Shown in pieces: positions 1-64,000 of a DNA stretch of 64,000 nucleotides (position 1 is its first letter; every line of letters starts with the position of its first letter). A program made the position numbers and the translations under genes. A model generated the notes under the pieces. It searched no databases. It saw only the letters and a program-made list of their open reading frames with translations, and was not told the DNA's origin. This DNA comes from Cheilinus undulatus (lineage: Eukaryota; Chordata; Actinopteri; Labriformes; Labridae). Location of the stretch: assembly GCF_018320785.1 (NCBI RefSeq), contig NC_054886.1:32409732-32473731 (forward strand). The letters are read 5' to 3'.

Positions 1-640
1 GTCAAAATGGGTAAAAGTGGCAGAAATCAGCTGAAGAAAGACTGAAAAGCAGTTAAAAGTGGCAAAAATGTGGTTGAAAGTGGCAGAAATAGGTTAAAGG
101 GGGCAAATATATTGTAAACATCGTGAAAATGAGTCGTAATAATGGTGAAAAGCAGTTAAAAAGTGTCAAAAAAGGGTAAAAGTGACAAAAATTGGCTGAA
201 GAAAGAGGTGAAAAGCAATTAACAGTGGCAAAATGTGGTGTAAAGTGGCAAAATTAGGTTAAAAGACAAATGGAGGGTAAGAAATGGTGAAAAGCATTTA
301 AAAGTGGAAAATATATTAAAGGTGGAAAACTGGGTTAAAATGAGCAAAAACTGGCTGAAGAAAGAGGTGAAAAGCAGTTAAAAGTGGCAAAATGTGGTTG
401 AAAGTGGCAGAAATAGGTTAAAGGAAGCATATGCGTGGTAAACATGGTGAAAATGACTTGTAAAAATGGTGAAAAGCAGTTAAAAAGTGTCAAAAAAGGG
501 TAAAACTGTCAAAAATTGGCTGAAGAAAGAGGTGAAAAGCAGTTAAGAGTGGCAAAATTTGGTTTTAAGCGGCAAAAATAGGTTTAAGGGGCAAATAGAG
601 AGTAAGAAATGGTGAAAAGCATTTAAAATGCTAGTAAATG
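1..640 (-). repeat. Degenerate minisatellite array, locus 1
   Basis: The interval is filled with imperfect repeats of the type GGTTAAAAGTGGCAAAAATG and GGTGAAAAGCAGTTAAAAG, the reverse complement of the arrays further right. A longer unit of about 360 bases is visible: the stretch GGCTGAAGAAAGAGGTGAAA recurs near 190, 352 and 518. The array runs off the left edge, so its outer boundary is unknown. No coding potential is seen. Confidence 0.85.
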
Positions 641-2420
641 TTAGTAAAATGTTGTACTTAACAAACAGTTGACTCATAATTTCAGGATACGATAAGTATT
701 TAGCATCATAAAGCACATAATTAAACCCAGAAAAATGTTTTTGTATTTAGTGATAACAGTAATTATTAAAAGGATCACATGTTCCAGTCAGTGCTGTGTA
801 ATTACAAGCAGACAGCATGCAGCCTTTGTTTACTGAGGTGAAAGGATTAGAGTCAGCAGGTCAGGCCTTAAGGAACAGGAGACGTTGTCTTTTCTCTCCT
901 CTGCTCTCTCTCTGTCTATTAACGCTGACATGTGCATTTTAATCTGATGATAAAGGGACTTAATAAAATGTATTTGCTGACTGGTGAATTAAACAGACTG
1001 TGAGAGTTAATGCTTCAACAGAAAGCAGAGCAGAAATACTCACGAGAACATCCTGCATCTTTGTAATCTTTGAAATTGTGTTAGTTAGGTTATTTACAGT
1101 GTAAATGAAACGATCAGGATATAAAATTCTCTGTCACTTTATGTGCCTCTCTCTACCTGATTGCCCAGCACTGCATTCCTGCTGCTGGAAGTTATTTTCA
1201 GCCGTTAGCCTGTGTAGAGACAATTCGACCCAAGCGGCAGGACTGTAACAAACCCTGGATTAAAAAATCATTTTCACTGATTAGTTAAATTCAGCAAAAA
1301 CATCTCATTTCTGATAATAATTCAGTTAGCTTAGACATTAAGCTCTACTTGGTAAGATCAACCTTAAATCTCTTACTAATTTAAATGTTGAGTTTAGTGT
1401 AAACTACGCCACACCTAAGACAGAACTTAAACAGAGCAACAGGCTGCTGGAGTCTGGATGATTTAGCTGATTTTCACTCATTAAGAATGTATTTTGCTAA
1501 TTTTATTCTATTTTTTCCATAATCCAACAACCCTACTGCCTGGTTGCCGGTGAAAGTGTACAATAAAACACAAACACACACACACACGACCACAAAAGTC
1601 ACTGCAAACCTGTTTGAGAAATAATACAGGGACAAATATTTACACTACAAATTCATATGACCTCTCCTCCGTCTGGCAGAAACCCTGAGGACACTAGAGG
1701 ACACACAGAGCACACAAACCTTCACTAAACACATGAATGACCTCACAGCTAAATACACATTCATTACTGACGTAATAACTTATCAAATGATATGAGACAA
1801 CTGATTCCACCAGGGATGTTCCTAGGTAATTTCATATCCGGTTAGACGCTAATCACAACTGTAGGAGCTCAGGGAAAGTTCAAGAAGGAAGACTGTTTCT
1901 ACTCATTCATTAGTCATCACACGTTCGTATCTCCTCCTCCCTCCATTCCATCTCTCTTCCTGCTCTGGTGATCAGCTGATTATGGACGTTCACTCTCAGC
2001 TAATCAGATTCTGCCACAACCTCATCCGTCCAATCATCATGCATCTGTCAGATTTAAATCTGTCATTCTCTCTGTCACAGTCAGACACTGCAACCCTCCT
2101 CCACCCCAGCCACCTCCATTCAGTTCATCTAGTCATGATCCTCACAGGTCTTCTGCTCATCTCCTCCTCCAAACCACCTCATTGGTTCCTGGTCTAGCTT
2201 CTCAGAAGTCTACTCCTCATATGATCCCTCATCAACACCACCAGTGTCCAGACCCCAGGGTGGTGGGGATGGGGGGCTATTCCTGACATTTGCCTCAACA
2301 CCCCTTCAAGTTCATGAAGTCATCAGGATGGAGTCTAATCGCCAAAGACTTTGCACATTTCTCTTTCAATAAATTTGCTAAATAAATCATTTCTATAGTC
2401 GCATCAAGTCTCTCCTGATT
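641..2420. other. No gene recognised
   Basis: No exon, RNA gene or intact transposon is supported. A short CA repeat lies near 1569-1590. The stretch 1890-2400, with an AATAAA near 2370, could be an old retroposed repeat tail, but no family is recognised. Confidence 0.5.
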
Positions 2421-2424
2421 GACA

Positions 2425-3115
2425 TGGTATAACCAAGGCCCCCATAAGGGGGGAAAAAGGGGTGAGCTTTCTGGGGCCCAGCGAAACAGGGGGCCCATGG
2501 AGGTCAGGAAAATCATGGACGATTGTAAAGTTAGTCTGTGATAACAATATTGTACATTTAACCTGAAAATTAACCACTTGAGAAAGATAAATATTTAATA
2601 AGTCTAAAGAAAAAAAAAACAATTGCAGCATTAAGGTAGAATTGGTTATAAGTGGCAAAAATGAGTGGTAGAAAAATGTTAAAAGCAGTTATAAAGAGGT
2701 AAAGAGGGTTAAAGGTGGCAAAAACGAGTGGTAGAAACAGTGAAAAGCAACTAAAAGGTGGTAAAATAAGTTTAAGGCTGCAAAAATGAGTGGCAGAAAT
2801 AGTGAAAAGCAGTTAAAAGGTGGTAAAATGGGTTTGAGGTAGCAAAAATGAATGGTAAAAATGGTGAAAAGCAGTTAAAAAAGTGGTAAAATGGGTCTGA
2901 GGTGGCAAAAATGAGTGGTAGAAATGGTGAAAATACCAAAAATATCTGGCAAAAGTATTGAAAAGGGTTTAAAGTAGAAAAAAACGGGCTAACAAAGGCA
3001 AAAAATGGGGTTACTGTGAAAACAAATTTGTGATGAGAAGGGGTTTAAAAGTGACAGAAATAAATAGTTTTAACATCAGAACCCAAAAATAGCTTGACAC
3101 ACTTTTCATCTCCAA
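2425..3115 (-). mobile_element. Array-bearing dispersed element, copy A
   Basis: Reading on the minus strand, this stretch matches the element at 39258-40345. The arm at 3062-3110 (CATCAGAACCCAA, then TTTGACACACTTTTCA-like) mirrors 39410-39440. The opposite arm at 2430-2535 (GGGGCCCA, CATGGAGGTCAGGAAA) mirrors 40270-40340. Between the arms, 2640-3060 is the TTTTTGCCACTTTTAACC-type array (locus 2). The shared arms show that the array travels as part of a repeated element. No transposase is visible and terminal inverted repeats are not clear, so the class is open. Confidence 0.65.
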
Positions 3116-3129
3116 AATAAAGTAAATGT

Positions 3130-4144
3130 AAGCCAGGGTGCCCCTGCTAATTTTTTGGGCAGACCTGGGTAAAACTATCTCTGTTTTCTGGATTAAATTA
3201 GAGCTAAGCCATGTTGTTCCTGTGAGATGCTATCGGTACTGGCAATTCACCGTTGTTTACATAAGACTAAAGCATATTTTGGCAGCCTGGGAGTGGCCAT
3301 TATTGGCAATTAAGCAGCTACTAGTGGCAAGTGGCTGCGGTACATTATTGACAGCACCACTGAGTGGAAGTTTGAGCATGAACTGGTTTAAAATATTGAG
3401 AATTAGCTTAGTCAGCTAGCGACTCTGGTGCTAACCATCATGGTACTGGATGTTTGGTTGGTCAGCTGACTTGACTGCATGCATCTTTTGACTTCACTAA
3501 TGAAAAAAAAAGATGCAGAAAAGATTATTAACCAAATTCACATGGCAACCATTTCACTCATTTCTTTTTTGAAAACTTTTAACAGAAAATTGATAAAAAC
3601 AGCCACTATAAACAATGTCAATATAAATATAGACATGCAGCCATTTTAAGTAGTGTCAGTGAGACCATCTCTAACTTTATTCATCACCATAAAGTGGTGA
3701 TCAACTCACTGAAAGCAACAATGCTCCAGAAACCACTGATGTCCTTGACTAAAAAAGATGTTTCCAATGATTATGACACTCACCAAACCACCGCTACCAC
3801 CATCGGTCCATGCTGACAGCCCCGTCACTCTTCTTAATGTGTTTTCCAAAATGCAACAGCTGATTTTTCTCCACGGAAATAAAAAAAATCTGTCTGAGGC
3901 ATTCTAATATGAAACTCAGGACCATTTCTGATCCAAATTAACAGAATAAGTGTAGGTTTGCAGAAGGAAAGATGACGAATGAGACACTAAGGCCAGCATG
4001 TCTGATCCGTGGTGGTTGAGCTCGGATAGTTTCCACACTGAGACTGAAGTCTGCTGATGGGGAGATGCTTCAGATTCTACATCACTTTGAGCTTTGCAAG
4101 TCAAGAAAATATCCTTAAACAGCTGATTCCCAACCGTGTTCAGT
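3130..4144. other. No gene recognised
   Basis: Non-coding sequence. Nothing beyond short accidental open frames is visible on either strand. Confidence 0.5.
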
Positions 4145-4640
4145 AGGGGTGTCACTATATCAGAACTACAAACTTCATATCAATTTAGATTGCATTTAAG
4201 TGGTTAGTCTGAAGTAGAGAAAACATGAGAAAACAGTCAAATTCATCACAGGGTAACTGTGTTAGTGCGTATATACTGTGAGGATAGTTTGCTGAGTAGA
4301 GTGTGGCTAAAGTTAGCAGCTAGCTCCATCAGCCTTGCTCTTATTTGCAACTTAGTATCATGCTTAATGTCGTTACTCATTAGTTTTGTTATGGTTATAC
4401 ATGAGCATAACCCTCAGCAGCCATTTAACATTTTACAGCTCAAAACTCTGCCATACCGTGCTGTTTCTAAAAGATGCTAACTATTATGTTTTTCATGGTT
4501 CGGTTTAGCAGGGGGGAAAACTCTGGCAGGAAGGTAGCAGGCATTAACTGAAGCTACAGCGGCTACTAGTGGCAGTCCGCTTCATTACACTTTAAAAAGA
4601 GCATTTGACCGGTATTTCAGACCTGTACTTATTAAAATGA
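4145..4640. repeat. Dispersed repeat, paralogous to 14390-14790
   Basis: This stretch aligns with 14390-14790 over several hundred bases. Shared marks include AAAACAGTCA followed by a short gap and TTCACAGGGT, GCTAGCTCC followed by AGCC, ATCATGCTT, and GTACATGAG/ATACATGAG followed by AACCCTC. No open frame is conserved between the copies. It is probably the interior of an old DNA transposon, but neither copy shows recognisable ends. Confidence 0.6.
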
Positions 4641-4644
4641 CAGA

Positions 4645-5385
4645 TCATTCATTTAACTGATTTGTAAGTCTTGCGCCATCTAATCTTCATATCCAAACTG
4701 CTTATCTGGCTGACCATGCACATCCCTAATTCTGGTTAAAATAAAACTTTAGCCATCCTTGTCAGTACTTGTTAAAAATAAAACAATAAAAACAAAAATT
4801 GAAGGATTAAACGGTGTTACTGACACTGTCTGAAGCCTTTATCAGCCCCGCTGTTCAGCTCATGCCTTTACAAATAAAGCATAAAGTGTTGCTTATGATT
4901 TCCTTCTCAGAAGTTGAGGGAAACTTTGAGTTTACAGCGACACAGATTAGCCCGGTGAGCCAAGCTGTTGTTGCTAACTACCTGATGTTTGTGTCGATGA
5001 AGACTGGTGTTTCTGCAGTGTTTTACCTTCTTACAGCTTGTCCTACTCTTGTCCAACTCCTGACGTTCTGCTGTTTGAAGAAACCTGAAATAATCCAGTG
5101 TGTTGGCTGTATATAAATACTAGTCATGTTCCCGGTCTGAGTACTGGCCTGTTGGGGCGTAAGGAGAGAGACATGCACTGGGGCTGCATCATGTAGTTCA
5201 ATGACTGCTGCCATCTGCTGGCTTTTTTGTTAACTGCACCACAGGGGAAATATGTTATTAAACTGCCATCACAGCATTTACACATATATGGATTCTGCGA
5301 AACCTGAATCAATACATGTATCGATCTTGCCATATTGATTTTTTTGAGCACAGACCAACCAGGCAGTCATACTGTATACCCTAGT
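4645..5385. other. No gene recognised
   Basis: Several short open frames on both strands but none with recognisable domains. The text around 5115-5240 (including CTGCTGCCATCTGCTGG) resembles dispersed-repeat sequence rather than a gene. Confidence 0.4.
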
Positions 5386-5389
5386 AAAA

Positions 5390-5710
5390 AATGGGGAAGA
5401 TTTGACAGGATTAAAAACAGATACTGCCCAATCCTAACCCCTGCACAAATTGGGAATGTTTCTGACCTAAAATGGAAAAGTGTGCCGAGGTCTGATGAGT
5501 CCACATTTCAAATTGTTTAAGGAAATAATGCCTATGGAGCCCTCCAGACTAAAGAGGAAAAGGGCCATTCAGACTGTTATTAACACAAAGTTCAAAAGCC
5601 AGCATCTGTGATGGTGTTTGGGTGTATTTGTGCCCATGGCATGGGTCACTTGCACAACTGTGAAGGAATCATTAATACTGAGAGGTACTTACAGGTTAAG
5701 CTGCACCAAT
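5390..5710 (+). pseudogene. Tc1/mariner-type transposase relic
   Basis: Broken plus-strand translation preserves hallmarks of the Tc1 DDE catalytic core. A segment reading WKSVPRSDESTFQIV corresponds to the family's W-SDES-F block around the second catalytic aspartate. After a stop and frame disruption come KPASVMVFGCI and AHGMGHLHNCEGIINTE, matching the conserved PASVMVWG block and what follows. Stops and shifts make it inactive. No terminal repeats were identified around this fragment. Confidence 0.8.
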
Positions 5711-5729
5711 ATCTCTGTACCAACATGTA

Positions 5730-6215
5730 AAACCAGTTAACCTAGTCCCTCTCACTATTATCCAGTTAGATGTTTTAGAAGTGCCTTTTAAAAAGTTATG
5801 CAATGACAAAAGCACATTCTTCTAATCAATCCTTGTTAAAATCTACCTTAATTGGCATGCACAAATATGAGATGAACAAAACCTCACTCTGTTTGACCAG
5901 GATAGTGGGCCTAAAATGTTGATGTAAATGATAATAATTCTGAATTCTGGTTCTGACAACAAGGGGATCCAAACTTAACCTTGTAGCAGGAGAATTATCA
6001 CATCCCTAACCCTAAAGAAACGGTAATATGAGGAAAGCAATATTTACTATAACTACACCAACCTGTCAGCACAGAGGCCAATCAACCATCTGTCAGCTTC
6101 TACACCGTTTCTGAAAGCCAAAGCAGCGAAAACTGCTCCAGACAGCAACATGTGAGTCACAGCAGGCTTTAAATATATTTATTTTCTCTCCTTCTCTCTC
6201 TCTTGTGATTTCTGT
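5730..6215. other. No gene recognised
   Basis: Nothing beyond AT-rich non-coding sequence is visible. Confidence 0.4.
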
Positions 6216-6223
6216 GGGTTTAC

Positions 6224-6380
6224 AGGCCTGCTGGTTGTTGCTCAGCAGTCTGACAGATTAGCTCCCACACTTTCTCCAGCAGTGACAGATCTTCCAACGC
6301 CTCAGTTGGAGGATTACTGCAGCAGGCCGCAGAACGCACCGTCAGGCTCGACATGTGAGCTCCAGACTTGAACAGGGGGG
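6224..6380 (-). other. Possible terminal coding exon (weak)
   Basis: A minus-strand frame reads about 50 residues with protein-like composition, including EALEDLSLLEKVWELICQTA, and ends in a stop near 6224. The base composition is richer in GC than the neighbours. I do not recognise the protein. No convincing acceptor was found upstream, although CCCCCCTGTTCAAG at about 6370 is possible. It would be compatible with a minus-strand gene starting at the CpG-rich patch near 16 kb, but that link is guesswork. Confidence 0.2.
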
Positions 6381-6419
6381 TATAAAGCAATCCGGAAAAT
6401 GACTGGAAATGGCACAAGA

Positions 6420-7362
6420 GTCAAGGAACCCTCCAAGAGGGCTCCTGAAGCTATTCAGTCAAAAACATTATTTTACTATTGCTCTGAACGTAGAAAAAGC
6501 CACAACATTTAACCCCAGGAATATAGTCCTGGCTTTCTTGGAAACTTCTCCACTGTATCTCAGAAATAACCCAACTTTAATCCACTATAAATGATCCTAA
6601 AACTTGTTCTAGCTGAACACAAAACACACAAATGGTTTTTGACATAATCCCTCCAAAACAAATCTAGAATAATCCCATAATTTACCATCAAGTCAAAGTT
6701 AAACTATTAGATGTGACGGGAACTTCATAAAGTAATAAGGGAAAGATTTAAGAATGAAATATGGATATTTTTCTTAAACTACTGTACACACTAAAACTCA
6801 ACAACACTTTCAAGAGATGGCCCAGATACAAGAGTCAACAGCCACCGGCTTCTTTACCTTCCGCTGAAAGCTGATGTTAGCATGTCTAAATGCACAAAAT
6901 AAGAAGAATCAAACTGAAAATAAGCCATAAAAAAATGAAAGATTCTGATTTGGAGATATCACCCAGAAATCTATCCAGGAATAACCATTTAACTATCCAA
7001 GAATCCACAAAGAGATAGCCAAAACACAGAAATGCTACTACTAGAATCTAACAGTAGTCATCCAAAAAACCAGCCATCCTTAAATTCACCATAATGCCAA
7101 AAATCAATGAGGCTCTATCCAGAGAAAAAGAATAGCTAGTTATCCAATAATGTGTTTAGAACTGACCAATCAAAGTCCAGAGAGGAGAAGATTTACCTGG
7201 AAACAACCAATAAATGTCCAGCTATAACAACCAACAACAGATATACCCACAATTCAATAAATGCAAAATAAACCACCAAGAAATGTTTCCCCAAATCTGT
7301 CAACTACTTCAGAGAAACTACTGAGGAATTTAAGAGGAAATGACCAACAAATGTCCTATTTA
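6420..7362. other. No gene recognised
   Basis: AT-rich non-coding stretch with scattered ATCCA-type words. No feature is supported. Confidence 0.45.
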
Positions 7363-8967
7363 CAGCCCTAATTCCAAAAAACTTAGGGCGCTGTGTAAAA
7401 TGTAAGTAAAAACAATGATTATTAAATCTCAGAGACCCATATTTTATTCCCACTAGAACATAAACAACATATCAGATGGGACATTTTACCATTTCACGAG
7501 AAATATCACCTCATTTTGAAATTGATGGCAGCAACACATCTCTAAAAAGTTGGGACAGGGGCAACAAAGCTCTCTCTACTTTTCAGCATTGATAGTTCCT
7601 TTCCAGATGTTAGAGCAGCCCACACCAAAGGCACTAATGCAACCCCATACCATCAGAGATGCAGGCTTTAGAACTGTGCCAAAAAGAATTTATGATTTTG
7701 ATTCATCTGACCACAGAACAGTTTTCCAATTTGCCTCAGTCCATTTTAAATAAGTTTGGTCTTGAGACTCTTTGACGCCAAGATGGTGGCGTTTTTGGAT
7801 CCTGTTCACATATGGCTTCCTCTTTGTGTAATCCAGCTTTAGTGGCCAACCAGCCAACCATGCTGACAGACAATCATTTCTGGAAGTGTTCCTGAAAAGG
7901 GATGAGTATCGTAATCTGGTACTGATACCAGCACCAACACATCCAATACCTACAGGACAGAATTACGACACAGATATCGATACTTTATTTTTAATACCTA
8001 TCCATCCATTTTCTATTCCGCTAATCCCGTTGGGGGTCGCGGGGGGCTAGAGCCTTTCCTAGTTGTCATTGGGTGAGAGGCGGGGTACACCCTGGACTGG
8101 ACTGGTCGCTGCCAGCCATGTAGAGACAACCAGGAACACACACATTCACACCTACAGCCAATTCAGAGTGATCAATTAACCTAACGAGCTGTTTTTGGTG
8201 GTGGGCGGAAGTCGGAGAACCCGGAGAGAACCCACACATGTACAGGGAGAACATGCAAACTCCACGCAGAAAGGCCCTGACCGGGAAGTGAACCAGGAAC
8301 CTTCTTGCTGTGAGGCGACAGCGCTTACTCCTGCACCGCCGTGCAGCCCCTATTTCAATACCCTGCCATCCCAAATGAAAGGCCTGAAAATCTGCATGAT
8401 TTATGTGTTAAGTTACTCTGGATTTCTTTTCTTGTCCTATATTTGAGGGCCTGAAGATCATGACCTTCACCATTTTCCCTTGCTCACAGAGATTTCTCCA
8501 TATTTTCAGAATCTTTTGATGGTATTATGGACTGAAGATGGTGGCATATTCAAAGTCTTTGCAGTTTTACCAGGAGGAATGATTATTCCACAATTTTTAG
8601 ACGCAGGTTTTCACAGATTGGTGAACCTCTGCCCATCTTTACTTCAGAGACTCGGCCTTTCTCAAACAGCTCCTTTTACACACAGTCATGCTACGGATCT
8701 GCTGGAAATAAATCGAATTAGATGCTCCCCCAGTTGTCCTGCTGTGCGACTTACTTTCCAGGCTTTTGTTGCCCCGTCCCAACTTTTTTTTTGAGATATG
8801 TTCCTGCCATCAAATTTCATGAAATGGCAAAATGTCTCAGTTTCAACATCTGATATGTTGTTTATGTTCTAATGTGAATAAAACATGTGTTTATGAGATT
8901 TGACAATCATTTCATTGTTTTCGTTTACATCTCACACAGCGCCCCAACCTTTTTGAATTTGGGGCTG
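7363..8967 (-). mobile_element. Degenerate Tc1-like transposon with nested insertions
   Basis: The element is flanked by the TA duplication typical of Tc1/mariner (7361-7362 and 8968-8969). Its ends are inverted repeats: CAGCCCTAATTCCAAAAA on the left, and the complement of the right end reads CAGCCCCAAATTCAAAAA. Both continue to GGGCGCTGTGT. A minus-strand transposase is recognisable in pieces. At 8480-8640 is the N-terminal region, whose complement reads like the helix-turn-helix segment beginning MGRG. At 7590-7760 is the catalytic part, whose plus-strand text ATTCATCTGACCACAGAACA encodes the SDES-like block. Stops, deletions and the nested material at about 7900-8365 make it dead. The same family supplies 28229-28649. 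Confidence 0.85.
7999..8350 (-). repeat. tRNA-derived SINE-like element, full length
   Basis: On the minus strand the head lies at 8350, with a degraded pol III A-box and a B-box-like GGTTCACTTCC near 8290. It is followed by a long body (GTTTGCATGTTCTCCCTGTA) and ends at the tail complementary to ATCCATCCATTTTCTAT. It is bracketed by a probable 12-base target duplication: TATTTTTAATACC on the left (one extra T) and TATTTCAATACC on the right. It is inserted within the Tc1-like relic, so it is younger than that element. A 5'-truncated copy lies at 31715-31832. Confidence 0.75.
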
Positions 8968-9069
8968 TAAATGTTACAAGAATCTAGCGACTCATCCACA
9001 GATATTAGAAATCTCTCTATAAGTCACTGATCATACCTATAGTCCCATCTAAGAATCTACCCTTGAATG

Positions 9070-10500
9070 GGTAGGTGTCAAACTCAAGGCCTGGGGGCCA
9101 AATCTGGCCTGTGGAACGATTCTATCCGGCCCGTGAGATCATATCATATTTATATTATAACTGGCTCACCAGTATGAGATCTGCAGATTTCCTCCAGTAT
9201 AAAAATGCAAACTTCAAGTTGATGATTTAAGATATCCTTGTTAAGTCATAAGAATCTGAAAAAGTAAAGAGTAAGAAAGATTAGATAAAAAGTCAAGAAT
9301 GTGAGGGTAACAAAAAATATTTGTGTTTTTATTTTATATTTTCAATTTTTGTATCTCAAGATAACAACTTAAACTTATGATTTTGACTTTTTATTTCATG
9401 CTTTGACCTTTTTAACTCATAATTTGGACATAATATGTCAAATATTTTTCTTTTAGATTCCCGATTTTAAATTTGAAGTCATATTTTGACCTTTTCAACT
9501 CCTTTCTTTGGCTTTTATAATCAGATGTTTTGACTTTTACACACATGATTTCAATTTTTTCTCATATTTTGACATTTTAAATCATAATTTTTACTTTTTA
9601 TATCGTATTTTGACCTTTTTAACTCCCAATTTTGAATTTAAATCATATTTTAAACTATATAAGTCATAATTTTGTATTCTAGCTCATATTTTGACATTTT
9701 CAACTCCTAATTTTGTTTTGTTGATCTAATATTTGGACCAATCAGACTCACAATTTTGAATTCTAAGTCATATTTTGACCCACAAAACTCATGATTTAAA
9801 ATTTTAAGTTATATTTTGACCTACAAAACTCACAATTTTGAATTTTAAGTCATATTTTGACCTACAAAACTCACAATTTTGAATTTTAAGTCATATTTTG
9901 ACCTACAAAACTCACATTTCAAAATTTTAAGTCATATTTAGACCTACAAAACTCACAATTTAAAATTTTAAGTTATATTTTGAAATTTTTAACTCCCAAT
10001 TTTGAATTTAAATCATATTTTTTAACTTAAGGTTATCATTTTGTATTCTAGCTCATATTCTGACATTTTCAACTCCTAATTCTGTTTTTGTAATCCAATA
10101 TTGGGACCAATCAGACTCACAATTTTGAATTTTAAGTTGTATTTTGACCTTCAAAACTCATGATTTCAAATCTGATCTCATATTTTGACCTTTCAAACTT
10201 ATGATTTCAACTTTCTCCTCATATATTTGCCTTTTAAAAACATTATTTTTCTGTTTTAATATCGTGTTCTGATCTTTTGAACTAATAAATTGACATTTTT
10301 ATCTCAGATTTGAGCCTTTAAACTTATCATTTTTACTTTTTTGAATTTTCAAATGATTTATCATCAGTGCTGTTTTTATCATATTTTATTACTGGTGAAA
10401 TGAGGTTGATAGTTTTGGTAAAATGTTGACCCTGTTAGGCTCTCAGGTTAGACCTAAATCCAGAATCTGGCCCCTGCTGTGTTTGAGTTTGACACCCCTG
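9070..10500 (+). mobile_element. hAT-like non-autonomous element with AT-rich core
   Basis: The termini are inverted: GGTGTCAAACTCAAGGCC at the left, and GAGTTTGACACCCCTG at the right, whose complement is CAGGGGTGTCAAACTC. Short arms with CTGGGGGCCAAATCTGGCC and AATCTGGCCCCTGCTG are typical of teleost hAT non-autonomous elements. No transposase is present. The 8-bp flanks (about 9062-9069 and 10501-10508) match poorly, so the target duplication has decayed or the left end is misplaced by a few bases. Confidence 0.7.
9340..10340. repeat. Imperfect tandem repeats inside the hAT-like element
   Basis: The core repeats the phrase TCATATTTTGACCT followed by AACTCACAATTTTGAATTTT in many degenerate versions. 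At about 9740-9975 the unit is 40-41 bases (ATTTTGACCTACAAAACTCA then CAATTTTGAATTTTAAGTC) with several close copies. Elsewhere it decays to roughly 20-base half-units. Confidence 0.8.
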
Positions 10501-10521
10501 CATTAAACTATTAAACAAGTA

Positions 10522-10792
10522 AATTCAAAAAGCATTCAGAGATGTCTAGATATCACCACTAAGAACCCTGAAACCATCAAACTGATTCAAAGAGCATTCA
10601 GAGATGTCTAGATATCACCACTAAGAACCCCTGAAACCATCAAACTGATTCAAAGAGCATTCAGAGATGTCTAGATATCACCACTAAGAACCCCTGAAAC
10701 CATCAAACTGATTCAAAGAGCATTCAGAGATGTCTAGATATCACCACTAAGAACCCCTGAAACCATTAAACTAATTCAAAGAGCATTCAGAG
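10522..10792. repeat. 63-bp tandem repeat (VNTR), about 4.3 copies
   Basis: Four near-identical copies of a 63-base unit beginning AAAGAGCATTCAGAGATGTC and continuing TAGATATCACCACTAAGAAC. The first copy lacks one C, and the last carries two substitutions before the array breaks at AGACTCTCC. The high identity suggests recent expansion and probable length polymorphism. There is no coding frame. Confidence 0.95.
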
Positions 10793-10799
10793 ACTCTCC

Positions 10800-12046
10800 A
10801 GTGTCACAGGTGTTAGAGTCCAAACACTGAGCCTCCATGGAAACCCAAATAAATCTTCCTGAGGAGGAGAAGACCTCAGCCTTATTTACCGGACCAACAC
10901 CAGTAAACATGTCTGTAAGAGTCCATGTGTTCTAACGGGGGGTAGGCCAGGACCCCCCACACTGGAGTGCTTTTTAAACTAGATTAGCATGAAAACAACA
11001 TCAGTTCTGGCCCAGGTTTGGGGCTTGATTGAGCCAAAAAAAGTGTTAAAAGTAGAGAAATCCTCTTTTAATCTCTGGGCCTTCCACTGAGTGACTGACG
11101 CCTCCTTTCATCAGCACAAGGAGAAACGGGGAGATTAAGTTTACTGCTGTGTTTTACAGTGTGGGAGGGTCGGCCCGAGCTAAAGGGCGGCTGGGCATCG
11201 CTGGGGTTACCATGGTGACACAAAGACAGAAAGAGAAAAGGACAGTAACAAACAGCTTCCTACATAGAAATGCCATCCTGAGAGACCTTCATCAGAGCTC
11301 CAGACAGGCCCGGAGGTCCGAGTGGGTAGTCAACCCGCCGAGGGAGCACCGCGGCCTGGCTACACTCTGACAGGAGGCCTGGGGGAAGAACCAGCAGGAG
11401 GCGACAACACAGATGTTTGTCTCCAGGAGAAACATCACAGAATCTAAGTTTGAGACAAAAAGTGTTGTTGAGCAGCAATAAAGAACAGCAGGAAGTAAAT
11501 GAGCTCAGCAGTGACACGCACTAATCCTGCAGCCTTTTACCTCTGATGTCACGCTCTTGGTGGGAGGTTTGAGTACTAACGCTGTCACATAATAGGATGT
11601 TGCTAGGCAAATAATTTCACAACTAACTACTAGGTCTAACCACGAATTATAACTAGATTTATGACCATTTTAAAGCCAAGAAAACACTCTTAAAACTGTC
11701 ACAACTGATCACTATCTACATGGTGGGATACGATGTGTAGTTTACAGACTGTAGCTAATGCTAGCAATGCTAGCACCAGCAGCCAAGCTCACCTTCCTGT
11801 GCTACATGTTGTTACTCAATGCTTCACTAAGTAAACAGCAGAGCAGGTCAGCGCTGGTCTGTGCTGTGGTTTTTGTATGGTCTTGCATACGTGAAGTATG
11901 GACACTCAACATTGTGACTTTATATTTATGTTTTAAAAATCGGAGAAATATAATACCCCCTCTTTAAAGTTGTGCCTGTTGTCTGAACACACACATGCAC
12001 AACACAGGCGTGTTGTGTGAGCATTTTTTTTGTTTTGTTTTTAGTG
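10800..12046. other. No gene recognised; GC-richer patch at 11.1-11.5 kb
   Basis: The interval 11140-11400 is richer in GC and CpG than its surroundings and has overlapping open frames on both strands. No domain, splice pair or conserved protein could be assigned. It may be regulatory or an unrecognised exon. Confidence 0.35.
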
Positions 12047-12054
12047 CATTACAG

Positions 12055-12312
12055 CAGTGTTAATTTTGTTGACTAAAACTATTCATCAACAGCCTTTTTT
12101 CCATAATAAAGACGAGTCTAAGACTAACAAAAATAGATCTGGAGACTAAAAGAGACTAGACTAAAATGTTTTGAGTTTTCGTGGACTAAAACCAGACCAA
12201 AACTAAAAAGGATAGAAATGACTAAATTATGACTAAAACTAATTTCAAATACATTTCATTTAAAGACTAAATCTAAGACTAAAATTTAACATAGCTGCCA
12301 AAACTAACACTG
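12055..12312. mobile_element. 258-bp hAT-type MITE with perfect target duplication
   Basis: The ends are CAGTGTTAATTTTG and CAAAACTAACACTG, inverted with one mismatch. The flanks are identical 8-base direct repeats, CATTACAG at 12047-12054 and 12313-12320, the duplication length diagnostic of hAT elements. The interior is degenerate GACTAAAAC repeats with no coding potential. Confidence 0.93.
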
Positions 12313-12320
12313 CATTACAG

Positions 12321-14389
12321 GGTACAAAACTTACCTGGATACTACAGGGTTAGAACAGGTCTGCCTTGTATTTTACAGTCCATGGGTCGGATACACTGTA
12401 AATAAATGCCTGTGCACAATTTTACAGTGGTTTTTAGTGTGTATTTTTTTATTATACATCCAAACAAGGCATATCATGGTGATAACAGATTGTTCAGCAT
12501 GCTACTTCTTTAACTGCAATGCTCATCCACTTCCCTGGGTGGCGCTGTTGTGAAAAAAGAGAGGTCCTAATTCTGCGGTCCTGTAGCTGCTGCCTGCTGA
12601 TACTGGAGTACAAATGTAGTTGATGACCCCTGCCCTCAACCAAAAGTATAAATCCAATATTAAACTCTGTCATAGGTAAATTTATGATGTGTTTGAGGTC
12701 AGGTCGGTAAAGTCACTACTTAATGACTGTAACTCTGGCACAGAGGCCTGGTAAACACAAGTCTTTTATCTACAAATCCCTAATTGGCTGTACATCATCT
12801 TATATAACATCTATGCTGCCCTGGTCCACTGGACCTCACCAAACTCGCTCTACTGACAGTCTTTACTCTGAAAATCCACTTCCATGGAATATTCTACACC
12901 CCACTCTACAGACCGACACTGACATTTCACCGAGACAATCCCAGTTATTATCCAGAATCATTCCACCTGTGTGAGACTGTTTTCACTTTGAATTTTTTGA
13001 TAACATTTCGATTAACTGTTTTAAATTTATAGATTTTCTTTTTTAACTCAGAGGGAAACCTTCATGATTTAAGGGGTTAAAATGATGGTGATGACTATGG
13101 TGATACTTCTTCATTTATGTGAAGGTAAAAATGGCTAAAATTATCACCAAAAAAAGCAAAACACTGAGTCAATAAAAAAGCAGCCTGGTGGATTTCATTT
13201 AGTCTGAATTAACCAAGAGTAAAACTGAAGAGAGGTCAAAGGTCAGCTGGCACAATGTTTAAGCCTGTGAGTAGAGAGAGATTAAAGAGTTGATTTTTAA
13301 ATGGAGTCTGGTGTGACCATGTCTCGCTTGTGAACAGGACAAAAAAGAACAAAAAGTTGAGATTATGAATACGAGAGGACATTCTGTTCAACACACAGTT
13401 GGAGGTTTAATCCGTCAGCAGCTGATCGGTCTTTCTGAAGTGCCTTTGAGCAACACAGACCCTTTATAAAGTGAGATTAATGTCATTAAATTGGTCAATC
13501 TGAAGTTATTAAGGAGTTTAAGAGTCAAAATATGACATCACAAAATGTAATGATAGAGCATGTTTTCCTTTTTTTCCTTTTAACGTGCACAAAGGTGAGT
13601 CTGAGTTGTATATTGACACATGTAATGAGAGGTTCAACACCTTGAGGGCTGAGAAAAACCTTTAAATACTCATGTGAAAAACATCCTCTTTCTCAGTGAA
13701 GGTACTGTTAAGTTTTAGACTTTGACAAAAATGTCAAATACAGAGCAGATATTTCAACACTCAGCGATGATAAATGCTGCACATTTCTGGGTTTTTAGTT
13801 CAAATAATAAAATAAATAATAGCTTCCACTTGGTTCTGTAATGAACTCTGGATACTTACGATTCATACTATTGATTCATAAATTTTATTTTCATTCTCAA
13901 TGATCTGAAACTCTCAATAACAAGAGTGCTGAATTATTTAAAGCTATAGTAAGGTTATACAGCATGGAAGACGTATTAAAAAAACAAAACTTTATCAGTC
14001 TAAAAAAGACAGAATGGACCAAGACTGTTTAAAAGAACTGTATTACACTAATCACAGACATTAAACACTTAATAGTGTTCAGATTCACTACAAACCTAAT
14101 AAGGATTATTTAAATCACATTAAACGGCTATTCTGAGGATTTTTACCAGCCAAAACTGCAGAAAATTCCTGCTTCTCTTTTTAAAAGGCTCTTTTTCCAA
14201 GAAAAATAAATAATCATTGGATTTAACATTGTGACATTTTCAGCAATAATCATAAAAACCAGACTGACTCTCCTGTTTACCACAAAGACGTATGGCAGGG
14301 TATGAAACCTCTAACAGTATGTGCTCGCTATAAAGTGGTCAGGTTTGGTGCAGCCAATCATCAGCTACCTATGAGTGACCCATACTAAG
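12321..14389. other. No gene recognised
   Basis: About 2 kb of AT-rich non-coding DNA with no open frame, splice pair or repeat boundary that can be supported. Confidence 0.5.
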
Positions 14390-14790
14390 GATGTTCCTAA
14401 GCATCTATTTCTCTATTCAGCTAAACACTCATTTAAATTGTGTTTGTCTGACTAGTCTAAAGAGGAGAAAATCCTTAGAAAACAGTCACATTCTTCACAG
14501 GGTCATTGCGTTAGCGGGTGTGACATTAGCTTGGTGTACTCTCTACAGCGTGGCTAACATTACAAGCTAGCTCCGCCAGCCTTTGTTCCTCTTTGCAGAT
14601 TGACATCATGCTTTGATATGTGGTTTCTTTTCACTTCAGGTAGAAGTCGTACATGAGTTCAACCCTCGACAGCTTACACACCACTTCCTTTCCACTATTA
14701 CTTAAAACCGTTCCTACAAAAAAACACTGTTCCTACTACACGCTAACCACTAAGTCACCACTGAGCTTCTCATGGTGTTTTGTGCTTAGC
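14390..14790. repeat. Dispersed repeat, paralogous to 4145-4640
   Basis: Second copy of the repeat described at 4145. Both share TTCACAGGGT, the GCTAGCTCC...AGCC segment and ATCATGCTT at similar spacings. Diverged and non-coding. Confidence 0.6.
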
Positions 14791-14799
14791 AAGTTTTTA

Positions 14800-15725
14800 T
14801 TTAGTTCATTTTATTTTATTTTTGCATTTTATCAATTACTTTGGCATTTTTTTTAAATTGTATTTGCTTTAAGTAAGAGGTGTTTAATATTTGTCCCTGT
14901 ACAACAATGTTTTTGTCTGTCTTATTTTTGTGTTTGTTAGCGTTTTTTTAATAGGGAAATATGACAAAAAAGGGAATGAGTGGCATTAATGAAAAACGAC
15001 ATTTTAACTGAAACCGCAACAAAATTACTAAAACAGGGAGGAATACAGATTACAAACAAAATAATAACACCCTAAATATTTGTTCAAGTACTAATAAAGT
15101 ATAATATGTGAGGGTTTTTGGTTGAGTAGCAAATATTTTTCCATTTAGTTAAGCCGAACTGCTTTTCTTTTTCATCCAATATTTTAGCATTTTGTGAAGG
15201 GGTTTTGCATTGAGTGAAATGTTTTGGCATTGTGCTTTTTGGGCCACCGTAGCTCAAGTCACAGAGCGCTATACAATTAATGCTGTCACAATTAAGTTAG
15301 CTTTGGAGAATAACACAGGACATAAATGTATTATTTATGTAGTTTGAGGAATATTTTCAGGCTAATAGGTGACTTTAGCTTACAACAATCAAAAAAAGTC
15401 CTATCAGACAAACTTCAAACTGAGAACGACTGAATTTTGAGTCAATATTTACATAAATTCATGATCATAAGCCAAAATAAATAAAGGGAGTGTTTAATAG
15501 TCTACTCAGAGAGAATCCGGTGGAATATTCTGGAAATATCGCTGCATAAATATAAGAAAAAGAAGATTTCGCAGCTCTTCGTCAAATTAATAATCATATT
15601 CACACAGATTAAATAATGAAGAGCTTGAATAACTAAAAATAAACCACAGCATGAGTGTAACTGAAGCTGTTTGAAGGCTTGTAACAGGAAAATGTTGACG
15701 TTTAAATCTAGTCTGATGCCTGTCA
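14800..15725. other. No gene recognised
   Basis: AT-rich. The segment ending GGGCCACCGTAG near 15250 matches one ending GGGCCACCGTAG near 25690, marking another low-level dispersed repeat. The remainder would be intron 1 of the gene predicted at the CpG-rich patch to the right. Confidence 0.4.
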
Positions 15726-15729
15726 ACAG

Positions 15730-16130
15730 TCAGCGTGTTTAACGGTCGGTAAAAGCGGAGTAAATTCCGACCAGTTCCCCGGTGAACTCGGTGTGACACC
15801 GGACTCAACAGGGTAATTAAAGACGATAACGTGAGGATGAAAGACGAGCCAAACTTACCGGGATAAACGGCTGAAAGAGGCGCGGACGTTCCTCCGCAGA
15901 GCCTCCGTCTGAAAACGTCCAAATATTCAGAAAACCAGATTTAACTGAATCCCGCTTTAACGAACATCCATAGGCTGCGCGCGCTCCGAAGACCAACCGA
16001 CACTGACTCACCAGCGGCTGTGGGCGCGTGCGAGAGAGGTGCTGAGAGAGAGAGAGAGAGGGGAAGGGAGTAGTGTACGCATGCGTGATCAGTCAGTCAA
16101 GTGGAAGAAGGGAAAGCGCTTTCCCCTGAC
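15730..16130 (-). promoter_or_regulatory. CpG-rich promoter and untranslated first exon (predicted)
   Basis: This patch has many CpGs (GCTGCGCGCGCTCCG, GTGGGCGCGTGCGAG, TACGCATGCGTGA) in an otherwise CpG-poor window. Reading minus, GTTTATCCCG is followed by a strong donor GTAAGT at 15854-15859, so the exon would end at 15860. No long frame begins here, so the exon would be 5' untranslated, with transcription starting around 15.95-16.03 kb. The near-palindromic ACGCATGCGT resembles an NRF1-type site. The downstream coding exons were not identified and may lie beyond the left edge. Confidence 0.45.
16043..16061. repeat. GA microsatellite
   Basis: GAGAGAGAGAGAGAGAG run within the CpG-rich patch. 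An alternating GTGTGTGCGCGCGCGCG tract, which could adopt left-handed helix, follows at about 16213-16233. Confidence 0.85.
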
Positions 16131-16631
16131 ACACCCACCTGCTAGGATGTAAGGATACACACTCATTAAACTAGGTGTGTGTGTTTGACTTCAAAGATAA
16201 ATTAATTTACTCTGTGTGTGTGCGCGCGCGCGTGTCTGCGTCTCAGCGAGTGTATGGCCTAGATAAGCTCTATACTGGTCCCTCCCTTGGCAAAAGGCTT
16301 CTCTTTCTCTCCCTGCTCTCTTATGCTCAAATAAACAGAAGTTTGGTTAATAATTGCTCTCCTTCCTTTATTAAAACATAAACTTTATCTAAACATTTTA
16401 ATACAGACATCTCTAAACTATGGTAGCCCTAAAGGACATACACTCACTTTTTATATTACTCAAGGAGCAACCTTCAAATATGGAAGTGCAAAAAACTGCA
16501 GCCAAGTCAAGAAACACACAATTTGTGGTTATAAATAATTAGACAACAGAATGACTCTGGTTAAGTCAGAAACAGAATGAAGGAGGAGCAAATTTCAATT
16601 GCTCTAATAAGTCAGGGGAACACTGAAACAA

Positions 16632-17565
16632 ATTTACTACCCTTTAAAGCCATTAAGGACAAAAATGTCCACTTCAGAAAACTGCTATAAAAACTTAACA
16701 GATTCATATTTTTTCTGCTTTTTTGCATAAATCTTTTAAACAACTTAAGCTGTGCTCAAAACTACCAAACATTCAATCATTTTGAGGATTTTAACCCTTT
16801 AAATTCCAGTTTGATTACTTAAAGTCAATGTTGTTTTTTAAGAAAAAAGCAACAAAGTGTTGTATCTTCCTCAAACCAAATGTTAGATGGCTGGGGTATT
16901 ATTTCTAAATCCGGCTTGGACATGTCCATGATTAGCCAAAATACTGACTTTGATGCATAATTAGTTTTTGTGCAGCATCTGATTTAAAATTTACTGCCCT
17001 TTTGAGTCATTAAGGACAAAAACGTCCACTTCCAAAATCAGCAATAAAAACAGTACACATTAACATTTTTTTCTGCTTTTTTTTTGGTCAAATCTTTTGA
17101 TCAACTTCAGTTCTAATTAAAACAATAGATTATTGAATTTTATTTTTTCTAAAACAACATGCAAAACAGTAATTGTTTTCCACATAGCTAATGTGGGGGG
17201 GTGGAGGGTGTTTTTTATATCAGTCCTGGGTATGTCAAAAATTAGCCAAAATATTGACTTTGATGCATTATTAGTTTTTGTGTAGCATCTGATTTAAAAT
17301 TTACCACCCTTTCAAGACACAAAAACGTCCCATTGACTCCCATTCAAACCACATTTTTTGATCCTTCAGTAATCAAACTGGCATTTAAAGGGTTAAAATC
17401 CTCAAAATGGTTACATGTTTTGTAGTTTTGAGCATAGCTGAAGTTGTTTAAACAATTTATGCAAAAAAAAGCAGATAAAAATATGAATCTGTTAAGTTTT
17501 CATAGCAGTTTTTCTGAAGTGGACATTTTTGTCCTTAATGGCTTTAAAGGGAAGTAAATTAAAGT
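16632..17565. mobile_element. Foldback element with roughly 200-bp inverted arms
   Basis: The left arm (16632-16835) and right arm (17375-17565) are inverted copies at roughly 85-90% identity. Both contain GCCATTAAGGACAAAAATG (or complement), a CAACTT...GCTCAAAACTAC segment, and TTTTAACCCTTTAAAT followed by CCAGTTTGATTAC. The loop holds a direct repeat of about 75 bases: ATTAGCCAAAATA...TTGACTTTGATGCAT near 16930, again near 17240, roughly 310 bases apart. The internal TTAACCC ends and related copy at 25692-26322 suggest a piggyBac-like MITE lineage. No transposase. Confidence 0.75.
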
Positions 17566-17569
17566 GATG

Positions 17570-18400
17570 CCTGAGGGTTAAATCTGGCAGCATGAGTGAG
17601 ATTAGATAAATAACACAACCTGAATTAACAGAAAACTAAAAATTCTGTTCTGAATTGGTGTATTAGAAAAGTGTGTGTATCGTTGTGTGCTGCTGACAAA
17701 CCTCCATGCAGCTCGCCTTCTCTGCTGAGTTCATTCAGTCCAGAGAGAAATCTACGAGCACGTTTCCACACTTCATCTGAGTCTGAAGATGATCGACTTA
17801 TAAAGACACCGAGGAGAGCCTTTGTTGTGAGAAACGATTGTTAAAGTGTTTGTGAAAATGAGCCTGGATGAAATAAAACACTGGCAGAGACAAACGGCAG
17901 TATCAGGGCTGTGTGTTGCTGTTGCCTGGTGAATAATTGCCTCTCTTTAGAGAAATCAGAGCAACAGAACCACAAACAGACCAGTCCTGCTCTAAAATTA
18001 CTCATTTAAAGGCAGAAACATCCACTGAAAACTAAAACCAACTGTGCTGGGAGTCTGAGAAATGATACCAAAGTCCATCCATCACATTTTTACAACATTA
18101 AAGGTTTTTAATTTTAGAATAATTTGACATTATTTTCAAATATACTTAAAGTCCACCAAAAAGTAGAATAAAGGTGATAAAATAAGTTTAAACTGAATTG
18201 ATAAAAAATAAAAGAAAAAAATATTAATATATTTAATCATTCCACTAATTAATAGATTAATTTCTTTTAAATTATTGAAGGTAAGGCAATAAAAACCAGA
18301 GGTAAAACAAAGTTAACAGCAACGGTAAAGGCAGTAAAACTACCCTATATTATGGGCCATACTGAAAAGATATAGCAGTGAAACAAAGTTTATTTCTAAG
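17570..18400. other. No gene recognised
   Basis: The part 17690-17900 is slightly GC-richer, but no supported exon was found. The rest is AT-rich non-coding. Confidence 0.4.
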
Positions 18401-18404
18401 GGTC

Positions 18405-18530
18405 AAAGATGGTCCAGGTCACGCCCCATAACCACAGGTGGCCTGGGTTCAAGTCTGGCCTGGGGCTCCTTTCCCACATTTCCATCCCCGCTCTCTCATC
18501 CCGACTCTATCCACTGTCCTACTCTCTAAA
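18405..18530 (+). repeat. tRNA-derived SINE fragment
   Basis: Same family as the minus-strand copy at 55025-55192. The B-box-like GGGTTCAAGTCTGGCC is followed by CTCTCTCATCC and CTATCCACTGTCCTA, equivalent to CCTCATCCCTGCC and CCATCCACTGTCCTC there. The tRNA head (A-box side) is deleted or diverged. Immediately downstream, CAGTGTTTCCCAACTGGTGG at 18533 looks like one hAT-type terminus whose partner was not found. Confidence 0.6.
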
Positions 18531-18619
18531 ACAGTGTTTCCCAACTGGTGGGTCGAAGTCCAAAAGTGGGTCGCCAGTGTGTGCCAGTAAAAAATTATGC
18601 TGCAAAAGTTGGTGATGTA

Positions 18620-20450
18620 TGAAAGCCCAAAGTGGACATACAGAATATCTGTACAGTTTTTTCAGTTTTCTTGTGATGACGGGTAAATTTCAGTCTTTTT
18701 CTTAAGATTACAATTTATTTATACCCTTATCCCAAATAACAGAAATGTCTGAATAGAGGAAGATAAAAACCAAGCTGTTTTGTGGAAAGTACTTGACCTA
18801 TGAACACCAGGTTGACCGTTTTTACTACAAATAAAACTGAAACGGTTTAAATCATTAATGACTGAGTCAAGCACCTTCAGTTGATATAAAAAACAGTTCA
18901 TTTAATATGAAACCAGTCTGTAGCTTATAGATAGTCAACAGTTAAAAGTCATTCTTTTGTTTCAACATTTTTATTTGGCAGTTTAATGCTACAAACACTT
19001 TCGACAAGTTTAAAATAGTTTATTAATCATTTACATTTTGGTCCATGTTTGGCTTTTATTAATCAAATAAAACAAAAGTCCCTTTATACCTTTTCATTTT
19101 GGTGTTTTCACTGTTTTAAAACACAGAGAGCGCAGTCCAATTCTGAAGTGATCACATCAGGTTTTTCAGTCAAGGTTATGAGTGTAGGAAAGCAAAAATC
19201 ACAAAAAATGATCCCAAATTAGAAAAGGACTCATAAAAGAGTTTTATGAGGGCTTCACAGCATCTCATCTTGGAGTTTAGTTGAAAAAACGTATTGCTTT
19301 TTTCCAGTTGTCATTGTTTTTTCCATTCAGGAGAAATCTCACTTAAAAAGAGGTTATTAAATACAGATTTCATCACAGTTTCCAAGTCAAAATTAAACTT
19401 TCCAAATTCTAAATCACAGAAGGATCTCAAATGAAATACGACAAAAATGTTTAATCTTAAAATCAAACTGAAAACAGTCAAAGTTCCTCCTTTTGCAGAC
19501 GATTAACTGTTTTCCACCTCTAACACAAAACCCAACAGGAACAGGTTTTTCTAACTTAATATCATGTGATGTCCCTGAAGGTAAGGTTTATTGGTAATAC
19601 AGGTCAGATACTAAAGTTCTGGAAGACAAAAATAAGACGTTATTGGAAGTGTACATATATAGATATAATTTCTTATGTTAAAAGGTTTAGAGATATTATT
19701 GCACAAAAAGCATCCACAGTCATTACATAGTCTCTCTCATTCAAGGAACATTAACACACACAAAAAAACAGTCATACAATTAAACAGTGAGCTTAATCGT
19801 AAAATCAACTTTTTACAGAACTGTCACAGGAAATTATAAAAGGCAAAAGAATATTTGGATAGTGTGTCAGGGAAAAAAGAGGATAGCAACTTTTCCCAGA
19901 AATATTTTTGACAAAGGCTGAAAAGATAAAAACCCTCTAAAGATCTGAGCTTCACTAAGTTTTTTCTCTTTTATCGGATATCCTCAAACTGTCGAGGGTT
20001 TCTTTTATTTTGACCAGTAAATGGCCAACAGAATTAAAAGAACCAACAAAGATTTGGTCTGGATACAAAGTACATGACAGTAGATTCATTCATTATCTTC
20101 CTACGCTGTTTCGGAGCTAACAGGGAAAATGATCGCTAAAATGACAGTGTAGATTATGTTTACAAGGAATGTATGCATATTTGGTATCATCAGCCTTTTC
20201 CCAACCAATGAACAAAATGGGAATGGACTCTGGACTGGCACCAGTTGGTTCAAATCCAAACCAGAACGTTCCATTTCCAATTGCTCAGTTTTACTGTGAA
20301 ACTTGCAGTAAAGTTGTCAACGACCAGTAGAAACCATCAATAAACTGGAACGCAAATGGAGTGTCAGTGAAGTTTAAGAGAAAACCAACAATGGGTTGTA
20401 GTTTAATAAAAGTACAGAAAGTTGTGGTTGGGGTGTAAATTTCAAAAGAA
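18620..20450. other. No gene recognised
   Basis: AT-rich non-coding DNA without supported features. It could include distal 3' untranslated sequence of the arfaptin gene, but no polyadenylation site could be fixed. Confidence 0.4.
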
Positions 20451-20460
20451 GCTTCTAGAA

Positions 20461-21531
20461 CAGTGGTTTTCAAAGTGTGAGGCGGGCCTCCCCTGGGGGG
20501 CGCCACAGAGCTTCAGGGGAGGCGCGGAACCATAAACCAGTAAAAAGGTGATTTGCTTTGCGAACCTCTGCTGTGCATTGAGCAAAACAGACAGACTTAT
20601 AGTTACTATAGGTACTATACTATAGAGCAGTGTTACTCAACCCTCAACCAAAGAGCAGAATTGTTGAAAAATACCTTTGCAAAAGCCACAATCTCAGATG
20701 TGAAAAGTGGCAAAAACAGCTTGAAGTAGCAATAAAAATAGGTTAAAGGTGGCAAAATGGTCAAAAATCATCAAAAAATTGGTGAAAAGGGGCAAAAATG
20801 GGGAGAAAAAGTGGAAAATTGGTCAGAAAGTAGCAGAAATTGGTGAAAAGGGACAAAAAAAATGAGTGGAAAATGACTTAAATGGGCAAAAAGCAGTCAA
20901 CAGTGGCAAAAATGGGCAAAAAAGAGGAAACAAGCAGTATGTAATGACAAAAGGTAGATGAAATGGGCAACAAGTAGCAAAAAAAATTGTGCAAAAGGGC
21001 AAAAATGGCAAAAAGAAGAGGCAAAAATTGGAAAAAAGGAAATAAGTGGTATTTAATGGCAAAAGATAGCTTAAATGGACAAAAAGTGGCAAAAAAAATG
21101 GTTAAAAAAAACGGGGCAAAAAATGGGATAAAAGTGGCAAAAATTGAAAAAAGAGATATTTATTGATGAAAGATAGCTTAAATGGGCAAAAAGGTGAAAG
21201 GGCAAAAATGGGATAAAGTGAAAAAAAGGGGTGAAAGTGGCAAAAAGAAGTTGTAAAATGACCAAAAAAAAAAAAAACCATGAAAAAGAGGTATTTAATG
21301 GCATTATAACTGAATAAGAGGGAAAGGCAGATGTTTAAGGACACTTGCAAACCAAAATATCCAAAATATATTAATGTTAAAATGATTGAATATTAGACAT
21401 AAATATTTGAAATGTTGTTGTTTCTTTTTTTTTTTTTTTTTCAATTTGAATCCTTTTTGTGGGTGGGGGCCCACCGAATGAATAATTTCTTCTTAGGGGA
21501 GGCTCACTCTCCCACACTTTGAAAACCCATG
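20461..21531. mobile_element. hAT-type element carrying minisatellite locus 3
   Basis: The left end is CAGTGGTTTTCAAAGTGTG. The right end is CACACTTTGAAAACCCATG, inverted with three mismatches. The 8-base flanks TTCTAGAA (20453-20460) and TTCTAGAC (21532-21539) match at seven positions and fit the hAT nTnnnnAn preference. Nested within, at 20628-20700, is the terminus of another family (CAGTGTTACTCAACCCTCAA, CCTTTGCAAAAGCCACAA). From 20695 to 21310 the minus-oriented TGGCAAAAATGGG-type array fills the interior. No transposase. Confidence 0.85.
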
Positions 21532-21539
21532 TTCTAGAC

Positions 21540-22440
21540 TATATATATGGAGTTGTTAGATGTCACTGAAACAAATAAACCCATTATCATTTAAATGTGC
21601 CAAAAGGATGTTTGACATAAGCACCAACGAAAAAGACAACATCATCGACATAGAGCAGCATTCTTTGGTTTGTAGCACTCACTGGTCTCTTTAGGTTGCT
21701 GTGCTTGTTGTCTACATGGAAATTGTCACTATTCAAGCAGAGAAGTGCCTTAGAAACAGTCAGTCAGCCTTTCAAGTTAGAAAAGTATCGAAATCCAGCA
21801 TCAACATCAATCCAGTACCAACACATTTGATACCAACCACACCAAATTAAATCAGATTTTGGTGCCTCATTTTGGTACCCTACCACCCAGACATGCCCCT
21901 CATTATTCCGAACGAAAGGCACAAAATGAGCTACATTTGAGCCTCTTACATAAAGAAGTTACACCTTTACTTTTATGTTCTATTGGGATCATTTTAAGAC
22001 AGCTTTTATTCACCCACCGCCCTTGACCATTGTTTTCTTCCTATTCCCTTACCTTATTTTTAGCCTTTAGCAGTGAACTCAGTCCTTATTACTTACATTG
22101 AAGCCAGCCACAAGGGGGCGATTGAGATATTTAGGCCTCATATTTCTTGGACTGCCATGTTGTTTTATGTGAATATGCTGGATCCTGATTTGTGAAAAAC
22201 GTGAAGAAAACTGGTCTTTTTTTTTATTCTTAGACAGTAAAAAATAAACTCCTGAACGGTTTAATTTACACTGAAACCTGCTGCTTGAATTAAGGATGGA
22301 CTTGAGTATGTGTCTGTCATGCATCTAATTTGCTAGTAATGGTTAAAAATAGTTGGATTTTTGTGAAACTGATCAAACATCAGGTCAGTCTTAATTTTCA
22401 ATCACCCTAAATACAGCAATATCTTTTTTTTTTTTCCTCA
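21540..22440. other. No gene recognised
   Basis: The part 21790-21890 (CCAGTACCAACACATTTGAT, GATACCAACC) resembles the sequence at 7910-7970 and is a low-copy dispersed repeat. The remainder shows nothing. Confidence 0.4.
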
Positions 22441-22444
22441 GCAC

Positions 22445-22533
22445 ATTTTCTGAATTTAGTCAAGTTTCTGGGGGCCAGATGGGAAGCTGTGGGGGGCCAC
22501 AGGGCCTCCAGTTGATAATCAGTGGTCTAGGCA
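22445..22533 (+). mobile_element. Solo terminus of a hAT-like family
   Basis: The arm TTTCTGGGGGCCAGATGGGA, AGCTGTGGGGGGCC, CTCCAGTTGATAATCAGTGG matches the right arm of the element ending near 58530 (GGGGCCGGACAGGAAGCTTT, GGGCCGCCAGTTGATGATAG). Only this end is present, so it is a truncated relic. Confidence 0.6.
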
Positions 22534-22539
22534 CTGACA

Positions 22540-23929
22540 CCATTTAGAAAGTATCAGTTATTTTAGTTATAGTTATAGTTAGTTACAGCTGGGTGCATTG
22601 TCAAGAGTCTCAAGGTTTTCAAAAAATGTTTGAATAGAGGTAATACCAATTGATTGTTGGCAGTTGATTAAGTTCTGGTTGTCCAACCTTTGGCCACTAA
22701 AGAACAAGTCAACATCATCAGCATAGAGAAGCATTCTTTGGTAATTAGCACATGTTGAGATGTTAAGTCATAGCTAAAAATGACAGTGTTTTCAAAAACT
22801 CTGTTTTTCTGGGTATTACGGACAAAAACGTTCTCTTTTAATCATTTTTCTAAACGGTGTTACAAAAACAATACAATCTACTATTTTAAGGCTCAGTGGT
22901 ATCAAACTGTACAGACACCAATAAAAAATTAAGATATTTAGTCATATTTTTAACTTTGAGATGAAGCTAGAGAGAGAATGCATTATAGAAGTTGAACATC
23001 GTGTGTTAAAAATGATGCTTTTGGTCTTTTTTGGCACTTTTCTGGCAGGTTTTAGTTATTAGTAATAAGTAACGCATCCAATATTTGGAACAAGGACTTC
23101 TATGTTTGTTTTTGTTTAGAAACAGGTATCATTTTCATTTAACAGTATCAAAGATTTAAAATCTGGTGTTGAGACAGCCTTACTAACAAGACAAGAATTC
23201 ATCAACCTGGACGCACAGATCAACCAGAGGTGTCCGTACAGAGTCATACGCTGAGCGTTTAACCTTGCGGACAGCAAGGCTGTTTTCCAGCCGTGATGTT
23301 GAGGCACTTTGAGTCGCTGTGAGTTTCTGACTGCAGCGACTGAGGATTTTTAAAGTTCAAAGAAAGGCTTAGTGCCTCACAAAGGATTAGATGGATTTAC
23401 TCCCCAACACACTGAGACAGAGGCAAGAAAACCAAGAGGGGAAAGTATGACTGTGTCTCTGTTAAACAGGTCACAAGTCACAAGTGCTGGAAGTCTTTAA
23501 AGGTATGAATAATATAGAAAGAGAGTTCATTCTACAGAGCCCTTTGTCCTGAGTATAATCTCAACAGTTTGGAACAATAAACAACCTTTTTATACTTTAC
23601 AAGGCCTCCTGTCCTGGAAAAAGATCTCTCAACATTTCTAAGACTTTTAACAACAACGAACCTCATTTAACATCTCAAATAACTTCTAACCTATTTATCT
23701 TTCCATGTCTGCAGCGAACAATCGAGTTTCTAGAACTTCAGTCCTGAATTCTCCCTCAGGTATAAATAAACTACCTACCAGTCCAACCCCCCCCCAATTT
23801 ACCCCCTTATTATTTCCTCAAAAGTAGTCCCTCCCTTAATTTTCCCAAAGTAGCGTCCATTTCTTCCAGAACTTATTCCAACTAATCCAAATCTTTGCAC
23901 CTTCCTCGTGGCCATGTTTAGCTGTTGTG
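22540..23929. other. No gene recognised; probably arfaptin 3' untranslated region
   Basis: It lies just downstream of the arfaptin stop codon (minus strand), so part of it should be 3' untranslated region. No coding potential or strong polyadenylation signal could be assigned. Confidence 0.35.
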
Positions 23930-26900
23930 TCAACTTTCCTCCAGCCAGGAGGGGGCGTCCACGCTGCTGTTGTTGAGGGCTTCTGTAGCCTGTTTGAGGT
24001 TTTGATCCAGAAAGCTGTGACACGCTAAACTGTGGGAGGCGACAGCGCTGTGGAGCAGCAGCAGCTGGTTATGGAGGACTTTGACCTGCAGATAGACCAT
24101 GAAAATATGGATTTATATTCTAAACAAGCATCAGTCCCAGTCTGTCAGTTAACACAGGATAGTTGTGACCAGTTATGACCTTAACATTGGCCCCCAACAA
24201 GTGAAAAAGCCAGCACTTTGGCAGGTTTGTCAGTTAAGTAGGAACCCCCCTTTGCTGGTGTTTGGTCCAGTTATTCCCATGACTCCTCTAGAGGGCTAAC
24301 CAGTGATCCCAAGTGTCCCAGAGCTCTTCAGAATTTAAAGTAAAGAGATTTCTTCTCCCTCTCACCTTGTTCTCCTCCAGTAGCTTCACTTTAACCGTCA
24401 AGTCGTCTCGAAGCTTTTGAAATTTCTCCCTCTGGCCCTGAAACTCTTGTTGGGCCGCCTCCAGTTTGGGCAGCGTGTTGGCATCCCGGGGTACCATGTT
24501 CAGCTCCTCTAGGTCGACTCTGTATGCATCGTACTCGATCCTGGGAGACGGAGAAGCTCAGTCATGTAAAGAACACATATCTGACATTTCTGTACATCCT
24601 CCAGTATCCCTAACATCCACTAAGAGTTGGGTTTACACAGGAAATGAAGAGAAATTAAGCCAAGAAGTTAAAAAAAAAAAGCTATCAGGAATTTTTCTGA
24701 ATGATAAAATTGTAGTTACAGTTTTTTAACGATGCTTTATCGTGGTCTTGAAAACCAGTTTTTAAAGCAATATTTCAAAAGTTACTGCTTCTTTTCAGCC
24801 AATTTAATTCATTTCCCATGATGCCTTGTGACATATTCTGTCATATCTTTTGGCATGAGTGATGGAAATTATGAATAAATCCTTCTTTCTTGCAACTTAT
24901 CCTCCAGCTGAGTGGCTGAGTTAGAATATTCTGCAAAGAAGAGTGGGATAACATTCCTCCACAGTGATGAGAAAGACTCACTGATGGTTACCATAAATGC
25001 CTTATCCCTTTAATGAATGAAATCATCATTTAAAAACTGCATTTTGTACTTGCTCAGGTTATCTTAGTCTGATTTGTTTGATGATCTGAAACATTTCAGT
25101 GGCAAATATGAAAAAATGAGACCTCAAAAAGGGGGAAAATACTTTTACACAGCACAGTAAAAGTCAGAAAGTTGAATCTTTTACTATTTTTGAGGTTAAA
25201 AACTCAAACCCCATCAGCTGTCTTCCTCCTACCTGGCCGCCTCGTACTTCTTGGCGTTGATCATGGTGTCCTCGATGGTTTTGTTGACCAGAGTGTTCAT
25301 GTCAGAGGTGAAGGCGTTGAGGGCCGCTGCCAGGGTCTCATTACTCTTTGATAGAAACTTCTGAGCCTCTGCATTCAAACCAAACTCCACCTGAGAGAGG
25401 TGGAAAAATCACAAGACATGTCTGTCCCTTGTTAAAGTATTGCTTTATCAGCTGAATGTCTGCTTCCATCCTGGTTGTCACTTTAAATTTTGCACTACAT
25501 TGGCTGTTGTGGTATCTACTGAAAACAAGAAATGACTTGGGTTTCGTCCAATCAGAGACAAGTATCAGGGCCCTACCCTTTCCAGTTTCCTGAAATATAT
25601 TTCGTGCTCTGTGAAAAATTTTTGTGTTTTGTGAAATGTATTTTGCACTTTTGAAATATTAATCCTGTTGGCCTTCAGGGCCACCGTAGTTAACCCTTAA
25701 GAGATTCTAGGGATATTTTGTGACATTCAGTTTTATTATTTTCAAGTCATTTTGGCTGTGTTGAATGCATATATCTCAAAATTGCCAGAGAATATTAATT
25801 TGTAGAATTGTTGTCTCAGCTCCTTAAATTAGCTTAAAATGGCTAAGCTACACAAAAACCAACACATTTGTCCCTAAGGACCAAAAATGTCCCATTGAAA
25901 ACCATTGAAAATGGCATTTTTTTATCCCACATTTATCTCCACATTAAACTAATGCATTCTTTTATGTAAAGATGTCATTTTTGGACTGCAAGCTTTGAAT
26001 TTTTAATTTTCATCATTATCCACTAGATGGTGCTACTTTTTTCCATTCAAAGCATAAAAAAGTGTGTGTGTGTATTTCATTTGAGTTTTTCTGATTTTGT
26101 TCATTAAAACAGTGGAGCTGTTATATACTGGCCTTTAAAGGGTTAAAATCCCACAAATACAATTAATATTTGATATTTCATGCTGAAGTTGTTTTAAAAG
26201 ACTGACTTGTTTAAAGTGGAAAAAAATATTAATAATTATTTTTTCATCATTTTTTGGGAAGCGGACCTTTTCTTCCTTTGGGGACAAATGCAACAGGATA
26301 TTAAAGGAATTTTAAAGGGTTAAAGATGCTGAGATGGGACTGGTCTATTGCTCTTTGAGAGGAGGGCTTGACAAATGCAGTAGCAGTAGAAAATCAGAGG
26401 GACCATCAAAGTATTTTAAGACTCACATGCAGCAATGGTGTCTTGACCCTGAGCTCACTGAATGCATCCCCCAGTGTCTTCTGGGTAACTGTGATCTGAG
26501 CAAGCTGATTGGCCAGCGTCTGAGCCACCTTGGTGATGTTTTCGTAGCGCTGGCGGTCGTCTCTGAGCAGCTCGAGCCGACGCTCCAGGTCCAGATCCAC
26601 CGTACGAGATCCACGCCCGAGCTTCTCAGACAGAGCCTGCCGGGTGCACTGCAGGGACGGAGATTTAGTATCGATCAGGTCAACTTAATTATTGATAAAA
26701 TCTTTAACCCTTTACCTACTGAGCCAGTGCCGGCGCTGTGTTTTATATGTCTGGAGTTTAAACTCTGTCAAAGTTTGTCTGATCAGAAAAAATCCAATGG
26801 TGTTGGAAAGCTGAGAATTTTGGGCATGTGCACATATATGGTTCATTAAAGTACTCGCAACCATGTAACATGGCCATTCATAGCAAAACACCAGAAGTAT

Positions 26901-27019
26901 CGCGGGTCGGCTACACGGATTCTCAACACTGTAACTCCTCGAAAGTTTGCTCAATCTAAAAAATTCCAACGCTGACAGAGAGCTGAAAACCTGTGCTTTT
27001 TGGCAATATATGATGTGTG

Positions 27020-27090
<71 letters not shown>

Positions 27091-30000
27091 AATAACAGCA
27101 CTGTGAAAAAGGCAGCTTTGGCTGAAGACAAGTGAGAAAGGAGAGTGAAGGAAGAGAGTAAAAGGAGAGTGAGCGAGAGTGGTGTTTTGTTTTCAAACAA
27201 TAGCATTTGATAGTGGCATTTGTGTGTGTCTGTCATGTGCAATAACAATATGTTACTTGAGAATGTTGAGAATGCATTTTTCCACCTTTATTTGCACTAA
27301 TTGTCGCTTATGTATATAGTTAACTTTTGCACTGTGTTTTGCACACCCAGAGTCCTAGACTCAAAAAATGACTGGTGATTGTTCTAAACATTTACAGGTT
27401 CACATTTCAAATGTCAAACCAAAACTTTATGAGCAATAACACAATTGCTTCTCATAAAAGCCATGAAAAACAAATCCGTTTTTGTGTTTTTCTTCGTTTA
27501 AACTACTGACAATTCCGTATAATGTGTAATAATCATTAACCAGATGTTGAAAAGTCAAGTTCAAGTACTCCTGGGAAAAGGGACCAACGCTCTCAGACTT
27601 AGGGCATTTCCTGACTGTTTTACAGCCATGATAACAAACTATGTCCAAATCGCCATTTTTAGACTCAGTAGGTAAAGGGTTAACCAATAGATTAAAGTCC
27701 AGCCTCACTTTATAGGTAGTGATGCTCCACTTCCTGACTCTCTGCAGCTTCTCACTCGCTGCGTTTTTGTTACCCTGAATGACCACAGGCTCCTTTCCTG
27801 CTGTCTTTGTTGGCTCTGCAGGAGTCAAAGATTTAGATTTACTGAGAGATATTGATCACGTGTTTGTGCCTTTTATCAATCATTATAATACTGTTAACAT
27901 GTCAGACCTAGAATGAGAGGGACTTTAAATGCAAACAGTCAAAATGAATATGAGTTATACATCACTGCCCAGGCTAGCTAATATTAGCATCAGAGCCATT
28001 ACAGACAACACAAACACAACCGAACTGATAAAACCAGACACATCACTGGTTTACCTTCACTCTGCTCTGTCTCCATGGTTACCTCTGGTGTGACCTCTGG
28101 CGTTGCCTCAGCTGGACAGGAAGTGGAAGTGACGTTGTTGTTGTCTGTGTGGTTGCAGTTGCTGTTCACTTCCTGGAAAGTAAAAAAAAAAACAAATACA
28201 GAAGCTACAGTCTGATGTTTTACCATTGCAGAGTCAAATCTCATAAACTTATATTCTATTGATAATAGAACATAAATGACATATCAGACATTGAAACTAA
28301 GACATTTTACTATTTCATGAAAAATATTAGCTGAATTTGACCCTCCTTAATACCCAGTCTTGTTACTGACCTGTTGCCAATTACCCCAATTAGTTGCAAA
28401 ATGTTCCTTAAACTGTTTTCCAGTAGTACCACTTACTTTTCCAGCCTTTTGTTACCCCATCCCAACTTTTTTGAAACATGTTGCTGCCATCATATTCAAA
28501 ATGATTATGTATTTTCATGAAATTGTAAAATGTCTCAATTTCAACATCTGATATTTCGTTTATCTTCTATTGTGAATAAAATACGGGTTAAAATTATTTT
28601 TTTTATGTACATTTTACACAGTGCCCCAGCTTTTTTGGAACTGGGGTTGTACTTTACTATAGACTAATAGGCTGAGCGCATTTACAATTTTTATCGCCTG
28701 GATGGGAAATGATCAAGCTTGGAACATCACTAGTATATTTGATTTTTACTGTCTTATGAAATTTGGTGTATTATTTCGCCTTTAAAGGCTTTGAAGCAAC
28801 CCATTTCCAAGCTGAAGTTTCATATTTCCTACAGTCCTTGAATGCAGCATGGGGCTCCCTTCCAGGAACAGGAACATCTCCAACAGTAAGGAGGTCAAAT
28901 GTCAGAAGTCAAAGCATCGTGACAACACTCGGTGGGATCACCGTGGGAACAGCAGCTTACAGGGGCCAATCAGAACTCAGATCAAAAGGCTGTGAGGTTG
29001 CCACAGAGATGATGGCTACCTGTTGTGATTGGCGGCAGGCAGAGAGGTCAGAGGCCGGAAGAACACTCAAGACAGGAAATCACCTGACACAGATGAGGGG
29101 TAACGACGCTCATTCTGAAAAACACACCAAATCCTTCCTGTAACGCTTCTCTTCCTTGTTTTTATTTCTCATTCCAGGAAGTGATGTTCAAGGGAAGATA
29201 TGAAGCTTTTTTTTACAGAAGACACACCTGTAGAGGACTCACAGGGTCAGAGGGGCTCAGATCAAAGTTTTTGAGTCACATCGAAGAGACAGGGAGGCAT
29301 GTAGTGACGCAAACCCGGCACAGCACTCATACATACGGCCCTTTGCTCTTTCTAAAGGTTGGAGAAGCTCCTGTGTGACGTGGAAGATGTCTGCTCTTAA
29401 AGACACAATCACAATTAACACTCCTGAGATCACTGCTTGATTCTGCTGCTATTAAAATCAGTAGATTATCTGATCTAAACCTGGAGATTTTTTTTCCTGC
29501 TTCAGAAACAAAATATTCATGGATTAGAAATAGGGGATTCTGCTCTTCCAGGCCTTAGACGGAGGCTTTTACCCATGCATGCTTGCTGCTGTTCCACTGT
29601 GAGATTTCTAAACTGTTACACCTGAACCTGTCACTACTGGTGAGACTTAATAGTAGCTCAATGTTGTTTATTTTTAGCACAGTCAGAGTCAGCACTTCTC
29701 TATGCAGAAATCACTTCCTGCCCCCCATCTAGAGTTCTCGCTCTGACGTCATCTGCAAAGAACCTTTAGCTAACTGCTGAAACAATGAAGTTATTTTCAC
29801 TGAGCTTATGAGGGAATCTGTTGGGCAAACTCTGATCTGTTTTCATCAATATAATTAATGAAAACAACAAAGCTATCACCAATCAGATAAACTGCTATTT
29901 CAAACATTGGTATTGGTTCTAAGCTACTCAAGTTTACATAGTTGTCTGATGTAGAAACATTTTTTAAAATTGATTAAATATAATTTGTGCTTATTTTCTT

Positions 30001-30565
30001 TTAATTTATTTATTGTCCTTTTTTAAATGTATTTATTTATTCATATTTATTTATTTATATTTATCTTATTTTTATTTATTTATTTATTTCTATTTTTTAT
30101 TTTTAATTTAATTTATTTTATTTTATTTATTTTTTTTAATTTTACATATATCTTTATTTGGTGTGCTAATTTGTCAAAATGTGCCAAGGGCTGAGGACTT
30201 CGATCTAATTATTTATGTATTACTATTACTATTATTGTGTTGTATACATCCTTTTTGGCTCAGTTTGTTTTGTTTATCTGGAACAAAAAAAGGAACAGTA
30301 AGCCTTGTGGCCAAGTTGTTATGTGGAATGTTATGGCTCTGTTCTTAATAAAAATTTAAATAAAAAAACCCCCCAAAAAACACTGGTATTGGTTCTAATT
30401 TTCACTTTCTCTAGTTTGTATTCTGTTCAGGAGTGATTAAAGGTACAAAGATAAAGAGTGCATTTGACGTTTTTTAAACTAACTCACCGTTGGAGGAGCG
30501 GTGGACTCCTCTGTGCTGTTAGCTGCTGGGCCGACGTCATCGCTGTGCTCCACCTCCTCCATCAT
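23930..30565 (-). CDS. arfip1: Arfaptin (arfaptin-1-like), BAR domain protein
   Basis: Arfaptins bind GTP-loaded Arl1/Arf/Rac GTPases and sense curved trans-Golgi membrane through a BAR domain. Seven coding exons, in transcript order, are 30488-30565 (ATG at 30565; exon acceptor side at 30591), 28055-28172, 27709-27815, 26427-26648, 25233-25390, 24366-24540 and 23930-24085. All have GT-AG borders and compatible phases, giving 337 codons against about 341-373 in the family. The first ~90 residues are acidic, Ser/Thr-rich and poorly conserved. Then come the amphipathic helix ([11 protein letters not shown]), [10 protein letters not shown] and the BAR coiled helices ([38 protein letters not shown]). 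The protein ends with the family tail [25 protein letters not shown] and VDAPSWLEE favour arfaptin-1 over arfaptin-2. Divergence in the last helix ([12 protein letters not shown] where the family has an aromatic AYF-type segment) suggests a fast-evolving duplicate. Confidence 0.9.
25692..26324. mobile_element. piggyBac-like TTAA element in an arfaptin intron
   Basis: The ends are TTAACCCTTAAGAGATTC and, complemented, TTAACCCTTTAAAATTCC, each including the TTAA target. Internal text (CTAAGGACCAAAAATGTCCC, CCTTTAAAGGGTTAAAATCC, GCTGAAGTTGTTTTAAA) matches the foldback element at 16632-17565, so they are one family. Non-coding. It lies in the intron between the exons at 25233-25390 and 26427-26648. 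Confidence 0.65.
26703..27683. mobile_element. piggyBac-like TTAA element with perfect 20-bp inverted ends
   Basis: The left end TTAACCCTTTACCTACTGAG (26703-26722) is the exact complement of the right end at 27664-27683, and both include the TTAA target. The 981-bp element carries no intact transposase and contains a long TA microsatellite. It fills almost the entire intron between arfaptin exons 26427-26648 and 27709-27815, its right end lying only 25 bases from the donor side of the latter. Confidence 0.85.
27023..27087. repeat. TA dinucleotide microsatellite, about 32 repeats
   Basis: Uninterrupted TATATA run inside the piggyBac-like element. Frames through it (poly Ile-Tyr) are artefacts. 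Confidence 0.97.
28229..28649. mobile_element. Deletion derivative of the Tc1-like family at 7363
   Basis: The right terminus (CAGTGCCCCAGC, TTTTTTGGAACTGGGGTTG, then TA) and sub-terminal text (CAATTTCAACATCTGATAT, CATCCCAACTTTTTTGAAAC) match the element at 7363-8967. The left side retains only the sub-terminal AATCTCATAAACTTATATTC onward. No transposase remains. It lies in the large arfaptin intron. Confidence 0.75.
28655..30480. other. Arfaptin intron; no further exon recognised
   Basis: The part 28840-29400 is GC-richer but shows no exon with matching phase on the minus strand. The part 29990-30150 is a TTTA/TTTTA low-complexity tract. The part 30160-30370 ends CTTAATAAAAATTTAAATAA followed by A-rich sequence and could be a retroelement 3' tail in the plus sense. 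Confidence 0.45.
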
Positions 30566-30599
30566 CTTGCTCCTCCACCTCTTTTTTCTACCTGCAAAA

Positions 30600-31712
30600 A
30601 ACCAAACCAAACCAAACAAAACAAAACATAAAAACAGTCAAATATTTTCTACATTGTCCTTGTTTGATGCTGAAAGAAACTGCAGATGCCCTACTGATCA
30701 GGGATTAATCTTTACTGTTAAAACATGTCATAAAACATATCTAAGAATTCAAATGCTGACCATATTACAGGTGTTTTTTATTTGGCTTGTCCTATTTAAT
30801 ATGGAAAACAATTGAAATATGAGTCATTTGATGTTTAGATAAAAAGGGAAAAAAGTCAAACATTAAGAACACATTCAAAAAATTCTTCCAGGGTCAAATA
30901 AACATCTAGTTTGACCTTAAATATGCCAACCTGTCGACTATGTACATTATAAATATATGAGGGTGTTTTCCTGCATCATGGCCGTGAAACAGACTGGTGG
31001 GTACGGGCGCCCCCTAGTGCCGAAGATGAAGAAGTACGACAAACTGGAGGATTTCCTCTTCCACTGAGCCCAAGTGTTCAGAATGCTGCTTCATAAATCT
31101 AAGCTCAAATTTTGCAATCGGTCTACTAATCCTGTTTAATCTCAGGCAGATAATTTAGTTTGTTAAAGGCAGTTTGAGTCTAATATTCTTAAAATACTTT
31201 TAATTTATAAATAAAGTAAAGAGATGAAATGTGAGCACATTAGGGAATATGTTGGGTTATTGGCCTTTTTATAACCTTAAAATAAATCTGAAAAACAAGT
31301 AGAGTCATATCTCTGTTATTTATATGTTCAGTTAAATTAAGTGGATATAAAAAATATTTGAAAATGTAAAATAATATAAAACAAGCTGCTTTTTCTTCGT
31401 CTACTTGTGTCGTGTGATTTCATGTTAATATCCGTGTCATGGCTGAACTGATGGCATTGTTAACGTCCTAATTTGCCTCTTCTTCTTCCCCCTCTGCAGC
31501 TGCTTCATGCTTCCTCTCTCCTGTTCTTTTATTTGACACGTTTTATATGTTTTATATTTAACAGCAAACTCCTTCAGTCCTCCTGCAGCATAAATGTGTT
31601 AAAACCAGCCTTAGTCATGTTGTCATGTCTCATTAAAGGTTTTTTATCTGATATAAAGTCTGAAAAAAAAAAAAGAAAATTAAACAGAAACAAATAAAAC
31701 TACAAGCTCTGT
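30600..31712. other. Arfaptin 5' intron; nothing recognised
   Basis: Non-coding, AT-rich. No repeats with clear borders. Confidence 0.45.
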
Positions 31713-31714
31713 GA

Positions 31715-31832
31715 TTGACTGGCAACCAGTCCAGGTTGTAACCCACCTCTCACCCAATCACAGCTGGGATAGGTTCCAGCATCCCCGCGACCCCCAATGG
31801 GATCAGCGATATAGAAAATGAATGGATATCAA
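31715..31832 (+). repeat. SINE-like 3' fragment
   Basis: Truncated copy, in the opposite orientation, of the element at 7999-8350. Shared words include CTGGCAACCAGTCCAGG, CACCTCTCACCCAATCACAG, CCGCGACCCCCAATGGGAT and the terminal TAGAAAATGAATGGAT. Confidence 0.75.
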
Positions 31833-32141
31833 AGTACGGAGTTATTTTATGGTCACTAGAGTTTCACAAGTTTGTGATTTTTTTTATAAGGTCTATGTCC
31901 ACATATCTAACTCTAACTTTACAACTTCAGACAGGAAATGAGTAAAGTTAAAGTTTCCTTGAAGTGAGTTCAAAGTTCAAACACTTTGTCTTATTTTTAT
32001 GATATAAATGACACTATAAAGCAGAACTTTGACCTCTTAGAACAGGAACCTAAACAGCTCTGACACACACGCCCTCATTCTAAATCTAGGCTAAATTACA
32101 TTAAATAAAGTCAGGACTTTTGATTTCTACATGCTGTAGGT

Positions 32142-32442
32142 CCTTGGTTCTCAACCCTGGGACCAGGAAGGGGGGTGCGCGAGGGTCTGTCTGCTCTGAG
32201 GTTGTTAAAATTAGGGTCACTCAAACTACCAAAAAAATGATAAAACACATGAATTGCTCATACAAAAGTCTTTTGGTCAACACACTTGTGTTTTTGGCTA
32301 TTTCGTTTGGCTTAAAGTGATGAAAATAATTCAATTTGACGTGTATTTTTGACAGCATTAGTTCACTGTGGATCCTGGGGGGCTACAGCTCTTATTACAT
32401 ATGTGAAGGGGGGCTCAATAGAAAAAAGGTTGGGAACCACTG
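32142..32442. mobile_element. hAT-type MITE, 301 bp
   Basis: The left end CCTTGGTTCTCAACCCTGGG and right end AAAGGTTGGGAACCACTG are imperfect inverted repeats of the CAGTGGTTCTCAACC type. The flanking octamers CTGTAGGT and CTGTAATG share five leading bases, consistent with a decayed 8-bp duplication. Confidence 0.7.
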
Positions 32443-32449
32443 CTGTAAT

Positions 32450-33400
32450 GCCTAATTTTGTTCCCTAACAATAGTAAAAATATTGAGAGTTAGTGAAAGT
32501 ACTTCTGCTTTCTAACAGGAAGATTAGTTTCACTTCCACATGGTGAATAAATAGTCGTTGAACTTGAGTAACTAAGTACCTCTACTAGGGAAAAAAACAT
32601 TATTTCAGCATTCTACCTTTAAATTTTCCATCTACTCCAAACTTGAGTTTAAAAAAAAAAGCTGTTTATTCTAAATAATATACAAATCAAGAAGTCAAAT
32701 CAGTTGTGTCCTGACCTCAGTTACTTGTGACCTCTTGCAGCAGTACCGTGCAGAACTTTGAGGCATGTTTAGGCCAAAATTTGAGGCTGAAGTAGAGTAA
32801 CCTGTCTGAGGGTGCAATCCATGGGGGGGGGGGGGTTGACACGACCCCGGTCATGCTCTGGATGTCCTTGCATTTTACCAGTGGCATGGGAAAATGATCT
32901 GTTGAAAAATAACAAAAGTCCACACCTTTAGGGTGGAGTAAGGGGTGGGTGTGGCAAGTACACAAGCGAGGGTATCGTCTGGTTGGGTAGTGGGGTTGCT
33001 ACAAGCCCCTGGTCATGCTGTGGATGTCCTAAGGGCCTAAAAACTGCTGTTGGTCTCCAGGAGTTTTACTAGGGTGAAAAGACCTTGACAAAATGATGTC
33101 ATCAAGCTTGACATGGCTGCACACGTGTCAAAATGCATCGAGTTTGACTTGATTTGTGTCCAAATCCAATGATTTATAATTTATTATGATGAAAAATGCA
33201 CAAAAAGGCAAATTCTGATATAAATTTAAGTTTTGAAAACTTAAAAAGTAGTATGGGAGGTAGAGCCTTCTGTTATTAAGGCCCTTTCTTTTAAAGTCTC
33301 CCAACAGTATTTTAAATTTTAATAGTCTAAAAGTAGTACGGGAGGTAGAACCTTCATTTATCAGGCCTCTTTCCTTTGAAATCCCCCAGTGAGGGTCTGA
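32450..33400. other. No gene recognised
   Basis: Contains a run of 13-14 G at about 32823-32836. The phrase AGTAGTA(T/C)GGGAGGTAGA appears twice (33246, 33332), a short local duplication of roughly 85 bases. Otherwise featureless. Confidence 0.4.
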
Positions 33401-33530
33401 GAGTATGGGGGTAGCACAGGGGGGAAAGGGTACTGATTACTTGGGCCCACAGTAGGGAGGGGCCCTGAAGTGAGTTTTTGTTTGTTTTTATTTGTAATTA
33501 GTGTCATCATTGAATCAAAAGCATCTAAAT

Positions 33531-34200
33531 CAGTGATACTCGGCGTATGACTCTTTTGTGATGATTTGTGGCTCTTTTTGTCTGAATTTGAAATATTATC
33601 CCCCAGAAAACCTTTATAAAGGGAAACTATGACCTCAGGAACTATCCACTGCAAGTCACATTCATCAGTTTGAATTCTTTTTTACAACGTTTTTTTTTTT
33701 TTTTTTTACCAATTTCTTTGATAATTTTGCCACTTTTAATCCATTTTTACTGCTTCCATCCCATTTTTGTCACCAGTTTTTTTTTTTGCCTCTTTTATCC
33801 TGCTTTTTGCCAATTGCAATTTTTTTCCTTTTTGACACTTTTTGCCCATTTAAACTGCGTTATGCCATTAAATCCCATTGTTTTCAGCATTCTTGCCCAT
33901 TTAAGTCACTTTTACACTCATTTTTTACCATGTTTTTGCTGTTTATAGGCATTTTTTTTTGCCACCTGTAACTAATTTTGGGTTAACTTCTCAACAATTT
34001 TTGCCACTTTCTGTCCTATTTTGCCACTTTTTCTCCCTGTTTTTCTACTTTTCACCCATGTTTTGCCATATGTTTTTGCCACTTTTCTGCCACTGTTTGG
34101 CCATTATTTGCCACCTTTAACTTTTTTTTTGCCACTTTAATCAGTTTTTGCCACTTTTTTACCACTTAGATTGTGGCTCTTGCAAAGGCATCAAAATATT
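33531..34200 (+). mobile_element. hAT-like relic carrying minisatellite locus 4
   Basis: The left end is CAGTGATACTCGGCGTATGA, followed by GTGGCTCTTTTTGTCTG. On the right, GATTGTGGCTCTTGCAAAGG at 34171 is the sub-terminal segment also seen complemented at 20660-20690. The terminal bases on that side are lost in GGGGGGCCCTGG-type sequence. Between them, 33690-34165 is the array in plus orientation (TTTTTGCCACTTTTC, CCATTTAAACTGC). Coding frames across it are repetitive Phe/Leu/Cys artefacts. Confidence 0.65.
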
Positions 34201-34229
34201 TGGGGGGCCCTGGTCCTCCTTTAAAAATG

Positions 34230-35240
34230 CCCAAATGGTATAGTCCAGCATTGCTAAATGATGCAAGTAAATTTAATTAAACCATAGTAAAAAATATATT
34301 CAAATGCACTGATATTTGTAGAAATGACGCAACATTTGTTGCTTGGCTAGCTGGTTGTAGCTACGCCCCTGTCTGAGAGGCAGACACCCTCTTTATTTTT
34401 AAAGGTGGGAATAAAATGTTTCACTTTGATAAAGCCTACTATAGTCAGGGCTGGTTCAAGCTTAGACCAGCAGGCTTAGACTGCTGATGGACCTTTCAAA
34501 TTGAGTTTCTTTTTCTGTATTCATTCATGCCACATTAATATATATTCTAATTTACTTATTCCTCCAGATTGTTTTTTACCACCTACGCCATGTGCCTACT
34601 TGATTCCAGCTAATTTATTATCATTTCCAATTAGAATATACTTTTTTTTGGTCTTTTATTTTTAATATAAGTCACATTTCCACTGTAGTTATTAGCATAT
34701 GCAGTAGTCTTTTGTTATTTATGTTGTTGTTTCAGGTAGATGGCTCTCCATCAGTGTGTCCTATCCTGGTTAAACTTTTGTACCAATTACAGATAGCTTT
34801 CTCTTGCTGTTGCTGCCCTTTAATGGTTCAAAGTTGGGTTTTTGAACATAATATAAGAAGGCCATCTAAAAGCAGTCTGTGAAATAGAGGATGTACGTTT
34901 GTTTGTTTAGTTCACAATAAAAAAAGACAGGACTAACTTTTTATACTACAGTGGATATTTAAGGCTTGAGATGTAGGATTAATAAAAGAACGATTAAAGA
35001 ATAATAATTTGAATAAAAGTGCCTGTTTTTAATAAAACGTTACTGAAGACATGATGTTCCCTCATACAGGTAAACTTCTGTTTAAAGAACTCTGATAAAG
35101 TGAGAAAAACATGTCTCTACCGCAGTAAATCACACATTCATGCATATTTAAGTGGATTTAAGGCTGTTTTATCCTCCCCTGATAACATTTATGAGGTGAA
35201 ACAACCAGCAGCAGCGCCCAAAGGTGACAGATTTAGACGT
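34230..35240. other. Arfaptin 5' intron; nothing recognised
   Basis: AT-rich, non-coding. Confidence 0.4.
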
Positions 35241-35247
35241 TTTTTAC

Positions 35248-35500
35248 CTTACAGCTTTAAAAACAAACTCTTCCTCTGTCCTCTTCTTCCTCCCGTCGTA
35301 TTTTCCTCTTTTCGCCTTTATTCGTTTGTTAATAATTCATATTTAAGTGTTAAATTAACTTGACTTAAAAGTTGTGCAGCTAAAGTGAGGAAAAAGTCAA
35401 AAGTACCCGGAAGTGTTTGCTAGCCGTTTGTTTTCAGGAGTGGATGCTCGATCGATGTTATTTGTACGTACCGGTGGGGCGGTGATAAGCACAGGTAAGA
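35248..35500 (-). promoter_or_regulatory. Probable arfaptin promoter and untranslated first exon
   Basis: On the minus strand a possible donor (CTGTAAG|GTAAAA) sits at 35247/35248, in phase-free 5' sequence upstream of the ATG-containing exon at 30488-30591. An ETS-type CCGGAAGT lies at 35407-35414 and a CpG/GC-rich CCGGTGGGGCGGTG near 35471-35484, both rare in this window. Assignment to the arfaptin gene is by position only, and the donor is weak. Confidence 0.4.
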
Positions 35501-35919
35501 CAGGTTATCATTAAAACAGCATCGAGAGTTATAATACTGTTGAAGCCACCCTCTTTCAGGTCATTAAAGACTGAATTGATCAGTTTCATGATGAGGTAAA
35601 GCTCTGGGGTTTGATCAGTGACATTACAAAATAAAATCAAGCACACACTGTCTATCCCTTTCTTATCTTAGCTTAAATGCGGGTTTATCTTTATTATCTC
35701 TGGAGGAGAAATGTTCATGGAAATACAGGAAAATCGAGTTGAAATGAAATTAATGTTTGAAATAGTTTAAATGCACCACAAAGTACGTAGAAGTCAAACT
35801 GAAAATATGTTTTAAACGGAAAACTAGGATTTATTAACAAGGCAGATGAAGTCTAACTTACTTTATAGTTTTCTTTTATAGTGGTGGAAGGAGTTCATTA
35901 GATATTTTAAGGTAACTTA

Positions 35920-37495
35920 GACTTTCATGTCTGAGTTCTGTCTTAAATCTCAGAAGTCTAACTTTAATCTCTAAATTCAGAATTTACTCTCAGAATTCTG
36001 ACGTCAATTTAAATAATCCTGAATTCATTTCTGACTTGAATTCTGAGACTGGAGTCAGAATTTGAACCAAAATCTCAGAATTCCAACTTAAAGCTTTTTA
36101 TTTCTGACCAAAAGAGTCAGCATCCAGACTTTATTCTCCAAATTTTGACTTCTACACTTTAATTCTGACCCCCCCCCCCCCCCAAGAATTGTGAAAGTTA
36201 CGCCAGAATTCTTTCATTCATCACAAAACTTTGACTTTCTGTTAATTCTGACATGTTTCACAAATTTATTACTTTCCACCCTCAGATTTCAGGGATTAAA
36301 GTCAGAATTCCAACATTAGTCTCCAAACTCTAACTTTCTTTCCTCAGAAGTCTGAGATTGAAACCAAAATGTCTACATTTGTACCATAATTATGACTTTT
36401 ATCTCTAAATTCTGGCTTTAATAACTGAATTCTGACTTAAATTCAAATTCCTCTGACTTGATTTCTGAGATCAGAGTTATGATTTGGACTAAAATATCAG
36501 AAATCTTATTGTGTTGCCTAGTGGCGTTCGCCACTTCAGGGCCTGACTTTCTTGACTTTCGTGGGTTGGCTTACAGAACTTTCATGGGGGCTTGTTTTGT
36601 TGAGGAGTTGGTTAACAGTTCAGTTCAGGGACAATCCACTGCCATCCACTAGAAGCATAGGACTGGCAATGCTGTGAGTATTTTGTGTTATTGTAGAGAT
36701 GTTGGACATTATATTTTATAGGATATTGTTGAAGTATGTTTGTATAATTTGTAGTTTTATTTCATATGCAGTTCTTTTGTACCATGGTAAAAATTGAATG
36801 TTTTTATATCTTTTTATTTTTATTTTTTTTGCAGTTTTCACCAAATGTTAATGTGGACTTACTTTAGTAAAAGAGAGAAACCTCACTGAGACTCCGTCTT
36901 CATTGACACGGTTTAGCTTGGTGTTACGTCAAGAGTTGTTAGACACTGGACAAGAACACTACACTGATTATAATCTCAGAATTCTGGCTTTAACCTTAGA
37001 ATCCTGACTTAAATTTATTTAATCTGTCTTAAATCTCTGACTTCAGATTTTAATCTTTGAATTCTGACTTTAATCTAGACTTCTTACTTAAATTCCTTAA
37101 TTGTGGCTTTAATCGCTGAAGTTTGACTTAAATTTAAATAATTCTGACTTGATTTTTGACTTGAATTCTGAGATTAGGGTCATAATTTGGAGTGAAATCT
37201 CAGAATTCTGACTTTAATCTCAGAATTCTGTCTTTAATCTCTTTAATTCTGACCAAAAAAAGTCAGAACTCAGACTTTTTTCTCCAAATTTTGATTTATA
37301 CACTTGAATTCTGACTCCCCCTATATAACAATGGAATTAATGCCAGAATTCTTTCATTCATCACAAAACTTTGACCTTATTCTCTGAATTCTGACATATT
37401 TCAAAAATGTCCTACTTTCCTCAGAATTTTGTGACTAAAGACAGAATATCTACATTGATCCCGAAATTCTGACTCTAATCTCTAAATTCACTTTT
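35920..37495. repeat. Degenerate array of about 20-bp units, interrupted
   Basis: Two blocks (about 35920-36480 and 36965-37495) of TCAGAATTCTGACTTTAATC-type repeats with many variants, including a C-run near 36172. They are one array split by unrelated sequence at about 36490-36960. The design (roughly 20-base A/T-rich units with one fixed GC word) parallels the other arrays, but the motif differs. Confidence 0.8.
36490..36960. mobile_element. Unclassified insertion into the array
   Basis: About 470 bases of unrelated sequence (starting near TGTTGCCTAGTGGCGTTC, ending near GAACACTACACTGATT) interrupt the array. The TG...CA-like limits would suit a solo LTR, but no convincing target duplication is visible, so the class is open. 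Confidence 0.35.
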
Positions 37496-37519
37496 CCACA
37501 TTATTAAGCAGGCCACAGG

Positions 37520-38145
37520 TTTCAGCAATATGGGAAAGAAAAAGGATCTCTGCTGCTGAAAAGTGTCAAATAGTGTAATGCCTTGGACAAGGAATGAAAA
37601 CATTCGATATTTCATTAAAAATTAATCGTGATCAACGTACTGTGAAGAAATTTGTGTCTGATTCAGAGCACAGACGGGTTCATGCAGGTAAAGATAAATT
37701 CATCAGATTAAGAGAGCAGATGCTAAAATACCATTCCAAAGCAGCAAACAGGTATTTGAAGCTGCTGGTGCCTCTGGAGTCCCACCAACCTCAAGGTGTA
37801 GGATCCTCCAGAGGCTTGCAGTCGTGTATAAACCTACTATTCAGCCACCCCTAACCAATGCTCACAAGCAGAAACAGTTGCAGTGGGCCCAGAAATACAT
37901 GAAGACTCATTTTAAAACAGTCTTGTTGACTGATGAGTGCCGTGCAACCCTGGATGGTCCAGATGGAGGAGTAGTGGATGGCCACCGTGTCCCAACAAGG
38001 CTGTGACGTCAGCAAGGAGGGGGCGGAGTCATGTTTTGGGCCGGATTCATGAGGAGAGAGCAGGTAGGACCCTTTAGGGTCCTTGAAGGTGTGAAAATGA
38101 CCACTCTGGTGCTGACCATGTCCTTAGGCCCTGGGAGCACGGTGC
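37520..38145 (+). pseudogene. Tc1/mariner-type transposase pseudogene
   Basis: Frameshifted plus-strand remains of a Tc1-like transposase, from a start region MGKKKDL (37529) to about 38130. Recognisable parts are the linker, KQLQWAQKYMKTHFKTVLLTDECRATLD (DDE block with the D-E motif) at about 37870-37950, GHRVPTRL, and then in another frame GGGGVMFWAGF and VGPFRVLEGVKMT. It lacks the C-terminal third and the terminal repeats. It belongs to a different Tc1 family from the element at 7363. Confidence 0.85.
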
Positions 38146-38149
38146 CTGT

Positions 38150-39085
38150 CTCTGTTTAAATAATAGTAAAACTGTCCACCTAAAAGTCTTTTGTTTCTAC
38201 ACAAACACAAATAAGAAACATGTGAGCATGCTTTTTTAATTTTACACCTCAAAGGCATAAGAAAATGTTAAAAATAATCTCCAGAATAAAGCAGCATTAA
38301 AATAAGTTTAATTGTTTTTATGCTTGATATTACCAGCAGGGGGCACCAGAGAGTGAGTTCAAACTTAGTCAATGATACTTGAATGTCAAAATCAACATTT
38401 ATCTGACCACTTCATTTTACTGCTGGCTTCAGGACAAAAAAGCAGACATATTCGCACTTAAAAAGCATTCAGGAAACCTTTTTTTTAATCCTTAGGTAAG
38501 TGTGAAAGCAGCGATGTCCCCTCAGTAAACAGAGATGAGGACTAAAGGCACTGAGAAGACCAGCGGGGTTTCCTGTCAGATGGAAAGTTAGTGAACACAA
38601 ACTTGAACCTGCACTCTGGCCCAGAGGAAACAATGATAACAGTGTTGTTTTGGTTCTTGTTGCACTAAACAACCTTTAACACACTTATGTTTTCTAAAGT
38701 CAGCTTTTTATTCCCTTGTTGATGATCTTTATGTACTGTTAGCCTAAGTTACAACAATGTTAACCACAAGAAGACAGAGCTCAGGCCACATGCACGGGGA
38801 CTTCCTGTTGAACCCACCGCTTTAGAAACTTACAAACATTGAAGGAGGCAGAGTGATTCAGACTCACCAAGTGTGAAAAGAACCGCAACAAGATTGTTAT
38901 TACATGTCATTGAAGCAAAGTTCACAAACAGAAATTTACAGAACAATGTGGAAAATATGTTAAAAAGTACATGTCAGTAACATTTGAAAATAAACAAAAT
39001 TCAGTTCAAAAGGCAAAAGGATGTCATTAGGATGGCTTAAGTCTTCATATTCAGCTTTAAGTCCATCTATAATGTCACATTAGCA
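38150..39085. other. Downstream of the Fc-receptor-like gene; nothing recognised
   Basis: The interval should include the 3' untranslated region of the minus-strand receptor gene. A minus-strand AATAAA (38707-38712) lies about 375 bases past the stop and is a candidate polyadenylation signal. Confidence 0.35.
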
Positions 39086-42000
39086 TCACGTATAAGGATA
39101 CACTCTGCAGTGCTCCATCTCCATGATGACAGCGGTGGATGTCTGCCTGCTTCTCTTGGCTTGCTGGACTGTAAAAGATAGAAAAACGGCAGAAAATATT
39201 CTTAAAGAGACATTTCACTAATTAATTATGTATTTCCTCTTCATCTTTAGTTTTTTCAGACCGGCCCACAGTCTAGGCTGGGCCCCTGGCCACTCCAGAG
39301 AGGGCCCTCCCCAGCTGTGATTTACTGATGATATCAGTCCATGTGTGTTGAAGCAGTAGCATTGGTGCTAGCATCCTGGCTAACTGTTTCCTCGTTTTGT
39401 ACCTGAAAAGTGAGTCAAACTATTATTGGGTTCTGATGTTGAAATTAGTTATCCCATCCCTCAAGTTTTTCCACATTTTCCCACTTTTTCCCCTCAAATT
39501 TCCCCATTCTTTATCTTTCTTGACTCATTTTTGCCACTTTAAGCTCATTTACCACTTTTGAGCCACTTTTAACCATTTTCCCACCCATTTTTGCCCTCTT
39601 TATGCCTTTCTTGACCCATTTTTGCCTCTATTTAGCATTTTTTTTCTTCTTTTTAACTGCTTTTCACCACCCCTTCCCTTTATTTACCACTTTTTGCCTT
39701 ACCTGACCAATTTTTGCCTCTGTTAACCAATTTTTCAAACTTTCTAACAAATTTCCAAAAATTTCCAACCTACTTTTGCCCCTGGTGCCTTTCTTGACCA
39801 ATATTTCCATTTTTTTAATCCCATTTCAGCCATTTTTAACCACTTTCCAGCATGTTACTTTCCATTTTTTCATTTCTTGACCAATTTTTGCCCCTTTAAA
39901 CCAATTTTCCCTTTACTTCATTTTGCTAAATGTCTTTTATAGGTTCTCCTCTTACTTAATCTTATAATTATATTGTATTATTCTTCTGCTCTGTAGCACT
40001 TTTAGATTGTTGAAATGTAGAGTGCAATACAAATAAAATTTATTATCATTATTATTATTTTTTGGCATCCTTACCTCCCAAATATTTTAGTCAACTGACC
40101 TCCTGCACATTTGTAACATTAGCAAAAACAAAAAGGTAATTTTGGTTTAAAGAAAGGATTTGCAATTTTAATTAGGCTATACTACACTACAGCAATTAGT
40201 AGTTCATTTTTTTGTTGCTTTGATAAGAGTTTTTATTATTTGGGTTAAAAATAAAATATGGTTAGCAAAGCTGAACTTTACAACTGACCATGATTTCCTG
40301 ACTTCCATGGGCCCCGGAAAGCTCTCCCCTCTATCCCCTTCACTGACGGACTTGCCCTCAATTTGTATCAAATTTATTACATTGAGAATGTCTGTGACCA
40401 AAAATGTCAGCATACAAAAACAACAACAAGAATATTATAAATTAAGGTTTTAATTTTAAATCAATGCTTCTTTTGCATTTATTTTTAAAATCAAGATTAC
40501 ATTTGATCATAAATATCAGATATTGATTATTTTTGGAAAATTTAACCCCTAAATTGTCAGTTTAAGACAAAATCCTGATGTTCATAATGTAAAGACACAA
40601 AGATTAATTATTTCCCATACACTGCATGGCAGTTAGCTTTCCTTGAAGGGGGTTATCACAGCCTTACAAGTGTTAATAATGAGCAACAACTTGATTTTCA
40701 AGCATTATTATGTTTTCAATTCAAGATTTTATTAATTTGTTACACTCAGCCAGTTTGTGACCAAAAATGGATGCCACGACCAAATAGTATTAAAAAATAC
40801 TATACATTTATAAAATGTTTTTAAAATCAGGATCAGACCTGATCATATATAGAATTATATAGAATTAACTTTTTGGAATTTAACCATTCAGTTTCCAGTT
40901 AAAGTGCTGAAAATCCTGATTTTTGTCAAGAAAAAAGAAGCCCCCCCCATCCTTATAATACATGCAAATCTTATTTCCTTGAAGGGCATCATCATAGACT
41001 GGATCAGTTAATAATTAGTAACAACTTTGATCTTTATGTAGTATTACTTTTTGGAATCTTAAGATTTGAATAAATTGATATAATAGTAACTTTATAAACC
41101 AGGAAAAAGCATGACTTTTCCTCTAATGCCAAATATGTAAAAAGGGCTGACATTTGGTGACTTACAGGAAAAAACTATAAACTTGTAGCAATGACTCCTG
41201 AGATAATTATTGACCTGTAACAGGTTCTGGTATTCGAATTTTAAAATTCTTAATTAAAACAACGGAAAAAAAAAAACAAAAGAAAAAAATGACCAAAAAG
41301 CTGTGAAAAGCGCTCAACACCCTCCGTGGGTTAACCTTTATGACCAAAGACAGAACGGCTGGGAAAATTTAGCTCTCAACTCTTGAAGAGAATGAAATGA
41401 ACGTCTCTACTTGAGCTCTTATGCCTGTAAGCTACATTAAACAAAGCTACATCAGTGTCTTTTGTAATGCAGTTATTCTCACCTTTCCTCCTGTCTCTGC
41501 AGATCAGTCCCAGTAAAATGGTAGACAACAGGAAAGGACTTCCAACCAACAGGTGGCGCAGCAGAGTGAAGACAGACAGCAGGTGGGCTGCAGAACCGCG
41601 GCCTACAGAGGGCGTTGTGGAGACATCAGTGGGAGAGCCTGTTTGGGTTAACATAGAAAGCTGATATCATAAAATTTAAATGTTTCCTCCAGGCTTATAT
41701 AGAGTAGAAAGGCCAGTGTAGCTGTGCTTTAAATTACCACCTATTCACCCTTGCAAGGTTAAAGGATTGGCCAGATTCCACGTCTGTCATCAGGCAGATC
41801 ACTCTTTGAAGCTGATTCGCTTGTTCTCCGTTCAGAGAATGACCGAGCCAATTGGTGGCATTTAAGGAGAAAGAGGTGGTAGCCAAGGGCGTTTTTTTGT
41901 TTTTGTTTTTTTTTTCTATGATTGAAAATAACCTGGTGAAATAACTCTGGTTTCAGAAGGCACAACTATCAACAATAACTGAGTCCTTACCTCTGACAGT

Positions 42001-45000
42001 CAGCTTGCTCTCTGGTGACTTATCAGACCCAAAGATTCCACACTTGTACTGTCCTTCATCAGACGTGGAAACTTTGAAGAGAGTTATGTTTCCTGTGTAG
42101 CTGCCACCAAAAATATTGCCGTCTCTGTAGAATGCAGTATAGATGGCCCAGCCGGACGTGTGACTCTGAAGTCTACATCTCAAAACCACATCATCACCCT
42201 CTGTCACAGGAAGTCCAGGTATCTCTAGGACCACGGGACCAGCTGAAGACAAAGTACATACATGACATAGAATTTTCTCGTACCGTATCTGATTAAAATT
42301 AATTTCATACAGGCATTGATTTCTTTCTGTGTTATTTATGCATATTTGTTATTTAGTATAACAACTGTGTATATTTTATCCCTGTGTTACAAGTGGGTGG
42401 TAAGCCCCAAAGAAGCAATAAATTATAAATTTTGTGGCTTATGAAAATATAAATGAAATGTTTGCCAAACATCACACCAAGAAAAAAAAAGTCATCACAT
42501 ATAAGTTGAAAATTACTAAAAAATATGAAGATGGGCCATTTTTCCTCTTGCCTATTTTAAAACCAGTGGATTGATTGATATGTCAAGGACTGAGCCAGGT
42601 TTTGTGCTAGCTAAGCTTCAAGTTGTAACAGTGCAAACATTAGCTTGAAAAATGCTACTTGCTAGCATTAACTAGAAAAGTCTACAAAAAGTCTGGTTTC
42701 TAAAACTGTAATTTGAAAGTCATAATGTAATTTTAAAAAGAGAAAAAAGGAAAAACGGGCCAACACAAGCAGGATGTTTGGCTCAAATCTACTTGTTTTT
42801 GTATGCTAAAGTTAGCTTGTTTGCTAAATAATTCTTATCCAGCTAATATAGCTAGAATTGGTCAGTACGTCTCAAATTGCATACACTTGTTAGTATACTG
42901 TATTCTAGTACACTTGAATGCAGTATGGAGCATTAAATCCCAACAGGTTTTGACTGAAGACAGTTTAACTGCCATTGTTTAGGGTTAGGGTTACTTCTAT
43001 GACAGCAGATGACTAACAGATGATTTCTATCTAAATTTGGTGGCTATTTTTACTCAGTATTGATTTCATGTAACTTGTATTTTATGTTTCCATTATTTTC
43101 TTCAATAAAACGAACTTATTCAGTCTCAAATGCCCTTTTCTTGATTGAAACGTGCTGTAGTTGCTAATAACATGTCAGCTAGCTAGCGGATGCTATCGTT
43201 AGCTAGCGCGCTAGCATGCTAACAGTAAAGTCTCCATTATGGCGTTAATTTGAGTTAGTTTTCCAATGTGAACGCACTAAACTCACTTATGTGCTCTAGG
43301 TTTTTTAGTGTTTAGAAAAGACATGCAGTTTGGGACACTAGGTGGTAACACCAGCTAATTAATCGAGCCTCCTGAAGCTGCTAGTTGGCTAGCTTACAAA
43401 TTAGCATTTGAAAATAATTCAGTCAAGCATAGCTAATTTACAGCTAGCCGAACTTGCTCTTTCATTATTTATCTCTTATGTTTAATATTGTCTGATGGTG
43501 GCTTGCTAGTTAGCTAGCTTGCTAGTTAGTCTAACAAGATAATAATTTTTAAGGATAAATTTAGTACATTAAAGCCAATAAAACAACATCTTCTGTCATA
43601 AATGAAGATGAAAACTGATGTTTCTTGCAATAAACATTAAATTCCACATATCAAGTGTACACAAACTGTAAAATCCTAAAATCTAAACAAAGAAAGTCTT
43701 AAAATGCCAAACATTCAATTTTCAGTTAAATTAACAGACTTAAAACAGAGAAACACCTACTGGGGAGCTGTGGGACTTAAACTATTGCACATATATTTAT
43801 ATATTTCTTTAGCAATGATTTTGTTAAATCTAATGACATTTTTAAAGCAATTGCAGTTACCTTCTTTAATTGAGCAGTTGCTACTAAAACACCACACTAG
43901 GAACTTCTATGTATTCTACCCCATTAGAATACATTTATATTGAGATGGTAATTACTTTTATTTGTATGCATTGTTGAGTTTTAAGTATTTTAACCTATTA
44001 AAGCCTGAAAACACAAATTATAGCCAGAAAATTATCTTTCTTTTTGGAACTGAAATGTTTATTTCACTTTCTACTGAAATTCCAAAAAGTCTAATTTTCC
44101 AAAAAATTTAACATATATATTTTTTGTATCTCATTTGATACATTAGGTGTTTTTGGTAACTGATAATCCACTTGAGGGCTTTTTTTTAAATCATTTATCA
44201 GATTGTATTCAGAATTTTTGGGGGTAATTTATTGATCCTATTGATGAGATAGAGGTAGACTTTAAGGGGTTAAAGGCCCAGCTAGACCTGAATTGCAAAT
44301 CAGATGGAGTCAAGAGTTTACCTTCTTCAGAGTTTTCCCTATACAAATTAGCATTGGACAAATAAAAATGAAATATTCATTCCCTATATTTGAGAGCTTT
44401 TAACTGAGTAAGTGTTTCAAACCCACAGCCTACCAGTGACAGTGATGTTGAAGCTGTTGCTGGTTGCTCCATGTTGATTTCCACACCAGTACTCTCCACT
44501 GTCAGTGGCTGGATATGCAGCAGAAATGGAGCAGGAGGACGCGCACTGACTCACCTGTGGGGGAACATGCCAACAGAAAAAAGGGAAAACTCTACTGACA
44601 GGTAAAGGTACAGATTCACCATTTTACACAGAGGTCATTTATTAGGGGTATGCTTGGATGCTAAAATGTTTTACTAATGTGCTCTATTGGTAATAAAAAA
44701 ACTGATATTCAGACACTTCTATCTAGCGGGATGAAATCAACCTATAATTGCATTTCATGTTTGAAGAAAATCCCCATCACATACAGTAAATAAGTCTGAT
44801 GGATCTGGACAAACCTCTCCATCATCAGTCCTCTTCATCACTGTCCATGTGGTCCCTGGTTCCTCCTCGTCTTCCTCACAGCTCACAGAGAAACTTTCAC
44901 GTTTAAAGAACTGAGATCGATTTGGAGAGAGCGTGACAGAGACTGGAGGAGGGAGAAGCATGCGTGAGGGATGAGAGAGAGCTAAAACAACTCATGTTTA

Positions 45001-47065
45001 CTCAGAAAATATGTGAAAATATTACACAGTAACCTGTATAAAAGTTCAAATTTAAAGGTTTTACCTTTAGGAGATCCAGCGTGTAGAGAGTTCAGCACTA
45101 AACCAGCCAGAAAAAAACACCAACAACGTTAACCCTTAGATGCATAAGTAGGGTCAAAAATGACCCCAGCGGTTGTTTGTTAGCGATATCTTTGTAATTT
45201 CAATTTTTCATTGTTTAATCTTCCATGTATTCCTCAAATAGGTTGTCTTTGACATGAGGCCATTTGGATTTGTATCTAATTATTATATTTTTTAAGTAAT
45301 TGCATTTTTTGTATCAGTACCACACTTTTCCATACCTGGGATCAAAAATGACCCCAAGCATTTTCTATGGAATTTCAAAGGTTAACCCTAGGAACCTTTG
45401 ATTTTTATCAACTGTGACTGTCAGGTATACATTTGCTGTTGATCCACACATCTAATTCCATAAAACCATGATTTTCAAAGGTTAAAAAAAAAATTAAACA
45501 ATCAAAATCAAGGTTTATAATAGTCAAAATATTAGATTAGTTTGAAATTGTGAGTTTAAAAATGTAAGATAAAATTTTAAATCATGATTCCAAAAGGTAA
45601 AATGTATGATTAAAAGTGAAAGTAAGGTTTTAAAGGTCAAAATATGACTCAATATTTAAAGTTGTAAAATTAATTTTAAATGTAACTTAAGGTAAATATA
45701 AGAAAGTTTTGCTTTAAAGGTCACATATTTGACCCTTTTAAGCCAAGTTTATATTGGTCTCAGAGGTCCACAAAACATGCCTGTGGAGTTTGTTGCTGTA
45801 TAGACACTCCAGTGTTGGGTTTTTGTATATCTAAAATGTGTTGTAATGTTTAACGGTAGACTCATCGGTTAAAAAAGGAAATATCTGACTAACTGTACAG
45901 TCTAGATTGTTAAGATCTGGATACAAAAAAACTAGAACAAACATTTATGGCATGGAAAAAACACCCCTACTCTTCTTCACCGTTCGTTCTGTTTTTACTG
46001 CCGATCAGAAACCTTGCGGAGGCCTGTAGTCCCCAGGCGTTTAAATTCTAGCGAGTTTCCAATCGTGGGCGTCCAAACTTTTATTTCTTTGTTCCTGTTA
46101 TATTAAAACAGGTATTGATATGGTTTGATTTTCACAAATATGATTTCAAAGTTTAATTTCTGGTGTCATGGCAATCGTTGTTTCAAAAACCGTAAGTCTG
46201 CGGAGTCTAAAAGTGTCAAAAAGATAGAGAAATCAAGCTTTATGCATTTGAGCCAGCGACAGCCAGGACCAGTTTTGTTTTAGGGTTGTCTGCTCGGGAC
46301 ATTCTTGCAAAAAGAATATCTCAAGATTGCTCTGAGCAGTTTTACTCTGACTTTGCAGAAAGGTCCACTCTGAATCAAGGAAGAACTGAATTCATCTCAC
46401 TCTCTCAAAATACATGAAAACAAGGTTAGACCTTTTAAGTCTTAAGATAATAACATGTTATCAAGTGTTTTCTGACCATGAAAATGTGGTTTAATTATTA
46501 TTATTATTGTTATTTTATCTCTATGGTTTTCTGTTATTATAAATGACCTAGCATTGGGAAGCACTGGTCTACAGTTAAAAACTAAACGTGCACTGTTGAA
46601 GAAATAAAAGTTCTACCAGTCAGAGCAGAAACAACCCTAGCCTTTCGTCTTGACCCCCCACAGTCTGGCAGCTGTATACCTCTGTGAGGTATACAACTGG
46701 GAACCAGGAAGTTCTAGTTCCCTCTGAAAGAGAAAATGAAATTATATCTTAAGATATTTAAAATGTGCCCTAAAATCCAGGACCTGGTGAGGCTATATTC
46801 ACCACACATCTGCAGCAGTAATGTCTCAACTGTACTTTTTCTGGGCATTAAGTTTTCATGCTTTGATTTATTCAAATAAACCCTGGCAGGGTGACAAATA
46901 TTCAGACTGTTAATAAAGAGGATTTTTAAATTACTGAAGATATATAAAAAACAAAACAAGTCATTGCAGTGAAATAAAAACATGAATAAAATGACATGAT
47001 AGATAAAAACATGTAAATTTCAGAGATTACTCACAGAGAAGCAGACAGAGAGAAGACATCTCCAT
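39086..47065 (-). CDS. Fc-receptor-like membrane protein, two Ig domains
   Basis: Seven exons, in transcript order, are 47035-47065, 45065-45097, 44785-44942, 44434-44554, 41991-42242, 41483-41638 and 39086-39168. All have GT-AG borders and agreeing phases, giving 277 codons. The first two encode a signal peptide ([10 protein letters not shown], then LLNSLHAG), including the short second signal exon typical of Fc receptors. D1 ([16 protein letters not shown], then SGEYWC) is split by a phase-0 intron. D2 ([28 protein letters not shown]) is one exon. Each domain has its cysteine pair, and N-glycan sites NRS, NIT and NIT are present. Next come a Ser/Thr stalk, a membrane segment ([18 protein letters not shown]), a basic RDRRK stop-transfer and a short tail ending RVYPYT. 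No canonical ITAM or ITIM is seen, so it probably signals through a partner or acts as a decoy. It resembles teleost Fc-gamma-RI/II-like proteins; ligand unknown. Confidence 0.87.
39258..40345 (+). mobile_element. Array-bearing dispersed element, copy B
   Basis: The left arm (GGCTGGGCCCCTGG, CCCCAGCTGTGATTTACTGA, TGATATC) recurs at 47395-47520. The array (locus 5, 39460-39935; TTTTTGCCACTTTAAGC, ACCATTTTCCCACCC) follows. The right arm (TTTGATAAGAGTTTTTATTA, GCTGAACTTTACAACTGACC, GGGCCCCGGAAAGC) recurs at 55310-55400 and, complemented, at 2425-2535. It lies in the last intron of the receptor gene. No transposase. Confidence 0.7.
39960..40072 (+). repeat. LINE-type 3' tail fragment
   Basis: GCTCTGTAGCACTTTTAGAT, ATGTAGAGTGCAATACAAAT and AAAATTTATTATCATTATTA form the characteristic 3' end of L2/CR1-like LINEs or derived SINEs, ending in an ATT microsatellite. 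It is embedded in copy B. Confidence 0.55.
40350..41480. other. Receptor gene intron; nothing recognised
   Basis: Very AT-rich. TTTGATCATAAAT / CCTGATCATATAT, ACAAAATCCTGAT / GAAAATCCTGAT and CCTTGAAGGGxxxTCATCA-like words recur about 340 bases apart (40500-40690 and 40830-41000), indicating an old direct duplication. Confidence 0.4.
42250..43985. other. Receptor gene intron; GCTAGC-rich, no exon
   Basis: The part 42590-43530 is dense in TAGCTAGC/GCTAGC words (for example GTTAGCTAGCGCGCTAGC near 43198). A telomere-like TTAGGGTTAGGGTTA lies at 42979-42993. No coding evidence. Confidence 0.45.
43990..44274. mobile_element. Possible TTAA-flanked MITE
   Basis: The left end TTAACCTATTAAAGCCTGA and complemented right end TTAACCCCTTAAAGTCTAC are imperfect inverted repeats starting with TTAA, the piggyBac-type target. 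It is a 285-bp, AT-rich, non-coding sequence in a receptor intron. Confidence 0.45.
45129..45385. mobile_element. Possible TTAA-flanked MITE
   Basis: Starts TTAACCCTTAGATGCATAAG and ends with AAGGTTAA. Each end carries a sub-terminal TCAAAAATGACCCC (45153, 45343), here in direct orientation. The TTAA limits fit a piggyBac-like element, but the inverted repeats are weak. Confidence 0.4.
45390..47030. other. Receptor gene first intron; nothing recognised
   Basis: Non-coding. No supported feature apart from simple AT-rich text. Confidence 0.45.
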
Positions 47066-47394
47066 CCTGACCCGCTGCACATGTGTTAACAAATGAAACC
47101 TGCTGAGAACACCCTGTCCACTTCCTGTAAGTAAGCAGGGCTTTTACTTTAATTCAGCATTGCCATTCCACACAACGCCAGAGATTTTTCTCCTCTGTAC
47201 TTATTTTTAGATGCAGATTTATGAAGCCAAACAGTTAAATTAGTCTGCATGCATTACTGATTTTTTGTGACCCTGCAGTGTTTGAATTATCTAAAAAGAG
47301 CTCAGACTGTAACAGTTCAGAGCTTTATTCTTACACATAATGCATCACAAAATGTAAAGCCATGACGCAGAAATGTTGCATTTCTTTAACCTGA

Positions 47395-49090
47395 ACTCAG
47401 CCTACCCACAGAATTGGCTGAGCCCTGAATAACTCAGTAAATGAGCCTTCCTCAGCTGTGATTCATTGATGATATCAAAGTGTGTGTTGGATGAACAGCA
47501 GTGGTTCTGGCATTCTTTATCTCATTCTGGATCATTGGAGAAGTGTCAACCTCTTTCAAACCCATTGCGCCAACTTAAACTAATTTTGCCTGTTTTCAAC
47601 CATTTTTAACCTCTTTTAGCCCAATGTTTTTACCACTTTTAACCCATTTTCACCACATTTTTGACCCCGTCACCACGTTTCCTTCCCATTTCTGACAATT
47701 TTAATCCATATTTGCCACTTTGAACCGATTTTGCCTCTTTTAACCCATTTTGGACACTATTGGACCCCTTTTTAAAAAGTTTTTCCTTTTGCACTTTCAG
47801 CCCCATTTTTACCTTTTTAAATCCTAGTTTTACTCTTTTAAGCAACTTTTGCATATTTTAACCCCCCCCCCTTTTTTTTACCTCTTTTAACCCATTTCTG
47901 AATCATTTTCAATCCATTCTCACCATTTTGACACCTTTCACCACCTTTTCCTTCCTATTTCTGTCAATTTTAATCCATATTTGCCACTTTGAACAGATTT
48001 TGCCTCTTTTAACCCATTTTGGACACTTTTTGACCCTTTTTAAAAAGTTTTTCCTTTCGTATTTTAACCCTGTTTTTACCTTTTCTTTAATCCTAGTTTG
48101 CCTCTTTGTACTACTTTTGTACATTTTAAATCTTATTTTCCCCCTCTTTTATCCCATACTTGCTTCGTTGAACTGATTTTGCCTTGTTCAACCCATTTTG
48201 GACGCTTTTTTTTTTTTTTTAACAGTATTTCCTTTTGCACTTTTAATCCCATTTTTACCTTTTTAAATCCTGGTTAGCCTCTTTTAACCAACTTTTGCAC
48301 ATTTTCAACCATTTTTTCAACTTATTTCTGAACCGCTTTCAATCCATTCTCACCATTTCAGACCCCTTTCACCACTTTTCCCCACCTATTTCTGTCACTT
48401 TCAACCCATATCTACCCATAGAAACCAATTTTGTTACATTTAACTCATTTTAAATAATTTTTTAAACCCTCTTTAGAAATATTTAACCTCTTTTTACCAC
48501 TTTTCCACTGCTTTTTCTGCCCCCTTTGCCTTCTTAACCCATTTTGCCACTTGAAATCAACTTTTGCCCATTTTTAACCATTTATACTGCTTATAAACCA
48601 TTATTTGGGAAATTTTTTAAACATATTTGCTTAATTTTTCCTGCCCCTTTGCTCCCTTTGCCTGTTTTAATCTAATTTCAATTTTTTTTTGCCAATTTTC
48701 ACTAATTTCTACTCCTATTAACCCATTCTTTTTGGCTGTTTTTAACCCATTTCCACTTCTTCCACCACATTTAACCCATATTCGCCACTTTAATTTAGCC
48801 ACAGTTGGTTCAGTTTGCCTCTTTTAACCCATTTTGAACACTTTTTGACCCCCTTTAAACATTTTTTCCTGCCCCATTTTACCCCTTTTAACCAATTTTT
48901 GGCCACTTTCAACCTATTTTCACAAAGTTTGACCTCTTATTCCACCTTTTCATCCCATTTCTGCCCCTTTTAACCCATTTTCACAATTTTTCGACCCCTA
49001 TTGCCACCCTTTCATCCAATTTCTGCTCCTTTTAACCCATTCTGGGCATTTTTTACAGTTACTTAAGCATTTTTCCATCAAAGTTGTCTC
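47395..49090 (+). mobile_element. Array-bearing dispersed element, copy C (largest array)
   Basis: The left arm (CCTCAGCTGTGATTCATTGA, TGATATCAAAGTGTGTGTTG) matches copy B at 39310-39350. It is followed by locus 6, about 1.55 kb of TTTTAACCCATTTTGG and TTTTTACCACTTTTAACCC units (47530-49080). Larger internal duplications are visible: AATCCATATTTGCCACTTTG at 47703 and 47972 (269 apart), and AATCCATTCTCACCATTT at 47911 and 48341 (430 apart). No right arm was recognised. It lies between the receptor start and the INPP4-like start. Confidence 0.7.
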
Positions 49091-49099
49091 AGTTCCGAC

Positions 49100-49640
49100 T
49101 TTATTCTCTGGTATCCTGATGTTTGTGTACATCATGGCCCAGCGAGGAAATCTCATATTACTAATGGTTTGGTTTAGTGTTTCCATCCACAAGTTTAAGA
49201 TTAATTGAAAAAAGGCTCAGTTGTGAATGGTATAAAACTTTTTTATTGCAGTAGATTTTAACTCCTGGTTATTTCTATTTAAAAAAAAAACAAACATTGT
49301 AAACGGGTGAATAACAGTGCTTTACTGGTGTCCTATAAATATGGCATCCAAGAGCAAATCAGCTGTAAACGTAAATAATAAATATTAAAATCGTTTTAGT
49401 CACGTTTTATGTTTTTAAAGTTAATTTTCACAATGAAACGGGGATATAAAGTCCACACTAAGCACAAAGACAACGTACAGGAGAAAAAATAAAAAATGTA
49501 GCATTCTAAATATTTTATAGAAATAAAAAAATGCAATCAAACAGTTTACAAACCAATCTAAAAAATGAACTTCATATGTTTACATATTAATAAATAACTT
49601 TTATTGTCTCCATAAGGTTTTTTTCTTTGGTCTTTCAGTA
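49100..49640. other. No gene recognised; upstream of the INPP4-like gene
   Basis: AT-rich intergenic DNA between two divergent genes. Confidence 0.4.
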
Positions 49641-49654
49641 TGTGGTTCATATTC

Positions 49655-49751
49655 TCGTCTTTCTCGCGACATCTTCTGGGTCTATGTGAGCATTGCAGGC
49701 CTGGTAACAAGCAGCTCTCGCGATACTTGAGCGGTCCAAAGGTTTTCCACT
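49655..49751 (+). promoter_or_regulatory. Promoter with two TCTCGCGA elements
   Basis: TCTCGCGA occurs at 49662-49669 and 49716-49723, 54 bases apart and within 90 bases of the proposed start codon. This is the core of the TCTCGCGAGA element found in TATA-less vertebrate promoters of widely expressed genes and recognised by BANP (and implicated for Kaiso). No TATA box is evident. Confidence 0.6.
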
Positions 49752-52700
49752 ATGGTCTCCAGGCAAAACAAACTGCGGTTGGAAGAGTTGAATTTGATCC
49801 CAGAAGCGTGCTCTCCTTGCCGGTAAGGGATGCGAATAACACTGTTTTAAAGATTTATATGTAATTTAGAATAGTTTCGTTCATATAAAGTCGATTTTGC
49901 AAGTTAACGGTTACTTTCTGAAACGCTCGTGCCAACATATCGGTCTGAGTGCTGCCGACCATCATGACAGGACAATCGCAGTTACGTCACACCGTCTGTC
50001 TTTAAGCTAACTAATGAGTCAACGGCTGATTTTCATTTTCCTATCTGCACGTTTTTATTGTCACTAAACTGTCAAAAATTTGTTTTAAGAGAAAAGTATT
50101 CATTTCTTAGCCGTTTAAATATGAATAGATTCGTATTTTGCTTGTAGTTCGAAAAAAGTCTTGTAATTTTTTGATAAAGATGCTTTAAATATTAGTAAGA
50201 GGCTAAAAAATCTTTAGTTGCTCTGGTTTATTTGTGTTGTTATCCATGTTTGATCAAGATTTTCTCTCGTTTAGGCAGTGATGAGGACCAGACCAGGATG
50301 ATGCAGGTGGACATGGAGGTGATGTGACAGGAGGATGAAGATGAGGAGGATGAAGCTAAGGGTGAACAACAAACAGCTGCAGTTTCTGTCCAGAGAAGAA
50401 ACATGCGGAAGCTTCCAGAAAGAAGGAAAGCTACGAATAGGACGGCAGGACAGAGGTTGTATACGGCCCTGTTGAATTATTCTGTTCTTTTCTGCACAGT
50501 TGAGGTCTTTTGTTCTTTTATATCCTCTTTCTTTATCTTTGTTTTCCTCTGACTGATGTCGTTCTCATATTTTCTGTTCTTGTTGAATCATGGTTCCACT
50601 GTGGTTCCACAGCATCTATTTCCACTGCTTGACTCAGCGTGACTTTACTTCCTGAAAGGTTGTGTGACAGTTTAAAGTAGAATCACTCTGACACCACTTT
50701 TATTTACACACCATGTGTCTGCTAGGCTGAGCTATCAGTGGCGCCGATTTTTCCCTCATGTTTGCACCATAACACAACACAGGTGTTTAAACTGGCAGAG
50801 TTACACCAGTCATAGTATTAAATCTGGTTTACTGCCCACCATGTTTGGATCAAGTGTGTAAATCATCATCACCTGGAATAGAAATTGACATTTAACTTAT
50901 TTGAATACTTTTTTGGCCATTTTAATCTGTCTTCATCACTTGTTTAACCCATTTTCAGCACATTTCTGCCACTTTTAAGCAAGTTTTGCCACAATTAACC
51001 CATTTCTTTGCCCATATTTGACATCTTGATACACCATTGCACCATTTTTCCTGCACCCTATAGCAATTTTGCCACTTGAAACCCCATTCTTACCCCATTG
51101 TAACCCATTTTTGCCAATTGCCACCCATTTTTACCTCTTTTTTTGCCATTTCTGCTACATTTAACCCATTTTTGCTTTTCTTAACCCATTTTTGGACCCT
51201 GTTTACTATTTTTCCTACCACCTCTGCTTTTTTACACTCACTTTGTCACCTTCAACTATTTTACTATGTGTCACACTAACCCAAAAATCAAAACTGGGAG
51301 TTTTTCATCACTCTGTAACCCCTATTCACCACTTTTCTGCCACTTGTTACCCATTTTTACCCCTTTAATCCAATTGTTGGAAACTTTTTTACCCCTTTCA
51401 ACATTTTTCCTGCCCCCTTTGCCAGTTTTAATCCATTTCTACCAAATTGTCTTTTCCTGTTCTTTTCTCACTTTCAAGCTATGGTCACCACTTTTCAACT
51501 ACTTTTCTCCTATTTCTACCACATTTAACCCATTGTTTGCCTCTGTTAAAAATTTTGCTACATTCAACCCACTTGTGGACTCATTTTGAACATTTTTTGC
51601 CCCCCTTTGCCCTTTTTTGAAATTTTAACTCCCCCATTTTTATTTATTTTAACAGATTTTTTTTTTACCAATTTCAACCTCCATTAACCCATTTTTTTGT
51701 TCTCTTTCAACCCATTTTCACCACTTTTTCTTCCCATTTCTGCCCAATTTAACCCATTTTTGCTTTCTTAACCCATTTTTGGACACATTTTGACCCCTTT
51801 TACCATATTTCCTGGCAGCTTTGCCTCTTTTCAACTCACTTTGTCACCTTTAACTAATTTTTAATTATCATTTAACAAACTAAACCAAAACTGGGAGGTT
51901 TCATCACTTTGTAACCCCTCATTGCCATTTTTTTTCCTGCCACTTTTTACCCATTTTTACCACTTTAATCCAATTTTGGCGCTCTTTTACTCCTTACACC
52001 ATTTGTCCTGACCCTTTTGCCACTTTTAACCAATTTTTGCCAAATTGTCACCCTTTTTTTTTACCTCTTTTACTTGTTTTTTGCCCACTTTCAACCCATG
52101 TTCACCACTTTCACCCCCTTTCACCACTTTTTCTTCCCATTTTTATCATATTTAACCATTTTTACCTCTGCGAAGGAGGATATGTGATCGGCTGTGTTTG
52201 TATATTAGTTTGTTTGTTAGCAACATAAGTCCCCCCTGCTCTTTTCACCTTTAATCCCATTTTTACATATTCTATTTTTTTTGGTGAATTGTCACCAGTT
52301 TTACTCACATTAACCCATTCTTCAGCCCCTTTCAACCCATTTTCACTAGGGCTGAACGATTTTGGAAAATAATCTAATTGCAATTTTTTTTACCCAATAT
52401 TGCAAGTGCAATTTGAAATGCGATTATTCCTTAATTCCTTGTCTTACGTATTTTTTATTTGTGATGATCTTGACTCGTATTGAAAACTAGATATGAATTG
52501 ATGTATTGCCATTTTCATATTTAATACAAAAATTGTAGAAAAATGAAGGACGTAGGATTTTTTCTGTAGACTATTCTAAAAAAACGCACTTGAATGATTG
52601 CATAATTATGTAGTGCATAACGTCTCTGCTGCAAAAAAAGTATTACACTGGTATTTTGATATAAATTTAATGTTAAAGAAATATTGCACCTTTTGCGATT

Positions 52701-55700
52701 TGATAATTGCAGCAGGCCATATTGCAATTTGATCTAATTTTTGATTAATTGGCCAGCCCTAATTTTCACCACTTTGCCTCTTCTAACCCATTTTGGACAC
52801 CCTTTGACCCCTTTTACCATTTCCCTGCTCCCTTTCCCCTTGTAAACACATTTTGTCATTGTAAACAAATTTTAAACAATCAGTTAAACCAGCAAACACA
52901 GAACTGAAAACTGGGAATAGTAGATCTTACAGTGGATAAGAAAGTATCTGTGTCCAAGCTGAAGTCATAGTCATAATTTCGTGTTTATTTAGCAAGTTTT
53001 TCTTCCAAACAAACTGCCGTTCTTTCATCTACTCCTGCCTTCCTGGTAGAAGAAACATTCCTTTTTCATAGAGCCTGCCCGTCCTAGCTAACCTGCCATA
53101 ATATCAGTGTCACCCAGTGCCAGTATGACCAATTCTATTAAAATAGAAGCACTGATAAATACTGAAATACTCCAAAAATAACACAGGTGATATCAAAATT
53201 GTTAACTAAAAATGAGTAAAGTGTGAAATGATGAAATTCCACACAACAAAGCAAATGGCTCGAACACCACCCTCCTTGTTCTGAGTGAAATTTAAATCTG
53301 AAAGGTCATGTTCTCTCACTATCTGGCGAGTTTACATGACACATTTATTGGTGGCCTTGCTAATTGGTCAAAACCTGTCTTGAATTCTTGCTTCACATTT
53401 GTTTAAGGGGAGGAGGATGTGCTACTGTGTTCATTCTGTAAACAAACATTTTGTCAGCGTGGATAAATTGAGTCAACGGCCTAAGTGGTAAACATATCAA
53501 CCTGTTTGACGATGTCTCACAAGGATAACAACTTGATGAATGAAGACAAAAGGATTATGGCTGCGAGTTGCGTTCTTGCTTCTTTTATCTGCTCTATCTC
53601 AAGGTCCAGTTTACGAAACACATGGCTGTAATCATCCTCAATCACTAACACTCCGATGAAGTTTATTTTGCCATCTTTAATACACTTAAGTTATGGCAGA
53701 GTGTTGTGTAATTCTGTTCTTTTTTTTCCTGTGTGTGCAAAAAAAAAACAAAAAAAAAAAACAAGAATGGTTTAGACACCTCTGATACATTACGGGTACA
53801 TCCCACGCCTCTTAAGCCTGCCACACACAAATATTTTTAAAACCTTAACTGATTTTTTCCAGTGTGAGACCCCACACGTGGAGTGTGTGGTGTAGAACCA
53901 GAGGATCAACTCTAACCACACACTAACAGATTCGGTTCAGACTATCAGAGTCAGCCTCATCTTTCCAAAAACAGCTCGAGTTTTCAAACGTGACTCAAGA
54001 GTGAGGAAGCTACTGTGGTTAGCTGTTAGCTACATGTAACGTCTGTTGTGGTTGCCTTTTCGGTTCAGCTCTGCCTCTTGTCAGTTCGTCTGTGGTCTCT
54101 TTTACAGTACGTACTGTTAAACACTCGTGTTGTTGCTGCCTTCTCTGACGTCTATCCGACTTCATCATGTGTCTGCTGGGCTGTCAGTGCTCACCACACT
54201 TGACAGGAGTTTTGGTTGAGTTGGAGCACCTCTCGACAGATGTCACACCACAGGATAATCTGGAAAGATGATTTTAAGAACCATCTAATAATCTGACCTT
54301 TGCTGACTTTGGTTGGAAGGTGGGATTCAGGCTGACAGCACGATTCTCTCGTAGTGTGTAGCCCACTTTAAGTTGCATCTATGCATCCACTACTTGAGTC
54401 TTTTCTTTAGAGCAGTGGTTCTCAGGGTTGAGGTTGGGACCCCATTCAGGGTCGCGAGACACTGAGAGGGGGTCTCCAGATGCCTTAAAGAAACTAAGAC
54501 CATTTTTAAATTACACTGTTGCCACTTACACCAATGCTGCCCAATTTAAACCCGTTTTTAATCATTTTTCCCACCAATTTTAACACATTTTTGCAACTTA
54601 AAACCCACTTTTTTTGGGTCAATTTAAAACCCTTTCCACCACTTTATTCTGCCTGTTTTTGCCACTTCTAAACCAAATCTTGCCACTCTCTGCCTATTGT
54701 TGGCTCTGTTGACACATTATTGACACTATTAACCCCGTTTACCACTCTTTAGCCACATTTCACAATTTGATACACCCATTTTTGCCAGTTTATATCAATT
54801 TTCAGCCGAAATTTCCCCCATTTTTGCAGCTTTAATGCCATTTCCTCCACTTTTGAATCCCTTTTTACCATGTAATATGCCCATTTTGCCACTATAACCC
54901 ATTTTTGCCATTTTTTTTTTGGTTTTTGTTTTGCCACTTGTATCTAATTTTTGACATTTCTAACTCATTTCTGCTACTTTTAAAATCGAATTTCACCACC
55001 TTTCCCCCCATTTTTGCCATAATTTATTTATTTATTTTGGGCATTTTTGTGCCTTTATTTGATAGAAGAGGACAGTGGATGGAGTCGGAGGCAGGGATGA
55101 GGCATGCGGTGAGGGGCCTCAGGCCTGATTCGAACCCGGGCCATCCATGTACATGGGGCGCGCGCCTTAACCACTCAGCCACCTGCGCCCCATTTTTTTG
55201 CCATTATTGACCCATTTTAGCTATTTTTAACATATTTTAATTCTGTTTTGAACAAAAGGATTTACATTTTAAAGAGGGCTTCTTACCATGCAAATGAATT
55301 AAAATGTGTTTCTTTGATAAGAGTGGTTGTTATTAGGTTAAATATAAAATACCACAGCTAAACTTTGCAATGGACCAGGATTTTGCTGGGCCTTTGGCTG
55401 GGCCATTTCCCCCCCTAATGGGTGATCTTGTTTCCACATGACTATTCTTGAATGTGCATGGCTTGTTCAACCACCTTCAGGTACAGTGGGGGTCCCCGGT
55501 CTCTGGAACCTTTATTTTGGGGGTCGTGGGCTGAAGAGGTTGAGAACTCCTGCCTTAGAGAAAAGTACAACCAGGGACAGAGATCATTAAAGAGACTGTA
55601 GATTTACTCTACATGTGTGGAGAATGTTTCTGAATTTTGTCTCCTGTGTGTCAGATCTGACTGAACGGTTCTGTCGGCTCAGAGGAAACCTTCTCTTCAT

Positions 55701-58700
55701 CCTGAAAGAACAGGTGAGAGAAACAGAGAAAAGAGGAGAAAGTCGTCCTTATTCTGTTTATTAGATGTATAAAGCTACTGTCTGTGTGTGCAGGGTGGTA
55801 AACTAGAGGAGGTGCTGCTGTTGGAGAGATGTGAGGTGATGAAGTTTCCAGGCGACGACACACAACTGGCTGTCAGTGAGTAACACACACTCAAACACAA
55901 CCTTACTGTGTGAACACAGCATTAAAACATGTTTCTGTTTCCAGCCTTCGACAGCGGGGATCCTCCAGTGTTCCTTCGGTGCAGCAGTCCCTCTGAGTGT
56001 ATTTCATGGCTACACATCCTTAAAAATGCCAACACTGACTCGCTGAGGAAGCGCATCACACATCTACGCACGCTCATTAACATGCACACACATCAACACA
56101 ACAACACAGCTAAAAGTCTGGGAGACGCTGGAGCTGCAGGTACGTGTGCTTGAATTTCTAGAAGTTTACAAAAACTGTTGATTGAAATTCATCCTCATAA
56201 ACAAGCTTGATTGCATAACCTGATGTGACAACAGATTTTTTCTAGTTAAACACTGTAAAACACAGACAATCATAAGTGAAATGTTGCAACATGCATAGGG
56301 AACAATTTGGGAAAATAATCAAATTGTAATTTTTTTCCCCAAATATTACGATTATTCCTGAGGTTCCTCATCTTATGCATTTTCCAACAAACCCAAGCAA
56401 TAAATCATTCTTTATTGTAACCAACACAATATCAGATTAAACAAGGGCTGAACAATTTTGAAAAAAAAAAAAACCTGATGATTTTGAAAATATCGGATCA
56501 TATCGGATATGAATTGTTGTATTGAAGGACATGAGAAGTTTTGTCATTTTCATATTAGATAAGAAAAAAGTTAAAAAAAAATGAAGAAAGTAGGATTTTT
56601 TTGTAGACTTTTCTAAAAAAACGGCTCTGCTGCAAAAACTTGTAACCTCACACATTTCAGGCTACAGAAATATTGAACCTTCTGTGATTTGAAAAATGCA
56701 ACAGGCGATGTTTTCAATTTATTCTAATTTTGGATTAATTGCCAGCCCTACCCCCCACCTACCCACATGCAGTGTAATTCTGCTGAAAACACTAAAATAT
56801 ATCCGTCTTACATGTTTTTAAAGCTTATGGTGCTGTTTTAAAAGGGTATTTCAGTATTTTTGAAGTTGAGTTATATGAGATATACCTCCAGTGATTTCAG
56901 TGAGCATTGCTCCTTTAAGAGGCTAACAGATGGGTACAGTTTCTCCCTGGAATTTAGTGAACTTTTGGTTAAAAGTGGGCCACGAAACAGTGTTGGCGTA
57001 AACTATGTACTGTCAAAATTTTTTTGAAGCATTTTATTTTACACCCAGAAAGCCTCTGTGTTTTTGTCACCATGTTGTATTGCAAAAGCACGTAAGCCAA
57101 AGCCTGCATTGCAAAATAGTGATAAAAACATGCATCAGCGCTTCAAAAGTTTTCAGTAGTGCATAGGTTTAAGCCAACATTGTTTTGTGGCCCATTTTTA
57201 ACAAAAACTCGCTAAATTCGTCCAGGAAGCTAGGCTGGACAGCATTACAGATGGGTACAGTTTCTCCCTGGCTACAGGTTACATGCTCTTGCATTACAAA
57301 ATAGTGACAAAAACACAGAGGCTTTCTGGACAGACGCTTTCTGTAAAATAAAATGCTTCAGAAAATGTTGACAGTACGTAGTTTTAAGCCAACACTGTTT
57401 TATGGCCAACTTTTTACCAAAAGCTCACTAAATTCTAGGGAGAAGCTATACCCATCTGCTAGCTGTATAGCAGGGGTCGTCAAGAACCTTTGCACAAGGG
57501 CCAGATTTAGTCTCGACAGAAACTCTGGGGGCCGGACTTTTAAATACACAAAAATTAAATATATAGTTTGGTCTGGATAACATATTATTGTAGTAGTATT
57601 TGTATCCTCTTTAGGACACGTTCAATCGTTACCAGTGAGATCTATCTCTATTATCTATGATGTAGCAGGCCACAAGGAGACAGACCAGACAGCAGAGTTG
57701 GCCAGGCCCCTGAAAATCCTAGAGAATGGGCACCACTACTAACTCATTTTAACCCCTTTCTGCCTCTTTAACCCAATTTTTGCCATTCTTTAACCCATTT
57801 AAACAACTTTCCTGCATGTTTTATCCCCTCTGTGCCATTCTTATCCATTTTTGCCACTTTTCACCCATATTTGACACTCTTCAACCCCTTTTTGCAACTT
57901 TCTTGTGTGCCACTCTTGAACAACTTTTTACTGATTTGCCAGGCTATTTTTTTGCTGTATTTTTGCCACTTATAACCCATTTTTGATACTTTTTGCCCCT
58001 TTTTGCTTCCTTAATCCAATTTTTGCCATTCTTTATCCTATTCAAACCACTTTTCCCACATGTTTTATCCCCTTTGTGCCACTATTTTATCAATTTATGC
58101 CATTTTTCATCTATTTTTGCCCATTTTAAACCCATGTTCATTACTTTTTTGAACTAATTTCATAATTTCTAACCAATTCATAATACTTTTTGTCCCCTTT
58201 TCCCTCTTTAACCAATTTTTGACACATTTTAACTTCTTTTAAACACTTTATCTGGTCATTTTTGCAGCACTTCTGCCAACCTTAACACTATTTTTAAATA
58301 TCTACTAATTATGACAATAAATTTCTGTAAAATAGATCAAATGTTAAGTCTAAAACTATTTCAATATTAATTGTTTGTGGGATGGATTTAATAGCTGCAG
58401 ACATTTAAAGGATACTCTTAAAAGAACATCATCTTCCTCTCCTCCTTTTCTGAATTTAATGATCTTTCAGGGGCCGGACAGGAAGCTTTGGGGGGCCTGA
58501 TATGGCCCCCGGGCCGCCAGTTGATGATAGCCTAGCTAGTCCTTCTTAAAGGAGCAGTGCTCACTGAAATCACTGGAGACTAAAGCCTTTTTCAAAACAA
58601 GACTAGGTTAAGAACTAGTACATGGCTGACCGCATCTATCTGGATACCTGTTGTAACACCGGACAAGGGAGAGGAGTAGCTCCGCCTCCTCCCCCGAACA

Positions 58701-59234
58701 AAGTGCTATAGACAGAGCATTAAGCTGACACGCCAAGTAGACTATTTTGCATAGAAAACACTGAAATATCCCTTTAACCCTGTGTGTTGATGTAATGCCA
58801 CTTTGTGTCCACTAGGTGGAGCCCAGTCTGCTGATGAAGTGTCTCCACTCCACCTGACCGTCTGTACGTTACACAAACTCAGACTACAGATGCTGTAAAA
58901 TCATTTTCATGCATTTATTCTAAACACAAACATCTTTTTAATGACCTCTCCAGGTGTGGTTGCCATGGCAGCCAGAGTCCAGATACAGGTGTGTGTGATC
59001 GACACTCAAACGCACACAGTGAGGAGGCACTGCTGCTGTCAGATGAAGGTACACACTCTCACAGAAACGCTAACACACCCCTACTATCAGCTCCGACCGT
59101 CTAAAAGTGTGTCTGTGTTTCAGGAAGCAGACGACGGCGTGTTTCTGACCGCCGTGTGTTTTCATGGCGACTTTCCTCTCTACCATCACAGCCGGATCAA
59201 AGTCAGCGTCTACCACCAGGAGTCATACACTGCA
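49752..59234 (+). CDS. PH-C2 protein, INPP4-like (5' part, runs off right edge)
   Basis: Eight plus-strand exons: 49752-49822, 50331-50455, 55655-55713, 55794-55875, 55945-56139, 58816-58863, 58954-59048 and 59124-59234. All junction phases agree; 3' exons lie outside. Exon 1 (MVSRQNKLRLEELNLIPEA) has a strong start context (A at -3, G at +4). Exons 2-5 encode a PH-like domain: KEGKLRIGR, TERFCRLRGNLLFILKEQ, EEVLLLERCEVMKF, then the closing helix SECISWLHILKNA. Exons 6-8 begin a C2-like domain (VQIQVCVI, VFLTAVCFHGDFPLYHHSRI, KVSVY) similar to the C2 of type II inositol-3,4-bisphosphate 4-phosphatase (FLT-V-F, P-YEETKIKLTVY). Catalytic CKSAKDRT-bearing exons would be beyond the window. Exon 2's acceptor is poor; a better one at 50274 gives a stop, so the N terminus is uncertain, and its donor (GTTGTA) is atypical. 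Confidence 0.68.
50880..52925 (+). repeat. Minisatellite locus 7 with 597-bp higher-order period
   Basis: TTTTAACCCATTTTTGCC-type units fill the intron. The marker AACTGGGAG/A occurs at 51292, 51889 and 52909. The first spacing is 597. The second is 1020, which becomes 597 after removing the 415-bp MITE and its 8-bp duplication at 52347-52769. Neighbouring text (CTTTGTCACCTTCAACTA / CTTTGTCACCTTTAACTA; CATCACT...TGTAACCCCT) supports the same register. Confidence 0.85.
52347..52761. mobile_element. 415-bp MITE with perfect 8-bp target duplication
   Basis: The ends are TAGGGCTGAACGATT and, complemented on the right, TAGGGCTGGCCAATTAATC. Identical ATTTTCAC octamers flank it (52339-52346 and 52762-52769), pointing to a hAT-type insertion. 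It sits inside the minisatellite, so the array is older. Related copies lie at 56298-56440 (partial) and 56443-56750. Confidence 0.92.
52930..54400. other. Intron of the INPP4-like gene; nothing recognised
   Basis: No exon in either frame, and no bounded repeat. A-runs lie at 53739-53761. Confidence 0.45.
54413..55552 (+). mobile_element. hAT-type element with minisatellite locus 8 and nested SINE
   Basis: The ends are CAGTGGTTCTCAGGGTTGAG and GAAGAGGTTGAGAACTCCTG (complement CAGGAGTTCTCAACCTC). The 8-bp flanks CTTTAGAG (54405-54412) and CCTTAGAG (55553-55560) match at seven positions and fit nTnnnnAn. The array occupies 54530-55020 and 55195-55260. After it, 55310-55400 repeats the right arm of copy B (TTTGATAAGAGT, CTAAACTTTGCAATGGACC). 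So hAT ends enclose the array plus an arm shared with other copies. Confidence 0.87.
55025..55192 (-). repeat. tRNA-derived SINE with intact A and B boxes
   Basis: On the minus strand the head reads GGGGCGCAGGTGGCTGAGTG. The A-box region TGGCTGAGTGGTTAAGGC lies at 55164-55181, and the B box GGTTCGAATC at 55127-55136. The head resembles Leu/Ser-type tRNA. The body contains CTCATCCCTGCCTCC and the tail ends in a TTTAT/AAATAAATAAATTAT stretch. Flanking TTTTTGCCATAA/TTTTTGCCATTA could be the target duplication but are also array words. Confidence 0.8.
56298..56750. mobile_element. Two further copies of the TAGGGCTG MITE family
   Basis: The segment 56298-56440 begins TAGGGAACAATTTGGGAAAA and follows the left half of 52347-52761 (CAAATTGTAATTTTTTTCCC, CGATTATTCCTGAG). 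The segment 56443-56750 runs from AAGGGCTGAACAATTTT to GCCAGCCCTA with matching internal words (GTAGACTTTTCTAAAAAAAC, CTCTGCTGCAAAAA). The second copy seems to interrupt the first. They lie in the intron after exon 55945-56139. Confidence 0.75.
56838..58776. mobile_element. Foldback outer element containing nested insertions
   Basis: The left arm AAAAGGGTATTTCAGTATTT and CTCCAGTGATTTCAGTGAGC (56838-56915) is inverted at the right: GCTCACTGAAATCACTGGAG (58557) and AAACACTGAAATATCCCTTT (58757). Inside, about 56930-57105 and 57275-57460 are inverted copies of each other at roughly 85-90%, with a further partial copy at 57115-57245. The element at 57471-58530 is inserted in it. Confidence 0.7.
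57471..58530 (+). mobile_element. hAT-like element carrying minisatellite locus 9
   Basis: The left end is CAGGGGTCGTCAAGAACCTT, then GGGGGCCGGAC. The right arm GGGGCCGGACAGGAAGCTTT ends GGGCCGCCAGTTGATGATAG, imperfectly inverted to the left end. The interior, 57735-58290, is the array (TTTTTGCCATTCTTTAACCC). The same family's right arm survives alone at 22445-22533. No clear target duplication. Confidence 0.7.
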
Positions 59235-59344
59235 GTGAGTGTGTGTTAGTGTGTGTTTAGCTGTAAAATAGTGAATATAAGAGGATTAGAGTGTACATGT
59301 GTAAAACCAGCGGTGCTTGCTCTTCACTGCAGTTAATCTCCACG

Positions 59345-59356
59345 GGGGGGGGGGGA
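59345..59356. repeat. G homopolymer
   Basis: Run of about 12 G just downstream of the last visible INPP4-like exon. It is a length-unstable tract. Confidence 0.85.
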
Positions 59357-59749
59357 GTAGAGCGAGCCAAAGTGAGATTTTTAGATAAATAGACACTTCC
59401 GTTTTTATTCTTCCTCCTCTCCCTGCCAAACCCGACCCCACCGGCCCAGTGCTTCTCTAATCTGCATATTTCCCATGATGCCAGTGGGTTTTTAATCCCG
59501 CCGGACATGATGAAAGAGGAGGAGGAAGGTGATGGAGGGAGCAGAGAGATGCTCGGCCGGTGTGTCTGAGAGATTTTTACCAAGAGAGGAGATGACTGAA
59601 ACGACGTAGATTTATGGATTATGACATCGTTTCACTCTTTTTCTTCTGATTTTTATGTCGTGCGTGAATCCGTCAGAACAGAAGAAGAGGAGAGAAATCA
59701 TCTTTACAGCTTCTGCTGAAGCAAACAGAACGATTTCATGCCAGAATAA

Positions 59750-62700
59750 GCCTTTTATTTAAATCCATAGAGCTTTGATACAAGAGTGCGGCAAGATCTG
59801 ATTGTTCTGATGTGTGTAGGTGCAGGTGGGGAAATTGAAGTTAGATTAATGCAGATTATGTTACTCTGCAGTTTCTCCTTTTTACTTCTATCAGAGTAGT
59901 TTCTGCTTAAGCCTGGTTGTACTTTGAGTCGTTTTCAGATAGTTTCATATCTGAAAAGTTCCTATATTGAAGCAAAAATTAAATGTTTTGACCGATTTAA
60001 AGGAAATGTTGTTTTGTGCATGAGGCTTGAACGCAGCGGAGCTTCCAGGTGTAAGTGGGATTGTCGGCTTTGTAGCATTTTGCTGTTTTACTACTGCTTT
60101 CTCTCTGATTTTAAAAGCAGTTTGAAGTCAGAACTTTGGTCCCTTTTTGCTGAAGCAGCTGTACCTAGAGTTGGTCATGATTTTAGGTTTTTTTTAGTTA
60201 TTTTGGAACAAACAGTTCCAAATTCAAAGCAATAAAATTACTAGTTTTTGAGTGTTTGAAAGCCACAGTTTTTATCTGCGGAAGGCTTTAATGCAGTGAT
60301 GCTTTCAGGGGCAAGTGGGATTTTTTAACATTTATTTTTGGGTTAAACTTCGGAGCTTTTTGTTAGTTTGTGGCTGTTTTCTCTGAATTCTCTCTGAAAA
60401 TTTTTGAATCATTTCAAGTCATCACCTGTTTTCATTTTTGCAGAATCCGTTGTACCTTAAAGTTGGTCTTGGTTTTAACTGTAGTTTAGTTAGTTATGAA
60501 CAGAGTTCCAACTTTAAAGCAATAATTTGCTATTTTTTGACTGATTTGAAAGCCAAACTTTATTGAGAGGTTGAATTCAGATGTTTGACGTTAGATTAAT
60601 ATTAAGCTTTGAAACTTTCATTGCTTTACAGCTGCTTTTGGGTGACTTTTTAAACTTTTTAAAAACTATTTTAAAGCATTCATTACAATCACTATTATTG
60701 AAGCAGTCCTACCTAAAAGTCAGTCATGAATTTAGTTGTTTTTTTAGTTTTTTTTCTTTATCAAACTGTTCCAGTTTCAGAGCAATAATTTGTTAGTTTT
60801 TGGCTGTTTTGAAAGCCAAAGTGGTTTTGTGCTGAAGACTTTTCTGAGATTGCATTTTGCATTCAACTTTGGAGTTTTATGTTCCTTTGCATCTGCTTTA
60901 GGTGACTTCTTTCTAGTTGATTTAAATCATTCAACACTTGTGTTACTTTTGCAAAAACAGGTGCACCTAAAAGTTGTTTTTAGTTATTTTTGACCAAAAA
61001 GTCCCAAATCCAGAGCAATAATTTCCTAGTTTTTGACTGACTTGACAGCCAAAGTTGTTTTGTGTAAAAGGCTTTAATGTGACGCTGCTTTCAGATGCAA
61101 GTGGGACTGTTTGATGTTAGATTTTGCATATAACTTAAGTTAAGTCTATAGAGCTTAATATAAGAGTGCAGCAAGCTTGGAATGTTAGCTGCAGGAATCA
61201 AACTTTGAAGTTTTACATGCAGTTTCTAGTGACCCAGCAGTCGCTCCCTAGTTTGTAAGTCATCACTTTAAAGCCTAGTTGGATTCTGAGTGTTTTTTAC
61301 TTTTACATATCTAAAAAGTTGCAATTTTGAATCAAAATTGTGCTTGTTTTTGACTGTTTTGTTAGCCAGAGTTTTTGTACAATAAGCTTTAAGGTGGTAC
61401 GTTCAGGTGCAGGTGGCAAAGTTTGATTTTACCTTCACTGTTGGAGTTGTTTTTGGTACTTTCAGCTGCTTCAAGTGGCTTGTGTCTGAACATTTTTAAT
61501 TATGTCCAAATTGTGTCCAAAGAGCAGTTACATTTATATTTGTAAAGACATAGTTTGATCAAAAAGTTCCAAAAATATGACAAAAAGTCTGTTTTTGGCT
61601 GTGATTTACCAAAAGTGTTTTGTGCAATAAGCTTTGGCATTTTTGACTCAGCAGCTTTCCCGAGTGACTTGTCTCTAATGATTTCATCAGTCAAGTTCTT
61701 TGTGCTGTTAATCGGATCATAATTTTAAACGTTTTTTTGTTTGTTTGTTATTTTTGGGTCCAAACATCCTAAATGAAACCGAAAGTTTGCGGGGTGTTAG
61801 CCTGATTGTAGCCACAGTTTTTGTGCCACAGGCTTTATTGTGACGCGTTCAGGTGTCGGTGGGAAAGTCTGAGTTAGGCTGTTTTTATACCTCTACAGGT
61901 GCATCATGTGACTTTTTAAAAGAAGTGGGAGTCATTTTTTATCAACAGCTGGGTTTATTTTTTTCTAAACATTTGAACTGAAAGTCTGGTGATTTGCATC
62001 CAGTTTTGCAGGGTTTTTCTTTGCCCTGCAGCTGTTACATGTAAATTATCTTAAAACATCCAAAATTGCATTGAACGGAATGTCCAGGTTCAGAGTTAAA
62101 AAGCTGTAGTGAGAGTCTGGTCAGGCTTTTAATCATGTTTTGTTTTTGTTTTTTGGATCTAGAAGTTCTACATTTAAGGCAAAAGTTTGACAGATTTTTG
62201 GCTGTTTAAATTTTTGAACTGCCTGAGAGTTAAAATCAAAACTGTATAGCCAATAATTATAGTTATTTTTTATTTATATGTTGATGAAAAACCTCCAAAT
62301 CTTAACCACAGGTTTGCTAGTCTGTGCAATAAGCTTTACTGTTATGGTGCTGTTTTTCTGACGTTATTCCATGCAACAATTCTTTTAAACCTCCACGTCA
62401 GTTTCACTGTTGGAAAACTTCTACAGTGTCTAGTCAGACATTTTTTTATCACCTGTAGTTATTTCTGTCCCTTTATTTTGGTTTTAAGTTAAATTCAAAG
62501 CAGGAGTTGTGGTAAGGGTTATATGTGTTCATTTGCAGGTAGGAAAGATAGTTTTGTATTTCAGTCACTGAAAGGCTGTATTTTTACACATTTCTTGTCA
62601 TTTTTTGCTCAAAAAGTTGCAGATTTTAAGCAAAAGCTTGCCGGTTTTTGGCTGCTTTGTCGACAGAGTTCTTGTCTGATATCTTAGTTTAAGATTTAGG
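59750..62700 (+). repeat. Highly diverged tandem repeat, units about 190-450 bp
   Basis: The block AAAGCAATAATTTGCTAGTT, TTTGACTG-TTTGAAAGCCA, AAGGCTTTAATG, TTCAGGTGCAAGTGGGA recurs in order. Anchor positions are near 59970, 60228, 60521, 60781, 61014, 61335, 61590, 61780, 62180 and 62630, so the first units are 233-293 bases and later ones are irregular. Identity between units is low, indicating an old array. It lies in the intron after exon 59124-59234. Confidence 0.75.
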
Positions 62701-62704
62701 ACGT

Positions 62705-63830
62705 TTTTTTGGGGGCTCCTCTGATGGACAGAATAGGATTTTACTCAGAATGAACGCCAGATTTTTAGACATAGTGTCTCCCCTTTCAGTAGTGATTTTT
62801 CAATAATTATTCGATAGATTTTCTCTGTTAGGAACTGTAGGTTTGTGTGGATTTTGGTCGCCTGTGCTCAAAGTAGCATCATTAATCTCTTTATGGTTCT
62901 GAGCATGTGCTTTTGTTTACTGAAACATCCTGCTGTGTTATAATGATCAACTCCTAATGGAAATTTGATGAAGCAACATTAGAAAAAGGTGATTTTTTTT
63001 TAGGGGTAATTGGTGAAACACTGTTATTAATCTTCTTCCTGATAATCTTGTTTCCTTTAAAAGAGACATGAGTCAGTATTAAGACGGCTAAAAACTGAGT
63101 GAAGCTCTCAGTTTTAATCGAAAGATTTGAGTTAGTTTGGGAACTAAAATATGCACGTTAAAACTTTGTTTTTTTCCAGTGAATATAAACTTTAAAAACA
63201 CTTGCTTATTTTACGGCTTGCTTAGCTTCATTTGCACTAGTTTGAGTTTAAAGAAGTGCTCAATAAATGCAGATTATTGTGCAAAGATTTCTAAAAGTGA
63301 TGCATCAGTTGATATCTGCGACATTCCTGCAGATCTGCAGACATATCTTGTCACTGTTTTTGGTCATTTTTTCGGAATTTTATGGATGCTGCATCTCATT
63401 TAAACTGTTTATAATATAATGGAACTACAGGGTTAAAATATGATGATAAAAAGCATGGAGCAGTGAGGGCAGAAGGTCAGAAATCAGCAGGGAGCCAGAT
63501 TAAAAACAAATGGATCACAGAATGACAGACTGATTTCCCTTGTTGGTTTGTGGAGTTTTGAGAACAGCTGCTGCCTGATTTTTTATTCATTTATTTTTTG
63601 ATCTCTGATGCTGAGCAGTGTCATACTTTAGGGCTGATTTTGTAAAGCTTTTTTTCAATTTTGGCTTTATAAAAAGTTATAAGAAGCACTTTTTGTTGCC
63701 TATTCTGGCTGAAAAGTCAACAAGAGGATACCTGATGGATTAGAAGTTGTTGCTGTCTTGAGTGAAGTTTTTGGCACAGGGCCGTCAATAACTTTGTAAG
63801 AAATCAGGACTTACATCAGAGCAGGTGGAC

Positions 63831-63861
<31 letters not shown>

Positions 63862-64000
63862 GTATTTTTTAAAAAATGTCAGGGATGCAGCGAGCGATGA
63901 TGGCATGCACCCAGTGTTTCTGTCCACCAGCTGAGAGCGGCGCCTCTGCTGGACAGGTGTGGTATCACACAAGCACAGTGAGCCCACACAAACATGAATA
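62705..64000. other. Intron of the INPP4-like gene; no exon recognised
   Basis: No segment continues the reading phase of exon 59124-59234 with C2-like sequence. A CTTTT microsatellite lies at about 63836-63855. Confidence 0.45.

Follow-up and report, generated by a model that had tools for sequence, protein, structure and literature searches.

A minisatellite of Cheilinus undulatus very probably forms the interior of short hAT-type transposons

A minisatellite with a 20-letter unit recurs across the Cheilinus undulatus genome, and its arrays are very probably the internal part of short hAT-type DNA transposons, which dispersed them; the repeat would recur genome-wide because it lies inside the elements that carried it. 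We analyzed a stretch of 64,000 nucleotides (the window; contig NC_054886.1, positions 32,409,732 to 32,473,731). About a tenth of it, and very roughly 1–2% of the 1.17-Gb genome, would thus be explained as the cargo of a few short hAT-like families.

The original prediction, made from the letters of the window, held that one motif recurs at nine loci, with the first three arrays in one orientation and the other six in the opposite. The arrays and one related array are as follows:

1..640, minus strand: array a1, cut by the window start; no carrier identified, as the available flank shows no recognized transposon end
2635..3060, minus strand: array a2, with a 62-bp higher-order repeat
9369..10239, plus strand: related 21-bp array (TTTTGACATTTTAACTCATAA; fam2), absent from the original list
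20695..21310, minus strand: array a3, from word matches and de novo consensus
33690..34165, plus strand: array a4, from word matches and de novo consensus
39460..39935, plus strand: array a5, from word matches and de novo consensus
47530..49080, plus strand: array a6, with a higher-order repeat of about 271 bp
50900..52870, plus strand: array a7; no carrier identified
54530..55260, plus strand: array a8; a tRNA-like SINE splits it at about 55024–55191
57735..58290, plus strand: array a9, with a higher-order repeat of about 243 bp

All 39 matches to the predicted word with up to three mismatches fall in the nine intervals, compared with 0.08 expected and a maximum of 1 in the shuffled window, and their strands agree with the predicted orientations. 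Unit consensus sequences derived de novo for each array, without this word as a seed, were rotations of one unit with periods of 19 to 21, rather than unrelated sequences. The arrays total 6,609 bp (omitting the insert nested in a7), or 10.3% of 64 kb, close to the tenth that had been estimated. Their aligned bases are 75–80% identical to the consensus, and the median monomer length is 20–21. Compared with itself, the unit has 12 of 20 identities at a shift of 10, 12 of 20 at a shift of 9, and 11 at a shift of 1, the last because of T runs; by its letters, it looks like a doubled decamer. The higher-order repeats are specific to individual loci. The SINE in a8 was recognized by reading the sequence letters, and ARAGORN called no tRNA at about 55024–55191.

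We then consider the genome as a whole (1.17 Gb in 46 contigs, both strands), which the original prediction had proposed to search. The two strands hold 705 and 718 copies of the exact unit (1,423 in total), and the unit read backwards, used as a control, gave 0 and 0 matches. With up to three mismatches, there were 56,612 and 57,017 matches vs. 967 and 1,025 for the reversed word, an excess of 111,637. Scaled by the 169 bp of array per match in the window, this is roughly 19 Mb, or about 1.6% of the genome, a value extrapolated from a single window whose density of unit matches (39 in 64 kb) is about six times the genome-wide mean. The unit is thus dispersed, with the strands near 50:50, and the orientation of each array in the window is the orientation in which its element inserted. 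The exact word also turned up a single time in a viral stretch, and two bacterial stretches held one copy each. A bacterial or viral source was rejected, and these matches were taken as chance because neither the viral stretch nor one of the two bacterial stretches held a second match at up to three mismatches.

To compare arrays between loci, we used 20 loci of 8 kb, which were the first 20 exact matches listed, all from one contig, and not a random sample. They contained 29 detected arrays, two of them of the T-family motif (both in L013), and the 27 first-motif arrays together with the nine from the window make a set of 36. These counts are minima because the detector joined a6 and a7 into one and overlooked one or more others, including that in the Y element of locus L012. 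Among the flanks of all 38 arrays, taken up to 400 bp, 124 cross-locus pairs matched on the same side and in the same orientation and 2 otherwise (129 and 17 at 900 bp); shuffled 400-bp flanks gave no matches. The homology mostly ends within about 400 bp of the array, at termini starting with CAG or similar. Families were named by these ends: X (CAGGCCTGCCCACAG..), Y (CAGTGGTTCTCA..), Z (CAGGGGTCATCAAG..), V (CAGTGATACTC..), and W (CAGTGGTTTTCAAAGTGTG). The elements placed in the window are:

2434..3300, minus strand: X-family hAT-like element with a2; it has its right terminus at 2434 and an approximate left end, where the match covers just the inner part
9074..10500, minus strand: T-family hAT-like element with the 21-bp array; it extends from the CAGGGGTGTCAAA terminus at 10500 to about 9074
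20461..21531, minus strand: W element with a3; inverted termini CATGGGTTTTCAAAGTGTG / CACACTTTGAAAACCACTG, V-family right part inside
33531..34270, plus strand: V-family element with a4; left terminus CAGTGATACTCGGCG, right end approximate
39257..40354, plus strand: X-family element with a5
47398, plus strand: X-family left terminus beside a6; right end not found
52347..52761, plus strand: hAT-like element (TAGGGCTG..CAGCCCTA) nested in a7; 415 bp, exact 8-bp duplication ATTTTCAC
54413..55552, plus strand: Y element with a8; termini CAGTGGTTCTCA / ..TTGAGAACTCCTG, X-family right end inside
57471..58530, plus strand: Z element with a9, in one arm of a palindromic repeat

Within 900 bp, 18 of the 36 arrays have recognized ends on both sides, 13 on one side, and five on neither (L012_7189, L029, L031_2239, a1, and a7, with a1 and L012_7189 partly cut by the end of the available sequence). 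A few ends are distant from their arrays: 829 bp in L023, 600 bp in L027, and 635 bp, across the next array, for L025_3252. Because the end profiles themselves derive from the flanks compared here (both W profiles from a3 only, and the Y left profile from a8 only), recurrence across loci is the informative part. Ends that bound arrays point in one fixed direction relative to the array. Three end matches were oppositely oriented: two come from L015, which has a Y and a Z element placed head to head, and the third is an unexplained match to the W right part in L026 (E 6e-08), 112 bp from the array. Five end matches lacked a detected array within 900 bp. The L012 Y right end belongs to the array missed by the detector, the L019 X right end is 76 bp from the locus end, and the L028 X left end is a match with E 8.5e-6; the L026 V left end and a Z right end at 22404–22538 in the window look like lone ends.

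A check that did not start from arrays gave the same association. Z right ends were ranked by likeness to the L017 copy, which itself bears an array; 40 of 2,283 first-look candidates were scored, and eight of the 40 were sampled. All eight carry an array on the expected strand, with scores of 130–510 vs. at most 36 for shuffled sequence, and every unit match with up to five mismatches at these elements lies on that strand. Opposite-strand scores at the Z loci were seen in L063 (94) and in L065, where a nested T element accounts for the score of 191.

Both termini could be placed in 21 elements for duplication scoring. At the named ends, 11 had target duplications matching at 7–8 of 8 positions, three at 6 (L027, L030, and L066), and seven at 5 or fewer (the Z elements of L014, L015, L016, and a9, the X element of L028, and both V elements). 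When the left end was displaced by 9–40 bases, 0 of 1,344 controls reached 7 or more of 8. With a tolerance of up to three bases at the right end, only the L014 Z element rose to 7/8, its right end then being two bases shorter, and the control rate became 0.22%. The duplications of the W element around a3 (GTCTAGAA/TTCTAGAA, 7/8) and the Y element around a8 (CTTTAGAG/CCTTAGAG, 7/8) are not independent evidence because they were found by scanning for a duplication together with inverted ends. The Z element around a9 has a poor duplication (2/8 at the named end, 5/8 at best), and its insertion is visible in another way. The second arm of the palindrome (56840–57110) is an uninterrupted paralogous site: its reverse complement matches the left flank of a9 at 81.5% over 195 columns and the right flank at 97% over 35 bp, and the two matches lie one base apart in this arm, whereas a9's own flanks are about 1.08 kb apart.

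The 8-bp target-site duplications are those of hAT transposons, as are the short terminal inverted repeats beginning with CA(G) in W, Y, and Z; the inverted termini are weaker in V and in X (CAGGCCTGCCCA / CAAGGCCGCCCA, read from the letters). Among Y, Z, and W duplications of at least 6/8, a central TA (nnnTAnnn) is present in 11 of 11 right copies and 10 of 11 left copies, with L027 (GTTTTCAT) as the exception. Buster-type hAT elements are described as having duplications of the form nnnTAnnn (PMC3517528), and, judged by their duplications, these elements have the form of the Buster group. None of the three X duplications of at least 6/8 (TCCATCCA, CTGACAGA, and ATAGACAA) has it, and X is therefore left outside this group. 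Helitrons are defined by the absence of both target duplications and inverted termini. A Helitron-borne tandem repeat is thus ruled out by the 8-bp duplications and inverted termini, and the arrays lie inside the elements and were copied along with them, as in a transposon-borne minisatellite.

Dimer_Tnp_hAT has at least 150 matches in the genome. We scanned 30 hAT transposase loci, about 3.2 kb at each, with the ends other than W left and found no transposase gene that clearly has these ends as its own, and none of the 30 carried an array; the superfamily is accordingly inferred from ends and duplications. One of these loci, L055, has a 28-bp match to the V end (E 7e-4). L041 was rejected as the autonomous partner of Y, as a different hAT element is nested inside the Y element there.

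Under the proposed mechanism, the carriers would be apparently noncoding elements with about 0.6–1.6 kb between their termini, mobilized by a transposase supplied from elsewhere. Each transposition would move the whole array as one piece and leave a target duplication of 8 bp. This array motif would be common to four or more families that differ in their ends (X, Y, Z, and V/W). After insertion, duplication of multi-unit blocks, presumably by slippage or unequal exchange, would expand and alter each array locally, together with decay.

The arrays may also be more than cargo. A dinucleotide wedge model, in which a phased A-tract control behaved as expected, predicts curvature for all of the nine window arrays and for the T array when they are compared with dinucleotide-preserving shuffles (end-to-end z −5.0 to −13.9); the third motif has far weaker predicted curvature (z −2.3). 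The same holds at the other loci, where each of the 27 arrays with a length of 200 bp or more has z below −3 (25 carry the first motif and two the T motif). Relative end-to-end distances average 0.758 (0.66–0.85) at the other loci vs. 0.939 in control stretches of 600 bp taken at those loci, and range over 0.70–0.81 in the window, while simulated neutral decay from the consensus gave means of 0.826–0.847. In the window arrays, the consensus is retained at 0.896 of T-tract positions and 0.699 of A positions, and in the 27 first-motif arrays outside it at 0.908 and 0.610; strand-symmetric simulated decay in the same alignment gave a T minus A difference of −0.03 to −0.055. Genome-level strand bias is an unlikely cause because half of the insertions lie on each strand, but the excess could stem from ancestral unit variation or from T-run slippage unlike that simulated. 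For five arrays, sequences sampled from the observed position frequencies were about as curved as the arrays themselves, so the curvature follows from the conserved T-tracts and adds no further evidence. We therefore offer only tentatively the model that the array is a working part of the transposon, in which phased T-tract curvature was selected in active elements, the module was handed between at least five hAT-like families or arose in them convergently, and a bent interior aids end pairing or sets chromatin. If true, tandem arrays in MITEs would be working parts and not passengers.

A different function, also compatible with hAT carriers, is that the arrays supply repeated candidate binding sites for the transposase, which we regard as unlikely. 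The reverse complement of the unit contains AAAAGTGGC, which holds both the AAGT and the older GTGGC of Hermes, whose BED domains are reported to bind 5′-AAG(T/C), with GTGGC as the earlier supposed repeat (PMC10368747); V-family ends also carry GTGGCTCTT repeats, as read from the letters. However, the unit has better-conserved parts than the AAGT core (retention is about 65% for the G of AAAGT), this core is absent from the T-family consensus, and the Hermes site may not apply to these elements.

The order of units within arrays follows the transposon family, although X-family arrays have a common order in just 10 of 104 pairs; between families, this was the case for 11 of 268 pairs. Several elements are composite. 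In the Z elements of L062, L066, and L067, about 80–90 bp of X left sequence lies between the Z end and the array, beginning 8–12 bp outside the X terminus by profile, and a comparable piece in L014_3786 begins about 12 bp inside it. The Y elements of a8 and L015_2471 have an X right part inside the Y end, and that of L012 contains both an X left piece farther in and, judging from the letters, an X right end. L012_4924 and L014_6549 combine a V left end with an inner W right part, which is why the W element around a3 seems to hold a V right part. The simplest reading is that one element inserted into another and an inner end was later lost, so that the outer transposon carries the array; modules would have passed between families in this way.

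These composites, the locus-specific higher-order repeats, and the few between-family pairs with a common order would also be expected if the arrays spread mainly by recombination, gene conversion, or reinsertion of circular DNA and transposons adjoined them by chance. We consider this highly improbable, as the flank homology is one-sided, has one orientation, and stops at termini with 8-bp duplications, unit order tracks the family, and all eight Z ends chosen irrespective of arrays bear them. Of the two routes in the original prediction, transposition thus stands, on the strength of those termini and the family-wise order, and recombination is indicated in a secondary role by the X ends inside Z and Y elements and the locus-specific repeats.

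Two further motifs were compared with the first. The T unit has 3,299 and 3,209 matches genome-wide vs. 166 and 129 in the control, and T copies with the 21-bp array are also present in L013 and L065; the array has the same orientation relative to the T ends in four copies, all those where both could be read. Aligned with the first motif, the T unit scores 10 vs. a letter-shuffled mean of 1.6, and 0 of 1,000 shuffles did as well. The third motif (35915–37474), for which no carrier was identified, resembles the T motif (P = 0.001 by letter shuffles) and shows no significant similarity to the first (P = 0.234). On reading the letters, the Z and T ends look homologous, with their arrays pointing opposite ways relative to them. 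Judged by sequence, the first and T motifs may be related by descent or convergence, and the pair may be convergent. That opposite direction is what speaks for repeated independent origin, to which AT-rich sequence would be predisposed through slippage on T-rich DNA, an explanation we hold to be very improbable given 0 matches to the reversed word vs. 1,423 to the unit, and for same-family copies, separate origins are rejected by the common unit order and the flanks common to different loci. The original prediction had called independent origin unlikely for the nine arrays.

Minisatellites within MITEs and other transposons are already known (PMC6947457 and PMC9659126, in the parts consulted). 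Literature searches by unit letters and by hAT, minisatellite, MITE, and fish topics found no paper on this case by title or abstract, in a coverage that omits most subscription journals, and no comparable repeat appeared in the consulted part of a Sparus myostatin paper (PMC3045353). Mar, a Buster-type hAT MITE of Drosophila, is likewise short and noncoding, with 8-bp nnnTAnnn duplications and termini that start with CAGRGG in the account consulted (PMC3517528); its text does not mention an internal minisatellite (“tandem” occurs 0 times), whereas the arrays here are internal. Tetris of Drosophila virilis also appears to be a DNA transposon with internal tandem repeats, but it is described in the consulted part of PMC4079207 as a foldback element said to supply satellite DNA units, and here the elements are hAT-like with dispersed arrays. 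A minisatellite inside a MITE is reported for Porphyromonas gingivalis as well (PMC4596501, in part), which differs in being bacterial. Further parallels are Xstir of Xenopus (Hikosaka and Kawahara 2004), the rice transposon minisatellites (Inukai 2004), and the (GTCY)n MITEs of insects (Coates 2011), all of which, as listed in PMC6947457, are likewise transposons that disperse a tandem array. Unlike these cases, as far as their titles and that table describe them, one motif is found here in several families. What appears to be new relative to known minisatellite-bearing MITEs is thus, on sequence grounds, the sharing of one motif across families with different ends, and the composite elements suggest a route by which minisatellite cargo passes between transposon families.

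Two arrays of the ~20-bp minisatellite, a7 and a8 (the latter carried by an element of the hAT-like Y family), are interrupted by insertions. These and the neighboring features, in window coordinates, are:

16631-17560, inverted repeat, arms 92%
35915-37474, third 20-bp minisatellite, unit CAGAATTCTGACTTTAATCT, in two blocks
41953-42348, minus strand, open frame with immunoglobulin-like matches below curated cut-offs
52347-52761, hAT-like element TAGGGCTGAACG..CAGCCCTA inside a7, with exact duplication ATTTTCAC
55024-55191, tRNA-like SINE inserted in a8, with box-A- and box-B-like motifs
56922-57463, long imperfect palindrome, arms ~83% identical

The exact duplication made when the hAT-like element inserted into a7 shows that the array is the older of the two. 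At the position of the SINE in a8, no tRNA was called by ARAGORN. The palindrome was itself the target of an insertion, by the Z-family element that carries array a9, and the inverted repeat is possibly a foldback or MITE element. The third minisatellite has a unit resembling the related 21-bp motif of the T family, and it shows little curvature.

Elsewhere in the genome, the inner right part of the W element was matched at L026 3873-3946 (E 6e-08); this match points the other way from the array nearby. The Z-element arrays of L064 and L068 are both broken by an unrelated insert, closely alike between the two loci, which reads AATAATAAT..GAATTTATATAGC.. in the sequence letters. Within the Y element of L041 sits a distinct element (~726-3048) with a Pfam hAT dimerisation domain, and similar copies of it, 93-98% identical to one another, occur in L040, L042, and L056.
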